Positions 1-64,000 of a DNA stretch of 64,000 nt are shown piece by piece. The stretch is from Clostridium sp. 12(A) (GTDB lineage: Bacteria; Bacillota; Clostridia; Lachnospirales; Lachnospiraceae): contig JAGI01000001.1 in the NCBI GenBank assembly GCA_000526575.1, positions 388,787 to 452,786 of the forward strand. Reading direction: 5' to 3'. The notes below the pieces were generated by a model. That model ran no database searches, was not told the DNA's origin, and saw only the letters and a list, made by a program, of their open reading frames with translations. Each line of letters starts with the position of its first letter. Position 1 is the first letter of the stretch. A program made the position numbers and the translations under genes.

Positions 1-2
1 CG

Positions 3-188
3 CAAAATAACAAAGGAAATCATAAGCAGCTTACTGAAATTCCCTGGATCAGCACCAACTTTGTGGCACAGTGGTGCTTAAACGTAATATGCGCCTTAGA
101 GTTTATCCGGAGTGAGTTGCCTAAGTCCTTATTGGAAGCCGATGAGCTGGTGGAGACCATGTCCTCAGAAAGCTATCGTAAAGCCTAG
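3..188 (+). CDS. C-terminal end of an unidentified protein (partial)
   Basis: An open frame enters from the left edge and ends at a TAG at 186-188, giving about 61 residues that include a IPWISTNFVAQW stretch. It ends 15 bases before the rhamnogalacturonan lyase start, on the same strand, so it is probably the upstream gene of the same operon and may act on pectin. I do not recognise the family from this tail. The start and most of the protein lie outside the window. Confidence 0.6.
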   Translation, partial: QNNKGNHKQLTEIPWISTNFVAQWCLNVICALEFIRSELPKSLLEADELVETMSSESYRKA

Positions 189-203
189 AAAAGGGGGGAA
201 ATC

Positions 204-3200
204 ATGATAAAAATAAGAGCCATAACCAGGCAGTCCGTAACCATTGCCTGGGAAGTCATGGAAGGGGTAAAAAAGACAAGAGTCTACTGGTCAGACAGGG
301 AGACCGGGAAAGAAAATTACCGCTTGATGATTGAGAGTGATTTAAAAGAAATGGACCATTATCAGCTTAAGCGGGCCACCAGCATACCCCATTATTTCCT
401 GGTGGTTCAGTCAGATGAGACAGGAACGGTTCGGGAAGAAACCTTTGTAACTCCCGTTCATTTCTTCCAGGAAGAACAGATAGAATCAATTAACCGGGGA
501 CTTGTGGCGGTAAAAACAGGAGAAGGAATATTCTTAAGCTGGCGCTTTCTTATCCATGAAGTGACAGGATACAAGGAAGCGAAACAGGGGCTGACCGGAG
601 CAGACTTTGTCGTGTACCGGGAAGGAAAGCATGTGGCAAAGGTAACGGACAGCACCAACTATTTAGACCGGGAAGGAAGGGAGTCAGACAGATACCAGGT
701 GGCGCCTGTGATCAATGGGGTGGAAGATAAAGCCTGTGATCCTGTAAGGGTCTGGGATCATGAATATCTTGATATTCCAATAAAAAAGCCTTCACCTGGA
801 GTGACGCCAAAGGGGGAGGAATATACCTACTCCGCCAACGACATGTCAGTGGCTGATATAGACGGAGATGGTGAATACGAATACCTTGTAAAATGGGATC
901 CATCAAACTCCCAGGACGTTTCGATCAAAGGGTATACCGGACCTTGCTACATTGATTGCTACAAGCTTGATGGAACTCTTTTGTGGCGTCTGGATCTGGG
1001 ACCAAATATCAGGGCTGGTGCTCATTACACCCAGTTTATGTGTTACGACTTTAATGGAGATGGTAAGGCAGAGATGGCCTTAAAAACTGCCCCGGGTACC
1101 CATATGACACTATTTGGAGCGGATGGGAAGGAAACCAACTCCTTTTATATCACCATGCCGGAAGAGGATAGAAAGAAAGGATACAGCCACAAGGATTCCT
1201 ATGTGTGCAGTGCTTCTGATTACCGGGACCACCTCATTCAGACCTTTTGCCAGTGGCAGGACCACCCGGAGGTAAAAAGCGGTCGTTGGCCGGGGACTTT
1301 AGAGGAATGCTTCCACATACCGCCTATGGCGTTCTATCCACTGAATCAGGAGGAAGGGGCACGTCTGGCAGATTATTTTCTGGATGAGTATGCACCTAAG
1401 AGAAGTTCAAGAAATAAGCTTCGGGAGTTTGAGGGCTTTATTTATAAAGGCCCGGAGTATTTAACCATGTTCTCCGGAGATGGAAGAGAGATGGAAACCA
1501 TTCCATTTCCTTTTGACAGGGAAGATGACGGTCTGCTTTGGGGAGATTATTCCGGAAATCGAATCGAGCCATGCAACCGGGTGGACCGGTTTTTATCCGG
1601 CGTAGCTTACTTAGATGGAAAACGGCCATACCTCATCATTTGCCGGGGATATTATACCAGGTCTGCCATAGCTGCCTACGACTTTTTTAAGAACTGTTTT
1701 CATCAGGTATGGACGGTTGACAGTGGATTTGTGCCAATGGATAATCCATTTGCTGATAACCCTCATGGTGGAAGAGGGACAGATCCTGTCTATGGTTCTC
1801 TGGCGGGGCAGGGCAACCATTCCTTGTCTGTCTGCGATGTAGATGGGGACGGCTGTATGGAGATTATCTACGGGGCAGCCTGTATTGACCATGACGGAAG
1901 TCTGCTTTACAGCTCTCACGATAAGCTGCCGGACGGACGGACGGCTAAGCTTGGCCATGGAGATGCCATGCATGTGGCTGATATTGACCCGGACCGACCA
2001 GGCTATGAAATCTTCAATGTGTTTGAAGGCGCAGAGGAGGCACCTTATGGATATGCCCTCCGGGACGCAGAAAGCGGAGAAGTCATATTCGGGGAATATG
2101 CTACAAAGGATTTAGGCAGGTGTATGGTGGGAGATGTGATTCCAGAGGCAAGGGGATTGCAGTGCTGGGTCAATGGAGTCGGTACCTATGATTGCCATGG
2201 AAGATTACTGAAAAAAGAGACCCTTGGTACCAATATGTCCATTCGATGGTCTGGTGATTTAACCACTCAGATCACAGACGGAGAGGACTACTTAAAACAA
2301 TCTCCCACTGGTGTGATCAATGATTTTATCCATAAGACCATGTTAGAGCCATTGGGAACAAAGACCAATAACGGGACCAAGGGAAACCCTTGCCTAGTGG
2401 CTGATATCTTTGGAGATTTCAGGGAAGAGCTGCTTTTGCGGACCGAGGACAGCAGTGCCATTCGAATTTATACCAACACCCAGATGACGAACCACAAGCT
2501 CTTTACCCTGATGCAGGATACTCAATACCGCTGCGGTGTGGCCTGGCAGAACAATTGTTATAATCAGCCCTGCTATCCCAAGTTTTACTATGGATCTGAT
2601 ATGGATGTAAGCCAGGTACTTCCTTATATGAAACGCAGGCCAGCACTTTTTATCGCCGGAGACTCCACGAACCAGACTTATTGGAACCAGGAGGTAAAAA
2701 CAACGGGAATTGGAGAAAAGCTGATATCTCATCTGGACCCAGGAAACCTATATGAGGTCTGCAGACAAAAAGAGTCCGGTTTTTCCAATGAGGCCTGGTA
2801 TCAGAGCAGACATTTGATCGTGGATAACTGCGCTATGGCTGGAAGGTCCACAAAAAGCTTTCTAAAGGAAGGACGCTTGGATGATATAAAGGCCAGAATG
2901 AAGGAAGGGGATTATCTTCTCATTCAGTTTGGACATAACGATGCTTCCGCAAATAAACCGGAGCGTTATGTGCCGGTATCAGAATTTGCCGATTACCTAA
3001 AGCTCTATGCAAAGGCGGCAAGGGAGCGGGGAGCATTGCCTGTACTGGTATCTCCTGTCTGCATCTGTCCAACCAGAGATAGAAAAGATGGAGAGAGAGG
3101 GGAGATAGAAGAACTTCTGCCGGAATACGCCAGTGAGATGGAACGGTTTGCAGGGAAAGAAGGAGTTCCTTTTGTCAATCTATATCAGAAGTCGTTAGAA

Positions 3201-3347
3201 TACTGTATACAAGCAGGGGAGGGAAATGCCCTGGAGCTTTACATAGAAGATCAGGTTCATTTATCAGAAAAAGGAGCTGATTGCTACGCCGGGTTATTGG
3301 CAGAAGATCTAAAATCATTTATAATGGGAACAGATATGGAGGGATAA
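204..3347 (+). CDS. Rhamnogalacturonan lyase (PL11) fused to rhamnogalacturonan acetylesterase (CE12-type SGNH)
   Basis: A 1047-residue two-domain pectinase. Residues about 1-800 resemble PL11 rhamnogalacturonan lyases of the YesW/YesX type: a fibronectin-like N-terminal part, then a propeller with repeated Ca-binding DxDGDG loops (for example near residues 218-226 and 550-556). These enzymes cleave the rhamnose-galacturonic acid backbone of RG-I by beta-elimination. Residues about 812-1040 are an SGNH esterase: GDS with Ser821, GHND at 910-913 and DxxH with Asp1016 and His1019, as in CE12 acetylesterases, which remove acetyl groups that block the lyase. No signal peptide is visible, so the enzyme may act in the cytoplasm on imported oligomers. 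A strong AAGGGGGGAA ribosome site precedes the ATG. It is the first complete gene of a run with GH105 and a deacetylase. Confidence is high for both domains, moderate for the exact substrate. Confidence 0.9.
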   Translation: MIKIRAITRQSVTIAWEVMEGVKKTRVYWSDRETGKENYRLMIESDLKEMDHYQLKRATSIPHYFLVVQSDETGTVREETFVTPVHFFQEEQIESINRGLVAVKTGEGIFLSWRFLIHEVTGYKEAKQGLTGADFVVYREGKHVAKVTDSTNYLDREGRESDRYQVAPVINGVEDKACDPVRVWDHEYLDIPIKKPSPGVTPKGEEYTYSANDMSVADIDGDGEYEYLVKWDPSNSQDVSIKGYTGPCYIDCYKLDGTLLWRLDLGPNIRAGAHYTQFMCYDFNGDGKAEMALKTAPGTHMTLFGADGKETNSFYITMPEEDRKKGYSHKDSYVCSASDYRDHLIQTFCQWQDHPEVKSGRWPGTLEECFHIPPMAFYPLNQEEGARLADYFLDEYAPKRSSRNKLREFEGFIYKGPEYLTMFSGDGREMETIPFPFDREDDGLLWGDYSGNRIEPCNRVDRFLSGVAYLDGKRPYLIICRGYYTRSAIAAYDFFKNCFHQVWTVDSGFVPMDNPFADNPHGGRGTDPVYGSLAGQGNHSLSVCDVDGDGCMEIIYGAACIDHDGSLLYSSHDKLPDGRTAKLGHGDAMHVADIDPDRPGYEIFNVFEGAEEAPYGYALRDAESGEVIFGEYATKDLGRCMVGDVIPEARGLQCWVNGVGTYDCHGRLLKKETLGTNMSIRWSGDLTTQITDGEDYLKQSPTGVINDFIHKTMLEPLGTKTNNGTKGNPCLVADIFGDFREELLLRTEDSSAIRIYTNTQMTNHKLFTLMQDTQYRCGVAWQNNCYNQPCYPKFYYGSDMDVSQVLPYMKRRPALFIAGDSTNQTYWNQEVKTTGIGEKLISHLDPGNLYEVCRQKESGFSNEAWYQSRHLIVDNCAMAGRSTKSFLKEGRLDDIKARMKEGDYLLIQFGHNDASANKPERYVPVSEFADYLKLYAKAARERGALPVLVSPVCICPTRDRKDGERGEIEELLPEYASEMERFAGKEGVPFVNLYQKSLEYCIQAGEGNALELYIEDQVHLSEKGADCYAGLLAEDLKSFIMGTDMEG

Positions 3348-3350
3348 CAA

Positions 3351-4400
3351 ATGGGGAAATTAAAATTTGACAGAGCGAGTATTGAGGGGGCCATGGACCG
3401 GATCGTGGATCGGACAAAACGAATGGATATGTCCTGGGACTGGCCGTGCGGCGTAGCCTATTACGGCATTGCAGAAGCGTATGAGATCACAAAAAAGAAA
3501 GATTATCTGGATTTTTTAAAGGAACGTGTGGATGAGCTCATAGAGCTTGGCCTTCCTGTGTGGACCGTGAACACCTGCGCCATGGGACATTGTCTGATTA
3601 CGCTATATGAGGCTACCAACGAGGACGTCTATATGGACATCATCCGTTCTAAGGTATCTTATTTGAGAACAGATGCCCTGCGTTTCGGGGATCAGGTGCT
3701 CCAGCATACGGTTTCCGCAGGAAATGATTTTCCGGAGCAGTGCTGGGCGGATACTCTTTTTATGGCGGCGTTCTTCCTGTTACGGGTGGGCATTATGACA
3801 AAGGATGAGGAGCTGATCTCAGATGCTTTAAACCAGTATTACTGGCATATCCAGTATTTGCAGGATGAAAAGACAGGGCTGTGGTATCATGGCTACAATA
3901 ACATCACAAAGGATCACATGTCAGGCTTTTACTGGGGCAGAGCCAATTGCTGGGCGGCCTATACCATGAGTAAGGTAGGTCTTCTTCTTCCAGAGTGCTA
4001 TTTGTATCCCCAGTTTTTAGAAATCGTCGGAAGCTTAAATGAGCAGCTTTCAGCACTTAAGCTCCTCCAGACGGAACAGGGCTTGTGGAGAACTCTCCTT
4101 GATGATGAAGAATCCTATGAGGAACTGTCTGCCTCCGCGGGCATAGCAGCTGCCATGACTTTAAAGGGCAATCCGCTTCACATCAAATACATAGAAAGGT
4201 CCATCACCGGAGTCTTATCTCATGTAGCACCAGATGGCAGACTGACGGATGTATCCGGCGGGACCGCAGTGATGAAGGATCGGGACGGCTACCGGAATAT
4301 ATCAAAGAAATGGATTCAGGGCTGGGGGCAGGGAATGGCTCTTGCATTCTTTGCGGCAGTTTTAAATTATGAGAACATAGCAGGAGACGGAGCATTATGA
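3351..4400 (+). CDS. GH105 unsaturated rhamnogalacturonyl hydrolase
   Basis: A 349-residue protein of the YteR/YesR family. These enzymes remove the 4,5-unsaturated galacturonyl residue that a lyase leaves on the non-reducing end of rhamnogalacturonan fragments, so this is the next step after the PL11 enzyme upstream. The family WxDxxxM motif is present as WADTLFM with Asp134 as the likely catalytic acid, and the GFYWGRANCWAAYT region resembles the substrate pocket. No signal peptide, as expected for the cytoplasmic family. It starts 3 bases after the lyase stop and overlaps the next gene by 4 bases, so translational coupling is likely. Length is normal for GH105. Confidence 0.88.
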   Translation: MGKLKFDRASIEGAMDRIVDRTKRMDMSWDWPCGVAYYGIAEAYEITKKKDYLDFLKERVDELIELGLPVWTVNTCAMGHCLITLYEATNEDVYMDIIRSKVSYLRTDALRFGDQVLQHTVSAGNDFPEQCWADTLFMAAFFLLRVGIMTKDEELISDALNQYYWHIQYLQDEKTGLWYHGYNNITKDHMSGFYWGRANCWAAYTMSKVGLLLPECYLYPQFLEIVGSLNEQLSALKLLQTEQGLWRTLLDDEESYEELSASAGIAAAMTLKGNPLHIKYIERSITGVLSHVAPDGRLTDVSGGTAVMKDRDGYRNISKKWIQGWGQGMALAFFAAVLNYENIAGDGAL

Positions 4401-5206
4401 CGGGAGCATTGAAGAATATATATACCTGCTTTCCAGGCGGAAGGCATAAGGTCCTTACTATGAGCTATGACGATGGAAGGATCGAAGATAAGAGACTTGT
4501 TGATATTTTTAACGCCAATGGAATCAAAGGAACCTTTCACGTAAATTCCGGCCTTACTCATATGGAAAACCGTTTAAAGCCGGAAGAGTGGAAAAGAGTC
4601 TATGAGGGGCATGAGATATCCTGTCATACGGTGCTTCATCCTACCATAGCAAGATGTCCGCTTCCCCAGGTAGCACTCCAGGTATTAGAGGACCGCAGGG
4701 AGTTAGAGCGGGCAGCAGGATATCCTGTGCGGGGCATGTCTTACCCAAACGGCTCTTATACGAAGGATATTGTGGATATGCTCCCGGGGCTTGGAATCGA
4801 ATATTGCAGAGTGGTCGGGAGCACCGATGATTTTGCCATGCCGGAAAACTATCTGGAATGGAAATCTACCTGCCATCACAATCACAACCTCTTAGAAAAT
4901 GGCACCCGTTTTGTTGAGCTTTTTAAAACCCAGTATCTTTACATGATGTATGTATGGGGACACAGCTTTGAATTTCCAAGAGATGATAATTGGGAGCTGA
5001 TGGAAGAGTTCTGTCGTCTGGTGGGAGGCAGAGAGGATATCTGGTATGCAACCAACATAGAGATTGTGGATTATATGAATGCTGCCTCACAGCTTAAGTA
5101 CACTATAGACGGGGATAAGGTCTATAATCCTTCCGCCCAAAGTGTCTTTATCAGCGTAGACGGTACTTTGATCCAGGTTCCAGGGGGACAGACTGTAAGT
5201 ATTTAA
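4397..5206 (+). CDS. NodB-type polysaccharide deacetylase family protein
   Basis: A 269-residue protein with the polysaccharide deacetylase fold (CE4). The metal-binding YDDG motif is near residues 24-27 (SYDDGR) and the HTxxHP motif is at SCHTVLHPTIA near residue 77. CE4 enzymes hydrolyse N- or O-acetyl groups from sugars using a divalent metal. It overlaps GH105 by ATGA and closes the operon, so an acetylated pectic oligosaccharide is the natural guess for its substrate, but that is inference; sugar or peptidoglycan substrates cannot be excluded. No signal peptide is visible. The gene ends one base from the convergent mntP stop. Confidence 0.8.
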   Translation: MTGALKNIYTCFPGGRHKVLTMSYDDGRIEDKRLVDIFNANGIKGTFHVNSGLTHMENRLKPEEWKRVYEGHEISCHTVLHPTIARCPLPQVALQVLEDRRELERAAGYPVRGMSYPNGSYTKDIVDMLPGLGIEYCRVVGSTDDFAMPENYLEWKSTCHHNHNLLENGTRFVELFKTQYLYMMYVWGHSFEFPRDDNWELMEEFCRLVGGREDIWYATNIEIVDYMNAASQLKYTIDGDKVYNPSAQSVFISVDGTLIQVPGGQTVSI

Positions 5207-5207
5207 A

Positions 5208-5771
5208 TCAGATACCAAACAGCTGGTCGATGAGGATTTCACCGCCCATGAATATTAGAATTAGACCGCCGGCAAATTCTGCCTTTGATTTATATTTGGC
5301 TCCGAACATATTCCCAGCCTTTACTCCAAGGACAGAGAAAAAAAAGGCAGTAAAGCCGATAGAGGAAACCGCCGGCAGAATCTTTACCTGTAAGAACGCA
5401 AAGGTTACGCCCAGGGCAAGAGCATCGATACTGGTAGCAAGAGCCAGAAGGAGCATCTGTCCTGGGTGAAGGGAAGGATCTTCGCAGTCATCCAGTTCAT
5501 GGGAGAAAGATTCTTTTATCATATTAAGGCCAATGCAGCCAAGGAGAATAAATGCGACCCAATGGTCAAAGGATACAATGGCGTCTTTAAACTGGGATCC
5601 TAAAAGAAAGCCGAGAAACGGCATGATGGACTGAAAACCTCCAAAGTAAAGCCCTACGACCAGGGCGTGTTTCCAGCTCATTTTGGGGAGACTTAAGCCT
5701 TTGCAGATCGCGACGGCAAAGGCATCCATAGAAACTCCTATGGAAATCAGGAATAATTCAAACAATGACAT
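5208..5771 (-). CDS. mntP: Putative manganese efflux pump MntP
   Basis: A 187-residue hydrophobic protein of the MntP (DUF204) family with about six membrane segments and the paired acidic motifs SMDAFAVA near residue 14 and SIDALALG near residue 114, which mark the two pseudo-repeats. The family exports Mn2+ to prevent toxicity. The start is supported by AGGAGG 7 bases upstream of the ATG. Many mntP genes are preceded by a yybP-ykoY manganese riboswitch. I see none here; a 164-bp palindromic repeat occupies the upstream region instead. Confidence 0.9.
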
Positions 5772-5793
5772 GTGTAATTCCTCCTCGGGCGGC

Positions 5794-5957
5794 TAGGGTG
5801 TGTCTGAAAACTCATTGCTCCAATCTGTACCTCCCACTTCGCAGTATATTTGCTCCAAATTCAGTTGGCGTAGCCCACTACGCCGCCTTCATCTGAAGCA
5901 AATCTCCCACAAAGTGTAACGCACATCTTGAAACAAGCAGTTTTCAGGCACACCCTA
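5794..5957. repeat. 164-bp palindromic repeat element (MITE-like)
   Basis: The ends are inverted repeats: TAGGGTGTGTCTGAAAACT at the left matches the reverse complement of the right end with one mismatch. The interior also folds back imperfectly (ATTTGCTCC near 5851 against the complement of GAAGCAAAT near 5897) around a GGCGTAGCCCACTACGCC hairpin. No ORF of note is inside. This looks like a non-autonomous mobile repeat or a large structured RNA hairpin between mntP and yacP. Copy number in the genome cannot be judged here. Confidence 0.7.
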
Positions 5958-5999
5958 AGTAAATATATGCCGGGAGAAATGGGGGGTAGAACGATAAAA

Positions 6000-6521
6000 C
6001 TAATCTTTCTTATTCAGCCGAATTTTTTCCAGATACTCAAACAGCTCAGGGTCAACATTGTCAAACAATCGGTTTTTCTTTGATGGAATCCGCTCTAAGT
6101 GCTCTTTTTTTATTTCTAAATTGGTTTCCTCAATCTCTTTTTTTAAATCCCTTGCCGAAAGCCTGGTACAGCCTGTTCCAAGAATGATGATCTGCTCCAT
6201 CTTATCAGAGGTAGCGACTCTCACCTGGTACTGCCTTCCAATCTGCTGGCTCACCTTTTCGATGTATTGGTCTGCTGTTTCTGCCTCTTTTGTAAATATG
6301 ACGTGAATGTTATGATATTCTATAATGGTTCCTGGATTTCCTTTGACCTTGTAGCCGTCAAAGACCAGGATGACATTGCATTTTTTAAAGCCCTGATAAT
6401 TGCAGAGAATGTCCTGGAGCTTGGTTCTGGCCGAGTCCATATTGGTTTTTGTAAGCTCCTTTAATTCAGGCCATGCAAATATAATATTGTAGCCATCTAC
6501 CAGTAAATATTCGGAACTCAT
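6000..6521 (-). CDS. yacP: YacP/Rae1-like NYN-domain ribonuclease
   Basis: A 173-residue protein matching the NYN (PIN-like) family typified by Bacillus YacP/Rae1, a ribosome-associated endoribonuclease that cleaves mRNA in the A site. Visible features are the N-terminal LLVDGYNIIFAW motif with its metal-binding Asp, VILVFDGYK near residue 52, the FTKEAETADQYIE acidic motif and a TSDKMEQ segment near residue 105. Length is normal. In Firmicutes the gene often follows rlmB; here it stands alone. Ribonuclease activity is inferred from the family. Confidence 0.85.
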   Translation of the reverse strand: MSSEYLLVDGYNIIFAWPELKELTKTNMDSARTKLQDILCNYQGFKKCNVILVFDGYKVKGNPGTIIEYHNIHVIFTKEAETADQYIEKVSQQIGRQYQVRVATSDKMEQIIILGTGCTRLSARDLKKEIEETNLEIKKEHLERIPSKKNRLFDNVDPELFEYLEKIRLNKKD

Positions 6522-6668
6522 TGGTCTGTCACCTCTCTGCTGTAGTAAAATAAAAAAAGCCTTTTTACGGTATCACAAGACTTGAATTAATTGTAACCTT
6601 TCCTACAGGAAAAGTCAACATTGCGGAATATTTAGAAAGAACTGGAATTAATTTGTTAAAAATAAATA

Positions 6669-6697
6669 TTGCAGGATAAAAAAGATTGTGATATTAT
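6669..6697 (+). promoter_or_regulatory. Sigma-A-type promoter of the aspS-gat leader
   Basis: TTGCAG at 6669-6674 and TATTAT at 6692-6697 are separated by 17 bases, just upstream of the T-box leader. Expected transcription start is about 6704. Confidence 0.6.
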
Positions 6698-6703
6698 TAG
6701 TGA

Positions 6704-7113
6704 AATTCATTGTGGTGAAGTGATGAACTGTTATAATTTTAATGAAAACAGGGAAGCTTATCCTATATTGAATGGAAGATGATATTGATAAAGGCAGAGA
6801 AGGAGACTCTGGCCTATGGACCTCGACAGGAAGAGGGCGTCACCGACTGAGAGCGCCGTCATGTGGGACTTGGCTATGGGAACACTCCGGAGCCGATAAG
6901 CCGAAGCGGCTGAAAATCACCTTGATTTTCGGCGCCATGAGTAGGTTTATCCGTATGCATGCGTTAAATGCTTGAGTGGAGATTTTTGCTTAGCAGTCTG
7001 TTTATTTGCGGATGAATTTGAAAGCAGTCTCAATGCGGGTGGTACCGCGGGAGCTTATAGCCATATAAATCCCGTCCCGGAATATGTAACTGTATTCCGG
7101 GGCGGGATATTTT
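6704..7113 (+). promoter_or_regulatory. T-box riboswitch with AAC (Asn) specifier
   Basis: The roughly 400-base leader has the T-box bulge GGGTGGTACCGCGG at 7037-7050 in the antiterminator region, followed by a strong terminator at 7071-7113. In Stem I, GGAG (6802-6805) can pair with CTCC (6885-6888) and GGCC (6811-6814) with GGCT (6872-6875). This encloses a loop whose 3' side reads GGGAACA, with AAC at 6881-6883 followed by A as in known specifiers. Uncharged tRNA-Asn should stabilise the antiterminator and switch on aspS-gatCAB. The overlapping GAA at 6880-6882 would be a Glu codon; I recall a reported two-codon Asn/Glu T-box for a clostridial transamidation operon. The structure was folded by eye. 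Confidence 0.85.
7071..7113 (+). terminator. T-box attenuator terminator
   Basis: CCCGTCCCGGAATA pairs with TATTCCGGGGCGGG around a short loop and is followed by ATATTTTATT. It lies between the T-box bulge and aspS. Confidence 0.85.
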
Positions 7114-7173
7114 ATTGTCAAAATATCTTTACCGGAATCGAAGCAATTACATTTAGGTAAGGAGAATACAGAT

Positions 7174-8505
7174 ATGGAATTCATCAAAGGTGTGAAAGAA
7201 AAGGAAACAATCGGGATTTTAAAGGGCTTAACTGGGGAAAATGCAGGTAAGACCATTCGCATGGAAGGCAGCATCCATACCATTCGTGATATGGGAGACG
7301 TGGCCTTTGTCATTCTTCGTAAGTCAGAAGGACTGGTACAGTGCGTGTATGAAGAGGGAAAGACAGCGACTCCTCTTAGTCAATTAAAAGAGGAATCAGC
7401 GGTCCGTGTCACCGGTGTGGTATCAGAAGAGAGCCGGGCGCCTCATGGATTTGAGCTGCGCTTAACGGAAATTGAGGTGTTATCTCAGCCGGCAGAGGTA
7501 CTTCCCATCGCCATCAGCAAATGGAAATTAAATACCTCCCTTGAGACAAAGCTGTCTCTTCGCCCCATAACCTTAAGAAATCCCATGGAGCGGGCAAAAT
7601 TCCGCATTCAGGAAGGAATCGTAAGAGGATTCCGTGATTTTCTCCATTTAGAAGGATTTACAGAAATCCGTACACCAAAGATCGTCGCCAGAGGAGCAGA
7701 AGGCGGATCTAACGTATTTAAACTGGACTATTTTAATAAAAAGGCAGAGCTTGGACAGAGCCCTCAGTTCTATAAGCAGACCATGGTCGGTGTTTATGAC
7801 CGGGTATTTGAAGTGGCTCCCGTATTCCGTGCGGAGAAACATAATACCACAAGGCATTTAAACGAATACACCAGCATGGACTTTGAGATGGGATATATCG
7901 ACAGCTTTGAAGAGATCATGGAAATGGAAACAGGAATGCTTCAGTATACCTTTGATCTTCTAAAGAAAGAGTATGCCCAGGAATTAAAGATGCTTAAAAC
8001 AGACCTTCCCGATGTATCAAACATCCCAACGGTACGTTTTGATCAAGCAAAAGAACTGGTAGCTGAAAAATATGACAGAAAGATCAAGAACCCATACGAT
8101 TTAGAGCCGGAAGAGGAAGTATTAATCGGTCGTTATTTTAAAGAGGAGTACGGCAGTGATTTCGTATTCGTTACCCATTATCCATCAAAGAAGCGTCCCT
8201 TCTATGCCATGGAAGATCCGGCTGACGACCGTTATACCTTAAGCTTTGACTTATTATTCCGTGGACTTGAAATAACGACCGGAGGACAGAGAATCCATGA
8301 TTATGAGACCATCATAAAAAAGATGGAAGCCAGAGGCATGAATCCAGAAGATATCTCTTCTTATCTCATGATTTTCCAGTATGGTATGCCGCCTCACGGG
8401 GGCCTTGGAATCGGACTGGAGCGTCTTACCATGCGTCTTCTTGATGAGGCCAATGTAAGAGAGACTACCCTGTTCCCACGAGACGTTACAAGACTGGAAC
8501 CATAA
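7174..8505 (+). CDS. aspS: Archaeal-type aspartyl-tRNA synthetase, probably Asp-tRNA(Asn)-forming
   Basis: A 443-residue class IIb synthetase: N-terminal OB-fold anticodon domain (residues about 15-110), then the catalytic core with motif 2 (FRAEKHNTTRHLNEYTSMD near 216) and motif 3 (GLGIGLERLTMRLL near 411). It lacks the GAD insert of the bacterial 590-residue form, so it is the short archaeal-type enzyme (AspRS2). Being cotranscribed with gatCAB and controlled by an Asn-specifier T-box fits a non-discriminating or tRNA-Asn-directed enzyme that misacylates tRNA-Asn with Asp for amidation. AAGGAG lies upstream of the ATG. Specificity is inferred, not shown. Confidence 0.9.
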   Translation: MEFIKGVKEKETIGILKGLTGENAGKTIRMEGSIHTIRDMGDVAFVILRKSEGLVQCVYEEGKTATPLSQLKEESAVRVTGVVSEESRAPHGFELRLTEIEVLSQPAEVLPIAISKWKLNTSLETKLSLRPITLRNPMERAKFRIQEGIVRGFRDFLHLEGFTEIRTPKIVARGAEGGSNVFKLDYFNKKAELGQSPQFYKQTMVGVYDRVFEVAPVFRAEKHNTTRHLNEYTSMDFEMGYIDSFEEIMEMETGMLQYTFDLLKKEYAQELKMLKTDLPDVSNIPTVRFDQAKELVAEKYDRKIKNPYDLEPEEEVLIGRYFKEEYGSDFVFVTHYPSKKRPFYAMEDPADDRYTLSFDLLFRGLEITTGGQRIHDYETIIKKMEARGMNPEDISSYLMIFQYGMPPHGGLGIGLERLTMRLLDEANVRETTLFPRDVTRLEP

Positions 8506-8520
8506 AAGGAGGCAGAAGAA

Positions 8521-8814
8521 ATGGCACACATCATTGATGATGATATGATTGAATACGTTGGTATTTTAGCGAAGCTTGAATTAAGCGAGAAAGAGCGGGA
8601 AGATGCTAAGAAAGATATGGGCCGCATGCTTGATTATATTGATACCTTAAATGAACTTGATACCGACAGCGTGGAGCCCATGTCCCATGTATTTCCTGTC
8701 CATAACGTATTTCGTGAGGACGTGGTGGAAAATGGTGATGACAGAGATAACATCTTAAAGAATGCTCCCGAGAAAAAGGATGGGGCCTTTAAGGTACCAA
8801 AAACAGTAGAATAG
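8521..8814 (+). CDS. gatC: Asp/Glu-tRNA amidotransferase subunit C
   Basis: A 97-residue protein with the GatC pattern: helical N-terminus ([14 protein letters not shown]), [18 protein letters not shown] in the middle and the FREDVV region that wraps the GatA-GatB interface. It stabilises the GatCAB complex that converts Asp-tRNA(Asn) and Glu-tRNA(Gln) to the amide forms. It starts 15 bases after aspS with an AAAGGAGG site and is followed 11 bases later by gatA. Confidence 0.93.
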
Positions 8815-8825
8815 GAGGAAGGCAG

Positions 8826-10322
8826 ATGACAGAGAAAGAAATATTGTCCCTTACTGCGGTAGGACTTGGAAAAAAGATAAAAAGCAAAGAAGTCACTGTT
8901 ATAGAGGCAGTAAAAGCAGTGCTTGGACAGATTCGTTCCATGGAGCCTGACTTAAACAGCTTTGTGACCGTAGATGAAGCATTTGCCTTAAGCCAGGCAG
9001 AAGCAGTGCAAAAGAAGATCGATGCCGGCGAGCTTACCGGTCCTCTGGCTGGAGTTCCCGTAGCGATTAAAGATAACATCTGCATTAAGGATATGAAAAC
9101 CACCTGCAGCTCCAACATTCTATCTGATTTTGTACCCACCTATACCGCCCAGGCAGTAGAGAATTTAATCGAGGCAGGAGCAATTATAATAGGAAAGACA
9201 AATATGGATGAGTTTGCCATGGGCAGCACCACGGAGACCTCAGCCTTCGGACCCACAAAGAATCCCTGGAATCTTGAATACGTTCCCGGCGGTTCCTCCG
9301 GCGGTTCCTGTACTGCGGTTGCAGCCGGGGAATGCTTTTATGCCCTTGGCTCTGATACAGGCGGCTCCATCAGACAACCAGCCTCCTACTGCGGAGTAAC
9401 AGGGTTAAAGCCTACCTATGGAACCATCTCCCGGTACGGGCTCATTGCCTATGGCTCCTCTTTGGATCAGATCGGCCCGGTGGCAAAGGACGTAACGGAC
9501 TGTGCTGCTATCTTAGAGGTTCTTACCTCCCACGATAAAAAGGACAGCACCTCAGTCGATCGTAAGGATAATCACTTTATGGAGGCCCTGACAAAAGACG
9601 TGAAGGGACTTCGGGTTGGTATTCCCGCGGATTATCTGGGAGAAGGTCTTAACCAGGAAGTGAAGGAAGCTGTGTTAAAGGCTGCAAAGGTTCTGGAGGA
9701 GAAGGGGGCAGTGGTGGAGACCTTTGACCTTGGAAGAGTAAAATACGCCATTCCAGCCTATTATGTCATTGCCTCTGCCGAAGCAAGCTCTAACTTATCC
9801 CGGTTTGACGGGGTAAAATACGGCTACCGTGCGAGGGAGTACGAAGGTCTTCACGGGATGTATAAAAAGAGCCGTTCCGAAGGCTTCGGAGCAGAAGTAA
9901 AGCGCCGTATCATGCTTGGTTCCTTTGTTTTAAGCTCTGGTTATTATGATGCATACTATATTAAAGCCTTAAAGACCAAAGCACTGATTAAAAAGTCCTT
10001 TGATGAGGCTTTTGCGAAATACGATGTAATTCTGGGGCCAACAGCTCCCACCACAGCACCAAAGCTGAATGAAAGTCTAAGCGATTCCTTAAAGATGTAC
10101 CTTGGAGATATCTATACCATTTCCGTAAACCTGGCAGGACTTCCCGGACTTTCTATTCCATTTGGCACGGACCATAAGGGACTTCCTATTGGAATTCAGC
10201 TGATCGGTGATTGCTTTCAGGAGAAAAATATCCTTCGAGCAGGCTTTGCCTTAGAAGGGGAACACGGATATACCATGCCGGAATTGGCTCTTAAGGCAAT
10301 TAACGGAAGGGAGGAGAAGTAA
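8826..10322 (+). CDS. gatA: Asp/Glu-tRNA amidotransferase subunit A
   Basis: A 498-residue amidase-signature protein that hydrolyses glutamine to supply ammonia in GatCAB. The Ser-cis-Ser-Lys machinery is visible: Lys in VAIKDN near residue 80, the glycine/serine stretch GGSSGGSC near 155-162, and DTGGSIRQP near 178, whose Ser is the nucleophile. Full length for the family. Its TAA immediately precedes the gatB ATG, so the two are tightly coupled. Confidence 0.95.
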   Translation: MTEKEILSLTAVGLGKKIKSKEVTVIEAVKAVLGQIRSMEPDLNSFVTVDEAFALSQAEAVQKKIDAGELTGPLAGVPVAIKDNICIKDMKTTCSSNILSDFVPTYTAQAVENLIEAGAIIIGKTNMDEFAMGSTTETSAFGPTKNPWNLEYVPGGSSGGSCTAVAAGECFYALGSDTGGSIRQPASYCGVTGLKPTYGTISRYGLIAYGSSLDQIGPVAKDVTDCAAILEVLTSHDKKDSTSVDRKDNHFMEALTKDVKGLRVGIPADYLGEGLNQEVKEAVLKAAKVLEEKGAVVETFDLGRVKYAIPAYYVIASAEASSNLSRFDGVKYGYRAREYEGLHGMYKKSRSEGFGAEVKRRIMLGSFVLSSGYYDAYYIKALKTKALIKKSFDEAFAKYDVILGPTAPTTAPKLNESLSDSLKMYLGDIYTISVNLAGLPGLSIPFGTDHKGLPIGIQLIGDCFQEKNILRAGFALEGEHGYTMPELALKAINGREEK

Positions 10323-11756
10323 ATGAGCAAACAGTATGAGACAGTCATTGGTCTGGAAGTTCACGTAGAGCTGGCAACCAAAACAAAAATCTTCTGCTCC
10401 TGCTCCACGGAATTTGGAGGAGCGCCCAACACCCATACATGTCCGGTCTGTACCGGTATGCCAGGATCTCTCCCTGTATTAAATAAGCAGGTCGTGGAGT
10501 ATGCCCTTGCGGTTGGTCTGGCAGCTAATTGTGAAATCAACCAGTATTGTAAATTTGACCGTAAGAATTATTTTTACCCGGATAATCCACAGAACTATCA
10601 GATATCCCAGCTTTATCTTCCCATCTGCCATGATGGATATGTGGAAATAGATACTCCGTCAGGAAAGAAGAAAATCGGCATCCATGAGATTCATATGGAA
10701 GAGGATGCTGGTAAGCTGATTCATGATGAGTGGGAAGACTGTTCTTTGGTAGACTTTAACCGAAGCGGCGTTCCCTTAATTGAAATCGTGTCTGAGCCTG
10801 ATATGAGAAGCGGAGAAGAGGTCATTGCCTATCTGGAGAAGCTAAGGCTGATCATTCAGTATCTTGGCGCTTCTGACTGCAAGCTTCAGGAAGGCTCCAT
10901 GAGAGCCGATGTAAACTTATCCATCCGTGAGGTTGGTGCAGCGGAATTCGGAACCAGAACGGAGATGAAGAATCTAAACTCCTTTAAAGCCATTGCAAGA
11001 GCCATTGAAGGAGAGAGAATACGTCAGATTGAGCTCATTGAGGAAGGAAGACTGATTACTCAGGAGACCAGACGATGGGATGACAATAAGGAATCTTCCT
11101 ATGCTATGCGTTCCAAAGAGGATGCCAAGGATTACCGCTATTTCCCAGACCCGGATCTTCCCCCTGTTCTCATCAGCGATGAGTGGATTTCTTCTATTAA
11201 GGAGAGACAGCCGGAGCTGCGCACGGAGAAAATGGCACGGTATCAGGAAGCCTTTAGCCTGTCTGAATACGATGCAGATATTATTACCGGTTCCAAGCAC
11301 ATGGCAGACATTTTTGAAGCGGTCACTGAGATCTGCAATAAGCCGAAAGAAGCCGCCAACTGGCTTATGGTGGAGGGCATGCGTCTGTTAAAAGAGCATG
11401 AGATGGAACCGGAAAATATGTGTTTTTCACCGGAAAACCTTGCAAAATTAATTCAGTTAGTAGATAATGGTACCATTAACCGTACCGTAGGAAAAGAAGT
11501 TTTCGAACGAATCTTTGCGGATAATGTCAATCCAGAGCAATATGTGGAAGAAAAAGGATTGAAGGTCGTAAATGATGAAGGGCAGCTTCGGGAGGCAATC
11601 CAGGGTATTATTGATGCAAATCCGCAGTCCGTAGAGGATTACCACAATGGAAAGGAAAAGGCCATGGGCTTTTTGGTCGGTCAGACCATGAGGGCCATGA
11701 AAGGGAAGGCTGATCCAGCTTCTGTCAACCGGATTGTAAAGGAACTGCTTGGTTAA
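10323..11756 (+). CDS. gatB: Asp/Glu-tRNA amidotransferase subunit B
   Basis: A 477-residue GatB, the kinase and transamidase subunit that activates the tRNA-bound Asp or Glu and amidates it. It starts with the diagnostic ETVIGLEVHVELATKTKIFC and has the Cys-rich zinc site CSCSTEFG...CPVC at residues about 21-42. The cradle domain is followed by the C-terminal helical/YqeY-like tail (GFLVGQTMRAMKGKADP). Length is normal. With no asnS or glnS in view the complex may serve both amidated tRNAs, but genes outside the window decide that. Confidence 0.95.
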   Translation: MSKQYETVIGLEVHVELATKTKIFCSCSTEFGGAPNTHTCPVCTGMPGSLPVLNKQVVEYALAVGLAANCEINQYCKFDRKNYFYPDNPQNYQISQLYLPICHDGYVEIDTPSGKKKIGIHEIHMEEDAGKLIHDEWEDCSLVDFNRSGVPLIEIVSEPDMRSGEEVIAYLEKLRLIIQYLGASDCKLQEGSMRADVNLSIREVGAAEFGTRTEMKNLNSFKAIARAIEGERIRQIELIEEGRLITQETRRWDDNKESSYAMRSKEDAKDYRYFPDPDLPPVLISDEWISSIKERQPELRTEKMARYQEAFSLSEYDADIITGSKHMADIFEAVTEICNKPKEAANWLMVEGMRLLKEHEMEPENMCFSPENLAKLIQLVDNGTINRTVGKEVFERIFADNVNPEQYVEEKGLKVVNDEGQLREAIQGIIDANPQSVEDYHNGKEKAMGFLVGQTMRAMKGKADPASVNRIVKELLG

Positions 11757-11787
11757 TGGAGTCTAAATGAGGAGGAGTAAGGAATCT

Positions 11788-13080
11788 ATGAAGCCGTATA
11801 TTGAAATGACAAAGGAAGAGTTACTGGCGCTTAAAAAGGAACTTTCTGTACAGTACAAGGAGTTTCAGACAAAGGACTTAAGACTTGATATGTCAAGAGG
11901 AAAGCCCAGTACGGAACAGCTGGATATCTCCATGGGGATGATGGAGGTATTAGGCAGCGATGTGGACCTTACTTGTGAAGACGGCACTGATTGCCGCAAT
12001 TACGGGGTTCTTGACGGAATCAAGGAGGCGAAAGAGCTTCTTGCAGATATGATGGAGGTAGCTCCAGACTACATCATCATTTACGGAAATTCCAGCTTAA
12101 ATGTCATGTATGATACGGTTTCCCGCTCCATGACCCACGGAGTTATGGGAAGTACGCCCTGGTGCAAGCTGGATAAGGTGAAGTTTTTATGCCCGGTTCC
12201 CGGCTATGACAGACATTTCGCCATTACCGAGTACTTTGGTATCGAGATGATTAACATACCCATGACACCCGACGGACCTGATATGGATATGGTAGAGGAG
12301 CTTGTGGCGAACGACGATGCCATTAAAGGAATCTGGTGCGTGCCTAAATATTCAAACCCTCAGGGAATTTCCTATTCCGATGAAACGGTACGAAGATTTG
12401 CCCGCTTAAAACCGGCAGCCAAGGACTTCCGTATCTATTGGGATAATGCTTACACCATCCATCATTTATACGACCATGACCAGGATCATCTCATTGAGAT
12501 TCTGGCAGAATGTAAGAGAGCAGGCAATTCAGATCTTGTATATAAATTTGCATCGACCTCTAAGGTCAGCTTCCCAGGCTCAGGCATAGCAGCCATAGCA
12601 GCCAGCCAGAACAACCTGGTGGATATCAAGAAGCAGTTAAAGATCCAGACCATTGGACACGATAAGGTGAACCAGCTTCGCCACGTAAGGTATTTCGGTG
12701 ATATTCATGGTATGGTAGAGCATATGAGAAAGCATGCTGATATCATCCGCCCTAAATTTGAGACCGTGATCAATACGCTGGAACAGGAGCTTGGAGGTCT
12801 TGGCATCGGTGAATGGACCAAACCAAAGGGAGGCTATTTCATTTCCTTTGATTCCTTGAACGGATGTGCGAAGGCTATCGTTACCAAATGTAAAAAATCC
12901 GGGCTTATCATGACAGGCGCAGGAGCTACCTATCCATATGGAAAGGACCCGAATGACAGCAATATCCGTATTGCGCCATCTTATCCTACCTTAAGCGATA
13001 TGGTGCTGGCTATGAAGTTATTTACCCTTTGTGTGAAGATGGTAAGCATTGATAAGATTCTGGCTGATAAAAAGGATTAA
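11788..13080 (+). CDS. PLP-dependent aminotransferase, AspB/MocR-like class I
   Basis: About 430 residues. It resembles the Asp_aminotransf/Aminotran_MocR group that includes corynebacterial aspartate aminotransferase. The PLP lysine is in FASTSKVSFPGSGI near residue 260, with KYSNPQG and YWDNAYTIHHL motifs upstream and the substrate Arg in NIRIAPSYP near the end. The likely reaction is aspartate or another amino acid with 2-oxoglutarate. An upstream in-frame ATG at 11767 lies within AGGAGGAGTAAGG, the ribosome site, so I use the ATG at 11788. It follows gatB by 31 bases and precedes a terminator, so it may be the last gene of the T-box operon and supply aspartate for the pathway; that link is inference. 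Confidence 0.82.
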   Translation: MKPYIEMTKEELLALKKELSVQYKEFQTKDLRLDMSRGKPSTEQLDISMGMMEVLGSDVDLTCEDGTDCRNYGVLDGIKEAKELLADMMEVAPDYIIIYGNSSLNVMYDTVSRSMTHGVMGSTPWCKLDKVKFLCPVPGYDRHFAITEYFGIEMINIPMTPDGPDMDMVEELVANDDAIKGIWCVPKYSNPQGISYSDETVRRFARLKPAAKDFRIYWDNAYTIHHLYDHDQDHLIEILAECKRAGNSDLVYKFASTSKVSFPGSGIAAIAASQNNLVDIKKQLKIQTIGHDKVNQLRHVRYFGDIHGMVEHMRKHADIIRPKFETVINTLEQELGGLGIGEWTKPKGGYFISFDSLNGCAKAIVTKCKKSGLIMTGAGATYPYGKDPNDSNIRIAPSYPTLSDMVLAMKLFTLCVKMVSIDKILADKKD

Positions 13081-13108
13081 GAATAAATAGACGTTTTGCC
13101 AATCATTG

Positions 13109-13145
13109 GGGCGGGATTCTGAAATGGAATCTCGCCCTATTTTTT
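13109..13145 (+). terminator. Rho-independent terminator after the gat operon
   Basis: GGGCGGGATTC pairs with GAATCTCGCCC, followed by a run of six T at 13140-13145. Confidence 0.85.
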
Positions 13146-13211
13146 CATCAATAATTTGATATAATAACCAAAGGCATACAGGCTGAGCAATTGGAAAGGA
13201 ATGTATTAAAG

Positions 13212-14024
13212 ATGAATGAATTGTTTTCTATCGGAGATATCTCAAAGATATTTCATATCCCCATAAAAACATTAAGATATTATGATGAAATTGGTCTTTT
13301 GGTACCTGCTTTTGTGGATACCAATACAAAATATAGATTTTACTCCGTGGATCAATTTGTATTAATTGATATTATACGGAATTCAAAAAAGATGGGGATG
13401 CCTTTAAGTGAGGTAAAAAAAGCCATTGAAGAAGATCTTAAATTTAATGACATATTGGAATTGATAGATCGGCAATCCATTTGTCTGGATGAAAAGATAA
13501 ATGAACTGAACATGCTGAAAGCCTCAATGAATACAATAAGAGAGTCGTTGGGAGAGATAAGCAGCCTGGTATTCAACGAAGTTTTTTTAGTAAAAGAAGA
13601 TATTCAGAAATATATTTCGTTCCCATATACCTCTCGCACGATTGAGGAACAGGAAATAAATTTTAGAAAAGCAGCACTTTCATCAAAGATAATTGAACGA
13701 GAGGTATATGCAGTTTTTGGAGTAGGCACAGATGCAAAAATATATTTTGATAAGGGAGAAATGGTAAATCCTGATATTCGTTATTATATTAAAAATAGGC
13801 TGTCCCCGGCTGAATACGAAAAGATACCGGCTGGTATGTACGCATGTATAATTTTTGACGATAATAGTTTTGCGAAAGAGAAGTATTATGGATTACTTGC
13901 AGAGTATCTTACTAAAAACAGGATACAAGCTCAGGGTGATTTCATAGAACAGTGGATTATGCCGAGAGTAGAGGGAAAAAGAGAAAGTACTTTAATAAAA
14001 TTAGAAATTAAAATTGAGGATTGA
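13212..14024 (+). CDS. MerR-family transcriptional regulator with effector-binding domain
   Basis: About 270 residues. The N-terminus is a MerR winged helix (FSIGDISKIFHIPIKTLRYYDEIGLL), followed by a long dimerisation helix (residues about 75-115) and a C-terminal domain that resembles the GyrI-like drug-binding fold of BltR/BmrR-type regulators. Such proteins bind a small hydrophobic ligand and activate nearby genes from promoters with a long spacer. A TTG at 13191 could start the frame, but GGAAAGGA at 13193-13200 is well placed for the ATG at 13212. Probable target: the MoaF-like gene and ferredoxin downstream. Confidence 0.85.
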   Translation: MNELFSIGDISKIFHIPIKTLRYYDEIGLLVPAFVDTNTKYRFYSVDQFVLIDIIRNSKKMGMPLSEVKKAIEEDLKFNDILELIDRQSICLDEKINELNMLKASMNTIRESLGEISSLVFNEVFLVKEDIQKYISFPYTSRTIEEQEINFRKAALSSKIIEREVYAVFGVGTDAKIYFDKGEMVNPDIRYYIKNRLSPAEYEKIPAGMYACIIFDDNSFAKEKYYGLLAEYLTKNRIQAQGDFIEQWIMPRVEGKRESTLIKLEIKIED

Positions 14025-14093
14025 CTCTCCTGTAACTGGAGGTTGTATGATGAGATGTGTAAAGGGAAATGTAAAGTTGAAAGGAGTATAAAT

Positions 14094-14894
14094 GTGAAAA
14101 ATGAGTTCCCTACCGTAGAAGAATTATCAAATGGCTTTAGTGAATTTAAATTAGAAGAAGCGGTAGAATTATCAAACAAAGAAATTGAACTTTTTTATGA
14201 AGACGGACAGAAGGTTGTTTATCAATTTCTTGATAAAAATTGTTTGAGGGTAACCTGCGAGGGAGAACACGTAACAAGCTTTGCCTGTATCTATTCTGCA
14301 GTTTCACCTAGAAACAATCTTTATTTCGTAGATTTTATACAAGCTAATGGTATGAGTCAGTCTGTAACTACGGTTCTTGACTTTAATAAAATGATTGCCA
14401 CAACGTTGACGGCAACATTACCAAGCAGGGAGCAGGCTGATATTTCTCAACTTGTAAGAGCAGAAATGAAGCTACCTATGACTTCTGTATCCGCACAGTT
14501 TACACATGCTTCAATTGGAAGTGAATTTACCACCAAAACGGAGCAGCATAGCTTTACCGCTGAATTAATTGGAAAGACCATAAGTTTCCGATATAGCAGC
14601 AACGATATCTATGAACACATCTATTTAAATGAGGATTTTTATAGTTGGCATTGTGTAAGCGGTCTTGAAAAGGGGCTGTGTGATACCGATCGATGTTATT
14701 ATTTGAAGCTTGATGAGAATTTATATTGGTTTACATGGTTGGAGAAGGTTGTTCCAACGATTGGAACGGTTATAGAAGATCTGGCTGAGGGAAAGATGAG
14801 ATCCTATGGAAAAATATGCGGTTATGAAAATTATTCCACAGGTGCAATCACTAATTTCCAGGTCGGATCGTATGCAACCGAATTGAGCAAATAA
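14094..14894 (+). CDS. MoaF-like protein
   Basis: About 266 residues that resemble the MoaF family (MoaF N- and C-terminal lipocalin-like halves), named from a gene linked to molybdenum cofactor operons in other bacteria; its biochemical role is not established. Visible marks are FPTVEELSNGF at the start and the acidic-aromatic YYLKLDENLYWFTWLEK near the end. I start it at a GTG with AGGAG 7 bases upstream (14082-14086) rather than the ATG at 14043, which has no good site. No other molybdopterin gene is nearby. It sits between a MerR regulator and a ferredoxin on the same strand, so a redox or small-molecule role is possible. Confidence 0.7.
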   Translation: MKNEFPTVEELSNGFSEFKLEEAVELSNKEIELFYEDGQKVVYQFLDKNCLRVTCEGEHVTSFACIYSAVSPRNNLYFVDFIQANGMSQSVTTVLDFNKMIATTLTATLPSREQADISQLVRAEMKLPMTSVSAQFTHASIGSEFTTKTEQHSFTAELIGKTISFRYSSNDIYEHIYLNEDFYSWHCVSGLEKGLCDTDRCYYLKLDENLYWFTWLEKVVPTIGTVIEDLAEGKMRSYGKICGYENYSTGAITNFQVGSYATELSK

Positions 14895-14948
14895 TCCTTG
14901 AGTCAATGAGTTTTAAGATTTAGTACTACAATAAGGAGGAATATTACG

Positions 14949-15107
14949 ATGGCTTATAAAATTACAGAAGCTTGCAACGGGTGTGGTGATTGCGTTCCAG
15001 AATGTCCCGTAGATGCAATCACAGAAAATGGAATTAATATCGATGTATGTAATGATTGTGGTGCATGTGTAAACGTATGTTGTAAAGATGCAATCATTGA
15101 GGTTTAA
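14949..15107 (+). CDS. 2[4Fe-4S] ferredoxin
   Basis: A 52-residue clostridial-type ferredoxin. Two CxxCxxCxxxC clusters are visible: CNGCGDCVPECP near residue 9 and CNDCGACVNVCC near residue 34. They bind two 4Fe-4S clusters and carry low-potential electrons. In the second motif the usual Cys-Pro is Cys-Cys, which is mildly unusual. An AAGGAGGA site lies 8 bases before the ATG, and a terminator follows 67 bases after the stop. Confidence 0.93.
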   Translation: MAYKITEACNGCGDCVPECPVDAITENGINIDVCNDCGACVNVCCKDAIIEV

Positions 15108-15174
15108 GATGATTAGGTAAAACGTTTTCAATGAACAGCAATTAAAATATAAATTAGGCTCTTTTTCAGTGGTT

Positions 15175-15209
15175 GGAGTGGGATTTTTAAATCTCACTCC
15201 ATTCTTTTA
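15175..15209 (+). terminator. Terminator after the ferredoxin gene
   Basis: GGAGTGGGATTT pairs with AAATCTCACTCC, then ATTCTTTTATT. It lies between convergent genes and could serve the LysR gene from the other side only weakly. Confidence 0.75.
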
Positions 15210-15226
15210 TTACTTTATTAGTCTTG

Positions 15227-16105
15227 TTATTCGAACAATACAAGATTAATAAATGCCTGGAAGGATTCGGTCTGGAACTTGTCCTTTTGAAATACCACAT
15301 GATTCATGCAGCTGATATTAAAGTCCTTAACTTCAACCTCAACAATCTCACCAAGGCGTATGGACTCATCTGCAAAGATCCTGGGTACTACACCAATTCC
15401 AATGTTTTCTTTTACTGCCTGTAATATCACATCGGAATTCGTACTGGTCCAAAGAGGCTCTGCAGAAAGATTATTAAGGGCAAGAGCGTAATCAAAGGTA
15501 TCCCTGATAGTACAGCCAGCTTCTCTTAAAAGGAGCGGTTCTTTCATCAGTGATTCTAAGGACACAGGCTGGTCACCTGGTTTCGCCAGAGGATGACCTG
15601 GGGCGCAGATCACTGCCAGAGGATAAGAGGAAAATGGTATCTTTTCCAGCTGTTCATCGGGAATGACACCTTCCACAAGGCCGATATCCAGTTCATTTTT
15701 CAAAAGCTTCCCTGTGATTTCCTGGGAGTTTGATACGGTTACTTTTAACTGAATATCAGGGTTTGAAACTGTAAAACGGGAGACTGCCCCAGGAAGTAAA
15801 TAACTGGCCAGAGTCACGCAGGAGCCAATTCGTAGTGGTGCATTCAGATGAAGGGTTCCTGAGTAGTTTTCAAGATCCTGGTAAAGCTCCAGAAGGGGTA
15901 TGACCTTAGACAAATAAAATTTACCATTCTCGTTGATTACCACCCTTCTGGACACCCGGTCAAATAAGGGAGAACCAACGGATTCCTCCAGTTCATTAAT
16001 GGCGTGGGAGACGGCAGGCTGGGTCATGGACAGCGCTTTGGCTGCTCCAGTAATGCTGCCTTCTTCACACACCGTTTTAAAGATCGTAAGATGTCTTAAG
16101 TTCAT
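15227..16105 (-). CDS. LysR-family transcriptional regulator
   Basis: A 292-residue LysR regulator. The N-terminal helix-turn-helix is at residues 1-60 (LRHLTIFKTVCEEGSITGAAKALSMTQ...), followed by the linker helix and a periplasmic-binding-like effector domain (residues about 88-290). It resembles the CysL/YwfK subgroup, whose members often control sulfur or anion metabolism, but the target cannot be read from the neighbours: no divergent gene is present and the next gene upstream (GNAT) is on the same strand. Confidence 0.88.
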   Translation of the reverse strand: MNLRHLTIFKTVCEEGSITGAAKALSMTQPAVSHAINELEESVGSPLFDRVSRRVVINENGKFYLSKVIPLLELYQDLENYSGTLHLNAPLRIGSCVTLASYLLPGAVSRFTVSNPDIQLKVTVSNSQEITGKLLKNELDIGLVEGVIPDEQLEKIPFSSYPLAVICAPGHPLAKPGDQPVSLESLMKEPLLLREAGCTIRDTFDYALALNNLSAEPLWTSTNSDVILQAVKENIGIGVVPRIFADESIRLGEIVEVEVKDFNISCMNHVVFQKDKFQTESFQAFINLVLFE

Positions 16106-16204
16106 GTTTCTCTTCCTTCCATTACCAACGTGTTATATGATAGTTTACATTATATCATTTTGATAATGGTATGAATAGAGTTTTGAAAAAAAATGTCGAA
16201 AAAA

Positions 16205-16753
16205 TTATAGGCTCAGCATCATTAAATATTCTGTGGCATAGGTGCCATCCCGGTATTTAAATCCATGCTTTCTGGTTCCGTAAAGCTCAAAGCCAAATTT
16301 GGTGTAGAGAGCCAGGCCGCGTTCATTTTCACTCACTACCTCCAGCTCAAGCTGTTCATAGCCTATTTCCTGGGCACCGTTTATGAGAGAAGACATGAGA
16401 TGAGAACCGATTCCAAGGCCCCAATAATTCCGAATGATGGAGATTCCAAAGGAAGCTCTATGAGCATAGCGCTGGTGAGGAGCAATGGCGGTGATACCTG
16501 CGTTTGCTACAAGATGTCCGTGAACCATAGCACATAGCATTAAGTCCTTTTTACTTCTTAGGCAGTTTTGTAAAAATTGCTGCTCCTGAGGGATTGTAAT
16601 ATCAATTTCATCGGCATATCTGGAAAGGAAATTTGTTTCTTCCGATGCGGTAGACATCAGATGAAGCATGGCTGTGGCGTCTTCCGGTCCAGGGCTTTTT
16701 ATGATACAGGGAAGTCCATTCTTAAGTATAACCTCTTTGGGTTTATATCTCAT
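16205..16753 (-). CDS. GNAT-family N-acetyltransferase
   Basis: About 182 residues with a GNAT fold. The acetyl-CoA pyrophosphate loop is RNYWGLGIGSHLM near residue 107 (the Q/RxxGxG/A motif), with a C-terminal LYTKFGFELYGTRKHGFKYRDG typical of the family. Substrate unknown. An upstream in-frame ATG at 16786 would add 11 residues, but an AGGAGG site lies just ahead of the ATG at 16753, so I choose that. It is preceded on the minus strand by icd, with a hairpin between. Confidence 0.85.
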   Translation of the reverse strand: MRYKPKEVILKNGLPCIIKSPGPEDATAMLHLMSTASEETNFLSRYADEIDITIPQEQQFLQNCLRSKKDLMLCAMVHGHLVANAGITAIAPHQRYAHRASFGISIIRNYWGLGIGSHLMSSLINGAQEIGYEQLELEVVSENERGLALYTKFGFELYGTRKHGFKYRDGTYATEYLMMLSL

Positions 16754-16772
16754 GATATTTCCTCCTGAAAGG

Positions 16773-16808
16773 GAAAGAGAAAGCAACGGGTACGCAGCTT
16801 TCTCTTTC
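16773..16808. terminator. Intergenic hairpin between icd and the GNAT gene
   Basis: GAAAGAGAAAGC is a perfect inverted repeat of GCTTTCTCTTTC with a 12-base loop. The T tract after it on the minus strand is weak (CCTTTC), so it may only partly terminate icd transcription. Confidence 0.4.
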
Positions 16809-16836
16809 TATGTTTAAAGTCAAAACCAGACAGGTC

Positions 16837-18033
16837 TTACAGACGCTTTGCAATGGCTTTGATAAAATCTTCGCTGTTTAAAACAGTTGGGTTAGGAATG
16901 GTGGTGATCAGTGCAAGGTCCTTTGTCATCTCACCGGCTTCTATGGTATCAATGGTGGCTTTTTCAAGCTTATCCGCAAAAGCAGCCAGCTCGTTGTTTC
17001 CATCAAGCTCTCCGCGCTTTCTTAAAGCGCCGGTCCAGGCAAAAATGGTTGCCACAGAGTTTGTGGAGGTTTCCTGGCCCTTTAAGTGATTGTAATAGTG
17101 ACGCTGAACCGTTCCGTGTGCTGCTTCATACTCGAAGTCTCCGTCAGGAGAAACAAGAACAGAAGTCATCATGGCAAGAGAACCAAAAGCAGATGAAATC
17201 ATATCACTCATAACATCACCGTCGTAATTTTTACAAGCCCAGATGTATCCGCCTTCTGATTTCATAACACGAGCTACCGCATCGTCAATTAAGGTATAGA
17301 AATATGTAATGCCTGCCTCTTTAAATTTATCTTCATACTCTGCTTCAAAGATCTCCTGGAAGATATCCTTAAAGGTATGATCATACTTTTTGGAAATGGT
17401 ATCCTTGGTAGAGAACCATAAGTCCTGCTTAATATCAAGGGCATATTTAAAGCAGCTCTTTGCAAAGCTTTCAATGGAATCGTTTAAGTTGTGCATACCC
17501 TGGGTGATGCCTGCGCCCTTAAAGGTATGAACGAGCTCTCTTGTTTCTGTTCCATCCTCTCCGGTGTAGACAAGCTCTACTTTACCAGCACCTGGAATCT
17601 TCATCTCAGAGCCCTTATAAACATCTCCGTAAGCGTGTCTAGCAATGGTAATTGGCTTTTTCCAGTTCTTCACACATGGATCGATTCCCTTGACAACAAT
17701 AGGAGCACGGAATACAGTTCCGTCCAGAATGGCACGGATGGTGCCGTTGGGACTTTTCCACATTTCCTTCAGGCTATATTCTTTCACCCGGTCCGCATTG
17801 GGGGTAATGGTGGCACACTTGACAGCGACCTTATATTTCTTTGTGGCATTGGCTGAGTCAATGGTTACCTGATCGTTTGTTTCGTCCCGGTAAGCAAGTC
17901 CCAGATCGTAATACTCCGTCTTTAAATCGATGTATGGGAGTAAAAGATTATCCTTGATCATCTGCCAGAGAATGCGGGTCATCTCATCTCCATCCATTTC
18001 AACAATGGGGGTCGTCATTTTAATCTTATCCAT
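16837..18033 (-). CDS. icd: NADP-dependent isocitrate dehydrogenase
   Basis: A 398-residue homodimeric enzyme of the eukaryote-like type II IDH group, which converts isocitrate to 2-oxoglutarate and CO2 with NADP+. It starts [16 protein letters not shown] and has the metal-binding Asp in [31 protein letters not shown] near residues 250-280, and the NADP-binding [12 protein letters not shown] near 306. Length is full. AGGAGG precedes the ATG. It supplies 2-oxoglutarate for glutamate synthesis in an otherwise fermentative organism. Confidence 0.95.
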
Positions 18034-18070
18034 GTGTTTGTCCTCCTAAGAAATGTTCATATTTTGCTAT

Positions 18071-18099
18071 AGTATACGACATAAATTCAATTCGCACAA
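18071..18099 (-). promoter_or_regulatory. Probable icd promoter
   Basis: On the minus strand, TTGTGC (18094-18099) and TATACT (18071-18076) are 17 bases apart, about 40 bases upstream of the icd start. Confidence 0.5.
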
Positions 18100-18104
18100 G
18101 ACTG

Positions 18105-18524
18105 CTATGTAAATTTATTCATCCATTTTTGTATATTATACACAGTCTGAGGATTCATGAAATGCTCCACCTTTTCCACCTGCTCCAGTTCATCGGTATT
18201 CTGGTTGATAAAGCAGAAAAAACGGTGAAGAACTTCGTGGCGGAAGAGAAGATATTCGCCCAGCTGCATTCCATCCTCTGTCAGGGACACAGCACCGTAT
18301 TTTTCAAACCCCACTAATCCCTGTTCCTTTAGGTTGCCTGCCATTTTAGAAGCTGAGGAGGGCTTTACATGAAGGCATTCGGCAAGCTCCTTGATACGGA
18401 CCGGGTGCCCGTCGTGATGAAGCCTGCAGATCATTTCCAGATAATCTTCCATAGAGGAGGTGATTTTTGTCTGCTCTAAAAGGGAGTAGCCTTTCAGCGT
18501 ATAGAAATTTTCAGCTCCGTTCAT
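18105..18524 (-). CDS. DtxR/MntR-family metal-dependent repressor
   Basis: A 139-residue protein with the DtxR/MntR layout: a winged helix (residues about 20-80, MEDYLEMICRLHHDGHPVRIKELAECLHVKPSSASKMAGNL) and a metal-binding dimerisation helix region (EYLLFRHEVLHRFF). It has no SH3-like third domain, as in MntR. Metal ligands may include residues of the HEVLHRFF segment and a C-terminal His. It is divergent from feoA across a 183-base gap, so it is a natural candidate for controlling the feo operon in response to Fe2+ or Mn2+. Confidence 0.88.
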   Translation of the reverse strand: MNGAENFYTLKGYSLLEQTKITSSMEDYLEMICRLHHDGHPVRIKELAECLHVKPSSASKMAGNLKEQGLVGFEKYGAVSLTEDGMQLGEYLLFRHEVLHRFFCFINQNTDELEQVEKVEHFMNPQTVYNIQKWMNKFT

Positions 18525-18707
18525 GCCGGTGTCTCCTTTGGGATATAATCATAGTTCATATCTATTCCCCTTGGGACAGTTGTATGAATCCAGGGACATG
18601 AAAAAACCGTGGTAAAATCGTTGTAACCAGTTTTTCTTTCTTTGCATATGTTAGGATATGGAAACATTGCAGGAAGTTTCAAAAAAGAAGTGCGGAGGTA
18701 AGAAACG

Positions 18708-19022
18708 ATGAAGGAAAAGGCATGTATGGCAGATTTAAAAAGAGGGCAAAGGGGTGTCATAGCTAAGCTGTCTGCTTACGACGATATGAGAAGGCGTCTG
18801 CAGGATATCGGTCTGATTGAAGGCACGGTTGTGGAGTGCCTTGGAAAAAGTCCGTTGGGCGATCCTACAGCATTCTTAATCAGAGGTGCAGTGATTGCCC
18901 TGCGAAGGGAAGACGCAGGGCGGGTGCTGGTACGCCTGGAACAAGAGGATATGGGAAGACGCCGTTTTGAAGAAGAAGTGGCGGCAGCGGCGGTCACCCA
19001 GGAGGAAGATGCATGGGATTAA
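18708..19022 (+). CDS. feoA: FeoA ferrous iron transport protein A
   Basis: A 104-residue protein whose residues about 5-80 are a FeoA SH3-like domain ([62 protein letters not shown]). FeoA supports the FeoB membrane transporter. It has a Glu-rich C-terminal extension. The end overlaps the feoB start by 10 bases, showing that feoA and feoB were a coupled operon before feoB was interrupted. Confidence 0.93.
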
Positions 19023-19186
19023 GCAGAGACTCTGTTGGTATCAAATCTGTGGATCTGGGGCTTGAAATTAAGAAACGTAAGGATAGTGATAAGGTAATTG
19101 CACTGGCTGGAAATCCCAACGTAGGGAAGAGTACGGTGTTTAATCAGCTTACGGGGATGAACCAGCACACGGGCTGGTGTTGTTAG
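19013..19186 (+). CDS. feoB: feoB segment 1 of 4 (N-terminus with P-loop), interrupted
   Basis: The ATG overlaps feoA, with GGAGGA 7 bases upstream. The first 54 codons (to 19174) are genuine FeoB, including the G1 P-loop GNPNVGKST at residues 33-41 and the conserved [10 protein letters not shown]. Then the reading frame enters element 1 and stops after three foreign codons at TAG 19184-19186. The missing continuation, NWPGKTV with the G2 threonine, resumes in frame at 24318. On its own the segment is a 57-residue fragment with no possible transport function. Confidence 0.93.
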
Positions 19187-19193
19187 AGGTAAA
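19166..19193. other. Element 1 left attachment junction (attL1)
   Basis: The core CACACGGGC (19166-19174) is repeated at 24309-24317. The inner arm TGTTAGAGGTAAA (19181-19193) is the exact inverted repeat of TTTACCTCTAACA (24289-24301). Left of the core is feoB; right of it is the element. Confidence 0.85.
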
Positions 19194-19231
19194 ATAATAT
19201 TGCAACGAAAAAGGCTGATCCCAACTGATTT

Positions 19232-20629
19232 TTATAAGAAAACAACGGTATACTCCCTGTGACGCAAAGAGCTTTTACTGATTTTAATTTCCTTTATAAT
19301 AGAGCGCCAAAAGCGCCGCTTCTGTTCGTGATTCAGCTTTGAGTACATGGTCTCAAAGCCAGCACTTAGAATGCTTTTTAATGATTCAAGGTCTTGCGTT
19401 GTGGGAGGAGGGCTGGTTAGAGAGGATAGGTATTCTTCCAGTCTGGCCTTTTCCTTTTTAAATTCCTCCAGGGTGATTGCTTCATTTAGGTAAAGATCTT
19501 TCAGTCTCTCCAGTTTCTTGCATATCTGTTTTTTTTCCATTCTATGATCAGCTGTCTGTTTTTCCTTGGCCTGAAAACTGGCAATGTAGGAATTAAATTC
19601 TGTCCGAACATAATTTAATAAGTATTCTTCCAATCGTGTTTCCCTAATTTCTCCATGATTTAAGCATGCTTTTTTTGTATGAGACTGCTTGCATTCATAT
19701 GCAGGATATTTATATCGAATGGTTGTTCCGTCTTTTCGTTTGGAAAGAACATTAATCTGGCAGCCGCCCATTTTGTTACCACATTCCCTGCATATTACAA
19801 GGCCGGAAAATAGATAGGGGTATTTCTGACTGGACTTAATGTTATGGTTCTGGTCTAAAATATGTTGGATTTTATTGAAATCCTCATCGGATAGGAGGCG
19901 GGGACAGTAAGTTTCATTGCCGCGGTAACGCCCTGTCAATTTCTCGTTTCGAAGAAGAGACTGGCGGAAGTTTTGGGGCGTCATGCAGATTCCATATTTG
20001 TCCTTTAAATATTGGACCGACTGGTTCATGGAGTGGTGTTTTAAAAAATGCATGATTCCATCATAAATAGCAGGGGCCTCCTCAGAAAGTATCATACGTT
20101 TATTCATGATCTGGTATCCTCTTGGGACTTTTCCTGTAATCACTTCTCCGTGCTCTACCTTAGTCTTAAATACATCGGAAACACGAATTCCGCCATTTTG
20201 AGCTTCCAGCTCGGCCCAGGTCATGGATTGGGCCACAAAGGCTCTGCCGTAAGGGGTGGAAGTATCAAAGTATGGCTGGTCGATAGCAGTCCATGCCGCG
20301 TTATATTTTTCCAGGACTGCCTGGGTGTTTAAATAATGGCGAAGGCTACGAAACCAACGATCCAGCTTTGTAAATATGATTAAGTCAATTTGTCCTTCCT
20401 TTACACGGTTCATCAAACGTGTAAAATCGTCCCGGTCAATTTTCTGGCCCGATACACCATCGTCCAGATAAATATCCTGTAAGACCATATTGGCGTGTTC
20501 CTTAATATACCGGATTCCCCGTTCCTTCTGGTCTCTGATGGAATCTCCCCGCTCGGCCTGTTCTTCAGAGGATACCCGGATATAAACTGCTACGCGAATT
20601 GGCCGCTCTGGTTCTGAAGTTTTTTTCAT
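19232..20629 (-). CDS. Large serine recombinase of element 1
   Basis: A 465-residue site-specific recombinase. The N-terminal resolvase domain has the catalytic Ser20 in YIRVSSEEQ and the DGVSGQKIDRDDF and FTKLDRWFRSLRHYL motifs. A recombinase domain follows (about 160-270), then a zinc ribbon with CRECG near 279 and ECKQSHTKKAC, a coiled coil (about 350-410, rich in Lys/Glu) and a C-terminal tail. Such integrases join attP and attB by double-strand breaks via Ser-DNA links and need a directionality factor to excise. It reads toward the left end of the element; its stop is 39 bases from the attachment arm. It is clearly different in sequence from the recombinases of elements 2 and 3. Confidence 0.93.
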   Translation of the reverse strand: MKKTSEPERPIRVAVYIRVSSEEQAERGDSIRDQKERGIRYIKEHANMVLQDIYLDDGVSGQKIDRDDFTRLMNRVKEGQIDLIIFTKLDRWFRSLRHYLNTQAVLEKYNAAWTAIDQPYFDTSTPYGRAFVAQSMTWAELEAQNGGIRVSDVFKTKVEHGEVITGKVPRGYQIMNKRMILSEEAPAIYDGIMHFLKHHSMNQSVQYLKDKYGICMTPQNFRQSLLRNEKLTGRYRGNETYCPRLLSDEDFNKIQHILDQNHNIKSSQKYPYLFSGLVICRECGNKMGGCQINVLSKRKDGTTIRYKYPAYECKQSHTKKACLNHGEIRETRLEEYLLNYVRTEFNSYIASFQAKEKQTADHRMEKKQICKKLERLKDLYLNEAITLEEFKKEKARLEEYLSSLTSPPPTTQDLESLKSILSAGFETMYSKLNHEQKRRFWRSIIKEIKISKSSLRHREYTVVFL

Positions 20630-21007
20630 CGCATCATCTCCCTGTACAGTCTACGAGAGGTGGGGGATAAAAATAACAAATACCCCTATAATGGAGATTC
20701 CTTTTTATAGGGGGGCAGAGAATTAAAATATCGTATCAGCGAATCTAAATCTATGGTTCAGTGACTCCGGAGCTATTTTAATGGCATTTAGAACCAGGTG
20801 TCCTTCCAGGTCCGATAGCCTCTGGCATTTGTTATGATAGTCATGCAGTTGTAGAAGTAAAAGTGATATGATAAGATTACATTAGATTAATCGTAATTTC
20901 ATATTTTTAGCCTATCGTTCTTGTGTACTCCATTTTCTACTTAAATAAGGAAGAGGAAAGAAGTACAAACCAAATGGAATACATATGGGTTAGAAAGGGG
21001 CGATATC
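20630..21007. other. Intergenic region with hairpin and possible remnant
   Basis: Contains an inverted repeat, CCCCTATAA (20683-20691) and TTATAGGGG (20705-20713), upstream of the recombinase start. On the minus strand near 20735-20860 there is a short open stretch without a good start codon (QRLSDLEGHLVLNAIKIAPE), which may be a remnant. GAGGAAAGAAGTACAAAC at 20953-20970 recurs at 22452-22469 and belongs to the duplicated module. No complete gene seen. Confidence 0.4.
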
Positions 21008-21157
21008 ATGGCGGATACAGTTCATGCAGTGAATTCTGTAGATCCGGTAAAGGCCTTTGAGGCTCTGGCAAAGATCATAGGGGAAAAAGAAGGGGTTGAA
21101 ATTACATTAAAAAGCTTAAAGAAACGAGAAGAAGAAAACGAAGGAGAAACCGGCTGA
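21008..21157 (+). CDS. Small helical protein of element 1 (49 aa)
   Basis: An ATG with AGAAAGGGG upstream starts a 49-residue highly charged protein (MADTVHAVNSVDPVKAFEAL, then a Lys/Glu-rich end). I do not recognise the family. A second, broken copy at 22507 with a similar leader shows that the reading frame is real and was duplicated with the hydrolase gene. It lies 41 bases upstream of the hydrolase start and is probably cotranscribed. Possible roles: a regulator or a recombination accessory factor; neither is shown. Confidence 0.6.
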   Translation: MADTVHAVNSVDPVKAFEALAKIIGEKEGVEITLKSLKKREEENEGETG

Positions 21158-21198
21158 TGCCGGTAGCATAAGACAAGCTAAGGCTGATAGGAGTAGAC

Positions 21199-22197
21199 AT
21201 GAATCAATGGAAAGAAACACTAAAAGATTTTCAAGGCTGTATCTCTATCAAACGAAAGGGCGGCACGGTATTTGAGCAGGCGTTTGGATATTCGGATCTT
21301 TCCAATCAGATTTCAAATACCTTAGATACCAGATTTGGAACAGCTTCCGCAGGAAAGGTTTTTGTTGCCGTTGGAATTCTTAAACTCATAGAAGAGGGAA
21401 GGCTGAATTTTGAGGATACCATGGGAGAATTACTTGATTTTGAGTTAAACCACATAGACCCTCTCGTAACGGTAGAGCAGCTGCTCAATCATACCTCTGG
21501 AATTCCGGATTATTTTGATGAAAGCATTATGGAGGAATATTCGGATCTATGGGGGGATTATCCCAATTATAAGATACGCACCTCCAGGGATCTCCTGCCC
21601 TTATTTATCAATAAGCCCATGATGTATGAGAGGGGAGAGAAGTTTCAATATAATAACTCCGGCTATGTAATGTTAGGCCTTATTATAGAAAGCATTACAA
21701 AAGTACCTTTTGATTCATATCTGGCAGATGTCATTTTTAAACCAGGACATATGGAGCACACCGGCTATTATGAGCTTGACCGCCTTCCGGCTGGATGCGC
21801 CAATGCCTATTTATATGATCAGGTGAAGGAAGAGTACTATACGAATATATATAGCGTTGATGTGAAGGGGACAGGCGCAGGTGGTGCGTACACTACGATA
21901 GGTGATATTGAATTATTTTGGAATAGTCTGCTTGGATATAAGCTGTTATCGGAAGAGATGACAAACAAAATGCTTCGTCTTCAAAGCACCAACTTTGAAA
22001 ATGAGCATTATGGATATGGAATATGGTTAAAGAAAATGGAAGGGTATTATGTACCCTACATTGAGGGCTGTGATCCTGGTGTAAGTTTTATATCCAGTTA
22101 CGACCGAGAGGAAGAGGTGCTCATCACTTTAGTAAGTAATTTTGGCAATAATGTTTGGAAACTGAAGCGAGAACTAAAATGGCAGGATTTTATATAA
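21199..22197 (+). CDS. Beta-lactamase-fold serine hydrolase
   Basis: A 332-residue protein of the class C beta-lactamase/penicillin-binding superfamily (PF00144). The SxxK nucleophile motif is SAGK near residue 50 (GTASAGKVFVAVGILKL), followed by VTVEQLLNHTSGIPDY and the Tyr motif YNNSGYVMLGL near 153. The family includes DD-peptidases, esterases and beta-lactamases; the substrate cannot be told. No signal peptide, so it is probably cytoplasmic. The first part of this gene is repeated as a pseudogene at 23187-23546. Confidence 0.85.
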   Translation: MNQWKETLKDFQGCISIKRKGGTVFEQAFGYSDLSNQISNTLDTRFGTASAGKVFVAVGILKLIEEGRLNFEDTMGELLDFELNHIDPLVTVEQLLNHTSGIPDYFDESIMEEYSDLWGDYPNYKIRTSRDLLPLFINKPMMYERGEKFQYNNSGYVMLGLIIESITKVPFDSYLADVIFKPGHMEHTGYYELDRLPAGCANAYLYDQVKEEYYTNIYSVDVKGTGAGGAYTTIGDIELFWNSLLGYKLLSEEMTNKMLRLQSTNFENEHYGYGIWLKKMEGYYVPYIEGCDPGVSFISSYDREEEVLITLVSNFGNNVWKLKRELKWQDFI

Positions 22198-22506
22198 GCA
22201 CCAGGATTTTGATAGAAACGTACTTGCTCTTGCTTACCTAAATTGAATAACTCTAAGGGCCAGATAGTGCAAGTGTTAAGCTGAAAATAACAGTAAATAA
22301 AGGCAATAGATGACTTAAGATTAAAGAGATTATCATAGGGATAGTTGTATGAAAATAGGCCATATGATATAATATTCTTAGTTTTTTTCGTGTACCATAC
22401 CATGTTTTAATTTGCTTTTCTTCTAATTATATATCCTGTCTAATGTAGAATAAGGAAAGAAGTACAAACTACAGTATATACTTATATTTTAGAAAGGGGC
22501 AGTGTT

Positions 22507-22650
22507 ATGGCAGACACGGTTCATGTTAACAATTGTGTTGATCCGGTAAAGGCTTTGTAAGCTCTGGCAAAAATCATAGGGGATAAAGAAGGGGTGGAGA
22601 TCACTTTAAAGAGCCTTAAAAAAGGAGCAAAGAAAACAAGGAAGAGACCG
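22507..22650 (+). pseudogene. Broken second copy of the small element-1 protein
   Basis: It begins MADTVH like the intact copy at 21008 and keeps VDPVKA, but TAA at 22558-22560 replaces a Glu codon. The remainder stays clearly similar (AKIIGDKEGVEITLKSLKK) before the end is lost. Decay by point mutation. Confidence 0.75.
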
Positions 22651-22678
22651 GCTGTTGCCGGTTAGGAGGGACAAGCGA

Positions 22679-23185
22679 GTGGAATCATATTTAACGGGAG
22701 TAGATCAAACCCAGTTTAGAGTCATCTCATTACCCCCATTTCGTGCTGCGTCATCAGGCGTAGACAACGTGTGCGACTTTTCGAATGATAGTATTTTAGG
22801 AAAGTTTGATGCATACTTTTCAGCAATTCAAGTATCAGATAGAGATTCTTTTATGCCCAGAGATTTCTTATATTATGATGAAGAAAAGAGTGGGCTGGTA
22901 TGGGCGTGGGCACTTACAGAAGATATGGATGATGGTGGAAATGAAGTGATATCTTTTGATGGTGGATATTATTTAACCTATGTCTACGTGGATGGGGATG
23001 ATGAAATGAGTGGAAAAAGATACAAGGAGGCAATCTCTTATATTGAAAACTCAGATGTATTCGAACTGGACATACGTCCGGGGCATTATATCATGGGACA
23101 TATTATTACACCATCTGAAATTATAAAAGCCCAGGGATTTGCACAGATGGAAAATTTTGTTCCTATTAAATTTAAGGAGAAATAG
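22679..23185 (+). CDS. GyrI-like small-molecule-binding domain protein
   Basis: About 168 residues resembling the free-standing GyrI-like/AraC effector-binding domain (ISLPPFRAASSG at the start, FELDIRPGHYIMGHIITP near the end). Such proteins bind hydrophobic or drug-like ligands. A TTG at 22655 also opens the frame, but AGGAGGG at 22664-22670 is well placed for the GTG at 22679. It lies between the two halves of the decayed duplicate, so it may have inserted there or may be what the duplicated module originally carried. No DNA-binding domain is attached. Confidence 0.6.
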   Translation: MESYLTGVDQTQFRVISLPPFRAASSGVDNVCDFSNDSILGKFDAYFSAIQVSDRDSFMPRDFLYYDEEKSGLVWAWALTEDMDDGGNEVISFDGGYYLTYVYVDGDDEMSGKRYKEAISYIENSDVFELDIRPGHYIMGHIITPSEIIKAQGFAQMENFVPIKFKEK

Positions 23186-23186
23186 T

Positions 23187-23546
23187 GGTTTATCTTAAAA
23201 ATGATTTAAAGACTTTCAAGGTTGTATCTCGATTAATAAGAAGGGATGTACCATATTTGAACAGGCTTAAGGATATTCCGATTATTCAAATAAGGTGTTT
23301 AATATCTTTGATACCAAGTTTGCGACTGCCTCTGCAGGTAAGGTCTTTGTTGCTGTGGCAATTCTTAAGCTGATTGAAGAAGGAAGATTAAGCTTTCAAG
23401 ATACCATTGGTGATTTGCTTGATTTTGACCTAAATCATATAGATTCAATGATAACTGTGGAGCAATTACTCAATCATACCTCTGGCATTCCTGATTATTG
23501 TGATGAAAGTGTGATAACCTATTATTCTGATCTTTGGCGGGACTAG
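23187..23546 (+). pseudogene. Truncated second copy of the serine hydrolase
   Basis: It aligns with the first about 115 codons of the hydrolase at 21199: KDFQGCIS, then TASAGKVFVAVAILKLIEEGRL and VEQLLNHTSGIPDY. A TAA replaces the aromatic codon before GYS (near 23270), the start codon context is lost, and the frame ends in TAG after YYSDLWRD. The C-terminal two thirds are absent. Confidence 0.85.
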
Positions 23547-23561
23547 ATAGTTTTGAAAATT

Positions 23562-23604
23562 GACCTGTTGATAAAAGTGGTTTATGTCACTTTTTCAACA
23601 GGTC
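23562..23604. terminator. Hairpin between the hydrolase remnant and the lipoprotein gene
   Basis: GACCTGTTGATAAAAGTG pairs with CACTTTTTCAACAGGTC, with one bulged base. On the minus strand it is followed by AATTTTC, so it probably terminates the lipoprotein gene. Confidence 0.5.
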
Positions 23605-23673
23605 CAAACTTGTCCAAATCTGTTTAACTAAAAGTTCTGAGTTTTTACATCGACTGTTTTGGTATTTTTAATT

Positions 23674-24015
23674 TTATTTTTTCTTAGTTTCAGTAGCAGC
23701 TGCTGGTTTTTCATCGGAAGAGCCTGCTTTTACTTTGCTCTCATCTGTTTTTGTTTCTTTTGTTGCAGTGCTTTCCTTCTTGGTCTCATCTTTCTTGGAC
23801 TCTGCAGCAGAAGTGCTTTCTTTCGCTTCTTTTGTAGTAGCTTCAGTTGTAGCAGCTTCTTTTGTAGCAGCCTCAGTTGTAACTGCTTCTGTGGTAATAT
23901 CGGCTTTTGTAGCAGCGGTTGTTTCTGAAGTTTTGGTGCTACCACAAGCAGAGATAGCTGCCATTGTCAAAATTGCTACACCTGTCAAAAATAATTTCTT
24001 TGTTGTTAACTTCAT
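23674..24015 (-). CDS. Thr/Lys/Glu-rich low-complexity lipoprotein
   Basis: A 113-residue protein that starts MKLTTKKLFLTGVAILTMAA with lipobox ISAC, so it should be lipid-anchored outside the membrane. The mature part is a low-complexity run of Thr, Lys, Glu, Ala and Ser (repeats such as TTEA and TKEA) without a recognised domain. It may be a spacer or surface-coating protein. AGGAGG supports the ATG at 24015 rather than the one at 24033. The long frames on the opposite strand here are shadows of this repetitive sequence. No gene is seen in 24016-24288. Confidence 0.75.
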   Translation of the reverse strand: MKLTTKKLFLTGVAILTMAAISACGSTKTSETTAATKADITTEAVTTEAATKEAATTEATTKEAKESTSAAESKKDETKKESTATKETKTDESKVKAGSSDEKPAAATETKKK

Positions 24016-24288
24016 AATAAATTTCCTCCTCAAGACTGTATTGGTATCATCAATATGTTCTGACCTTCAGTTATCTTATTTTTCTGAAGTCAAAAGTTAT
24101 TTTAGCACCAGAATATAACAGAATCAATGGGGCATTAGTTGCTTTTTTCTTAATAAAATGTGAATTAAATATTAAAAAAAGATAAATGTGAAAAATATGT
24201 CCGAATTCACACAAAATTCACAGAAAAAACACAGATTAAGCAAACTTCCATCACAATTTCGGTTTCTAATTTTTAATATCGTGACTCG

Positions 24289-24317
24289 TTTACCTCTAAC
24301 ACATGTAACACACGGGC
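24289..24317. other. Element 1 right attachment junction (attR1)
   Basis: Arm TTTACCTCTAACA (24289-24301) and core CACACGGGC (24309-24317), matching the left junction. feoB resumes at 24318. Confidence 0.85.
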
Positions 24318-25661
24318 AACTGGCCGGGTAAAACCGTTGCCAATGCCCAGGGCTATTGCAGTGATGGCAGCCAGGGATATGTTATGGTAGACATACCAGG
24401 CTGCTATTCCCTCATGGCCCACTCCACGGAAGAGGAGGTAGCAAGGGATTTTATCTGTTTTGAACATCCGGATGGGGTAGTGGTGGTCTGTGACGCAACC
24501 TGTCTGGAACGTAATTTAAATCTGGTGTTACAGGTTCTGGAGGCCACGCCTAAGGCCGTCGTCTGTGTAAATCTCATGGATGAAGCGAAGAAAAAGAGGA
24601 TTGATATCCGGCTTGATTTACTGGAAGAGCGGCTGGGTGTACCTGTGGCAGGAACTGCGGCCAGAAGTAAAAAGGGGCTGGACCAGATATATACCTGTTT
24701 AAGACGCTGCCTTGAGGAAGAAGATAAGATAGAAGACGCAAACGTGGACTTTATAGAAGAGGGAAAATTAGAAGAGACGCTTGAAAAAGGGATAGAGGAA
24801 ACTACAGACAAATCAGAGGAGTCAGAGAAACCGCAAGAATCTAAAATAGCAGAAGGAATTGAACTTGCAGACGCAATCGAAGACGTAGAAGCATTCCCGG
24901 AAGAACCGATACAAAATTCGAAGGAAAAAGAAAAACGCCCAGTACTAATCCGTTATCCTCAATATATTGAGGATGCCATTGAAGCCCTTTCCCCTGTGGT
25001 GGAGAATGCTTCCGATGGTAAGATAAACATCCGCTGGCTATGTGCCAGATTATTAGATTCCAATGATAATCTTATGCAGGCGGTTAAAAAGTATGTAAGC
25101 TCTGTTGCTGAATCCGGGGAAGTGGCAGAGTGTTTAGAGAAAATCCGAAGCGAGTGGAGAGCCAGAGGAATCCACCAGGAAAAAGTAAGCGATGATATGG
25201 CTTCCGTATTCGTTAAGAAGGCAGAATATTTATGTCGCGGAGTCGTAATATATGAGAATCAGACCTATAACAGGAAAGATCGGAAGCTGGATTTTATATT
25301 TACCAGCAAGTCCACCGGCTTTCCCATTATGTTTCTGGTTCTTCTTGGGATTTTTTGGCTGACCATTACCGGGGCCAATTATCCCTCCCAGCTTCTTAGC
25401 AATGTTTTGTTTGGGTTTGAAGACCTCCTTTCAAAAGGAGCAGCATGGGCAGGCGTTCCGGAACTTATTTCCAATCTTCTTGTCCATGGCATGTACCGCA
25501 GTCTTGCCTGGGTCGTATCTGTAATGCTTCCGCCAATGGCAATCTTTTTTCCGTTGTTTACCCTTCTGGAAGATTTTGGATACCTGCCCAGAGTGGCGTT
25601 TAACCTGGATCGCTGCTTTAAGCGATGCTCCGCCTGTGGGAAGCAGGCGCTTACCATGTGA
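24318..25661 (+). CDS. feoB: feoB segment 2 of 4 (G domain to mid-membrane domain), interrupted
   Basis: In frame with segment 1 after core joining: NWPGKTVANAQGY continues the switch I region, then the G3 motif VDIPGCYSL, the G4 motif NLMD near the VCVNLMDEAKKKR stretch, a helical GDI-like region and the first membrane segments (FPIMFLVLLGIFWLTITGA, LAWVVSVMLPPMAIFFPLF, EDFGYLPRVAF). An unusual acidic Glu-rich insert of about 70 residues lies between the G domain and the helical region. The first ATG in the segment is at 24384, but no convincing ribosome site precedes it. The frame runs into element 2 and stops at TGA 25659-25661. Confidence 0.93.
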   Translation, partial: NWPGKTVANAQGYCSDGSQGYVMVDIPGCYSLMAHSTEEEVARDFICFEHPDGVVVVCDATCLERNLNLVLQVLEATPKAVVCVNLMDEAKKKRIDIRLDLLEERLGVPVAGTAARSKKGLDQIYTCLRRCLEEEDKIEDANVDFIEEGKLEETLEKGIEETTDKSEESEKPQESKIAEGIELADAIEDVEAFPEEPIQNSKEKEKRPVLIRYPQYIEDAIEALSPVVENASDGKINIRWLCARLLDSNDNLMQAVKKYVSSVAESGEVAECLEKIRSEWRARGIHQEKVSDDMASVFVKKAEYLCRGVVIYENQTYNRKDRKLDFIFTSKSTGFPIMFLVLLGIFWLTITGANYPSQLLSNVLFGFEDLLSKGAAWAGVPELISNLLVHGMYRSLAWVVSVMLPPMAIFFPLFTLLEDFGYLPRVAFNLDRCFKRCSACGKQALTM

Positions 25662-25677
25662 CAGAGGAAATCTATGC
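25655..25677. other. Element 2 left attachment junction (attL2)
   Basis: Core CATGTG (25655-25660) is repeated at 30577-30582. The inner arm GAAATCTATGC (25667-25677) is the inverted repeat of GCATAAATTTC (30560-30570) with one non-pairing position. Confidence 0.8.
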
Positions 25678-25708
25678 TTTTTCATATGGAAAAGGAGCCA
25701 TTATTCAC

Positions 25709-25737
25709 TTGACACAATTTCCTCAAAATGGTATAGT
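25709..25737 (+). promoter_or_regulatory. Strong sigma-A-type promoter in element 2
   Basis: TTGACA (25709-25714) and TATAGT (25732-25737) with a 17-base spacer, about 90 bases upstream of the ccdA-tlpA start and just inside the element end. Confidence 0.7.
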
Positions 25738-25828
25738 TACAACATCAAACTGTAACTAAAAATAGTACAGAAAATAATGGAAAATGTCCAGTCGACTGGC
25801 TGCGGCAGGTAAAAAAGGAGGTACTTGG

Positions 25829-27145
25829 TTGGGTTTTTCAATTGATGTGAGCGTCCCTGTTCTGACTGTATTCTTACAGGGAATCGTAAGCTTTTTCTCT
25901 CCCTGTGTTCTGCCTCTGATTCCTCTTTACATTGGGTATTTATCCGGAGGTACCGGAATCACCAAGGATGATGGAAGAATGGAATATGACCGGAAAAAGG
26001 TCATGGTTCACACCGTATGTTTTGTAATTGGAATCAGCTTTACTTTCTTTTTGCTGGGACTTGGTGTTTCAGCTCTTGGAAACTTTTTTAAATCCAACCA
26101 GCTTCTATTTGCCAGAGTTGGGGGAATCATTGTTTTCTTCTTTGGTCTTTATCAGACAGGAATTCTTGGAACCTCCTCTATGCTTGAGAAGGACAGAAGA
26201 CTTTCCCTATCCTTTGACAAGTTAGCCATGTCCCCATTTACCGCTCTTTTGATGGGCTTTACCTTCAGCTTTGCGTGGACGCCCTGTGTAGGTCCTGCTC
26301 TTGCAAGCGTTCTCATTATGGCGGCATCTGCGTCTACAAAATCCCTTGGTTTTGTCCTCATTGGAGTCTATACCTTAGGTTTTGTTCTTCCATTTTTAGC
26401 AGTAGGCTTTTTTACCACCACAGTGCTGGAGTTTTTTAAGACTCACAAGCATGTGACAAAGAGTGCTGTTAAAGCAGGCGGCATTCTCATGATATTAATG
26501 GGTATTCTAATGTTTACCGGAAAAATGAATGCATTGACCGGCTACCTGTCATCCTTTCAGGCTCCTTCCATTTCCAGTGAAAAGGAAACGACGAAGAGTA
26601 GGGAATCTAAGGAAAGAGAGACAACGGCCCAGGAAACAACTCCCTCTGCCAATGAAACCAGTACATCTGTAAGTGACGGAGAGAGCGAAGAAGAAAAGCC
26701 GCTTCCAGCCATTGATTTTACATTAAAAGACCAGTTTGGGAAGACCCATTCCCTTTCTGATTATAAAGGGAAAACAATTTTTCTTAATTTCTGGGCTACC
26801 TGGTGTCCGCCGTGCCGTGCAGAGATGCCGGATATCCAAAGCCTCTATGAGACTCAGGAAACAGAAGGAGAGAATGGGGTAATCATATTAGGAGTTGCTG
26901 CTCCTAATTATGGAAGAGAAAAAGATGAACAGGTAATTAAGGAATTTCTTGAAAAAAATGGTTATACGTATCCTGTGTTAATGGATACCAATGCTGAATT
27001 ATTTGAAGCCTATGGCATATACTCTTTCCCAACCACCTATATGATAGATCGTGATGGAAATGTATTTGGCTATGCCAGCGGGCAATTATCGAAAGATATG
27101 ATGCAAAGCATCATCAACCAGACCTTGAAAGGAGAGAGAGATTAA
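25829..27145 (+). CDS. CcdA-type membrane thiol transporter fused to a TlpA-like thioredoxin
   Basis: About 438 residues. The N-terminal half is a CcdA/DsbD-beta membrane domain with some six helices and the redox cysteines in FFSPCVLPLIPLYIGYLSGG and AWTPCVGPALAS. After a Ser/Thr/Glu-rich linker (about residues 245-295) comes a TlpA/ResA-like thioredoxin with the active site WCPPC (NFWATWCPPCRAEMP) and the cis-Pro region SFPTTYMID. The fusion should carry electrons from cytoplasmic thioredoxin across the membrane to extracellular disulfides. An ATG at 25784 would add 15 residues, but AAAGGAGG at about 25813-25820 favours the TTG at 25829. It is followed after 4 bases by the VanW gene. Confidence 0.85.
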   Translation: MGFSIDVSVPVLTVFLQGIVSFFSPCVLPLIPLYIGYLSGGTGITKDDGRMEYDRKKVMVHTVCFVIGISFTFFLLGLGVSALGNFFKSNQLLFARVGGIIVFFFGLYQTGILGTSSMLEKDRRLSLSFDKLAMSPFTALLMGFTFSFAWTPCVGPALASVLIMAASASTKSLGFVLIGVYTLGFVLPFLAVGFFTTTVLEFFKTHKHVTKSAVKAGGILMILMGILMFTGKMNALTGYLSSFQAPSISSEKETTKSRESKERETTAQETTPSANETSTSVSDGESEEEKPLPAIDFTLKDQFGKTHSLSDYKGKTIFLNFWATWCPPCRAEMPDIQSLYETQETEGENGVIILGVAAPNYGREKDEQVIKEFLEKNGYTYPVLMDTNAELFEAYGIYSFPTTYMIDRDGNVFGYASGQLSKDMMQSIINQTLKGERD

Positions 27146-27149
27146 CTAT

Positions 27150-28664
27150 ATGGATAAAAACAGGGCAAGAAGAAATCGGGCTAGAAGAAGAAACAGAAGC
27201 ATCGGTTATGGTGTTGTAATATTAACAGCCCTGTCAGCTGTCTGGCTGCTTTATACCAATGTAAGCAAGGGAAGCCAGACTGGTTCCGGCAGTCATACAG
27301 AAGAGACAAAGCCGGGGACGAGTGAACAGGTGCTGGATTTAAGAAAAAAATTGAAATCCGCCCGAATAGGAAATACCAACTTATCCGGGTTGACCATAGA
27401 AGAAGCAGAAGACACCATTGACGAGCGCTATCAGTGGGAGCTGATGGTAACTGCAGATGGGGATTCTGTTTTACTGGATAATTTAATCGACAGCCAGATT
27501 AAGGCAATTAAAAAGAAGCTGGAGGAAACTTCTCCGGAAGAGACCCAGGAGTATGAGATTGATTATGAGGCAATGAAAGAGCCATTTACAAAACAGGCTG
27601 AGGAGCTTGCAAACAAATGGAATCAAAGTCCTATGGGTGCCCAGCTGGAATCCTTTAATAAGGAAACAGGGGCATATCAGTATACACCTGGAAAGAACGG
27701 CAGAACCTTAGATCAGGGAAAGCTTGTTGAACAGCTAATGGATGCCGTCAAAGCCGATAATTACCAGGCCGAAGTAAAGGCAGAGTTTGCCCAGACACCT
27801 CCGGACCGGAGCGAAGCACAGGCAAAGGAGCTCTATAAAGTGATTGGTACCTTTACCACGACCACAACGGATAATAAAAACAGGAATAAAAATATCAGTC
27901 TGGCAGTGGACGCCATAAACGGCGTGGTCTTAAAGCCAGGAGAAGAATTTTCCTTTAATAACACCACTGGAAACCGAACAAAAGAAAAAGGATATCAGCC
28001 AGCCGGCGCATACCGTAATGGAATCCTGATCGAGGAACCAGGCGGCGGCGTTTGCCAGGTATCCACCACTCTATACCACGCCATTATTGAAAGTGGATTT
28101 AAGACCACGGAGCGTAATTCCCATAGCTTTGCTCCTTCCTATGTAGAAAAGGGACAGGATGCCATGGTCAGCTTTGACGGATATGCAGGACCGGATTTAA
28201 AGTTTAAAAACACCAGTAAGAACTCTGTAGTTGTCCGTGCTTCCCTGGAAGGAAAGAAGCTTAAAATTTCCGTAGTAGGGATTCCATTCCTTGAAGATGG
28301 ACAAAAGGTCACCATCCGTTCTGAGAAGGTCCGGGATTCAGCTCCATTACCTCCTACCTATGAGGAAAATATAGCTCTTCCCTTTGGAACAGAAAAGATT
28401 GTAGATCAGGGAAGTCTTGGAGGCGTATACCGTAGCTTCCGCGTATTTAAAAAGGGAGATACCGTCATTAAGGAAGAGCCTCTTCATAACAGTACGTATA
28501 AGGGAAAACCTGCAGTGATACAGAGAAATACCACTCATAAAGTGGAAGAAACCGTTCCGGAGACTACTCACGCACCAGAGACACAACCAGAAACTCAGCC
28601 TGAGACAACCGAAATACCTCATGGGCCAGGTGCTGCGTTAACGGAAGCTCAGGAAAATCAATAA
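27150..28664 (+). CDS. VanW-family protein with N-terminal membrane anchor
   Basis: A 504-residue protein with a basic N-terminus, one membrane helix (GVVILTALSAVWLLYTNV) and an extracellular part. Residues about 60-220 resemble the YoaR-type peptidoglycan-binding domain (PF12229), and residues about 225-400 are the VanW domain with its Cys motif GGGVCQVSTTLYHAIIESG. A Pro/Glu/Thr-rich tail follows. VanW proteins accompany some vancomycin clusters and cell-wall proteins, but their reaction is unknown. Coupled to ccdA-tlpA, which suggests that its conserved Cys may be kept reduced by the thioredoxin partner (inference). Confidence 0.85.
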   Translation: MDKNRARRNRARRRNRSIGYGVVILTALSAVWLLYTNVSKGSQTGSGSHTEETKPGTSEQVLDLRKKLKSARIGNTNLSGLTIEEAEDTIDERYQWELMVTADGDSVLLDNLIDSQIKAIKKKLEETSPEETQEYEIDYEAMKEPFTKQAEELANKWNQSPMGAQLESFNKETGAYQYTPGKNGRTLDQGKLVEQLMDAVKADNYQAEVKAEFAQTPPDRSEAQAKELYKVIGTFTTTTTDNKNRNKNISLAVDAINGVVLKPGEEFSFNNTTGNRTKEKGYQPAGAYRNGILIEEPGGGVCQVSTTLYHAIIESGFKTTERNSHSFAPSYVEKGQDAMVSFDGYAGPDLKFKNTSKNSVVVRASLEGKKLKISVVGIPFLEDGQKVTIRSEKVRDSAPLPPTYEENIALPFGTEKIVDQGSLGGVYRSFRVFKKGDTVIKEEPLHNSTYKGKPAVIQRNTTHKVEETVPETTHAPETQPETQPETTEIPHGPGAALTEAQENQ

Positions 28665-28680
28665 TAAAGATATAATAGAA

Positions 28681-28717
28681 GGCCACTTCAGTGTAATTTG
28701 CTGAAGTGGCCGTTTTA
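28681..28717 (+). terminator. Terminator after the VanW gene
   Basis: GGCCACTTCAG pairs perfectly with CTGAAGTGGCC around a 9-base loop, then GTTTTA. Confidence 0.85.
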
Positions 28718-28819
28718 ATACTGACATGATAAGAGGGTTTCCATTTGCATCTCTCCTGAAGTGTTGAAACGTATATCGTACAAGCACCCTGGAATAAGAT
28801 TTTTCAGGAGGTGTTTTGG

Positions 28820-28963
28820 ATGAATTCAGAAAACACGTCATCACATAAATACAGGCGTACAGAAGTTAAAGTGGAACGAATTTATGTGGGAAACAAGACA
28901 CCACAGGAGCTGGTAATAGAGCTGATAAAAAAGCGCAGGGAAACGGGGGGACTTATCCCATGA
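28820..28963 (+). CDS. Small protein coupled to the element 2 recombinase (47 aa)
   Basis: Begins at an ATG preceded by CAGGAGGTGTTTTGG and ends in TGA that overlaps the recombinase ATG (ATGA). The 47 residues are charged, with VKVERIYVGNKTPQELVIEL predicted as a strand and helix. The overlap means the two are probably translated together. I do not recognise a named family; a directionality or accessory factor for the recombinase is a reasonable guess only. Confidence 0.65.
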   Translation: MNSENTSSHKYRRTEVKVERIYVGNKTPQELVIELIKKRRETGGLIP

Positions 28964-30543
28964 CAGCCCAATATCATACAGCCCTCTATATGAGGCTCTC
29001 AAAGGATGATGATAGGGTTTTGGAAAGCGCCAGCATCAGCACCCAAAGAAAGATGCTTCGTGCTTATGCAAAAGAACATGGATTTGAAGTATACGATGAA
29101 TATATAGATGACGGCTACTCCGGTACGAATTTTAACCGACCCGCATGGGAGCGGCTTCTTAAAGATATTGAAGCAAAAGAAGTAAACCTGGTCATTACAA
29201 AGGACTTATCCCGCTTGGGAAGAGATTATATCATGACCGGACAATATACGGAACTTTACTTTCCATCAAAAAAGGTTCGTTACATAGCGATCAACGATGG
29301 CTATGATTCCGACTGTCCCTTTAATGACATCGCGCCATTTAAAAACATGGTCAATGAAATGTATGCCAGAGATACGTCAAAAAAGATTCGGAGCGCATTT
29401 CAGACCAAGATAAAAGAGGGGGCATTCATTGGGAATTTCGCGCCCTATGGCTATAGAAAAGATCCCAACGATAAAAATCATCTTATTATTGACCCGGAAA
29501 CAGCTCCACTGGTCCGAGAAATATTTTTACGGGCAGAAAACGGAGAATCTCCTTATCAGATTGCAGATAGCCTAAATGAACGAAAGGTGGAGACCCCTCT
29601 CCAGTACCGTTTTATGACTCATCCTCATTTAAAGCAGGACGAAGCCTCCAACGATTCCAAATGGACCTCTGGAACCATCTGTAAGATGCTTTCCAATGAA
29701 GTCTACTTAGGCCATATCGTTCAGGGAAAAACGGTAAAACTATCTTTTAAAAGCCATATGACCCTATCCCAGCCAAGAAAAGAGTGGGTCGTGGTAAAGA
29801 ATAAACACGATGCTATAATAACTCAGGAAATATTTGACCAGGTAAGCAGACGCAGCGTTCCCAGAAAAAAACATGAGGAATCCGAGTTTCACAATATCTT
29901 CTCTGGTCTTGTCATTTGTAGAGACTGTCAAAGAAATATGTCTGTTACAGGAAATAGTAAAAGGCCAAATCACCATGAGCTGGTATGCAGCGGTTATAAG
30001 CAATATGGAAAAAAGGAATGCACCAGTCATAAAATCAGTTATGAAACCCTATATGAGGTGGTAGCCGAGGAAATAGAAGCACTTCTGGATTTAACAGAAA
30101 AAAGAAAGGAAGAGCTTTACAATGCCCTAAAGAAAACAGGAAACCTCTGCCGTCAGAAGGAACCTGCCAGGGCTTTGGATATATTAAAAAAGCGTTACAG
30201 AGAAATTGACCGCATCATAAGTCAGCTTTACGTGGATAAGGTAAATGAGAAAATCACAGAGGAGCGATTTTACCATTTGCTTTCCTCTTTGGAGCAGGAG
30301 CAGGAGGGAATTGAGTGTAAGCTAAAAAAGACAGAACAAGGGACTGCATTACAACACCAGGGAGAGCAGGGGGAACAGGAGCTTGACCATTTGTTAAAAG
30401 AAGTTACTGGCGAACAGGAAATGACATCACAGCTTCTAAATGCATTCATAGAAAAAATAGAAGTGTACGAAAGGACTACAAACGGTTCTCAGACGATACG
30501 AATTTCTTTCAAATCAGAGTCTCCAATAAAAGAAGGATCATAA
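28960..30543 (+). CDS. Large serine recombinase of element 2 (TnpX/TndX-like)
   Basis: A 527-residue recombinase. Catalytic Ser14 lies in LYMRLSKDD, followed by SISTQRKML, DDGYSGTNFNRPAW and TKDLSRLGRDYI of the resolvase domain. The recombinase domain (about 165-290) is followed by a zinc ribbon (CRDCQRNM near 325 to CSGYKQYGKKEC), a coiled coil and a C-terminal part. The sequence style resembles Tn4451 TnpX and Tn5397 TndX. It reads toward the right end of the element; its stop is 16 bases before the attachment arm at 30560. Confidence 0.93.
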   Translation: MTAQYHTALYMRLSKDDDRVLESASISTQRKMLRAYAKEHGFEVYDEYIDDGYSGTNFNRPAWERLLKDIEAKEVNLVITKDLSRLGRDYIMTGQYTELYFPSKKVRYIAINDGYDSDCPFNDIAPFKNMVNEMYARDTSKKIRSAFQTKIKEGAFIGNFAPYGYRKDPNDKNHLIIDPETAPLVREIFLRAENGESPYQIADSLNERKVETPLQYRFMTHPHLKQDEASNDSKWTSGTICKMLSNEVYLGHIVQGKTVKLSFKSHMTLSQPRKEWVVVKNKHDAIITQEIFDQVSRRSVPRKKHEESEFHNIFSGLVICRDCQRNMSVTGNSKRPNHHELVCSGYKQYGKKECTSHKISYETLYEVVAEEIEALLDLTEKRKEELYNALKKTGNLCRQKEPARALDILKKRYREIDRIISQLYVDKVNEKITEERFYHLLSSLEQEQEGIECKLKKTEQGTALQHQGEQGEQELDHLLKEVTGEQEMTSQLLNAFIEKIEVYERTTNGSQTIRISFKSESPIKEGS

Positions 30544-30559
30544 TAAAAAAAATTTCGTG

Positions 30560-30582
30560 GCATAAATTTCTGCTGACATGTG
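30560..30582. other. Element 2 right attachment junction (attR2)
   Basis: Arm GCATAAATTTC (30560-30570) and core CATGTG (30577-30582), matching the left junction. feoB resumes at 30583. Confidence 0.8.
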
Positions 30583-30696
30583 CATGGGCTTTGGGTGCAA
30601 TGCAGCAGGGATTGTTGGCTGTCGGATCATTGATTCCCCAAGGGAACGCCTCATTGCCATGATAACCAACAATTTTGTACCCTGCAACGGCAGATT
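30583..30696 (+). CDS. feoB: feoB segment 3 of 4 (38-codon conserved island)
   Basis: Only 114 bases of feoB remain between elements 2 and 3. Translated from the ATG in the core they give [16 protein letters not shown], then [24 protein letters not shown], which is the conserved FeoB membrane core including the Cys-containing gate region and the NGRFP motif. The frame agrees with segments 2 and 4. It has no ribosome site and cannot be a gene on its own, so it is strong evidence that elements 2 and 3 are separate insertions. Confidence 0.93.
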
Positions 30697-30721
30697 TCCA
30701 CAACCATACAAAGGGAAACTA
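30694..30721. other. Element 3 left attachment junction (attL3)
   Basis: Core ATT (30694-30696) is repeated at 42883-42885 in the same codon phase. The inner arm CAAAGGGAAACTA (30709-30721) is a perfect 13-bp inverted repeat of TAGTTTCCCTTTG (42859-42871). Confidence 0.8.
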
Positions 30722-30979
30722 TTTGGTGATCCCATTTGAGTCCCGTAATTTTAGCTGCTTTTTTATGATATCAATAATAGCTATTTTTTCATCTGTACTT
30801 AAATCAGAATCTCTTAACCTTCGTTCTATGAAGTCAAGATAGAATTCATTTATTTTATCTGAGAGAGCTTCAAAATCCATGGTATCTGAATGGTGTATTT
30901 CAATGGATGGAATGTTTTTACTTTTCAATGTGTTCCCACTTAAATGTGATGTTAATTCATGGTATGAAAGGGAAAGCAT
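30719..30979 (-). CDS. Unidentified 86-aa protein at the left end of element 3
   Basis: An open frame from an ATG at 30979 to a TAG that lies inside the attachment arm. The protein is charged and helical ([20 protein letters not shown], then [20 protein letters not shown]). I do not recognise it. Its position at the end of the element opposite the recombinase fits an element-specific accessory gene, but nothing in the sequence proves function. Confidence 0.5.
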
Positions 30980-31061
30980 GTCCTATTACGGAGCAAGAGG
31001 AATTCAGTAGAAGCTTGCATATTTGAATCAGTAGTTATAAAATAATCATAATAAAGACATG

Positions 31062-31078
31062 GTATGAGGCGTTCATAC
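31062..31078. promoter_or_regulatory. Small dyad upstream of lacI-type gene
   Basis: GTATGA and TCATAC are inverted around GGCGT, about 20 bases before the start. It may be a regulator site; weak support. Confidence 0.3.
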
Positions 31079-31098
31079 GTAAGGCAAAGGAGCATTTG

Positions 31099-32127
31099 AT
31101 GATAACGATAAAGAAAATGGCAGAGCTTTTAGGAACCAGTACCACCACAGTATCCAATGTAATTCATGGAAAGACTGGTGAAGTCTCCCCGGCCATGGTG
31201 GAGAAAGTACAGCAGCTCCTTTTAGAATATGATTATGTCCCAAATATCAATGCAAGAAATCTGGCAAGGAATAAATCCGGCATCATTGGATTGGCCATGA
31301 AGGCCTGCCGGGATAAATATGAGAATTTTATTAAAGACCCTTTTGCCGGAGAACTGACCGGTGCTGTTGAAAGCTGTGTAAGAGCAGGCGGATATTTCAC
31401 CATGCTTTATATCTCCGACGATATCACAGAAATCATCAGCTCTGTAGCCAGTTGGAATGTAGACGGACTGATTTTACATGGTATGCAGGCAGAGGATGGG
31501 GCAAAGATTACGGAAAAAATTAAAAAGCCAATGGTATTTATCGATTGCTATCTGGAAGAAACCGTGCCTGACTATGTCAATGTGGGAAGCCAGGACAGAA
31601 AGGGCTGTTACGATATCACCAGATATTTAATCGGTCATGGTCATGAAAGAATCGCCTTTTTAGCCGACAACCGTTTTGGTGTTGATTTTGAGCGTTTAAA
31701 AGGTTTTCAGGATGCATTAAGGGAAGCTGGTATCCTGTATACAGAGGAACATTTTATCATGCTCCAGCCAAATGGCGATGATTTATCCAAAACTCTTGAT
31801 GATGTATACAAAAAGGTAGGAGATTTTACTGCGTTTGTATGTGCCTCTGATTACTATGCGGCCCATATTTTAAATGATTTAAAAGACCGTGGAGTTAAAA
31901 TACCAGAGGATATTTCCATTGTAGGCTTTGATGACAATGTTTACAGCCAGATCGTAAGACCGGCTCTTACAACGGTTCATCAGGATGTAACGGAAAAAGG
32001 AAGCCTGGCAGTTGATAAGTTATTACAGATGATACAGCAGGAGGAAATCGGGGAGCGGATCATTCGGCTTCCGGTGGAAATCGTAGAACGGGATTCGGTA
32101 AAAAAAGGAAAGGGAATGCATGTGTAA
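31099..32127 (+). CDS. LacI-family repressor of the alpha-glucoside operon
   Basis: About 342 residues. The N-terminal LacI helix-turn-helix is ITIKKMAELLGTSTTTVSNVIHGK, followed by a hinge and a periplasmic-binding-like sugar domain (SGIIGLAMKACRD... to SIVGFDDNVYSQIVRPALTTVHQD). It should repress the downstream transporter and glucosidases until a sugar binds. I start at the ATG 31099, 6 bases after AAAGGAG, not the TTG at 31096. A terminator follows and a perfect 20-bp operator sits at the promoter of the next gene. Confidence 0.9.
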   Translation: MITIKKMAELLGTSTTTVSNVIHGKTGEVSPAMVEKVQQLLLEYDYVPNINARNLARNKSGIIGLAMKACRDKYENFIKDPFAGELTGAVESCVRAGGYFTMLYISDDITEIISSVASWNVDGLILHGMQAEDGAKITEKIKKPMVFIDCYLEETVPDYVNVGSQDRKGCYDITRYLIGHGHERIAFLADNRFGVDFERLKGFQDALREAGILYTEEHFIMLQPNGDDLSKTLDDVYKKVGDFTAFVCASDYYAAHILNDLKDRGVKIPEDISIVGFDDNVYSQIVRPALTTVHQDVTEKGSLAVDKLLQMIQQEEIGERIIRLPVEIVERDSVKKGKGMHV

Positions 32128-32153
32128 GCAGCATGCGTTTCCTTTCTTTTTTT
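32107..32153 (+). terminator. Terminator overlapping the end of the LacI gene
   Basis: GGAAAGGGAATGCATG pairs with CATGCGTTTCCTTTC and is followed by seven T. The left arm lies within the coding end. Confidence 0.8.
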
Positions 32154-32202
32154 GTCATTTTCTTCAGGTCGCATTTTGTGGAGAAAAAAGAAAAAGAAAT
32201 TG

Positions 32203-32231
32203 TTGCCATGGAGACTATAAAGTGCTAATAT
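32203..32231 (+). promoter_or_regulatory. Promoter of the sugar ABC operon
   Basis: TTGCCA (32203-32208) and TAATAT (32226-32231) with a 17-base spacer, directly ahead of the operator palindrome. Confidence 0.65.
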
Positions 32232-32242
32232 GATATTTAAGA

Positions 32243-32262
32243 TAACTTATGCGCATAAGTTA
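32243..32262. promoter_or_regulatory. LacI-type operator (perfect 20-bp palindrome)
   Basis: TAACTTATGCGCATAAGTTA is a perfect palindrome with the central CG typical of LacI-family sites. It covers roughly +6 to +25 of the predicted transcript, where repressor binding would block transcription. The adjacent LacI gene is the natural binder. Confidence 0.8.
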
Positions 32263-32318
32263 CAATAAAGTATAAAATAATATCAATAATAACAGCAATA
32301 TGTAGAAAGGGGAGCGTT

Positions 32319-33635
32319 ATGAAGAAAAAAGTATTAGCAATGGCAATGATGGGAGTTATGGCAATGTCTCTTATGACTGGTTGTGGAGAAAAGGCAGCAT
32401 CTCAGACAGGAGATTCCCAAGCGGGGACAGAACAAACCCAGACCCAGGCAAAGTCAAGCGGTCAGGCAATCCGTATTGTAAATGGTAAGATTGAGATTGA
32501 TGAGCCCTTAAAGGCATTTGCCAAGAAGTATCAGGAGAAGACTGGTCAGGAAGTAATCATTGAATCCTTAGGAGGCGGAGCCGATATCAACGGTACCTTA
32601 AAAGGATACTTGGCTGCAGGCAACATGCCGGATCTCTTTGTCTTTGGCGGAGAAGGAGATTTTAAGACCTGGAAAGATTACATGACAGATTTAAGCGGGG
32701 AAGAGTGGGCGTCTCAAACCGAGTTCAGCTTTAAGGATGAGGCTGGAAAGGTAGTGGGCTTTCCTTATGCAGTGGAAGGCTTTGGAATTACATATAACAA
32801 AGATATCTTAGAGAAGGCAGGCGTTGATCCGGCTTCCCTTACCTCCTACGATGCCTATAAAAAAGCATTTGAAGCCATTGACAGCAAAAAAGAGGAGCTT
32901 GGAATTACCGCTGTCTGTTCCGTAGCAGCAGAATCCGGACAGATGTATTGGTCAACTGGAAATCACCTTTTTGGCTATTACCTTTCCGGCGGTCTTAAAA
33001 GAGGGGATACCACTTATATTGATATGCTGAAGGAAGGAAAGACGGATACAGGACGTCTTGGTGAGTTTGCTGATTACATGAAGCTCTTATTTGATTATTC
33101 CGATCCCACCACCTTGATCTCAGGAACCTACGATGATCAGCTGGCTTTATGGGCTCAGGGAAAAACAGCATTTATCACACAGGGAAACTGGATCGATCCG
33201 TCACTTCCAGACTATCAGGTATCCTTTGATTGCGGAATTGCCCCGTTTGCATTTACCAAGGAAGAGATGAAGGGGATTCTTGCAGACTGTCCATCCTGGT
33301 GGGCTGTTTATAACAAAGGAACCCAGATTGATGCAGCAAAGGCATTTTTAAAGGAGCTTGCCTTATCTGAGGAAGGCCAGAAATGTCTGGTAACGGAATG
33401 CGGAATGATTTCCCCTTATACCTCCAACAAATTAAGTCCTTCCACACCATTGGCCATGAACTTAAAAACTTATGTTGATTCTGGAAATACGTATTCCTGG
33501 GAATGGACCAAGATGCCGGAGGGCATTGCCATGAATGCCACTGGAGCTGTATTTGAGCTTTATGCCAAGGGCCAGATCGACAGAGATGGTTTTGTGGACA
33601 TGATGAGTACAGCAATTGCAGATTATGTGAAATAG
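32319..33635 (+). CDS. Sugar ABC transporter substrate-binding lipoprotein
   Basis: A 438-residue family 1 extracellular solute-binding protein. It begins with a signal peptide and lipobox (MSLMTGCGEK), then a Gln/Thr-rich linker and the two-lobed binding domain (DLFVFGGEGDFKTWKDYMTDL, AFITQGNWIDPSLP, WWAVYNKGTQID). It delivers an oligosaccharide, probably an alpha-glucoside judging from the GH13 genes behind it, to the two permeases. AGAAAGGGGAG supports the start. First gene of the operator-controlled operon. Confidence 0.92.
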   Translation: MKKKVLAMAMMGVMAMSLMTGCGEKAASQTGDSQAGTEQTQTQAKSSGQAIRIVNGKIEIDEPLKAFAKKYQEKTGQEVIIESLGGGADINGTLKGYLAAGNMPDLFVFGGEGDFKTWKDYMTDLSGEEWASQTEFSFKDEAGKVVGFPYAVEGFGITYNKDILEKAGVDPASLTSYDAYKKAFEAIDSKKEELGITAVCSVAAESGQMYWSTGNHLFGYYLSGGLKRGDTTYIDMLKEGKTDTGRLGEFADYMKLLFDYSDPTTLISGTYDDQLALWAQGKTAFITQGNWIDPSLPDYQVSFDCGIAPFAFTKEEMKGILADCPSWWAVYNKGTQIDAAKAFLKELALSEEGQKCLVTECGMISPYTSNKLSPSTPLAMNLKTYVDSGNTYSWEWTKMPEGIAMNATGAVFELYAKGQIDRDGFVDMMSTAIADYVK

Positions 33636-33705
33636 TTCCGGCAGGGCGGCAAGAAGCTTTGCCGCCCTCCTTAAACCAATGCAAAAGGGGAAGAGGGGTA
33701 GGATC

Positions 33706-34749
33706 ATGGTAGAGGAGAAAAATAGAAAAATAATAGCAGCTTTTGTTTTGGCTTTTGGTACTTTCGCAGTCCTGATTGCCTTGTATCTCGATGTGTTTCA
33801 CCGGGAAGCGCAGATCAGGGGAGGTCTGTTAGTCATAGGGCTTTTGTTTCTGCTTACAGGAGTGCGGCTTTATCCGGTGAAGAACCGTAAAAGAATGGTA
33901 AATATATTGTTTTTGCTGCCGTTACTCACTGCGTTTTGTATAACCGTTCTGATTCCCTTTGTATTCGGGATTTTTTATTCCTTTACCAATTGGAATGGAA
34001 TCAAATTTACACAGTTTGTAGGGCTTAATAATTACATACAGATGTTTCAGGCACCGGATTATTTATACTCCCTGTTCATTACATTCCTGTTTACGGTTTT
34101 AAACATGACTACGGTCAATGTCATGGCATTTGCTCTGGCACTCTTATGTACGTCCGGGGTAAGGGGAAAGAATTTTTACAGGGCTTCCTTCTTTCTTCCC
34201 AATCTGATTGGCGGTATTGTTTTAGGATATGTGTGGCAGTTTATATTTAACAAGGTATTTCCTTCCCTGTTAAAGGGCAGCGTATCCATGCTGACGGATC
34301 CCAATCTTGCCCTCATTGCTATCTTAATCGTCAGTACCTGGCAGTACGCCGGATATATTATGATGATTTATGTAACTGGACTTCAAAGTGTTCCAAAGGA
34401 TATTTTAGAGGCAGCAGGAGTGGACGGTGCCGGACGGTTCCAGACCTTGATTCATATGAAGCTACCTATGATTGCCAATACCTTTACGGTGTGCATATTC
34501 CTGACCCTTGTAAATTCCTTTAAGCAGTTTGATTTGAATTTCGCTATCACCAACGGCGCACCAAGCAGGATTCTGGGGGCAAAGGCCATCGCTTCCACGG
34601 AATTTCTGGCTTTGAATATTTTTAATACCGCCATTGCAAAGAACCAGTATGCACTGGGGCAGACGAAAGCTGTGGTATTCTTTGTGATTCTTGCCATGGT
34701 GTCCATGACCCAGGTCTATTTCAGTAAAAAGAAGGAGGTGGAGCTGTAA
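33706..34749 (+). CDS. Sugar ABC transporter permease 1 (MalF-type)
   Basis: About 347 residues with six to eight membrane helices, including an N-terminal pair ahead of the usual core, and the ATPase-coupling EAA loop EAAGVDGAGRFQTLIHMKLPM near residue 225. It starts at the ATG 33706 behind GAGGGGTAGG; an ATG at 33679 lies in the ribosome site region. No ATP-binding subunit is present in the operon, which is common for these systems because a shared MsiK-like ATPase is encoded elsewhere. Confidence 0.9.
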   Translation: MVEEKNRKIIAAFVLAFGTFAVLIALYLDVFHREAQIRGGLLVIGLLFLLTGVRLYPVKNRKRMVNILFLLPLLTAFCITVLIPFVFGIFYSFTNWNGIKFTQFVGLNNYIQMFQAPDYLYSLFITFLFTVLNMTTVNVMAFALALLCTSGVRGKNFYRASFFLPNLIGGIVLGYVWQFIFNKVFPSLLKGSVSMLTDPNLALIAILIVSTWQYAGYIMMIYVTGLQSVPKDILEAAGVDGAGRFQTLIHMKLPMIANTFTVCIFLTLVNSFKQFDLNFAITNGAPSRILGAKAIASTEFLALNIFNTAIAKNQYALGQTKAVVFFVILAMVSMTQVYFSKKKEVEL

Positions 34750-35606
34750 TGAACCGGAGAAAAATAATTCATTTTGGAACCCAGTTGGTTGCAATCGTAA
34801 TCTCTTTTACCATACTGTCTCCTTTTCTTCTCGTTCTCTTTAATTCAGCAAAAAAGAGTGCGGATATCGTCATAAGCCCCATTGCATTTCCAAGAAACTG
34901 GGGGCAGCTGTTTATTAACTTATCCAATGTGATACATAACCAGAATTTCAGTTATTTTAAATCCTTTCGAAGTTCCTTATTCATTACTGCAGTCAGCCTG
35001 ACTTTATTGATTCTGCTTTCCAGCATGTCAGCGTGGGTGCTGGTGCGCAATAAGACCAGGTGGTCCGATATCATTTTTATGGTGTTTGTGGCGTCTATGG
35101 TAATCCCGTTTCAGGTGGTCATGCTGCCGCTTTTATCCACCTTTCGGGGATTATCAGACTTTGTTGGAATTCGGTTCTTAAGCAGTTATACGGGAATCAT
35201 CATTGCCTATCTTGGCTTTGGCGGCTCCATGTCCGTATTCATCCTTCACGGATTTATTAAAGGGATTCCAAGAGAGCTTGAGGAAGCAGCGTGGATTGAC
35301 GGGTGCAGCCCGGAAGGAACCTTTTTTCGAGTGGTATTTCCTTTGTTAAAGCCGGTACAGATGACAGTACTGATTCTAAATGGAATATGGATCTGGAATG
35401 ACTACCTTCTTCCGTCCCTGATGTTAGGCTTGAACGGAAGGATTAAGACGCTTCCAGTGGCAGTCAGCAGCTTTGTAGGCTCTTACGTAAAACAATGGGA
35501 TTTGATACTTGCAGCAGCATTTCTTGCCATGATACCTGTAATCATTCTGTTCCTATGTGCACAAAAACAGATTATTCAGGGTCTGGTAGAAGGAGCCATT
35601 AAATAG
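34749..35606 (+). CDS. Sugar ABC transporter permease 2 (MalG-type)
   Basis: A 285-residue inner membrane permease with about six helices and the coupling loop EEAAWIDGCSPEGTFFRVVFP near residue 178. Its ATG shares one base with the stop of permease 1 (TAATG), so the two subunits are made in equal amounts. It pairs with permease 1 to form the channel for the imported sugar. Confidence 0.92.
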   Translation: MNRRKIIHFGTQLVAIVISFTILSPFLLVLFNSAKKSADIVISPIAFPRNWGQLFINLSNVIHNQNFSYFKSFRSSLFITAVSLTLLILLSSMSAWVLVRNKTRWSDIIFMVFVASMVIPFQVVMLPLLSTFRGLSDFVGIRFLSSYTGIIIAYLGFGGSMSVFILHGFIKGIPRELEEAAWIDGCSPEGTFFRVVFPLLKPVQMTVLILNGIWIWNDYLLPSLMLGLNGRIKTLPVAVSSFVGSYVKQWDLILAAAFLAMIPVIILFLCAQKQIIQGLVEGAIK

Positions 35607-35619
35607 AGGAGTAAATGAG

Positions 35620-37302
35620 ATGAATAAAACGTGGTGGAAGGAAGCGGTGGTGTATCAGATATACCCCAGAAGCTTTCAGGACAGCAATGGAGACGGAATT
35701 GGAGACTTAAATGGAATCAGGCAGCGGCTTGATTATCTGAAGCTGTTGGGAATTGACGTGATCTGGCTTTCTCCAATCTGTAAGTCCCCCAATGATGACA
35801 ATGGATACGATATTAGTGATTATCAGGATATTATGAGTGAATTCGGGACCATGGAAGACTTTGATCATCTGTTGCGGGAGGCTCATGAAAGAGGCATACG
35901 GATCCTGCTTGATTTGGTAGTCAACCATACCTCGGATGAGCACCCCTGGTTTTTAGAGAGCAGAAGGAGCAGGGAGAATCCATACCGGGACTATTACATT
36001 TGGAGAGAGGGAAAGGAAGACGGGAGCTGTCCCAATAACTGGGGCTCCTGCTTTAGCGGCTCTGCCTGGGAATATGACAATGAGACAAAGATGTATTACC
36101 TCCATTTATTCTCCAAAAAACAGCCGGATCTAAACTGGGAAAATCCCAGAGTCAGAGACGAAGTGTTTGACATGATGGATTGGTGGTGCAGGAAGGGAAT
36201 TGATGGCTTTCGAATGGACGTCATCAGCATGATATCCAAGGACCCGGCCCTGCCAGATGGAGAGGTCTCCAATGGTCTTTATGGAGATTTTACACCTTAC
36301 AGCGTTCACGGACCAAAGGTACACGATTATTTAAAAGAAATGAACCGAAGGGTTCTTTCCAAATACGATTTAATGACAGTGGGAGAGACCGCAGGAGTCA
36401 CCATAGAAGAGGCAAAACGCTACGCCGGAGAAGGGGAAGAAGAGCTTAACATGGTCTTTCACTTTGAACACGTAGACAGTAGCGGAGAGTTTGGTAAATG
36501 GACGGATCAAAAGACAGAACTAAGAATACTTAAGGGCATCTTGTCCAAATGGCAGACAGAGCTTGAAAACAGCGCGTGGAACAGTCTTTACTGGGACAAT
36601 CATGATCAGCCAAGAGCGGTATCAAGGTTCGGAGATGACAGAGAGGAATACCGGGAATTATCGGCAAAGATGCTTGCCACCTGTCTTCACATGATGAAGG
36701 GAACGCCCTACATCTATCAGGGAGAAGAGCTTTCCATGACCAATTATCCGTTTGAGGATATGACTGAGTTCAAAGACATTGAAAGCATCAATGCCTACAA
36801 GGAACTGGTCGGGGAAGGTCATGTCACCCATGAGTGCATGATGGATTACCTGCGTTTTAAGAGCCGGGACAATGCAAGAACACCCATGCAGTGGGATGAT
36901 AAGGAGCAGGCAGGCTTTACAAGCGGAACTCCGTGGCTCTCAGTAAATCCTAATTATAGGGAAATCAATGCAGCCAGGCAGATAGATGATCCTGATTCCG
37001 TGTTTTCTTATTATAGGAAGCTGATCGCTCTTAGAAAAAAACATGATGTGATCGTATACGGTACTTACCAGCTCATACTTCCAGAGGACTCTCACATATT
37101 TGCTTTTGTAAGAACCTTAGAGAAGGAACAGGTTCTGGTGCTGTGCAATTTTACGGATCAGGAAGTGAAGGCAGACATACCGGAAACATTTAACCTGGAA
37201 ACAGCAGAATGCTTCATACAAAACTATAAAGGCAGGGAATCCTTAGCTCAGGGAATTCTAAGGCCTTATGAGGCGATTGCATTGTATTGGAAAGAACAAT
37301 AA
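35620..37302 (+). CDS. GH13 alpha-glucosidase / oligo-1,6-glucosidase (first of two)
   Basis: A 560-residue GH13 enzyme that hydrolyses short alpha-glucosides from the non-reducing end. Visible conserved regions: VVNHTSDEHPWF, the nucleophile Asp in GFRMDVIS near residue 200, the acid/base Glu in TVGETAG near 256, and DNHDQPR near 327. Length and C-terminal beta domain are normal. No signal peptide, so it works on imported sugar. It starts 14 bases after permease 2. The exact linkage preference (alpha-1,6, alpha-1,4 or sucrose-like) cannot be read. Confidence 0.9.
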   Translation: MNKTWWKEAVVYQIYPRSFQDSNGDGIGDLNGIRQRLDYLKLLGIDVIWLSPICKSPNDDNGYDISDYQDIMSEFGTMEDFDHLLREAHERGIRILLDLVVNHTSDEHPWFLESRRSRENPYRDYYIWREGKEDGSCPNNWGSCFSGSAWEYDNETKMYYLHLFSKKQPDLNWENPRVRDEVFDMMDWWCRKGIDGFRMDVISMISKDPALPDGEVSNGLYGDFTPYSVHGPKVHDYLKEMNRRVLSKYDLMTVGETAGVTIEEAKRYAGEGEEELNMVFHFEHVDSSGEFGKWTDQKTELRILKGILSKWQTELENSAWNSLYWDNHDQPRAVSRFGDDREEYRELSAKMLATCLHMMKGTPYIYQGEELSMTNYPFEDMTEFKDIESINAYKELVGEGHVTHECMMDYLRFKSRDNARTPMQWDDKEQAGFTSGTPWLSVNPNYREINAARQIDDPDSVFSYYRKLIALRKKHDVIVYGTYQLILPEDSHIFAFVRTLEKEQVLVLCNFTDQEVKADIPETFNLETAECFIQNYKGRESLAQGILRPYEAIALYWKEQ

Positions 37303-37327
37303 AGAATAGATAGGACGGATAAATAAA

Positions 37328-38998
37328 ATGATTAAAAAATGGTGGCAGGATAAGGTGGCATATCAGATTTATCCTAAGAGTTTTAAAGATACCAACGATG
37401 ACGGCATTGGAGATGTAAAAGGGATCATAGAAAAGCTGGATTATTTAAAGGATTTGGGAGTTGATATTATCTGGCTTTCCCCAATTTATTGTTCTCCTCT
37501 GGCAGATCAGGGCTATGATATCTCCGACTATTATCTCATTGATCCCAGGTTCGGAACCATGGAAGAAATGGATGAATTGATCGCAGAAGCAAAAAAAAGA
37601 GAGATGTATCTGATTATGGATCTGGTGGTCAATCACTGTTCCGATGAACATGAGTGGTTTCAGAAGGCATTAAAAGACCCGGAAGGAGAGTACGGCAACT
37701 ATTTTTATATCCGGGAAGGCAAAGACGGAAAGGCCCCCAACAACTTAAGATCGTATTTTGGCGGAAGTGTTTGGGAGAGAATCGGAGATACCAACAGGTA
37801 CTATTTTCACGCATTTCACAAAAAACAGCCGGACCTTAACTGGGAAAATGAAGTCCTTCGGGAAAAGATATATGAGATGATACGGTGGTGGCTGGAGAAG
37901 GGAATTGCCGGATTTCGTATCGATGCTATTATGAACATCAAGAAGGTTCTGCCGTTTCATGATTATGAGCCTGACCGGGATGATGGATTGGCTTCCTGTG
38001 AGAAGATGGTAGATGAGGCAGAAGGCATTCTGGACTTTTTAAATGAGATGAAGGAAGCGGCATTTGACAAGTACGATGCTTTTACAGTGGGGGAAGTATT
38101 TCGGGAAAAGAAAGAGGATTTGGAGGCGTTCATTGGAGAGAAGGGGTGCTTTTCCTCTATGTTCGACTTTAATGAAACCGTTTTTGGCATCAGTGACAAA
38201 GGCTGGTATGACTATCAGCATATCACACCCGATGATTACAGAGACTGCTGCTTTGCCAGCCAGCTTCGGTCAGAGGGCGTAGGTTTTCTGTCAAATATCA
38301 TTGAAAACCACGATGAACCAAGAGGCGTCAGCCACTATATCCCGGAAGGAGAGTGCTCCGACCAGTCTAAAAAAATGCTGGCAACGGTTTATTTTATGCT
38401 AAAGGGCCTCCCCTTCATCTATCAGGGACAGGAAATCGGTATGGAAAATGTGCCTTTTACCTCAATCGAAGACATAGACGATATCTCGACGCTGGATCAG
38501 TATCAGGTGGCCTTAAGTCAGGGATTTTCAAAGGAAGAGGCATTTTCTATGGTATGCCGCTACAGCAGGGACAATGCAAGAGTGCCTTTTCAGTGGGATG
38601 GAGGAACCAACGCCGGATTCAGCCAGGGGATTCCATGGCTTAAGGTAAATCCCGATTATCGAAGCCTTAATCTGGAACTGCAAATAGAGGATGAGGATTC
38701 CGTCTTCCATTATTATAAAAAGCTGATTGCCTTACGAAAAAGCAGGGATTATAAGGAGACCCTTGTATTTGGAGATTTTGAACCTGCTTATACTGATCTA
38801 AAGAGAGTCATGGCTTATTATCGGAGCAGCAAAGCTGAGAAAATCTTAATCATTGGCAATTTTAAACCGGAACCACAGGAATTTCTTCTGGAACAGGAAG
38901 AGTATGAGGTACTGTTAAATAATAAGAAGGAGTTATCATCAGACGGTAGAAAGCTATTGCTAGATGGATATCAGGCTTTGATTTTAAGATTTCAATAG
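37328..38998 (+). CDS. GH13 alpha-glucosidase / oligo-1,6-glucosidase (second of two)
   Basis: A 556-residue GH13 paralogue of the preceding gene: VVNHCSDEHEWF, nucleophile in GFRIDAIMN near residue 199, TVGEVFREK near 254 and ENHDEPRGVS near 326. The residue after the conserved NHD is Glu where the neighbour has Gln, and the region after the nucleophile also differs (NIKK against SMIS), so the two probably prefer different linkages. It follows 25 bases after the first glucosidase and is the last gene before a strong terminator. Confidence 0.9.
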   Translation: MIKKWWQDKVAYQIYPKSFKDTNDDGIGDVKGIIEKLDYLKDLGVDIIWLSPIYCSPLADQGYDISDYYLIDPRFGTMEEMDELIAEAKKREMYLIMDLVVNHCSDEHEWFQKALKDPEGEYGNYFYIREGKDGKAPNNLRSYFGGSVWERIGDTNRYYFHAFHKKQPDLNWENEVLREKIYEMIRWWLEKGIAGFRIDAIMNIKKVLPFHDYEPDRDDGLASCEKMVDEAEGILDFLNEMKEAAFDKYDAFTVGEVFREKKEDLEAFIGEKGCFSSMFDFNETVFGISDKGWYDYQHITPDDYRDCCFASQLRSEGVGFLSNIIENHDEPRGVSHYIPEGECSDQSKKMLATVYFMLKGLPFIYQGQEIGMENVPFTSIEDIDDISTLDQYQVALSQGFSKEEAFSMVCRYSRDNARVPFQWDGGTNAGFSQGIPWLKVNPDYRSLNLELQIEDEDSVFHYYKKLIALRKSRDYKETLVFGDFEPAYTDLKRVMAYYRSSKAEKILIIGNFKPEPQEFLLEQEEYEVLLNNKKELSSDGRKLLLDGYQALILRFQ

Positions 38999-39012
38999 CA
39001 AGAGGAACTAAA

Positions 39013-39059
39013 AGAAGGTCAGAGAAGACGGCATTCGCCCTTCTTTGACCTTCTTTTTA
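39013..39059 (+). terminator. Terminator of the alpha-glucoside operon
   Basis: AGAAGGTCAGAGAAG pairs with CTTCTTTGACCTTCT, followed by a T run. Confidence 0.85.
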
Positions 39060-39072
39060 TAGAAAAAGTTTT

Positions 39073-39912
39073 TTATTTCTCATATATGCTGCGACATACG
39101 CGAAGTCCCATATCCGGCCCCTTACCATTGGCTTCATACTTGCCGCGGTAGGAGATCTGGCAGCTGGTTTTATCCCCAAGCCAACCTCCGCCTTTCCAGA
39201 CACGGTAATTTCCACTTCCGATTAAAAGATCCTGATACCAGTTAAAACACCATTCCCTGACATTTCCAGACATATCGTAAAGGCCCAGTTCGTTGGGCTT
39301 TTTAGAACCAACGGGATGAGTCGAATTCCGATTGTTTTCAATGCGGGTCCATTCCCAGTCACCGGTTAAAAATTCCTTCCCGGAGTTCCTGAAATACCAT
39401 GTGGTCTCTTCTTCATTATTGCCGCCGCTATAGGTATACTGTTTGCTCTCCATACCTCCGCCGGCAGCATATTGCCATTCTGCTTCTGTGGGCAGCCGGT
39501 AACCGTTTGCTCCCTCATTCACAGATATCGTCCATTTTATATCATCAAATTCACTTACGTTTTCTGGGTCCTTATTACTTTTATCAATGGAGTAATAAGG
39601 GGTTAATCCTTCTTTTTCGCTTCTCTTATTGCAATACTCAATGGCATCATACCAGCTTACTGTTTCAACCGGCAGTGTCTCACCTTGAAAACCAGAAGGA
39701 TTATTGCCCATCACATCCGTCCATTCCTTTTGGGTCACCTCATATTTGCCAATATAAAAATCCGAGATGGTTTCTGCTTGTCCCTGTGAAAGAGACGTAG
39801 TATCTGCAGCAGCGTTGCCTTTGACTAACACGAGACTTTCCTGTTCTTCTTTCGAACAACCGCAGGAAAATACGGCTACTGCAATCAAAAGCAAGATCAG
39901 TTTTTTCCCCAT
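39073..39912 (-). CDS. Formylglycine-generating-enzyme-like (SUMF1 domain) lipoprotein
   Basis: About 279 residues. The N-terminus is a signal peptide with lipobox (MGKKLILLLIAVAVFSCGCS). The rest is an FGE-sulfatase domain: YEVTQKEWTDVMGNNPSGF, ETVSWYDAIEYCNKRS, GYRLPTEAEWQYAAGGG, DMSGNVREWCFNW and a final GLRVCR. True FGE oxidises a sulfatase Cys to formylglycine, but many bacterial SUMF1 proteins are not oxidases, and no sulfatase gene is in the window. I start at the ATG 39912 with AAAGGA upstream, not at 40017. It lies within element 3. Confidence 0.82.
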   Translation of the reverse strand: MGKKLILLLIAVAVFSCGCSKEEQESLVLVKGNAAADTTSLSQGQAETISDFYIGKYEVTQKEWTDVMGNNPSGFQGETLPVETVSWYDAIEYCNKRSEKEGLTPYYSIDKSNKDPENVSEFDDIKWTISVNEGANGYRLPTEAEWQYAAGGGMESKQYTYSGGNNEEETTWYFRNSGKEFLTGDWEWTRIENNRNSTHPVGSKKPNELGLYDMSGNVREWCFNWYQDLLIGSGNYRVWKGGGWLGDKTSCQISYRGKYEANGKGPDMGLRVCRSIYEK

Positions 39913-40015
39913 AGCTGTAATCCTTTCCGTATGGTTTTCTCTGCTTAAAACAATTTCCTCATTCATAAAATGTATGGATACATAACAATACATGTTATGG
40001 AAATTCCAAAACTGC

Positions 40016-40788
40016 AATATTTAAATAGTATGTAGGTAAGTACAGTGTTAATTAGATAATTACACCTTATCAGGTGCTATATAAAATTACCAAACAGTTA
40101 CATTAGCATTTCCGCTGCTCTGATAGCCCTCAACGCACATTGCCTGATAAGACCAGGAATTACCTAAATTCATACCTTTGCTTCTCCATGCATTTGCGTG
40201 GTTTGCAAAGTTGATCTGAGCATTGCTGCCAGTAGGTCTCTTAGACTGTCTGACACTCCAGTACTGTGGGAATGTCTGATAACCATCAATAGATGGAGCG
40301 TTGTAACGCATGGTTGTATAGATGTCGTAGGTAGCACCGTCACTGCTTACGGTTCCCTTATAGGTGCCAGTTGGTCTGTAGGATCCCCAGCTGTCAACTA
40401 CATAATATTCAATTAAAGAGTTTCTTGTCCAACCGTAGAAGGTCAGATAACTGTTTCCAGATGGAGCAAAAACACCTGCGTTATAGTTAACGACTCTGTT
40501 AGGAGTTCCGTAAGTCCAGCCTTTACCAACAACAAAGTTGCCACAGTTGGTCCAGTTTACACTGAAATTACCGCCAGAGCCATTGACCATATTTACATAT
40601 CCGCCGCCATCATCATAGTTCTGCCAATAGTCTGTGGCAGCATATGTAGTACCAGCAAAGATACTTGAAATACCCATTGCAATAACAAATACAAATGATA
40701 AGACCTTTTTACTTACTTTGTTCATATGATTCCCCTCCTGTTTAAAGAAACATGGTACTTGTACTTACCTACATACGATATAAATATT
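40016..40788. repeat. Inverted repeat pair flanking the xylanase gene
   Basis: About 29 bases at 40016-40044 (containing GTATGTAGGTAAGTACA) recur inverted at about 40758-40788 (TGTACTTACCTACATAC inside), with a few mismatches at the outer parts. The pair brackets exactly the GH11 gene and its upstream signals. It could mark a mobile cassette or two copies of an operator in opposite orientation. Confidence 0.65.
40087..40725 (-). CDS. Secreted GH11 endo-1,4-beta-xylanase
   Basis: A 212-residue xylanase. After a signal peptide (about residues 1-29, ending near TYAA) comes the GH11 jelly roll. The nucleophile Glu is in [11 protein letters not shown] near residue 106, and the acid/base Glu is in [17 protein letters not shown] near 199; both are present. 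The family cleaves internal xylan bonds outside the cell. There is no carbohydrate-binding module, so it is a minimal single-domain enzyme. AGGAGGGG supports the start. It is on the minus strand, opposite to the sugar operon. Confidence 0.95.
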
Positions 40789-41223
40789 ACCTAAAAATGT
40801 CCTCCTTTTCTTATTTAGACAGCTCTTCTAACAATAACAGAAAACCGCCTTTTATCCGGTTATTATGCGGGATGTAACTAGTAAAATGATTGTGGATTGT
40901 ACTTTTGACCAAGAATTAGTCAGGTAAAACTAAGAAGTTTAAAAGATTAGTCTGAATTCAGGCTATAGAAAAATAAAAAATCTCCATTACGCACATATTA
41001 TCAGCCATGGACATGTTTGTAAATGGTTTGTAATAAAATTAATAATTTTTGGTTAATGTTACCAATTGTTTGTATCGCCTGTGTAACAAAATAATTTTTT
41101 TTTGTCTATTTTTTATTTTTTGAGACATTCGTTTTTTTGCCATATAAAAGCCTTTTTCCTATGGGATAAAAGCATTAATATGATCCATATGCATACATGT
41201 AATGAAAAGGATGGTGAGCAGCT
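40789..41223. other. AT-rich intergenic stretch before the element 3 recombinase
   Basis: A strongly AT-rich region with T and A runs near 41093-41120. It must hold the promoters for the xylanase (leftward) and for the recombinase (rightward), but I cannot assign -35 and -10 boxes with confidence. No ORF of note. Confidence 0.4.
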
Positions 41224-42861
41224 TTGAATATTTTTATTTACAGCCGAAAGTCTGTTTATACAGGAAAAGGCGAGAGCGTGGAAAACCAGGTGGAGATGTG
41301 CAAAGAATATATTTCAGATAAACTGCCAAATGCCAAGCAGGCAGAGATAAGCATTTATGAGGACGAAGGATTTTCCGCGAAAAATACCAACCGGCCTCAG
41401 TTTCAGCAGATGCTTAAGGATTTAAAACGTATAAGACCTCAATACGTCATCTGCTATCGTCTGGACCGTATCAGCCGTAATGTCAGCGACTTTTCTTCTC
41501 TCATCGAGGAGCTGAATCATCAGAATATATCCTTCATCTGCATCCGGGAAGAGTTTGATACCTCAAAGCCAATGGGAAAGGCCATGATGTACATAGCCTC
41601 TGTCTTTGCCCAGCTGGAGCGGGAAACCATAGCCGAGCGTGTGCGGGACAATATGCTTTTACTGGCCCGCACCGGCCGGTGGCTGGGAGGCACTACCCCA
41701 TTAGGCTATACCTCTGAAAAGCTTCAGGAGGTTGTTTTAGACGGCAAACTTAAAACCGCCTGCAAACTAAAGGAAAATCCAGGAGAGCTCTCTATCGTAA
41801 GCAGTATCTATGAGAAATTTTTAGAGCTTCGCAGTGTTTCCGGTGTCAGCAAATATCTGATCAGAGAGGGGATCGGGACCAGGAATGGAAACATGTTTTC
41901 TCTTCCTGGAATCAAAGAGATTCTGCAAAATCCCGTTTATTGTATTGCCGATGAGGAGGCTTGGGATTTTTTTAGGAAACATCATGCAGATATCTGCTTT
42001 GAACGGCCTGATTGTTCTAATAGATATGGATTATTATCCTACAACAAACGAGATTACCGGAAAAAAAGCGCCCCAAGGCAGGAGATGGACCAATGGATCG
42101 TGGCTATGGGAAAGCATAAAGGAGTGGTATCCGGTAAGAAATGGGTGACAGTGCAGGAGATACTTAAGAGTAATATTCCCACTGGAAAAAAGCCCTCTAT
42201 CATGCACAACAGCTATTCCCTGTTATCAGGAACCATCTATTGCAGTCAATGCAACAGCCGCATGTTTGCAAAACAGAGAAGGAGCAAGGAAAGAATCAGC
42301 GACGAAAGAAGTCAGAAATCATATGATTATATCTGTAACAGCAAGCTACGTGCCGGTACAGATCTATGTAACTGCTTTAATTTAAACGGAAGGCAGGCGG
42401 ATAACATGGTCTTCGAATCCCTGCTTCCCTATATGAATGAGAATAAAAATATCTTTTTACTGCTGGATAAACTGAAACGTGAGATACAAAAGCAGATAGA
42501 GAAAGATCCCTGTAAGGTGATAGAAGATAAAATCAAAAAAAACACTGGTGAAATCAATAATCTAATCAGAACACTGTCCCATGATAATCTGGGAGAAGCC
42601 TTTATAAGCCGGGTAAATGAAAAAATAAGTGAGCTTGAGGGAGAGATTACATCTTTATTGGAAGAACAGAGCCGTCTTAAAAACAAGGCAGGCAGCTATG
42701 AGGAGAGCTCCCTTAAAATCAACCAGGCTTCTCATGACTTAATAAGTGTTAGAAGGATTTATAGAATTATGACCTTGGAAGAAAAACGGACTTTGATTAA
42801 ATTAATGGTTCAAAAAATTGTTTGGGATGGTAAAAAGCTGCATGTTTACATAGATCAGTAG
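41224..42861 (+). CDS. Large serine recombinase of element 3
   Basis: A 545-residue recombinase starting at TTG. Catalytic Ser10 is in IYSRKSVYTGKG, followed by DEGFSAKNTNRPQF and YRLDRISRNVSDF of the resolvase domain. Next come the recombinase domain (about 150-290), a zinc ribbon (CSQCNSRM near 340 to CNSKLRAGTDLCNC), a long coiled coil (about 400-500) and a C-terminal end (TLIKLMVQKIVW). It reads outward, and its TAG at 42859-42861 forms the first bases of the attachment arm. It is distinct in sequence from the other two recombinases, in line with a different target site. Confidence 0.93.
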   Translation: MNIFIYSRKSVYTGKGESVENQVEMCKEYISDKLPNAKQAEISIYEDEGFSAKNTNRPQFQQMLKDLKRIRPQYVICYRLDRISRNVSDFSSLIEELNHQNISFICIREEFDTSKPMGKAMMYIASVFAQLERETIAERVRDNMLLLARTGRWLGGTTPLGYTSEKLQEVVLDGKLKTACKLKENPGELSIVSSIYEKFLELRSVSGVSKYLIREGIGTRNGNMFSLPGIKEILQNPVYCIADEEAWDFFRKHHADICFERPDCSNRYGLLSYNKRDYRKKSAPRQEMDQWIVAMGKHKGVVSGKKWVTVQEILKSNIPTGKKPSIMHNSYSLLSGTIYCSQCNSRMFAKQRRSKERISDERSQKSYDYICNSKLRAGTDLCNCFNLNGRQADNMVFESLLPYMNENKNIFLLLDKLKREIQKQIEKDPCKVIEDKIKKNTGEINNLIRTLSHDNLGEAFISRVNEKISELEGEITSLLEEQSRLKNKAGSYEESSLKINQASHDLISVRRIYRIMTLEEKRTLIKLMVQKIVWDGKKLHVYIDQ

Positions 42862-42885
42862 TTTCCCTTTGACTGGTGGCGCATT
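42859..42885. other. Element 3 right attachment junction (attR3)
   Basis: Arm TAGTTTCCCTTTG (42859-42871) and core ATT (42883-42885), matching the left junction. feoB resumes at 42886. Confidence 0.8.
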
Positions 42886-43612
42886 CCCAACCATGATTGC
42901 AATTATAACCATGTTTTTTATCGGGGGCGCCACTGGTCTTTCTTCCACGGTGCTGTCTGCCGCCATTCTCTCTGGTGTCATTGTACTTGGAATCGTCATG
43001 ACCCTTGTGATTTCAAAGCTTTTGTCCGTTACCATCTTAAAGGGAGTGCCTTCTTCCTTTACCCTGGAGCTGCCTCCTTACAGAAGACCTCAGATTGGCA
43101 AGGTCATTGTTCGGTCCATATTCGACCGGACTCTGTTTGTACTCGGCCGCGCTGTAGTGATTGCAGCCCCGGCAGGTATGGTCATCTGGCTCATGGCAAA
43201 TCTGACAATAGGAGATGTCACCTTGTTATCCCTCTGTTCCGGATTTTTGGATCCATTTGCAAGAGCCATCGGGCTTGACGGAGTCATTCTTTTGGCGTTT
43301 ATCCTGGGATTTCCCGCCAATGAAATTGTTGTGCCCATCATCATTATGGCTTATATGGCAGAAGGAAAGCTGCTTCAGATCGACGATCTGTCTGTTTTAA
43401 AACACCTTCTGGTATCCAATGGCTGGACCTGGATTACGGCTGTGAGCACCCTTTTATTTTCCCTGATGCACTGGCCCTGTTCCACCACTTGCCTGACCAT
43501 ACGAAAGGAAACTCAGAGCATGAAATGGACCCTGATATCCTGGCTGGTACCCACTGTGACCGGGGTGATAGTCTGTTTTATCTTTGCAACCATTGCCAGA
43601 GCCTTCCTGTAA
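42886..43612 (+). CDS. feoB: feoB segment 4 of 4 (C-terminal membrane domain)
   Basis: In frame with segment 3 after ATT joining: PTMIAIITMFFIGGA, then more membrane helices, a LPPYRRP motif (the conserved ELPPY of FeoB), GFPANEIVVPIIIMAYM and the C-terminal helices ending in TAA. An open frame extends 17 bases into the element (to 42869), but no start signal is present. With segments 1-3 it completes a FeoB of 781 residues. Confidence 0.93.
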
Positions 43613-43677
43613 TGTTTAAACCTTCCACCATTTGTCTACAATTGGAGTAGAACAACAATCGGAAAGGAGGGAGAAGC

Positions 43678-43905
43678 GTGAACCGGAGTTACCACGTTTG
43701 CGCCCTGTCAGACCAGAAGAAAGCCAGGAGCATTGAAAAAGAGATTAAAAAGGTAGACGGAGTGCAGGATATCAGGATTTCAGAAGATTTAAAGGAAATG
43801 CAAATCAAAATGGAATACGAAAAAACACCCGCTGTCATGGAGCGGGTGGTGAACATCTGTAACCGCATCTCTAACGGCTGTGAAGTGAAGTATAAATTCA
43901 CATAG
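43678..43905 (+). CDS. Small HMA-like protein at the end of the feo operon
   Basis: A 75-residue protein starting at GTG with GGAAAGGAGG upstream. The strand-helix pattern (SYHVCALSDQKKARSIEKEI, VDGVQDIRISEDLKEMQIKM) resembles a heavy-metal-associated ferredoxin-like fold but lacks its CxxC metal site. It lies 65 bases after feoB and before a terminator, so it was probably the last gene of the feo operon. Function unknown; a small FeoB partner like FeoC is possible. Confidence 0.65.
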   Translation: MNRSYHVCALSDQKKARSIEKEIKKVDGVQDIRISEDLKEMQIKMEYEKTPAVMERVVNICNRISNGCEVKYKFT

Positions 43906-43933
43906 GTGTTGTTAATGGTGATTTATGAAAGTT

Positions 43934-43988
43934 ATAAAACGTCGCGAGGTACTGAAGCTCAGTACGGCCGTGGCGTTTTATATTTTTA
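43934..43988 (+). terminator. Terminator of the feo operon
   Basis: ATAAAACG and GTACTGA pair with TCAGTAC and CGTTTTAT to form a stem with an internal loop, followed by TATTTTTAATATTT. Confidence 0.75.
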
Positions 43989-44107
43989 ATATTTAAGGTG
44001 GGGAAAATAATTGCTCATTGGATTGGGATATGTTACCATGGTGGTATGGAACAATCGTGTTACAGGGTGTGTTGGCCTCATTCTTTGATAGAATGGGGGT
44101 GGTGCTG

Positions 44108-44191
44108 ATGAAGTATGACTTTAAAGATCTTATGACCTTTGGTCTTTTCGTTCTGGCATTACTTACATTCGTTTTTACGTTTAGTAAGTAA
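44108..44191 (+). CDS. Holin-like mini-toxin of a probable type I toxin-antitoxin locus
   Basis: A 27-residue peptide with a short N-terminal MKYDFKDLMTF and one hydrophobic helix (GLFVLALLTFVFTF), ending in SK. GGGGGTGG lies just upstream. The size, the single helix and the following strong hairpin are like the putative holin-like toxins (TxpA/BsrG-type neighbourhood) of Firmicutes, whose mRNA is silenced by an antisense RNA transcribed from the 3' side. Too short to be certain from sequence alone. Confidence 0.6.
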   Translation: MKYDFKDLMTFGLFVLALLTFVFTFSK

Positions 44192-44300
44192 CAATACATA
44201 AGAAAAACCACCCTGATACTTGACCGGTACGGGTGGCTTCTCTATCCTGATTTGGGTCAACCCCTTTGTGGGCGGTTGTTCCTCTTGTAATTCTAATATA
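44192..44300 (-). ncRNA. Possible antisense RNA region for the mini-toxin
   Basis: Downstream of the toxin, CCACCC (44208-44213) pairs with GGGTGG (44231-44236); read on the minus strand the stem is followed by TTTTTCTT, a terminator facing the toxin. GTGGGCGGTTG at about 44269-44279 is typical of the region from which such antisense RNAs start. Exact ends cannot be set. Confidence 0.35.
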
Positions 44301-44348
44301 ACACATATGGATTTGTTTGACAATATATATCTACTGACCTTTCTCTTC

Positions 44349-45323
44349 TTACAGAGCTTCCTTAACCGCAAGCTGCAATTCTTTCCATTTTTTCATCAAA
44401 AGATCCGTAGACCAGTCATAAAAATCTCTTGTATCATACATTCTGTAATCGCATTCCTGAGCGACAAGAAGCAGGGTGTATATGTCATACCACAACGCCC
44501 GGATGGATTCTTCCTGAGAAAAGGCTTCTTTTCCATAACCGAAGCGGAAATCCTCATGACTCTCATAAGTACGAAATCCCACTTCCATGAGAGGATCTCC
44601 CCACACGCATCGTTCCCAGTCAATCAATCCGCTGATCTGGTTATCCTTTATAAATATGTTTCCATCCCATAAGTCCCAGTGAACCAGGCATGGTGTGGTA
44701 ACAGACTGAAAGAATGGTTTACTAAGGGTTAAGCATTCTTTTAGCTGGAGAGAGGGGATTTTCAAATCCACTGACATGTATTCTGCGTCCTTTAAGGCAT
44801 ACTCTATGATTTGGGAGAACACGAAAAACCAGTTGTTGCCCTGCAAATCCCCATTTCCCATATATCCAAAGATATCCCCGGTTATTTGATTGATCTCTCT
44901 GTTAAGCCTTCCGGAATGGATTCTGATCTGCTTTTTCACTTCGTCTGAAAGCTTTTCCTGCTGGGATGAAAAGCTGGCACCTTTAAGCTCCTCCATAAAG
45001 AAATAAGGAGAACCGCATAAGGAGCAGCTATCATCATAAAATAGAACCTTTGCAGCGGGAAGAGATGTTTTTCTGGCAACCAGATTCATGGCGTAAACTT
45101 CACTAGCCATGATATTTTTCTCATAGGACATGGTACGGACTTCTTTGGGAGGTGCAATCTTGAGTATACAGGAGCATCCCCCGGAGAAAGTGATTCTGTA
45201 AGCAACATTAAAGTAGCCCTCGGTCAGTTCCAAGATTTCCGTACATGTTTCAAGGGGAAATGCATTGGCGGCCATACGGTGCAGCGTATCTTTTGTCTGT
45301 GAATTTTTCGTCTTACTTATCAT
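44349..45323 (-). CDS. Aminoglycoside phosphotransferase-family kinase
   Basis: A 324-residue APH/choline-kinase-like protein. The catalytic Brenner motif is LVHWDLWDGNIF near residue 213 (HWD in place of the usual HGD) and the metal-binding motif is GLIDWERCVWGDPLMEV near 233. The N-terminal lobe has VAYRITFSGGCSCILKIAPP. Members phosphorylate antibiotics, sugars or amino alcohols; the substrate is unknown here and antibiotic resistance should not be assumed. Confidence 0.82.
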   Translation of the reverse strand: MISKTKNSQTKDTLHRMAANAFPLETCTEILELTEGYFNVAYRITFSGGCSCILKIAPPKEVRTMSYEKNIMASEVYAMNLVARKTSLPAAKVLFYDDSCSLCGSPYFFMEELKGASFSSQQEKLSDEVKKQIRIHSGRLNREINQITGDIFGYMGNGDLQGNNWFFVFSQIIEYALKDAEYMSVDLKIPSLQLKECLTLSKPFFQSVTTPCLVHWDLWDGNIFIKDNQISGLIDWERCVWGDPLMEVGFRTYESHEDFRFGYGKEAFSQEESIRALWYDIYTLLLVAQECDYRMYDTRDFYDWSTDLLMKKWKELQLAVKEAL

Positions 45324-45460
45324 AGAGAAGAACCTCCCGTTTTTAATGTGGATCCTTGATGGTATTATACCATTGTTGGAACAGTCAGAAAAGGAAACTT
45401 ATGAAAATAGTTGATTTCTTGCATGGATTAACTGATATTTGGGATAGTAATGTTTATCGT

Positions 45461-45513
45461 AAAAAAAGAACGGTACCAGTCTGATTGTAGTTCAGAAGGA
45501 ACCGTTCTTTTTC
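45461..45513 (-). terminator. Terminator after the hemerythrin gene
   Basis: AAAGAACGGT (45465-45474) pairs with ACCGTTCTTT (45501-45510); on the minus strand it is followed by a T run. Confidence 0.75.
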
Positions 45514-45522
45514 TATGTATTA

Positions 45523-45918
45523 TTATGCTTTTTTTGCAAATTCACCGATCTGCTTGTCCATGTTGGAGATATGTTTGGTCAGCCAATCAAGAATCATCTG
45601 ATTCGCATTAAGGATTACCAGTAAATTTCCACCGGAAGAATTGTAATCACTCTTAATCTTATTAAGCTGAGTAATAAAGGCTGTATGAGCCGCCTTTTGT
45701 TCCTGATATCCAGGATACTTAATGCTTAACATGTATTTTTCCTCATCGGCAAAATGCTTTTTGGTATAATCATCGAGGAACTCAAGAAGCTCCCCTACAT
45801 ATTCCTTTGCCCGATTATTCTTTCCAGCTTCAAAGAGAGCTTCCGCTTTCTGAAACCACATCTTGTGCTGGTCGTCGATCATAGAAATCCCAACGGATAA
45901 ATTTTGTGTCCAAGGCAT
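45523..45918 (-). CDS. Bacteriohemerythrin
   Basis: A 131-residue single-domain hemerythrin that binds O2 at a di-iron centre. The ligand pattern is present: His in MIDDQHKMWF near 18, HFADEEKYM (HxxxE) near 55-59, AAHTAFI near 73 and KHISNMDKQIG (HxxxxD) near the C-terminus. In anaerobes it may store, sense or deliver oxygen or iron. A monocistronic gene with its own terminator. Confidence 0.93.
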   Translation of the reverse strand: MPWTQNLSVGISMIDDQHKMWFQKAEALFEAGKNNRAKEYVGELLEFLDDYTKKHFADEEKYMLSIKYPGYQEQKAAHTAFITQLNKIKSDYNSSGGNLLVILNANQMILDWLTKHISNMDKQIGEFAKKA

Positions 45919-46124
45919 AACTTTTTTCCTCCTGATAGTATTAATACTTTAATTAACATTATAAACCCATATATTGGAAAAAGCAATGAGTAAAACTGAA
46001 AGTAGTAACTATTACCATATTTTTGTTATAGGTAAAACCTAAGCCTAAAAGAAGCGTTTGAGTTTGACGTTCCCACTCAGCAATGCTATAATTTTTACTT
46101 AGTAAACAGTAAGGGAGAATGATT

Positions 46125-46913
46125 ATGGAGGCAGATGGAATCCGTCTGAATAAATTTTTAAGTGAAGCAGGGATTTGTTCCCGTAGGGAGGCGGACCGTC
46201 TCATAGAGGCTGGAAAAGTGAAGATTAATGGACAAGCCGCAGCAACCGGTCAAAAGGTTCTTCCCGGCCAGTCCGTAACCGTGAAAGGCCGTGTGATAAC
46301 CGCATCCGGTCGAAAGGAAAGCCACAAGGAAAAGCAGGTTCTCTTAGCCGTCCATAAGCCCAAAGGCATTGTATGCACCACTTCCGATAAGGACAGGGCT
46401 CCTAACATAGTGGATATGTTAGACTATCCGGTCCGTATTTACCCCATCGGACGTCTGGACAAGGAATCAGAAGGCTTAATCCTCATGACAAACCAGGGAG
46501 ACCTGGTGAATAAAATGATGCGCAGCGGAAATGCTCATGAAAAGGAATATCTTGTAAAAGTAAATCGTCCCGTAACAGACGATTTTATCCGTAAGATGAA
46601 AAAGGGAGTTCATTTATCCGAGTTAGATGTAACCACAAAGCCCTGTTTTGTTGCAAAAACCGGAGAAAAAGCATTTAAGATCATCTTGACTCAAGGTCTT
46701 AACCGCCAGATCCGCCGAATGTGCAAGGAACTGGGATTTGAGGTACGGCTTCTAAAGCGAATGCGAATCATGAACATTGAGCTGGGAGATTTAAAACCAG
46801 GTGCTTACAGAGAGCTCTCTAAAAAAGAATACCACCAGATGAAGGAGGCCATAAAAGGCTCATCCAATCTTTCCTATAAAGAACATAAAAAGGAGTTATC
46901 TGATGGACGCTAA
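46125..46913 (+). CDS. rluF: 23S rRNA pseudouridine synthase, RluF type
   Basis: About 262 residues: S4 RNA-binding domain (IRLNKFLSEAGICSRREADRLIEAGKVKING) followed by the RsuA-family synthase domain with catalytic Asp in IGRLDKESEGLIL near residue 110 and the GLNRQIRRMCKELGFEV motif. The family converts a specific 23S rRNA uridine (U2604 in E. coli) to pseudouridine. The ATG at 46119 lies too near the AAGGGAG ribosome site, so the ATG at 46125 is preferred. Its end overlaps ligA by 11 bases. Confidence 0.88.
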   Translation: MEADGIRLNKFLSEAGICSRREADRLIEAGKVKINGQAAATGQKVLPGQSVTVKGRVITASGRKESHKEKQVLLAVHKPKGIVCTTSDKDRAPNIVDMLDYPVRIYPIGRLDKESEGLILMTNQGDLVNKMMRSGNAHEKEYLVKVNRPVTDDFIRKMKKGVHLSELDVTTKPCFVAKTGEKAFKIILTQGLNRQIRRMCKELGFEVRLLKRMRIMNIELGDLKPGAYRELSKKEYHQMKEAIKGSSNLSYKEHKKELSDGR

Positions 46914-48861
46914 AATAAGCAGAATGAAAGAGCTGATCCCCATCTTAAACGAGGCGGGAAAAGCCTATTATCAGGAAAGCCGGGAAATTATGAGCAATTT
47001 TGAATATGACCGGCTTTACGATGAGCTTTTGGACCTTGAACAGGAGACAGGAGTGGTTCTGTCTAAAAGTCCTACCCAAAACGTAGGCTACCAGGTGCTA
47101 AGTGAGCTTCCAAAAGAAGCCCATGACAGCCCCATGCTTTCCCTTGATAAGACAAAAAGTGTGGAATCACTGGCCGATTGGTTAGGCAGTCAGGAAGGAA
47201 TCCTCTCATGGAAGCTTGATGGACTGACTGTGGTTTTAAACTACAATAATGGAACCCTTCAAAAAGCAGTAACAAGAGGAAACGGAGAAATCGGAGAGGT
47301 CATCACCAATAACGCCAGGGTCTTCTCCAATATTCCCTTAAATATATCCCACAAGGGAGAGCTTGTCCTAAGAGGAGAGGCAATCATCAAGTATTCGGAT
47401 TTTAACCGGATAAACGAGGAAATCGAAGATGTAGCTGCCAAGTACAAAAACCCCAGAAACTTATGCAGTGGTTCAGTCAGACAGTTGAACAATCAGATCA
47501 CAGCCAAGAGAAATGTAAACTTTAAGGCCTTTGCACTGGTATCTGCTACAGGCGTCGAATTTCAAAACTCCAGACGGGTCCAGTTTGAATGGTTAAAGGC
47601 CCAGGGCTTTGATGTGGTAGATTATAAAATGGTAACAAAGGAGTCCCTTCCTGCATCAGTAGAAGAGTTTGCCGCGGAAGTATCCGGCTATGACATACCT
47701 TCCGACGGTCTGGTGCTCATCTATGATGACATTTCCTACGGCGAGTCCTTAGGCCGCACCGCCAAGTTCCCCCGCAATGCCATTGCCTTTAAATGGGCCG
47801 ATGAGATTCGGGAAACAAAGCTGACCAGGATTTTATGGAGTCCGTCAAGAACCGGTCTTATTAATCCGGTTGCCATCTTTGAACCAGTGGAATTAGAGGG
47901 AACCACCGTAAGCCGTGCCAGTGTTCATAATCTAAGCATTATGGAAGCTCTGGAATTAGGAGAAGGGGATTTAATCACTGTATATAAAGCAAATATGATT
48001 ATCCCTCAGATCGCAGACAATTTAACAAGAAGCAATGATATCGTGATACCGAAGGAATGTCCGGTGTGCAATGGTCAGACCGAAATACGACAGGTCAACG
48101 ATGTAAAAAGCCTATACTGCGTAAACCCAGACTGCCAGGCCAAGAGGATTAAGAGCTTTTCCCTGTTTGTCAGCAGAGATGCTTTGAATATAGACGGATT
48201 ATCGGAGGCTACCTTAGAAAAATTCATTGGAGCCGGATTTATCAAAGAATTCGCTGATATCTTCCATTTGGAGCAGTATGAGGAAACCATCACTCAGATG
48301 GAAGGATTCGGAAGAAAATCCTACGACAATTTGATTCAGGCAATCAAGACCGCTTCCAATACTACTCTTCCAAGGCTGATCTATGGTCTGGGAATCGCTG
48401 GAATTGGATTATCCAATGCAAAAATGCTATGCCGGGAATTCCGGTTTGACTTTAATAAAATGCGTCATGCAGGAGAAGAGGAGCTTACTTCTGTATCTGG
48501 TATCGGAAAGGTACTGGCAGATGCCTGGATTTATTATTTCAGTCAGGAAAAGAATAACGAGATGGTGGACCGCCTGCTTATGGAGGTCAATATTAAACAG
48601 GAAGCAGAGGCGGAAGGCAGCAGAAAGCTGGAGGGCATGGTATTTGTCATTACTGGCTCTGTTGAGCATTTTGAAAACAGAAAGGCACTCCAGGAGGCCA
48701 TAGAGGCTCAGGGCGGCAAAGCCACTGGATCCGTCACTTCAAAAACCACATATTTGATTAACAATGATACTACGTCCAATTCCTCTAAGAATAAGAAGGC
48801 AAAGGAACTGGGAGTGCCCATTATTTCGGAGGAAGAATTCATAAAATTACTGGAGGAATAA
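46903..48861 (+). CDS. ligA: NAD-dependent DNA ligase
   Basis: A 652-residue LigA. The N-terminal Ia-like and adenylation domains carry the active Lys104 in SWKLDGLTVVLNY. An OB fold follows, then a four-Cys zinc finger (CPVC near 386 to CVNPDC), helix-hairpin-helix repeats (DGLSEATLEKF, GIAGIGLSNAKML, VSGIGKVLADAW) and a C-terminal BRCT domain (GMVFVITGSVEHFENRKALQ). It seals nicks in replication and repair. All domains are present; length is slightly under the usual 670. Start is supported by AAAAGGAG. Confidence 0.95.
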   Translation: MDAKISRMKELIPILNEAGKAYYQESREIMSNFEYDRLYDELLDLEQETGVVLSKSPTQNVGYQVLSELPKEAHDSPMLSLDKTKSVESLADWLGSQEGILSWKLDGLTVVLNYNNGTLQKAVTRGNGEIGEVITNNARVFSNIPLNISHKGELVLRGEAIIKYSDFNRINEEIEDVAAKYKNPRNLCSGSVRQLNNQITAKRNVNFKAFALVSATGVEFQNSRRVQFEWLKAQGFDVVDYKMVTKESLPASVEEFAAEVSGYDIPSDGLVLIYDDISYGESLGRTAKFPRNAIAFKWADEIRETKLTRILWSPSRTGLINPVAIFEPVELEGTTVSRASVHNLSIMEALELGEGDLITVYKANMIIPQIADNLTRSNDIVIPKECPVCNGQTEIRQVNDVKSLYCVNPDCQAKRIKSFSLFVSRDALNIDGLSEATLEKFIGAGFIKEFADIFHLEQYEETITQMEGFGRKSYDNLIQAIKTASNTTLPRLIYGLGIAGIGLSNAKMLCREFRFDFNKMRHAGEEELTSVSGIGKVLADAWIYYFSQEKNNEMVDRLLMEVNIKQEAEAEGSRKLEGMVFVITGSVEHFENRKALQEAIEAQGGKATGSVTSKTTYLINNDTTSNSSKNKKAKELGVPIISEEEFIKLLEE

Positions 48862-48864
48862 AAT

Positions 48865-49797
48865 ATGCCGATTAAAGTACAAAAGGATTTGCCAGCAAAA
48901 GCCGTATTGGAAAAAGAGAACATATTTACCATGGACGAGGACCGTGCCTCTACCCAGGACATACGTCCTCTTGAGATTCTGATCGTGAACCTGATGCCAA
49001 TCAAGGAAGACACAGAAACTCAGCTTCTTCGCGCCCTGTCTAATACACCCCTCCAGGTGGATTGCTCCTTTCTCATGCTGGAGAGCCATACTTCAAAGAA
49101 TACCTCTGCAAGCCATTTGAATAAATTTTATAACTATTTTGATGAAGTAAAGAATAAAAAGTTCGATGGAATGATTATCACCGGCGCTCCTGTGGAGCAT
49201 ATGGAATTTGAAGAGGTGAATTACTGGGAAGAGCTGGAGCGTATCATGGAATGGAGTAAGACTCATGTAACAAGTACGCTCCATATCTGCTGGGGCGCCC
49301 AGGCCGGACTTTATTATCATTATGGAATTCATAAGTTTAAGAGAGACAGTAAATTATCTGGTATCTACAGTCACAAGGTTCTGGATCGGAAGGTGCCATT
49401 GGTTCGGAGTATGGATGACTTTATCATGGCTCCCCATTCCAGATATACTGAGGTGAGAAGAGAAGATATTGATAAAGTTCCTGGGCTTAAGGTACTTGTG
49501 GAGTCTAAGGAAGCAGGACTGTTTCTGGTCATGAGCGAGGATGGAAGACAGATCTTTGTCCAGGGGCATCCGGAGTATGACAGGATGACGTTAGATGGGG
49601 AGTATCATCGGGATTTGGATAAAGGACTTAATCCGGAGATTCCTTGTAATTATTATGAAAATGATGATCCTAGTACGGTTCCGATGCTTAATTGGAGGAA
49701 TGCGGCAAATACGTTGTATGCCAATTGGTTGAATTATTATGTGTATCAGGTGACACCGTTTGACCTTGATGGTGAAGAGGCGGATTACGTGATATAA
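48865..49797 (+). CDS. metA: Homoserine O-acetyltransferase of the MetA family
   Basis: A 310-residue MetA with the complete catalytic set: Cys142 in HICWGAQAGLYYHYG, His235 and Glu237 in VQGHPEYDR. Residue 111 is Glu (TGAPVEHMEFEEV). In the Bacillus cereus enzyme Glu111 was shown to favour acetyl-CoA, whereas Gly111 in E. coli gives succinyl-CoA use, so this is predicted to make O-acetylhomoserine for methionine synthesis. It follows ligA by 3 bases, so it may be cotranscribed. A terminator follows. Confidence 0.93.
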   Translation: MPIKVQKDLPAKAVLEKENIFTMDEDRASTQDIRPLEILIVNLMPIKEDTETQLLRALSNTPLQVDCSFLMLESHTSKNTSASHLNKFYNYFDEVKNKKFDGMIITGAPVEHMEFEEVNYWEELERIMEWSKTHVTSTLHICWGAQAGLYYHYGIHKFKRDSKLSGIYSHKVLDRKVPLVRSMDDFIMAPHSRYTEVRREDIDKVPGLKVLVESKEAGLFLVMSEDGRQIFVQGHPEYDRMTLDGEYHRDLDKGLNPEIPCNYYENDDPSTVPMLNWRNAANTLYANWLNYYVYQVTPFDLDGEEADYVI

Positions 49798-49883
49798 TTG
49801 GGAAGAGTGATCATGATTTTACTATACTTCTAAAAAAATATATGAAACTAAAAAACATGAATAACTAAAAAATATAACCAATT

Positions 49884-49923
49884 AACGAGAGCATCGTCAT
49901 ATAAATCTGGCGGTGCTCTCGTT
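49884..49923 (+). terminator. Terminator after metA
   Basis: AACGAGAGCA pairs with TGCTCTCGTT, with further inner pairs, then an AT-rich tail. Confidence 0.7.
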
Positions 49924-50001
49924 ATATATTGATTCCAGCTTCTTCCTCTTTTATAATAAAAAGTAGGATAAACAATTGAGGAATAATAAGGAGAAAAAAC
50001 T

Positions 50002-50310
50002 GTGGACATACATAATCACAATCTAAATATTCATTATACAGCACCTAATGAGGTGTGGGATAAATTGGGGGAATTATATAAGAAAATGCCACATTGGAAT
50101 GGATTTGTAGATGGCTGCCCCCAATGGTATGGAAAGGATCAAAAGTTAATTGATGTATCCGTAGAACCCAGCGGATTAACATTTTATGCAGAACTCCCGG
50201 AGGAAGAATGGGAGAAATGGTTCTCATTGTTTAAGAGAGAGGCAACAAAACTTTTGGGATATCCAATTGGAGAGCCAGAAGATGGCTTTGAATTTTATTA
50301 CTGGGAATAG
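50002..50310 (+). CDS. Hypothetical 102-aa protein
   Basis: Starts at GTG with AAGGAG 9 bases upstream. The protein is soluble and rich in Trp and acidic residues (HWNGFVDGCPQWYG in the middle, EDGFEFYYWE at the end). I do not recognise a family. It is a stand-alone gene; the following 200 bases to the ArsR gene hold nothing that I can identify. Confidence 0.65.
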   Translation: MDIHNHNLNIHYTAPNEVWDKLGELYKKMPHWNGFVDGCPQWYGKDQKLIDVSVEPSGLTFYAELPEEEWEKWFSLFKREATKLLGYPIGEPEDGFEFYYWE

Positions 50311-50538
50311 GATATTTGCACCATTAATATCACCTTATAGCTACAGGATATCCTTGCTAAGATTAATGAACATATATGAATACGGAAAAAAGGAAGATGT
50401 GAAGTGTTGCAGAAGATTACTATGATGATTTTATAAATAGTATTGGTCTCGATTTTCTTTCCCAATGAATTATTTTGATTTTATTGTGATACAATGGTCC
50501 AAAGGATTAAACCTTTAATTGATGAAAGGATTTATACA

Positions 50539-50889
50539 ATGGAACAAGCAGATGAGTTAGAACTATTAACAAATGAATTTAAGTCCTGTCAAAAATCCCT
50601 AATCGCATTAGGGGATGAAACACGGCAGAGTATTATCATGTCTCTTATGGAATGTGATTGCAAGGGAGTAAGAGTAGGTGAAATAACAAATAAAACTCAT
50701 TTGTCAAGACCTGCGGTATCTCACCACCTACAAATACTAAAAGATGCAGGGATTATTGGGATGAGACGTGAGGGAACGAAAAATTACTACTATCTTGACT
50801 CTAAGAAAAATGAATTAAACAAGTTAAAAACATTGTTGCTTCATGTAGAAAAGATTCTTGAAAATGCACCTTGTAGAGGAGAAGAATAA
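50539..50889 (+). CDS. ArsR-family transcriptional regulator
   Basis: About 116 residues with an ArsR winged helix: LIALGDETRQSIIMSLME, VGEITNKTHLSRPAVSHHLQILKDAGIIGMRREGTKNYYYL. No metal-binding Cys pair typical of ArsR/CadC is visible in the DNA-binding helix, so it may respond to something other than metal. The ATG at 50539 with GAAAGGAT upstream is preferred to the one at 50494. It ends 29 bases before the nitroreductase, which it probably controls. Confidence 0.82.
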   Translation: MEQADELELLTNEFKSCQKSLIALGDETRQSIIMSLMECDCKGVRVGEITNKTHLSRPAVSHHLQILKDAGIIGMRREGTKNYYYLDSKKNELNKLKTLLLHVEKILENAPCRGEE

Positions 50890-50917
50890 ATTAATCATAT
50901 TGTGGAGGAGAGTAAAT

Positions 50918-51757
50918 ATGAACCTATCATTTCCTATTGAGAAGACAGTCAAAGAGCGACACAGCGTGAGAACCTATGAGAACCGTGCACTTTCTGCGGA
51001 GGTAAGAAATAAAATCGAAGCCTACATGACAGAGTTAACCAACCCATTTTCCATCGACATTACGTTTGAGCTGTTGAAGAAAAACATATCTGGAGACGGG
51101 GAAAAGCTGGGAACCTATGGAGTCATAAAAGGCGCTCAGGACTTCATTGCTGCATCCATAAACAAAGACGAACTCTCTCTGGAAGCCCTGGGGTATTCCT
51201 TTGAGGAATTAGTCCTGTATGCCACCTCCCTTGGACTAGGCACCTGCTGGCTTGGCGGCACCTTCGACCACAACAGCTTTGCAACAGCCATGAATTTAAA
51301 AGCAGGAGAAGTCATCCCCTGTATTTCCCCAATAGGATATTCAGTTGGTAAAAAGAGATTTCTGGAATCCATCATGAGTAAGGTGGTAAAATCGGACCAG
51401 AGAATGGATTGGAGCAAGCTATATTTTAAGCAGGGCTTCACACAGCCTTTAACAAAAGAAGAAGCCGGAGAATATGCATTTCCGCTGGAAATGATGCGCC
51501 TGGCACCATCTGCGGTCAATAAGCAGCCATGGCGAGTGATTAAAGATAAGGACATATATCATTTTTACAAAGAAAGTACACTGAAAAAGGATGAAGAAAA
51601 GGTTGATATACAAAGAGTAGATATGGGGATTGGAGCCTGCCACTTCCATATGGCAGCAATGGAAAAGGGACTAGCGGGAAGATTTGAGAAGATTGCAACA
51701 CCTGATATTCAGACCCCCGACCAGATGTTTTATACTTTTTCCTGGATTGTTAGTTAA
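50918..51757 (+). CDS. Nitroreductase-family protein (TM1586-type, duplicated lobes)
   Basis: About 279 residues. It fits the TM1586-like nitroreductase group: an N-terminal ERHSVRTYENRALS FMN-binding start, LVLYATSLGLGTCWLGGTF in the middle and a second lobe APSAVNKQPWRVIKD. Such flavoproteins reduce nitro compounds, quinones or flavins. The upstream ATG at 50858 overlaps the ArsR gene; TGGAGGAG favours the ATG at 50918. Substrate unknown. Confidence 0.8.
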   Translation: MNLSFPIEKTVKERHSVRTYENRALSAEVRNKIEAYMTELTNPFSIDITFELLKKNISGDGEKLGTYGVIKGAQDFIAASINKDELSLEALGYSFEELVLYATSLGLGTCWLGGTFDHNSFATAMNLKAGEVIPCISPIGYSVGKKRFLESIMSKVVKSDQRMDWSKLYFKQGFTQPLTKEEAGEYAFPLEMMRLAPSAVNKQPWRVIKDKDIYHFYKESTLKKDEEKVDIQRVDMGIGACHFHMAAMEKGLAGRFEKIATPDIQTPDQMFYTFSWIVS

Positions 51758-51922
51758 AAAAACTAATTTACATGTAAGTCCCTAGTTTAAATAGCAGTAG
51801 ACGTGAAAGTTTAAATTTTTAAAATTTAATTAAACATTTTTCAAGTTTACAAAATGATTCTAATTTTATTTCTCTTTCAATGAATGCGCATTTAAAGTAA
51901 ATAATTCATGGAGGAGAAAACA

Positions 51923-52276
51923 ATGCTACTTAAAAAAGGAGATACAGGTAACAACGTAAGATATTTACAGCAGGGTCTAAGGATTTTGTGCTTTAATCCA
52001 AAACGACTGGATGGTATTTTTGATGATAATACGGTAACCTCGGTAAAAAAATACCAATCAGCTCGAGGATTGACATCGGATGGTATTGTTGGTGATGGAA
52101 CCTGGGGGAAAATAAAATCAGACATAACCCCAATTCAGACGGCTTTAAAGAAAAAAGGCTATTATACCGGAACGATTGATGGAGTAGCAGGAGATGGTAC
52201 TTATAATGGTTTAGTTAAATTTCAATCAGCAAATGGGCTTACTGCCGACGGTATGGCTGGATGGTTTTGGAATTAA
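51923..52276 (+). CDS. Peptidoglycan-binding protein with two PG_binding_1 repeats
   Basis: About 117 residues made of two PG_binding_1 repeats (GDTGNNVRYLQQGLRIL... and PIQTALKKKGYYTGTIDGVAGDGTYNGLVKFQSANGL). There is no catalytic domain and no signal peptide. Such modules normally sit at the end of cell-wall hydrolases. It ends 17 bases before an IS element, so it could be the surviving part of a longer gene, although the frame ends in a normal way. GGAGGAG supports the start. Confidence 0.78.
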   Translation: MLLKKGDTGNNVRYLQQGLRILCFNPKRLDGIFDDNTVTSVKKYQSARGLTSDGIVGDGTWGKIKSDITPIQTALKKKGYYTGTIDGVAGDGTYNGLVKFQSANGLTADGMAGWFWN

Positions 52277-52327
52277 TACTCCTTAAAGATAAAGGGGCTG
52301 TAAAAAAACTCCCCTAAAAGAAAAATC

Positions 52328-52357
52328 GCTGAGGTCGTGAGACTTCAGCAATTTTTT
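52328..52357 (+). terminator. Terminator inside the left end of the IS
   Basis: GCTGAGGTC pairs with GACTTCAGC around GTGA, then AATTTTTT. It would shield the transposase from outside transcription. Confidence 0.7.
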
Positions 52358-52370
52358 GGTATAATTAATT

Positions 52371-53956
52371 ATGCGACTAAATAAAAACACCAATGATAAT
52401 TATACCGTACGACAGCTGAAATTACCATTGGAAATTGAAAAACTAATTAATATATCTGATCCAGTATACACTTTCTGTGAGGTAATAGACCACATAGACC
52501 TATCAAAATATTTTGTAGAGAAAGGCTACAGAGCAGGTCGTCCAAGATGTGATGAACAGAAACTCCTCAAAGTGATACTCTTTGCTTTCATGGAACACGG
52601 AATCTGCTCTCTTCGGGAAATCGAAAAACTTTGCAGAAATGATATCCGATATATGTATCTTCTTGATGGCATGAAGGCGCCTTCATTTGCTACATTTGGC
52701 AACGTCATCCGAAATGAACTTACTGATTCCATTGAACAGATTTTTTGGATGTGAATACCTATATTTTTGAAAAGGATCATGTCGACCTGGAACACACCTA
52801 CATTGATGGGACAAAAATAGAGGCAAATGCAAACCGCTATACTTGGGTATGGAAAAAGTCCTGTACAAAAAACCGTGGAAAGGTTTTTGAAAAGATATCC
52901 GTGCTAATTGATGCAATGAACCAGGAAGCATTAGGATATTTTGGTGTAAAACTTGATAAGAGAGACGAGTATGCTGTTGAATATGTATCTGAACTCTTGG
53001 AAATGTACAAGAATGCAACAAATCTGGAGGAATCCACGTTTGTATCTGGTTGTGGTCATAGAAAAAGCCTTCAGCAAAAACAATATCAGGAATTAGAGGA
53101 ATATCTAGAACGATTAAAGACATATGCACATCATATAGAGGTCTGTGGCGTTGAAAGAAACAGTTATTCCAAAACCGATCACGATGCCACTTTTATGCGC
53201 ATAAAACGGGATTATATGGGCAATGATCAGCTTCTCCCAGCGTACAATCTACAGACCGCTATCTGCGATGAATATATAGCAGTAGTTGATGTAAAACCAT
53301 ATGCATCAGATATGGAATGCTTTGTTCCTTTGATGGAAAAATTCAATAAAATCTATGGTCATTATCCAAAGTATCCAGTTGCAGATGCAGGCTATGGTTC
53401 CTATAATAACTATCTTTACTGTGAAGAGCATGGGATGGAAAAGTATATGAAATTCACCATGTTCAAAAAGGAAACATCCGATAAGAAGTATCATGAAAAT
53501 CCATATCGTGCAGTCAACTTTAAAAGAGACGAGAATGGAAATTTGAAATGCCCAAATGGAAAGACTTTTCACTTCAAAAGCAAACAACATGTCTATAAAA
53601 ACAAATATGGCAGAACCGAAGAAATCTATGAATGCGAATCGTGTGAAAGCTGCCAATTTAAAAACGATTGTTGTCCTAAGGCAAGCAAAAACAGAACCAT
53701 TCGAATGAATCAGGAATTAACATCAATACATCAAGAGGTAATTACAAACCTTGAATCAATACATGGCGCACTGTTGAGAATGAATCGTAGTATTCAGGCA
53801 GAAGGAACATTTGGCATTTTAAAATGGGATAAGTCCTACAAAAGATTATTTCGAAGAGGTGAGAAAAACGTAATCCTTGAACTCACACTGATTTCTTGTG
53901 GTTTTAATCTTTATAAATATCATAATAAAAAGCGGAGAAACGAGTTGGCTGCTTAA
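52371..53956 (+). CDS. IS1182-type transposase in two frames (-1 frameshift at T6)
   Basis: The first frame (52371-52754, 127 residues) has the N-terminal DNA-binding part (RCDEQKLLKVILFAFMEHGI). The second (from the TTG at 52745 to 53956, 403 residues) has the DDE catalytic part (TYIDGTKIEANANRYTWVWKK, PVADAGYGSYNNY, QAEGTFGILKWDKSYKRLFRRG). They overlap at GATTTTTTGG: a -1 shift on the T6 run would join them to one protein of about 525 residues. It may be programmed slippage or a one-base deletion that kills the gene. Confidence 0.85.
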
Positions 53957-54044
53957 AATCCAAGAACTATATTCATAGCTTTATTAAGTGCACGCTTTTT
54001 TATGGAAAAATCAATCATTATCATAAAAAATAGATAAAAAAACG

Positions 54045-54086
54045 AAGAATCGCCAGTTCCGGCATTTGCCGGAACTGGCGATTCTT
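54045..54086. terminator. Perfect 20-bp hairpin at the right end of the IS
   Basis: Arms AAGAATCGCCAGTTCCGGCA and its complement enclose two T. It can act in both directions and lies between the transposase and the convergent YARHG gene. Confidence 0.7.
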
Positions 54087-54139
54087 GATTAAGGACTTAT
54101 TTTACAGCCCCTTTTAGTTTTATAATTTAAGACAGGTAT

Positions 54140-55156
54140 TCATTTGTAAGTATCTAATTCAGTTAACAGCCTCAGATTCGTTTGTTCGTTTTTATTAAAT
54201 AGACTGTCTTCAAATTTATCTGGAGAAATAGATGGTTCGTACCATAATTGGCCTTTAAAATAATTATATAGATCCTCATTCTTAAAGATATAACCATGTC
54301 TTGCATAAATTTCATTTTTAGCCAGATGAATGATTAAAGGTGGTACTTGATCAAAATCCTGCTTTTGATAAATCCTCATATCCGTATAATATAAAGGTTC
54401 CACAACAGAAGAAATATCAGTAACCTCTCGTACTGTTTCTAAATATTTCACCACTTCAGGATAGAAGGAACACTTCTCAAGGTATTGTTTTCGCTCATTT
54501 ATAGCATTAATCATATCACTTTCTGACCAATGTGAGTAATATCTTTCATGTATCGCATCAAGAAATTCTTCGTCCGTAGTTTCGCTCTCTGTTATTTCCT
54601 CTTTGGTTACTTTTGCTTCACTTTTTTTGGTTCTTATCAACTTATACGCACCTGAAATTCCATAGCCAGACAAATTAGTATCCTTCATTTTATAATCCTG
54701 CACCTCGATTTGAATCATATCATTGCTAAATGTAATATAAAGAATACCGGAGCCACCCCATCCATCATCATTAAATCTATAGCTAATTGTCCCGTCATCT
54801 ATTCTACCGGCAATATTATCAATTTCAGCTATACGTTCGCTGGTGCCTTGTTGTGTAAAAAGATATCCTTCTAAATTATTATTATCTGTGATCTGAATGT
54901 TGAATTCTGTACCACCATTGGACAGGATTTCATCATGGCTTAGGCCATTTTCTGACCAAAAACCGGAATAAACTTCATAATTTTTGGTAACTGATTTTGG
55001 AATTGCTGTATCGTCAGCTTTATTCTCAATGTTTTGTTCTGTCGTTTTTTCTATTTGAGTTGAACTAATATCCGGAAATGTACTAATATTTGTTTTCGCA
55101 CATCCGGTAAAGGTAAGGCAACTACAAAATATGAATATCATAGATTTACTTTTCAT
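54140..55156 (-). CDS. YARHG-domain lipoprotein
   Basis: About 338 residues. It starts with a signal peptide and lipobox (MKSKSMIFIFCSCLTFTGC), then a Thr/Glu-rich linker, a beta-rich middle (residues about 65-180) and a C-terminal YARHG domain (LAKNEIYARHGYIFKNEDLYNYFKGQLWYEP). YARHG domains are extracellular modules thought to bind the cell wall. I start at the ATG 55156 behind AAAGGTG; a GTG at 55165 would add 3 residues. No gene is seen in 55166-55381. Confidence 0.82.
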   Translation of the reverse strand: MKSKSMIFIFCSCLTFTGCAKTNISTFPDISSTQIEKTTEQNIENKADDTAIPKSVTKNYEVYSGFWSENGLSHDEILSNGGTEFNIQITDNNNLEGYLFTQQGTSERIAEIDNIAGRIDDGTISYRFNDDGWGGSGILYITFSNDMIQIEVQDYKMKDTNLSGYGISGAYKLIRTKKSEAKVTKEEITESETTDEEFLDAIHERYYSHWSESDMINAINERKQYLEKCSFYPEVVKYLETVREVTDISSVVEPLYYTDMRIYQKQDFDQVPPLIIHLAKNEIYARHGYIFKNEDLYNYFKGQLWYEPSISPDKFEDSLFNKNEQTNLRLLTELDTYK

Positions 55157-55381
55157 AACAATCACCTTTCTAATTAGAAGCTTGCTTAACAGTGAATACT
55201 CTCTTCATTGTAATTGATAAATATAATTGATGGTGTTTTTCAATATTGTATCAAATCGTTGGAGTGTTGGCTATAGTATTCATATTCGCATTCTTAATAA
55301 TATCAGAAAATTTAATTTGCAAAGAATGAAATAATAAGAAAGGCATATACATAGAGAGAAAAAGATCATTTTGGGGTACTC

Positions 55382-56677
55382 ATGACCATACACATTGTTC
55401 AAGCTGGTGAAACCATTTCTACCATATCAGAGCAGTACAAGATTCCTGTTGAAAGATTAATCATGGAAAATGGAATCACAAACCCGGAAAACTTGGCAAT
55501 TGGCCAAACCATTGTAATTGTTCAGCCTAAAACGGTCTATGTCGTCCAGCCAGGAGATACGTTGGCAAGCATTGCACAGCAGCATAATGTTTCACCTATG
55601 GAAATATTAAGAAATAATCCCTATCTTTCAGATCGGGAATATCTCTACGCAGGTGAAACCATTGTGATAGAATATCAAACAAACAGAACAAGAACCATAG
55701 CTACCAGTGGATATACATTTTCTTATATTGATCGCTCCATATTAATAAAAACGCTTCCATTTTTATCTTATCTGACCATCTTTAATTATAGAGCTACCGG
55801 CGAAGGGGAAATCGTTACCGCTGGGAACGATACGGATCTGATCCATTTGGCAGAATCTTATGGCGTGGCACCAATTATGTTTGTTTCGACCATTGCGGAA
55901 GATGGCATGGTTAATCGTGAGGTTAATTATACTATTTTAAATAATCCTGACATACAAAATCGCCTGATGGAAAACTCTTTGCAAATAATTAAAGAGAAAG
56001 GATATCACGGCATAAATATATATATAGAAGATATCAGTTATGACAATATTGATAAGCTTTCAGAGTATTTAAAGAGAGCATCTGAACTATTTCGTTCAGA
56101 AGGTTTCAGGATACTGGTTACGATAACACCTGTTACGAATATTGATAACGCCGGCATCAGCCTTGAAAGAATCGATTATTCAAAATTAGCTAATTATGTA
56201 GATGGTATCATTTTCGCTTCCTATGATTGGGCGAGAACACTCGGATACCCTAGCTCGGTTTTCCCTGTAAATGTATTGACTGAATTGTTAGATTATTCAG
56301 TTAATATTATTCCTCCTGAAAAAATATTTCTGGGAATCACCACGGTTGGTTATGATTGGCCACTCCCCTATATTCCTGGATCTACTGGAGCCACTATAGT
56401 AACCAATAATGGGGCGGTACAAATTGCTGCGGAAAATAATATTCCCATACAATTCAACGAACCCGCCCAATCTCCTTATTTCTATTACATGGCAAGTGAT
56501 GGAATTCTACATGTAATATGGTTCAAAGATGCAAGAAGCTTTGAAGCACGAATTAATCTGGTTTCAGAATATAATCTACAGGGACTGTCTGTTTGGACTA
56601 TAATGAAATTTGATGCTCAAATGTGGCTTATTATTAATAATGGATATTACATAGAGAAGCCGCATTTGAACGGTTAA
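55382..56677 (+). CDS. LysM-GH18 spore-type peptidoglycan glucosaminidase (YaaH/SleL-like)
   Basis: A 431-residue protein with two LysM repeats at residues 2-49 and 51-98 (IHIVQAGETISTISEQYKIP, VYVVQPGDTLASIAQQHN) and a GH18 barrel (about 110-425). It resembles SleL/YaaH, which cuts spore cortex fragments in germination. The catalytic Glu is kept as Glu216 in GINIYIEDI, but the usual Asp two positions before it is Tyr214. The family also has SxxK-like and final WTIMKFD elements. No signal peptide, as in spore-coat-located relatives. The ribosome site is weak. Confidence 0.88.
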   Translation: MTIHIVQAGETISTISEQYKIPVERLIMENGITNPENLAIGQTIVIVQPKTVYVVQPGDTLASIAQQHNVSPMEILRNNPYLSDREYLYAGETIVIEYQTNRTRTIATSGYTFSYIDRSILIKTLPFLSYLTIFNYRATGEGEIVTAGNDTDLIHLAESYGVAPIMFVSTIAEDGMVNREVNYTILNNPDIQNRLMENSLQIIKEKGYHGINIYIEDISYDNIDKLSEYLKRASELFRSEGFRILVTITPVTNIDNAGISLERIDYSKLANYVDGIIFASYDWARTLGYPSSVFPVNVLTELLDYSVNIIPPEKIFLGITTVGYDWPLPYIPGSTGATIVTNNGAVQIAAENNIPIQFNEPAQSPYFYYMASDGILHVIWFKDARSFEARINLVSEYNLQGLSVWTIMKFDAQMWLIINNGYYIEKPHLNG

Positions 56678-56875
56678 AAAAGAGGATATTTTTTAAATGA
56701 TATTTAGTAGATAGACCTTTTATGAGAACTTAAAATCATAGCAGGTCTATTTTATTGCAGATGAGGAAAGTCTGATCGGCCAGCTTTACCAACAAAAATA
56801 TACAGAATCTGTTCAAGCATTTAAAAGGTTATTAAACAATATATTGACACGGAGCAGAGCCCAGGAGGAAAACCT

Positions 56876-57172
56876 ATGGAAATTCACCCTCAAACCGTTA
56901 TTAAAATGACCGTAGTAAAAAAGAATCATTATTGCCCCATCTTTCAAGAAGGTGATGAAATAGTAATTAAGAAACATTGCTTCGACACAAGTTTCAATCA
57001 TCTGAATAAGTTCTGTTATGCCACTCTGGCAGATATATATCCAAAGTGTAACGATTTAAGAAAGCAGCCGGTAGGAACAAAAGATACCTTTGTCTGCCGT
57101 GATAATGGTATTATTGAAATAGAATTAGAAAGATTGGAAGATGAGCCATACGATTTTGAAAGAAAGGTGTAA
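56876..57172 (+). CDS. TIGR04076-like small protein
   Basis: A 98-residue protein starting behind CAGGAGG. It resembles the TIGR04076 family: VIKMTVVKKNHYCPIFQEGDEIVIKKHC near the start and CYATLADIYPKCNDLR in the middle, with several Cys. Function is unknown; redox or metal binding is possible. It ends 4 bases before the next gene and is probably cotranscribed with it. Confidence 0.6.
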   Translation: MEIHPQTVIKMTVVKKNHYCPIFQEGDEIVIKKHCFDTSFNHLNKFCYATLADIYPKCNDLRKQPVGTKDTFVCRDNGIIEIELERLEDEPYDFERKV

Positions 57173-57176
57173 AAAC

Positions 57177-57551
57177 GTGATTAAGTATAATAAACTGGTG
57201 AGAGATAAGATCCCGGATATAATAAAAAATGATGGCCGAACAGCATCCTATTACACGTTGTCGGAAGAAGAATATAGGATAGAGTTGGATAAAAAGTTAA
57301 ATGAAGAGGTTAATGAATATCAGATCGATAAAAATTTAGAAGAAATGGCTGATATTTTGGAAGTTCTATACGGGATTTGTAAAGCCAGAGGATTTACCAT
57401 AGATGAGCTAGAAGCAAAAAGGAAAGAGAAAGCGCTTTTAAGGGGAAATTTTGATAATAGAGTATTTTTAGAGTTTGCAGAAGACGAATATAAGACCAAC
57501 GATGAAACAGGAAGTACTTTTTCTGAAATGGTTAATACGCATAAAAAGTAG
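57177..57551 (+). CDS. Phosphoribosyl-ATP pyrophosphohydrolase-like (MazG superfamily) protein
   Basis: About 124 residues starting at GTG. It begins MIKYNKLVRDKIPDII and has KLNEEVNEYQIDKNLEEMADILEVLYGICKARG, which follows the MazG/PRA-PH pattern of Glu-rich helices that bind Mg2+ and a nucleotide. Proteins that start with this KLVRDKIP motif form a house-cleaning nucleotide hydrolase-like group. It is not a histidine biosynthesis gene by context. An earlier ATG at 57141 lies inside the preceding gene. Confidence 0.78.
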   Translation: MIKYNKLVRDKIPDIIKNDGRTASYYTLSEEEYRIELDKKLNEEVNEYQIDKNLEEMADILEVLYGICKARGFTIDELEAKRKEKALLRGNFDNRVFLEFAEDEYKTNDETGSTFSEMVNTHKK

Positions 57552-58167
57552 TCTGGTACGGATCATAATGGGAAGTAGACAAGTTTCCAATTCTTATAGA
57601 AATATAAGGATAGGGGCTTGTTTTTTTATTTCATCAAACTTAATAGTAGGTCAATTTCTACATAAAATCGACTATTTTCGACACGACCCGTTTTTTGAGC
57701 AAATTTTATTATATATTAGGTTTATGATCCATAACTGCAAACAAAATGATCATTGAAAGAATCAATAACTGAGAGGTATATCCATATGTGGAGTTGCATC
57801 CGAGTTTAGACAAGTTCAAATAAATAAGAAAACTATTAGGTAAGAAAATTGCAGCTTTCGTGCAGCATGAAATGATTCAATCATTATAATATTAAACTAT
57901 AACGGTTGAACAGGAGTCTTGCATGACAGATTATGGTTCAAATAAAAAAGGAGGATGTCTCTTAGGTATAATACATATTTTAAAATCAATGATTGATCTA
58001 AATCAAAAATAAGTGGCGCAAAACCCAGGGTACAATATAATCGGTTGCAATCAACTCTCAAGACCGGTACAAGGAGGTATGATTTAAGATTTATGTTATG
58101 ACATAAATCTCTATTGTATTTTTTATAGTAACAAAAACTAAATGATAAAAGATGGAGGATTAAAATT
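57552..58167. other. Intergenic region upstream of the C39 protease gene
   Basis: A 616-base stretch. TTTTCGACA at 57675-57683 matches the core of a Spo0A box (reverse of TGTCGAAAA), but a single hit can be chance. A possible 29-codon ORF lies at 57923. No other gene seen. Confidence 0.3.
57923..58012 (+). CDS. Possible 29-aa peptide
   Basis: ATG with CAGGAG 7 bases upstream; the frame gives MTDYGSNKKGGCLLGIIHIL and a short charged end. The GG followed by a hydrophobic stretch, and the C39-like protease gene 156 bases downstream, make a processed or secreted peptide conceivable. The ORF is too short to be sure it is real. Confidence 0.35.
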   Translation: MTDYGSNKKGGCLLGIIHILKSMIDLNQK

Positions 58168-58944
58168 ATGAAGAAGTTACTTTTAATGTCTTTAACCGTT
58201 ACAATGTTGTTATCAACCAGTACTATTTCCTTTGCAGGAGAAAAATTTTCTGATAAAAGTTATGTAGAAGCGAAAGCCGTATACGTTGGAGTGGAGAGCC
58301 GTCCATTAAGCTTAAGCTCAGATTCTTTATCTGCCCCCAAAGGTGCACTTCCAGCAAGACCAAATGATAAATCAGGAGTAAAGTCCAAACAGGCAGATAT
58401 CTTAAATGAAAGTCTTTCCCTTCGTGCGGCGGCATCCTGGAATTATCTTTCTGGGTATACTGTATACAATCAGAAGACAAGCTATAATTGTGGACCAGCT
58501 ACTGTTCAGGCAGCATTAAATTATCTTGGGTATAATCCAGATCAGTCAGAAATAGCAAAAGGCTGTAAAACAACGACTAATGGTTCTTATATTGCTGACA
58601 TGGTCTCTTATATCAATCGGCAGCAGTCAAAGTACAAATATACTGGTAGATACAACGAATCATCATCTGGTATGAGTCAGATTTTATACAGCGGTATCGC
58701 AAATGCAAAAGCTGCGCCTATTATCGGACTTACTTTTTCCTCTAGTGATGGTTGGCTTTACTCAACCAATGGCCATTTTATGTCAGTATACGGTGCTAAA
58801 AGTGATCGTTCCTCATTTGCATTGGCTGATCCATGGATTGGATACTCAGGTTCAGGATTAAATGGTCAATCATGGACTTACACAAAATCCACTTCTACTA
58901 TTTATAAGGCATATAACAAAGTAAATATCGGATTAATGTACTAA
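58168..58944 (+). CDS. Secreted C39-like (papain-like) cysteine protease
   Basis: A 258-residue protein with a signal peptide (MKKLLLMSLTVTMLLSTSTI, cleaved near SFAG), a Ser-rich pro-region and a C39_2 domain (about 100-258). The catalytic Cys is in YNCGPATVQAALNYLG near residue 108, His in GHFMSVYGA near 212 and Asp in LADPW. Such exported enzymes may process peptides or surface proteins. No ABC transporter domain is attached, unlike bacteriocin exporters. A hairpin separates it from the next gene. Confidence 0.82.
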   Translation: MKKLLLMSLTVTMLLSTSTISFAGEKFSDKSYVEAKAVYVGVESRPLSLSSDSLSAPKGALPARPNDKSGVKSKQADILNESLSLRAAASWNYLSGYTVYNQKTSYNCGPATVQAALNYLGYNPDQSEIAKGCKTTTNGSYIADMVSYINRQQSKYKYTGRYNESSSGMSQILYSGIANAKAAPIIGLTFSSSDGWLYSTNGHFMSVYGAKSDRSSFALADPWIGYSGSGLNGQSWTYTKSTSTIYKAYNKVNIGLMY

Positions 58945-58964
58945 ATCTAAATAGTATCAATTTT

Positions 58965-59006
58965 TTGGAAAAGACTAATAGGATATTTCCCGTTAGTCTT
59001 TTCCAA
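58965..59006 (+). terminator. Hairpin after the C39 protease gene
   Basis: TTGGAAAAGACTAA pairs perfectly with TTAGTCTTTTCCAA. No T run follows, so it may attenuate or protect the mRNA rather than terminate fully. Confidence 0.5.
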
Positions 59007-59031
59007 GCATAGTGAAGGAGCGTTTTAACAT

Positions 59032-60171
59032 ATGATCAGGAAAATAAAAGGATTTCTATTGCCTTTCATCATACTTTTTGTATTACTCTTATCAGGTTGC
59101 AATGTTCAAACTGATCATGGAAGTTCCAATAAAAGTGCATTGAATCAAGCCCTGGCATATAGTGTGACCTTTGATAAATCTGCTTTGAGGACCTATATTG
59201 ATATTTATGAAACTAAGCTATTGTATATGGAATTACGGGATTCTACAGCTGATTTTTTTATTTATGATTTTAAGGGAGGCAGTAATAAAAAGATTTTAAC
59301 CATAGATAATTTTGCATTAAAAGGGATAAGCAATACCCGACTAGATGATATCCTTTATTTTTACGTAAGTGAATATCAGGGAGGAGACCTGGAAAATCAT
59401 CTATATGCAGTGAATTTCACTGAAGATAATATGTATGTAGAAACAAAAAATACATATACTCAAAAGCTGATTCCATTAACAAGCCTGGATGAGAAAGTAG
59501 TATCTCTCCAAGGAAATTATATAGAAAACGGAGCTTTTCAGACTTTTTTGGAAACGTTTGATCGTAACATGAATACCCAGCAGGTTCATTTGATTTCAGG
59601 CAGGAAACCTCAGGACCTGAAAGAAGAAAACATATCTCGGCAAATGATTTATATTACCAGTGATGAACGTTATTTATATACATTAGAGAAAAATAATTCT
59701 GATTCAGATATGAATTGCTTTCTTGTTAAATATGACAAAGATTTTACTCTGATAAGTGAGATGGATATAACGGATATATTAAAGAAATATGATATATCCG
59801 GTGGTATAGGTTCATTCTTTGTATTTGGTCATTATTTTGGTATAACGGATTATTCCAACAATACAATAGTTTGCGATTTAGATAAAGACAGTCCCGCTCT
59901 TTTATATGAAAATGATGTTGAATACGTCAGAGATTTTTATGGCCCTGGCCCGTATGAATTTTTATTTAAGAGAAACACAAATGAAATATACAGATTTGAT
60001 ACCGCATCAGGAAAAATACAGCTGCAACAATTTGACTTAGAAAATAACACCTCCAACATTCGGGTGATGCTTTCCTATGGGGATAATCTTTTAATCGTAA
60101 AGCAGCCTAAGTCGGATAGTGATATGAATGAAAAGGTATATTTAATATCAAAAAATTATAATGCGCAATGA
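59032..60171 (+). CDS. Unidentified lipoprotein
   Basis: A 379-residue protein with a signal peptide and lipobox (FIILFVLLLSGCNVQTDHG). The mature part has a beta-rich, WD- or propeller-like look (repeating YFYDFK-type strands and DDILYFYVSEYQGGD) but no family that I can name. AAGGAG supports the ATG. It follows the C39 gene by 87 bases on the same strand and could be a partner or substrate-binding protein. Confidence 0.7.
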   Translation: MIRKIKGFLLPFIILFVLLLSGCNVQTDHGSSNKSALNQALAYSVTFDKSALRTYIDIYETKLLYMELRDSTADFFIYDFKGGSNKKILTIDNFALKGISNTRLDDILYFYVSEYQGGDLENHLYAVNFTEDNMYVETKNTYTQKLIPLTSLDEKVVSLQGNYIENGAFQTFLETFDRNMNTQQVHLISGRKPQDLKEENISRQMIYITSDERYLYTLEKNNSDSDMNCFLVKYDKDFTLISEMDITDILKKYDISGGIGSFFVFGHYFGITDYSNNTIVCDLDKDSPALLYENDVEYVRDFYGPGPYEFLFKRNTNEIYRFDTASGKIQLQQFDLENNTSNIRVMLSYGDNLLIVKQPKSDSDMNEKVYLISKNYNAQ

Positions 60172-60194
60172 AAAAGATAAAAATAGTTGAATGG

Positions 60195-60250
60195 TTAATA
60201 CCAATAAATGAGCCGGGGAGATATCTCTCCGGCTCATTTATTGGTATTAA
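60195..60250 (+). terminator. Long perfect hairpin terminator
   Basis: A near-perfect inverted repeat of about 27 bases per arm (outer TTAATACCAATAAATGAGCC against GGCTCATTTATTGGTATTAA). Very stable, probably ends the lipoprotein operon. Confidence 0.75.

Positions 60251-64000
<3,750 letters not shown>

Follow-up and report, generated by a model that had tools for sequence, protein, structure and literature searches.

A feoB gene of Clostridium sp. 12(A) split into four in-frame segments by three serine-recombinase elements

Described gene-splitting elements and the feoB locus

In spore-formers, the cases of programmed gene splitting known to us affect regulators and genes of the spore envelope, each with a single element. 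The skin element of B. subtilis and C. difficile is a serine-recombinase element that splits the mother-cell gene sigK, and in C. difficile a directionality factor of 72 aa works alongside the recombinase (PMC5025042). For gin, a non-phage element in gerE of B. cereus, the gene is restored in sporulation and GirC acts with the directionality factor GirX (PMC5595907); spsM of B. subtilis, split by SPbeta, is also restored in sporulation (PMC4191935). The heterocyst elements of cyanobacteria (in nifD, fdxN and other genes) are excised in differentiating cells; in heterocyst-forming species, several elements are present in 10 of 87 interrupted genes, with up to four, as in Rivularia nifD (PMC4874684). 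A preliminary description of the present locus had considered three elements in one iron-transport gene, with metabolic cargo, to be undescribed; for three elements in one gene in general, the Rivularia case shows this to be wrong.

We analyzed a 64,000-nucleotide stretch of DNA (the window) from Clostridium sp. 12(A), whose genus is probably Lacrimispora. In the window, feoA (18708..19022, + strand; Pfam FeoA) is followed by a feoB gene interrupted by three elements, here called E1, E2 and E3. As in skin, gin and SPbeta/spsM, a coding sequence is interrupted such that precise removal would restore the frame, and each element encodes a large serine recombinase of its own near one of its ends. 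Skin, however, is one element in a sigma-factor gene, whereas feoB is a transporter gene with three elements, one of them genus-wide, and excision in the mother cell is for feoB a prediction. Gin and SPbeta are also single elements whose host genes, unlike feoB, are not metal transporters, and the heterocyst elements belong to cyanobacteria, unlike the host studied here. The E1 recombinase resembles XisF of the heterocyst fdxN element, although its score of 138.9 bits lies below the equivalog cut-off of 375, as do those of E3 (117.6) and E2 (88.4); all three recombinases are also under the cut-offs of the SCC cassette Ccr equivalogs (CcrA/B/C). Among solved structures, TnpX is the closest to the E2 recombinase (E 4e-34), whose identity to TndX on Enterococcus plasmids is 42%; in contrast to the TnpX/TndX transposons, E2 occupies a fixed site within feoB and carries other cargo.

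Segments, junctions and element contents

The four-piece split of feoB is genuine. The segments lie on the + strand at 19013..19174 (segment 1, codons 1-54), 24318..25660 (segment 2, codons 55-501 plus 2 nt), 30583..30696 (segment 3, 38 codons long) and 42886..43612 (segment 4). Joined, they yield 2,346 nt and 781 aa without an internal stop, in agreement with the preliminary description, and the protein contains all FeoB domains in the Pfam order FeoB_N, FeoB_Cyto, Gate, FeoB_C; when segment ends were shifted by up to 150 nt, 68 of 20,000 random joins gave an open frame. Relatives have an intact, collinear FeoB; that of a Hungatella effluvii record, for example, matches residues 1-781 in one uncut piece, so the lack of collinearity that had been named as a refutation does not occur. 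Two further FeoB paralogues in the same genome are intact. Cores had been said to repeat at every junction, and direct repeats do flank the first gap (J1, CACACGGGC; left copy 19166..19174, right copy 24309-24317, + strand) and the second (J2, CATGTG; left copy 25655..25660, right copy 30577-30582, + strand), but the ends of the third gap share a weak core, and the claim is fully true of two of the three gaps. Precise loss of each element is predicted to restore the feoB frame.

Every gap holds one large serine recombinase close to one end and pointing outward, as first reported, and the three proteins indeed differ in sequence (BLASTP identity of 24% between E1 and E2 and 21% between E3 and E2). 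Conserved small open reading frames of 46-86 aa with no family match are candidate directionality factors.

E1 (19175..24317) separates segments 1 and 2 at codon 54. Its recombinase (465 aa; 19232..20629, - strand; Pfam Resolvase and Zn_ribbon_recom) has a relative in all 12 E1 elements with the left end present, 10 of these longer than 400 aa. The candidate directionality factor is a conserved 49-aa frame (21008..21157, + strand) without a match in Pfam or PHROGs, and the cargo includes a serine beta-lactamase-fold hydrolase (21199..22197, + strand; PF00144).

E2 (25661..30582) separates segments 2 and 3 after codon 501. A CcdA-TlpA fusion (DsbD_TM and AhpC-TSA; 25784..27145, + strand) is found in 20 of 20 E2 elements with the left part present, and a VanW-like protein (27150..28664, + strand) in 13 of them. 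The TnpX-like recombinase (527 aa; 28960..30543, + strand) is likewise represented in 20/20 elements with the relevant end present. Its start overlaps by 4 nt a 47-aa frame (28820..28963, + strand), the putative directionality factor, which is preceded by a conserved block and ribosome-binding site (28771..28819, + strand). We rejected this block as a recombinase promoter, as the small frame comes after it in most genomes, and it matches no sigma factor that we could name. The CcdA-TlpA cargo, behind a promoter that looks vegetative by eye, may be an added reason for keeping E2.

E3 (30697..42885) separates segments 3 and 4 near codon 538. At its left end is a conserved 86-aa frame (30719..30979, - strand), again a candidate directionality factor, followed by cargo (31096..38998, + strand) comprising a LacI-type regulator, a sugar-binding protein, two ABC permeases and two alpha-glucosidase-type enzymes, named after NCBIfam matches of which almost all score under the cut-off. 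Further cargo consists of an FGE-sulfatase (SUMF1-like) domain protein (39073..40017, - strand) and a glycosyl hydrolase family 11 protein (40087..40725, - strand). The recombinase (545 aa; 41224..42861, + strand) has a relative in all eight E3 elements with the right end present. Scans of element proteins with Pfam (10 proteins) and with NCBIfam revealed no phage structural genes. In PHROGs, against which recombinases and small frames were scanned, each of the three recombinases has a match to phrog_95, a family of phage integrases, and these enzymes may therefore be phage-like in origin. Among the upstream regions listed, no sporulation promoter was recognized by eye 5' of the recombinases.

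Conservation, selection and contig ends

An feoB orthologue is present in 22 of 25 genus genomes. Of these, 21 show the cut after codon 501, which is inferred in the remaining one (G001), and 13 of the 22 are cut at codon 54 as well and 9 near codon 538; no uncut or decayed allele of this orthologue was seen in any of the 22. The recombinase family differs by cut site, and cargo is variable. We joined the gene in 18 of the 22 genomes, excluding G001, G002, G007 and G015 (pieces missing or on several contigs) and placing some boundaries by hand at the core (G003, G013, G016, G022); all 18 joined genes are open reading frames. Across 12 genome pairs, dN/dS is 0.00-0.10 in every segment where it is defined (the G019 rows for segments 3 and 4 are void), and all feoB segments are under purifying selection. 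Trees of FeoB, the E2 recombinase and CcdA-TlpA are concordant on the main clades; E2 tracks the host gene tree, with a mainly vertical history across the genus. E3 has moved across species, its recombinase being 98% identical where FeoB is 80% identical.

In other Clostridia feoB is cut at the same codons, in part by unrelated recombinases, and feoB is therefore also a hot spot; unrelated recombinases target the same codon in other genera at three loci (L230, L252, L254), and E3-type elements occur in either orientation (L179, L301). Among the 80 named loci, six (L199, L208, L215, L228, L234, L236) were not counted as splits; these are non-contiguous across codon 501, with no recombinase, a contig start, frameshifts or an inversion. 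The family search set aside the short frames of G025 and G072; inspection of G119, G226 and G298 revealed no split at codon 501. A scan of IMG/VR, with a reach of close relatives, returned three relatives of the E3 recombinase and none of the E2 recombinase or of feoB segment 4. One of these three, a contig of 4,998 bases, nevertheless contains feoB codons 497-540 with an E2-type recombinase on one side and an E3-type recombinase on the other; the scan for E2 had therefore missed it.

In three draft genomes (G001, G007, G017) contigs stop exactly at recombination cores, the pattern that mixed integrated and excised DNA would be expected to leave. In G001, contig C37 corresponds to E1, bounded exactly by its cores, and has a 95-nt overlap with C10 that runs from the core, while contig C35 begins at the E2 core; in G017, contig C192 is E2 exactly from core to core. 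In L. defluvii (G007), the point at which attR coincides with the predicted attB is marked by a 21-mer that occurs nowhere but at the ends of contigs C82 and C137; C137 begins with the last 21-mer common to attL and the predicted attB. Such contig ends are indirect evidence, and an attP-type junction could also be obtained from tandem copies. The rejoined codon-501 pattern occurs in none of the 25 genus genomes, nor did we find an assembled excised chromosome. Segment 2 is absent from the G001 and G007 assemblies, and G007 yielded no E1 recombinase, even though contig C6 of this genome stops exactly at codon 54. Some contigs end inside elements, away from cores (the right end of C35 in G001, and in G002 and G015), and in the 19 genomes where a single contig covers E2 there is no break.

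Promoter, rival explanations and meaning

Divergent from feoAB is an MntR/DtxR-family metal regulator (18105..18524, - strand; Pfam Fe_dep_repress), whose best NCBIfam MntR model scores 93.4 bits, under the cut-off of 138. A conserved promoter block 5' of feoA (18626..18665, + strand) comprises a sigma-K-like ACC-N16-CATATGTTA followed by a half-operator-like stretch, and part of it may be an operator of the metal regulator. The motif AC-N15-18-CATANNNT precedes feoA in 22/22 genus genomes and at 34 of 62 other loci; for comparison, the opposite strand has it at 11 of 62, and the random mean is 4.7 (maximum 11 of 300). By itself the motif is weak: genome-wide, ACC-N16-CATANNNTA is not enriched (30 matches versus 63 for the reversed control), and no sporulation signal was seen by eye among its matches; yabG, considered as a sigma-K control, belongs to a family missing in 25/25 genomes. 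The sigma-K-like motif is lacking at split loci L230 and L253, and G003, G004 and G011 also have it upstream of their FeoB copies that are divergent and intact. In C. difficile, feoAB (CD1518-CD1517) drops to 0.05 in a sigK mutant and a sigma-K promoter is listed for it (PMC3789822).

Taken together, we consider it probable that the feoB elements excise precisely and rejoin the gene, likely at a late stage of sporulation and in the mother cell, together with sigma-K-type expression of feoAB. Each recombinase would act with the small conserved protein of its own element; precise excision of all three would rejoin feoB, and the elements would be retained in the forespore if excision is confined to the mother cell. 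The sigma-K-type promoter would then drive feoAB in the mother cell, where restored FeoB would bring ferrous iron to the sporangium. Vegetative growth could be served by the two intact paralogues. The preliminary description had offered excision programmed by iron or by cell fate. Excision is supported by the genus-wide conservation, the purifying selection, the conserved recombinases and ends, and the contig ends at cores; cell fate is favored over iron because of the sigma-K-like promoter and, by analogy, the C. difficile feoAB data, although metal control is possible given the adjoining regulator.

One may postulate instead that feoB is a tolerated, attractive target into which integrative elements insert, using two or three conserved codons, and from which they sometimes leave for their own spread, restoration being incidental and bound to no cell type. 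We judge this unlikely, though it is the foremost of the alternatives. The spread of E3 among species and the unrelated recombinases at the same codon are as expected of ordinary mobile elements, and the intact paralogues and the two orientations of E3-type elements also fit. The codon-501 cut, however, has an orthologous recombinase, a mainly vertical history and segments under strong purifying selection, and no uncut or decayed allele was seen among the 22 genomes. The earlier suggestion of three successive inactivations at such a target survives as to the target, while the inactivations themselves are unsupported.

Considerably more doubtful is that growing cells program the excision according to their metal or redox state, independently of sporulation, through the MntR/DtxR-type regulator and perhaps the CcdA-TlpA carried by E2. 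The divergent position of the regulator agrees with this, as does an operator-like dyad adjoining the promoter in many relatives; yet the -35 and -10 elements agree with those of mother-cell sigma factors, sigma-K dependence is found for a feoAB of C. difficile (PMC3789822), and dividing cells that lost the cargo would presumably have no way to regain it. That feoB is dead or that its pieces act as separate proteins is very improbable; the segments do lie apart in assembled genomes, but segment 3 has 38 codons, and we rejected both readings on the open frames and the low dN/dS, without decay. An assembly artefact, raised at the outset and with no point found in its favor, can practically be discarded, as one contig spans E2 in 19 genus genomes (18 besides the host) with the identical codon-501 split.

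Returning to sporulation-linked excision, a broader picture appears to us evenly poised between right and wrong: Lacrimispora would splice up to four pieces at the DNA level into a mother-cell iron transporter, using an independent recombinase system for each of three fixed codons. The split gene would pass to the forespore, and feoB would therefore serve as a lasting dock for cargo that functions in growth, with the same codons reinvaded across Clostridia. In the present case a metal transporter is split by up to three elements, one of them genus-wide, and other Clostridia have cuts at these same codons. Such a system would imply that the mother cell needs iron import, would offer a natural multi-step recombination system of three unrelated recombinases and their sites, and would show mobile elements settling in genes required solely by a dying cell.

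An interrupted but conserved feoB

As the preliminary description had proposed, the four feoB segments are collinear and in frame, giving when joined 2,346 nt without an internal stop; the 781-aa product carries FeoB_N, FeoB_Cyto, Gate and FeoB_C, in this order (Pfam), and an open frame arose in 68 of 20,000 trial joins with randomly shifted ends. feoA lies immediately 5′ of feoB, with a MntR/DtxR-type regulator divergent from feoA, and the same genome encodes two additional FeoB, whose frames are open over 728 and 670 codons. Joined FeoB is 781 aa in the window's species versus 712–720 aa in other genus members; in this species, segment 2 contains ~60–70 additional, mostly acidic residues at about 24710–24940 of the window. 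The joined gene was open in all 18 genomes in which we joined it, and dN/dS was 0.00–0.10 for every segment where defined (12 genome pairs). Synonymous sites are frequently saturated, so the close pairs G005/G006 and G014/G024 weigh most; these also gave 0.00–0.10.

The intervening elements E1 (codon 54, 5.1 kb), E2 (codon 501, 4.9 kb) and E3 (near codon 538, 12.2 kb) each bear a single large serine recombinase, located at one end and pointing outward, and the three enzymes do differ as first described (BLASTP: E1 vs E2 24%, E3 vs E2 21%). As cargo, E1 carries a beta-lactamase-fold hydrolase, E2 CcdA-TlpA and a VanW-like protein, and E3 a sugar-uptake operon together with one FGE-sulfatase-domain and one GH11 protein. 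Each also has a small conserved ORF: 46–55 aa in 11 of 12 E1 elements, 69–86 aa in 7 of 8 E3 elements, and 47–52 aa adjoining the E2 recombinase in 17 genomes; the E2 ORF is placed elsewhere within the element in G005, G018, G020 and G021 and was not found in the E2 elements of G006 and G009. Pfam and PHROGs gave no match for these ORFs. We infer that they are candidate directionality factors, since the Clostridioides difficile skin element has a comparable 72-aa factor (PMC5025042). In E2 of G005, G008, G020 and G021, a conserved block is present twice: one copy precedes the recombinase and the other lies ~2 kb farther upstream, or 14 kb in G008. The G013 E3 element (L116, L117) also contains a relative of the E1 recombinase.

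Distribution within and beyond the genus

Genus members, which include L. defluvii (G007), L. celerecrescens (G006), L. amygdalina (G003, G004) and L. xylanisolvens (G022), with others carrying names such as Clostridium sp., point to Lacrimispora as the window's genus. An orthologue of this feoB is present in 22 of 25 genomes (the window's own included), the exceptions being G010 (67% complete), G017 (82% complete) and G011, whose FeoB is a divergent intact copy only; G003 and G004 have such a copy additionally. A cut at codon 501 is spanned by a single contig in 19 genomes and lies across two contigs in G015; in G007 the element is on a separate contig, and in G001 we infer the cut from an E2 contig starting at the core, the short direct repeat at the element ends. 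Codon 54 is interrupted in 13 genomes (11 spanned; G002 and G001 across contigs) and intact in 8, with G007 in neither count; near codon 538, 9 genomes have an interruption (7 of them spanned; G002 and G001 in addition) and 13 are intact. Element ends are alike between genomes at each site, and a recombinase of the matching type was found wherever the relevant end was present in the sequence (E2 20/20, E1 12/12, E3 8/8). Of the 12 E1-type enzymes, 10 exceed 400 aa; the E2 enzyme is frameshifted in G024 (89% complete). CcdA-TlpA occurs in 20 of 20 E2 elements whose left part is present, the remaining cargo being variable. E2 inheritance is mainly vertical, given that the FeoB, E2 recombinase and CcdA-TlpA trees have their main clades in common and differ in small details. 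E3 has moved, as G004 and G019 share 98% identity in its recombinase versus 80% in FeoB. The feoB locus of G019 (L105; probably Clostridium sp. Marseille-P2415) is partially duplicated: segments 1 and 2 each occur two times, an N and a truncated copy included.

Segment 4 was found at E 1e-50 or better in 55 of 299 family genomes (own included); four of these, from outside the genus, show frames 290–302 codons long, their feoB being split at codon 501. Among 80 named FeoB loci, the gene runs through codon 501 without a break in 61; of the other 19, 7 are genus members. E3-type recombinases lie at codon 538 in L173, L175, L179 and L191. At codon 501, the enzymes of L193, L251 and L253 (decayed) are E2-type, and those of L230, L252 and L254 are of other kinds; in L173, L175, L191 and L193 the right end alone is visible. 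Recurrence of recombinases at the same codons marks codons 501 and 538 as hot spots. An IMG/VR contig (L301, 208–3650) has feoB codons 497–540 with an E2-type recombinase on one side and an E3-type recombinase, inverted, on the other; together with L179, it shows that both orientations exist among E3-type elements. L255 (G203, probably Robinsoniella peoriensis) has a second, broken FeoB fragment at 5956–6627 (−), starting near codon 496 and ~52 kb from an intact copy; the fragment is perhaps a split-gene relic.

Possible traces of excision in assemblies

The rejoined codon-501 site was absent from the assemblies of the 25 genus genomes. Indirect evidence comes from several contigs that end where recombined and integrated DNA would diverge. 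G007 contig C137 starts at the last 21-mer common to attL (one element end in the chromosome) and the predicted rejoined site attB, and ends at the first 21-mer common to attR (the other end) and attB; the attR/attB 21-mer has two occurrences in G007, one ending C137 and the other at an end of C82. G007 C6 terminates exactly at codon 54, though the E1 recombinase was not found there. In G001, C37 (4,461 bp) is E1 core to core, with a 95-nt overlap with C10 starting at the core; C35 has one end at the E2 core and the other within the recombinase; and C27 starts at the last 95-mer that attR3 would share with the predicted joined element ends, attP3 (reckoned by hand). G017 C192 (5,036 bp) is E2, core to core, and no other part of this feoB was detected in G017, an incomplete genome. 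The contig breaks in G002 and G015 fall within elements.

The simplest reading is that samples with core-ended contigs contained integrated and recombined DNA side by side. Segment 2 is missing from both G001 and G007 as assembled; it may have been a short contig that was discarded. Tandem element copies could also mimic an attP junction.

Putative promoter and relation to known systems

The motif AC-N15-18-CATANNNT lies upstream of feoA in 22 of 22 genus genomes (24/24 records, two of them second copies of the same genome) as well as at 34 of 62 further loci, as against 11 of 62 on the opposite strand and a mean of 4.7 (maximum 11) in 300 random sets of the same dinucleotide make-up. Across the window's genome it is not enriched (30 matches vs 63 for the reversed control). 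In the C. difficile data given in PMC3789822, the sigma-K promoter has −35 AC and −10 CATATAAT, and feoA-feoB (CD1518-CD1517) is listed with such a promoter and drops to 0.05 in the sigK mutant. Besides the lack of genome-wide enrichment, three observations speak against the sigma-K reading: a dyad adjoining the motif looks like a metal-regulator operator; the divergent intact FeoB copies have the motif and the split loci L230 and L253 are without it; and inspection by eye of the sequence upstream of the recombinases revealed no sporulation promoter. The presence of the motif in many uninterrupted relatives suggests that the feoA expression pattern is older than element invasion.

Elsewhere in the window, a long ORF of collagen-like GPT/GAT repeats (60584–64000, +, continuing past the edge), similar to those of exosporium BclA proteins, fits a spore-former. 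By eye, the ORF at 55382–56677 (+) combines a pair of LysM-like repeats with a GH18-like body and resembles the spore cortex enzyme SleL, and two neighbouring ORFs at 52371–53956 (+) look like a broken IS1182-type transposase.

The elements in feoB probably belong to a known kind, the programmed gene-intervening elements. The presence of several elements in one gene is already described (PMC4874684); no paper on a split feoB was found in the open-licence literature searched. As far as can be told, what is new is a metal transporter as host gene, a genus-wide cut and, for a spore-former, the presence of as many as three elements whose recombinases are unrelated.
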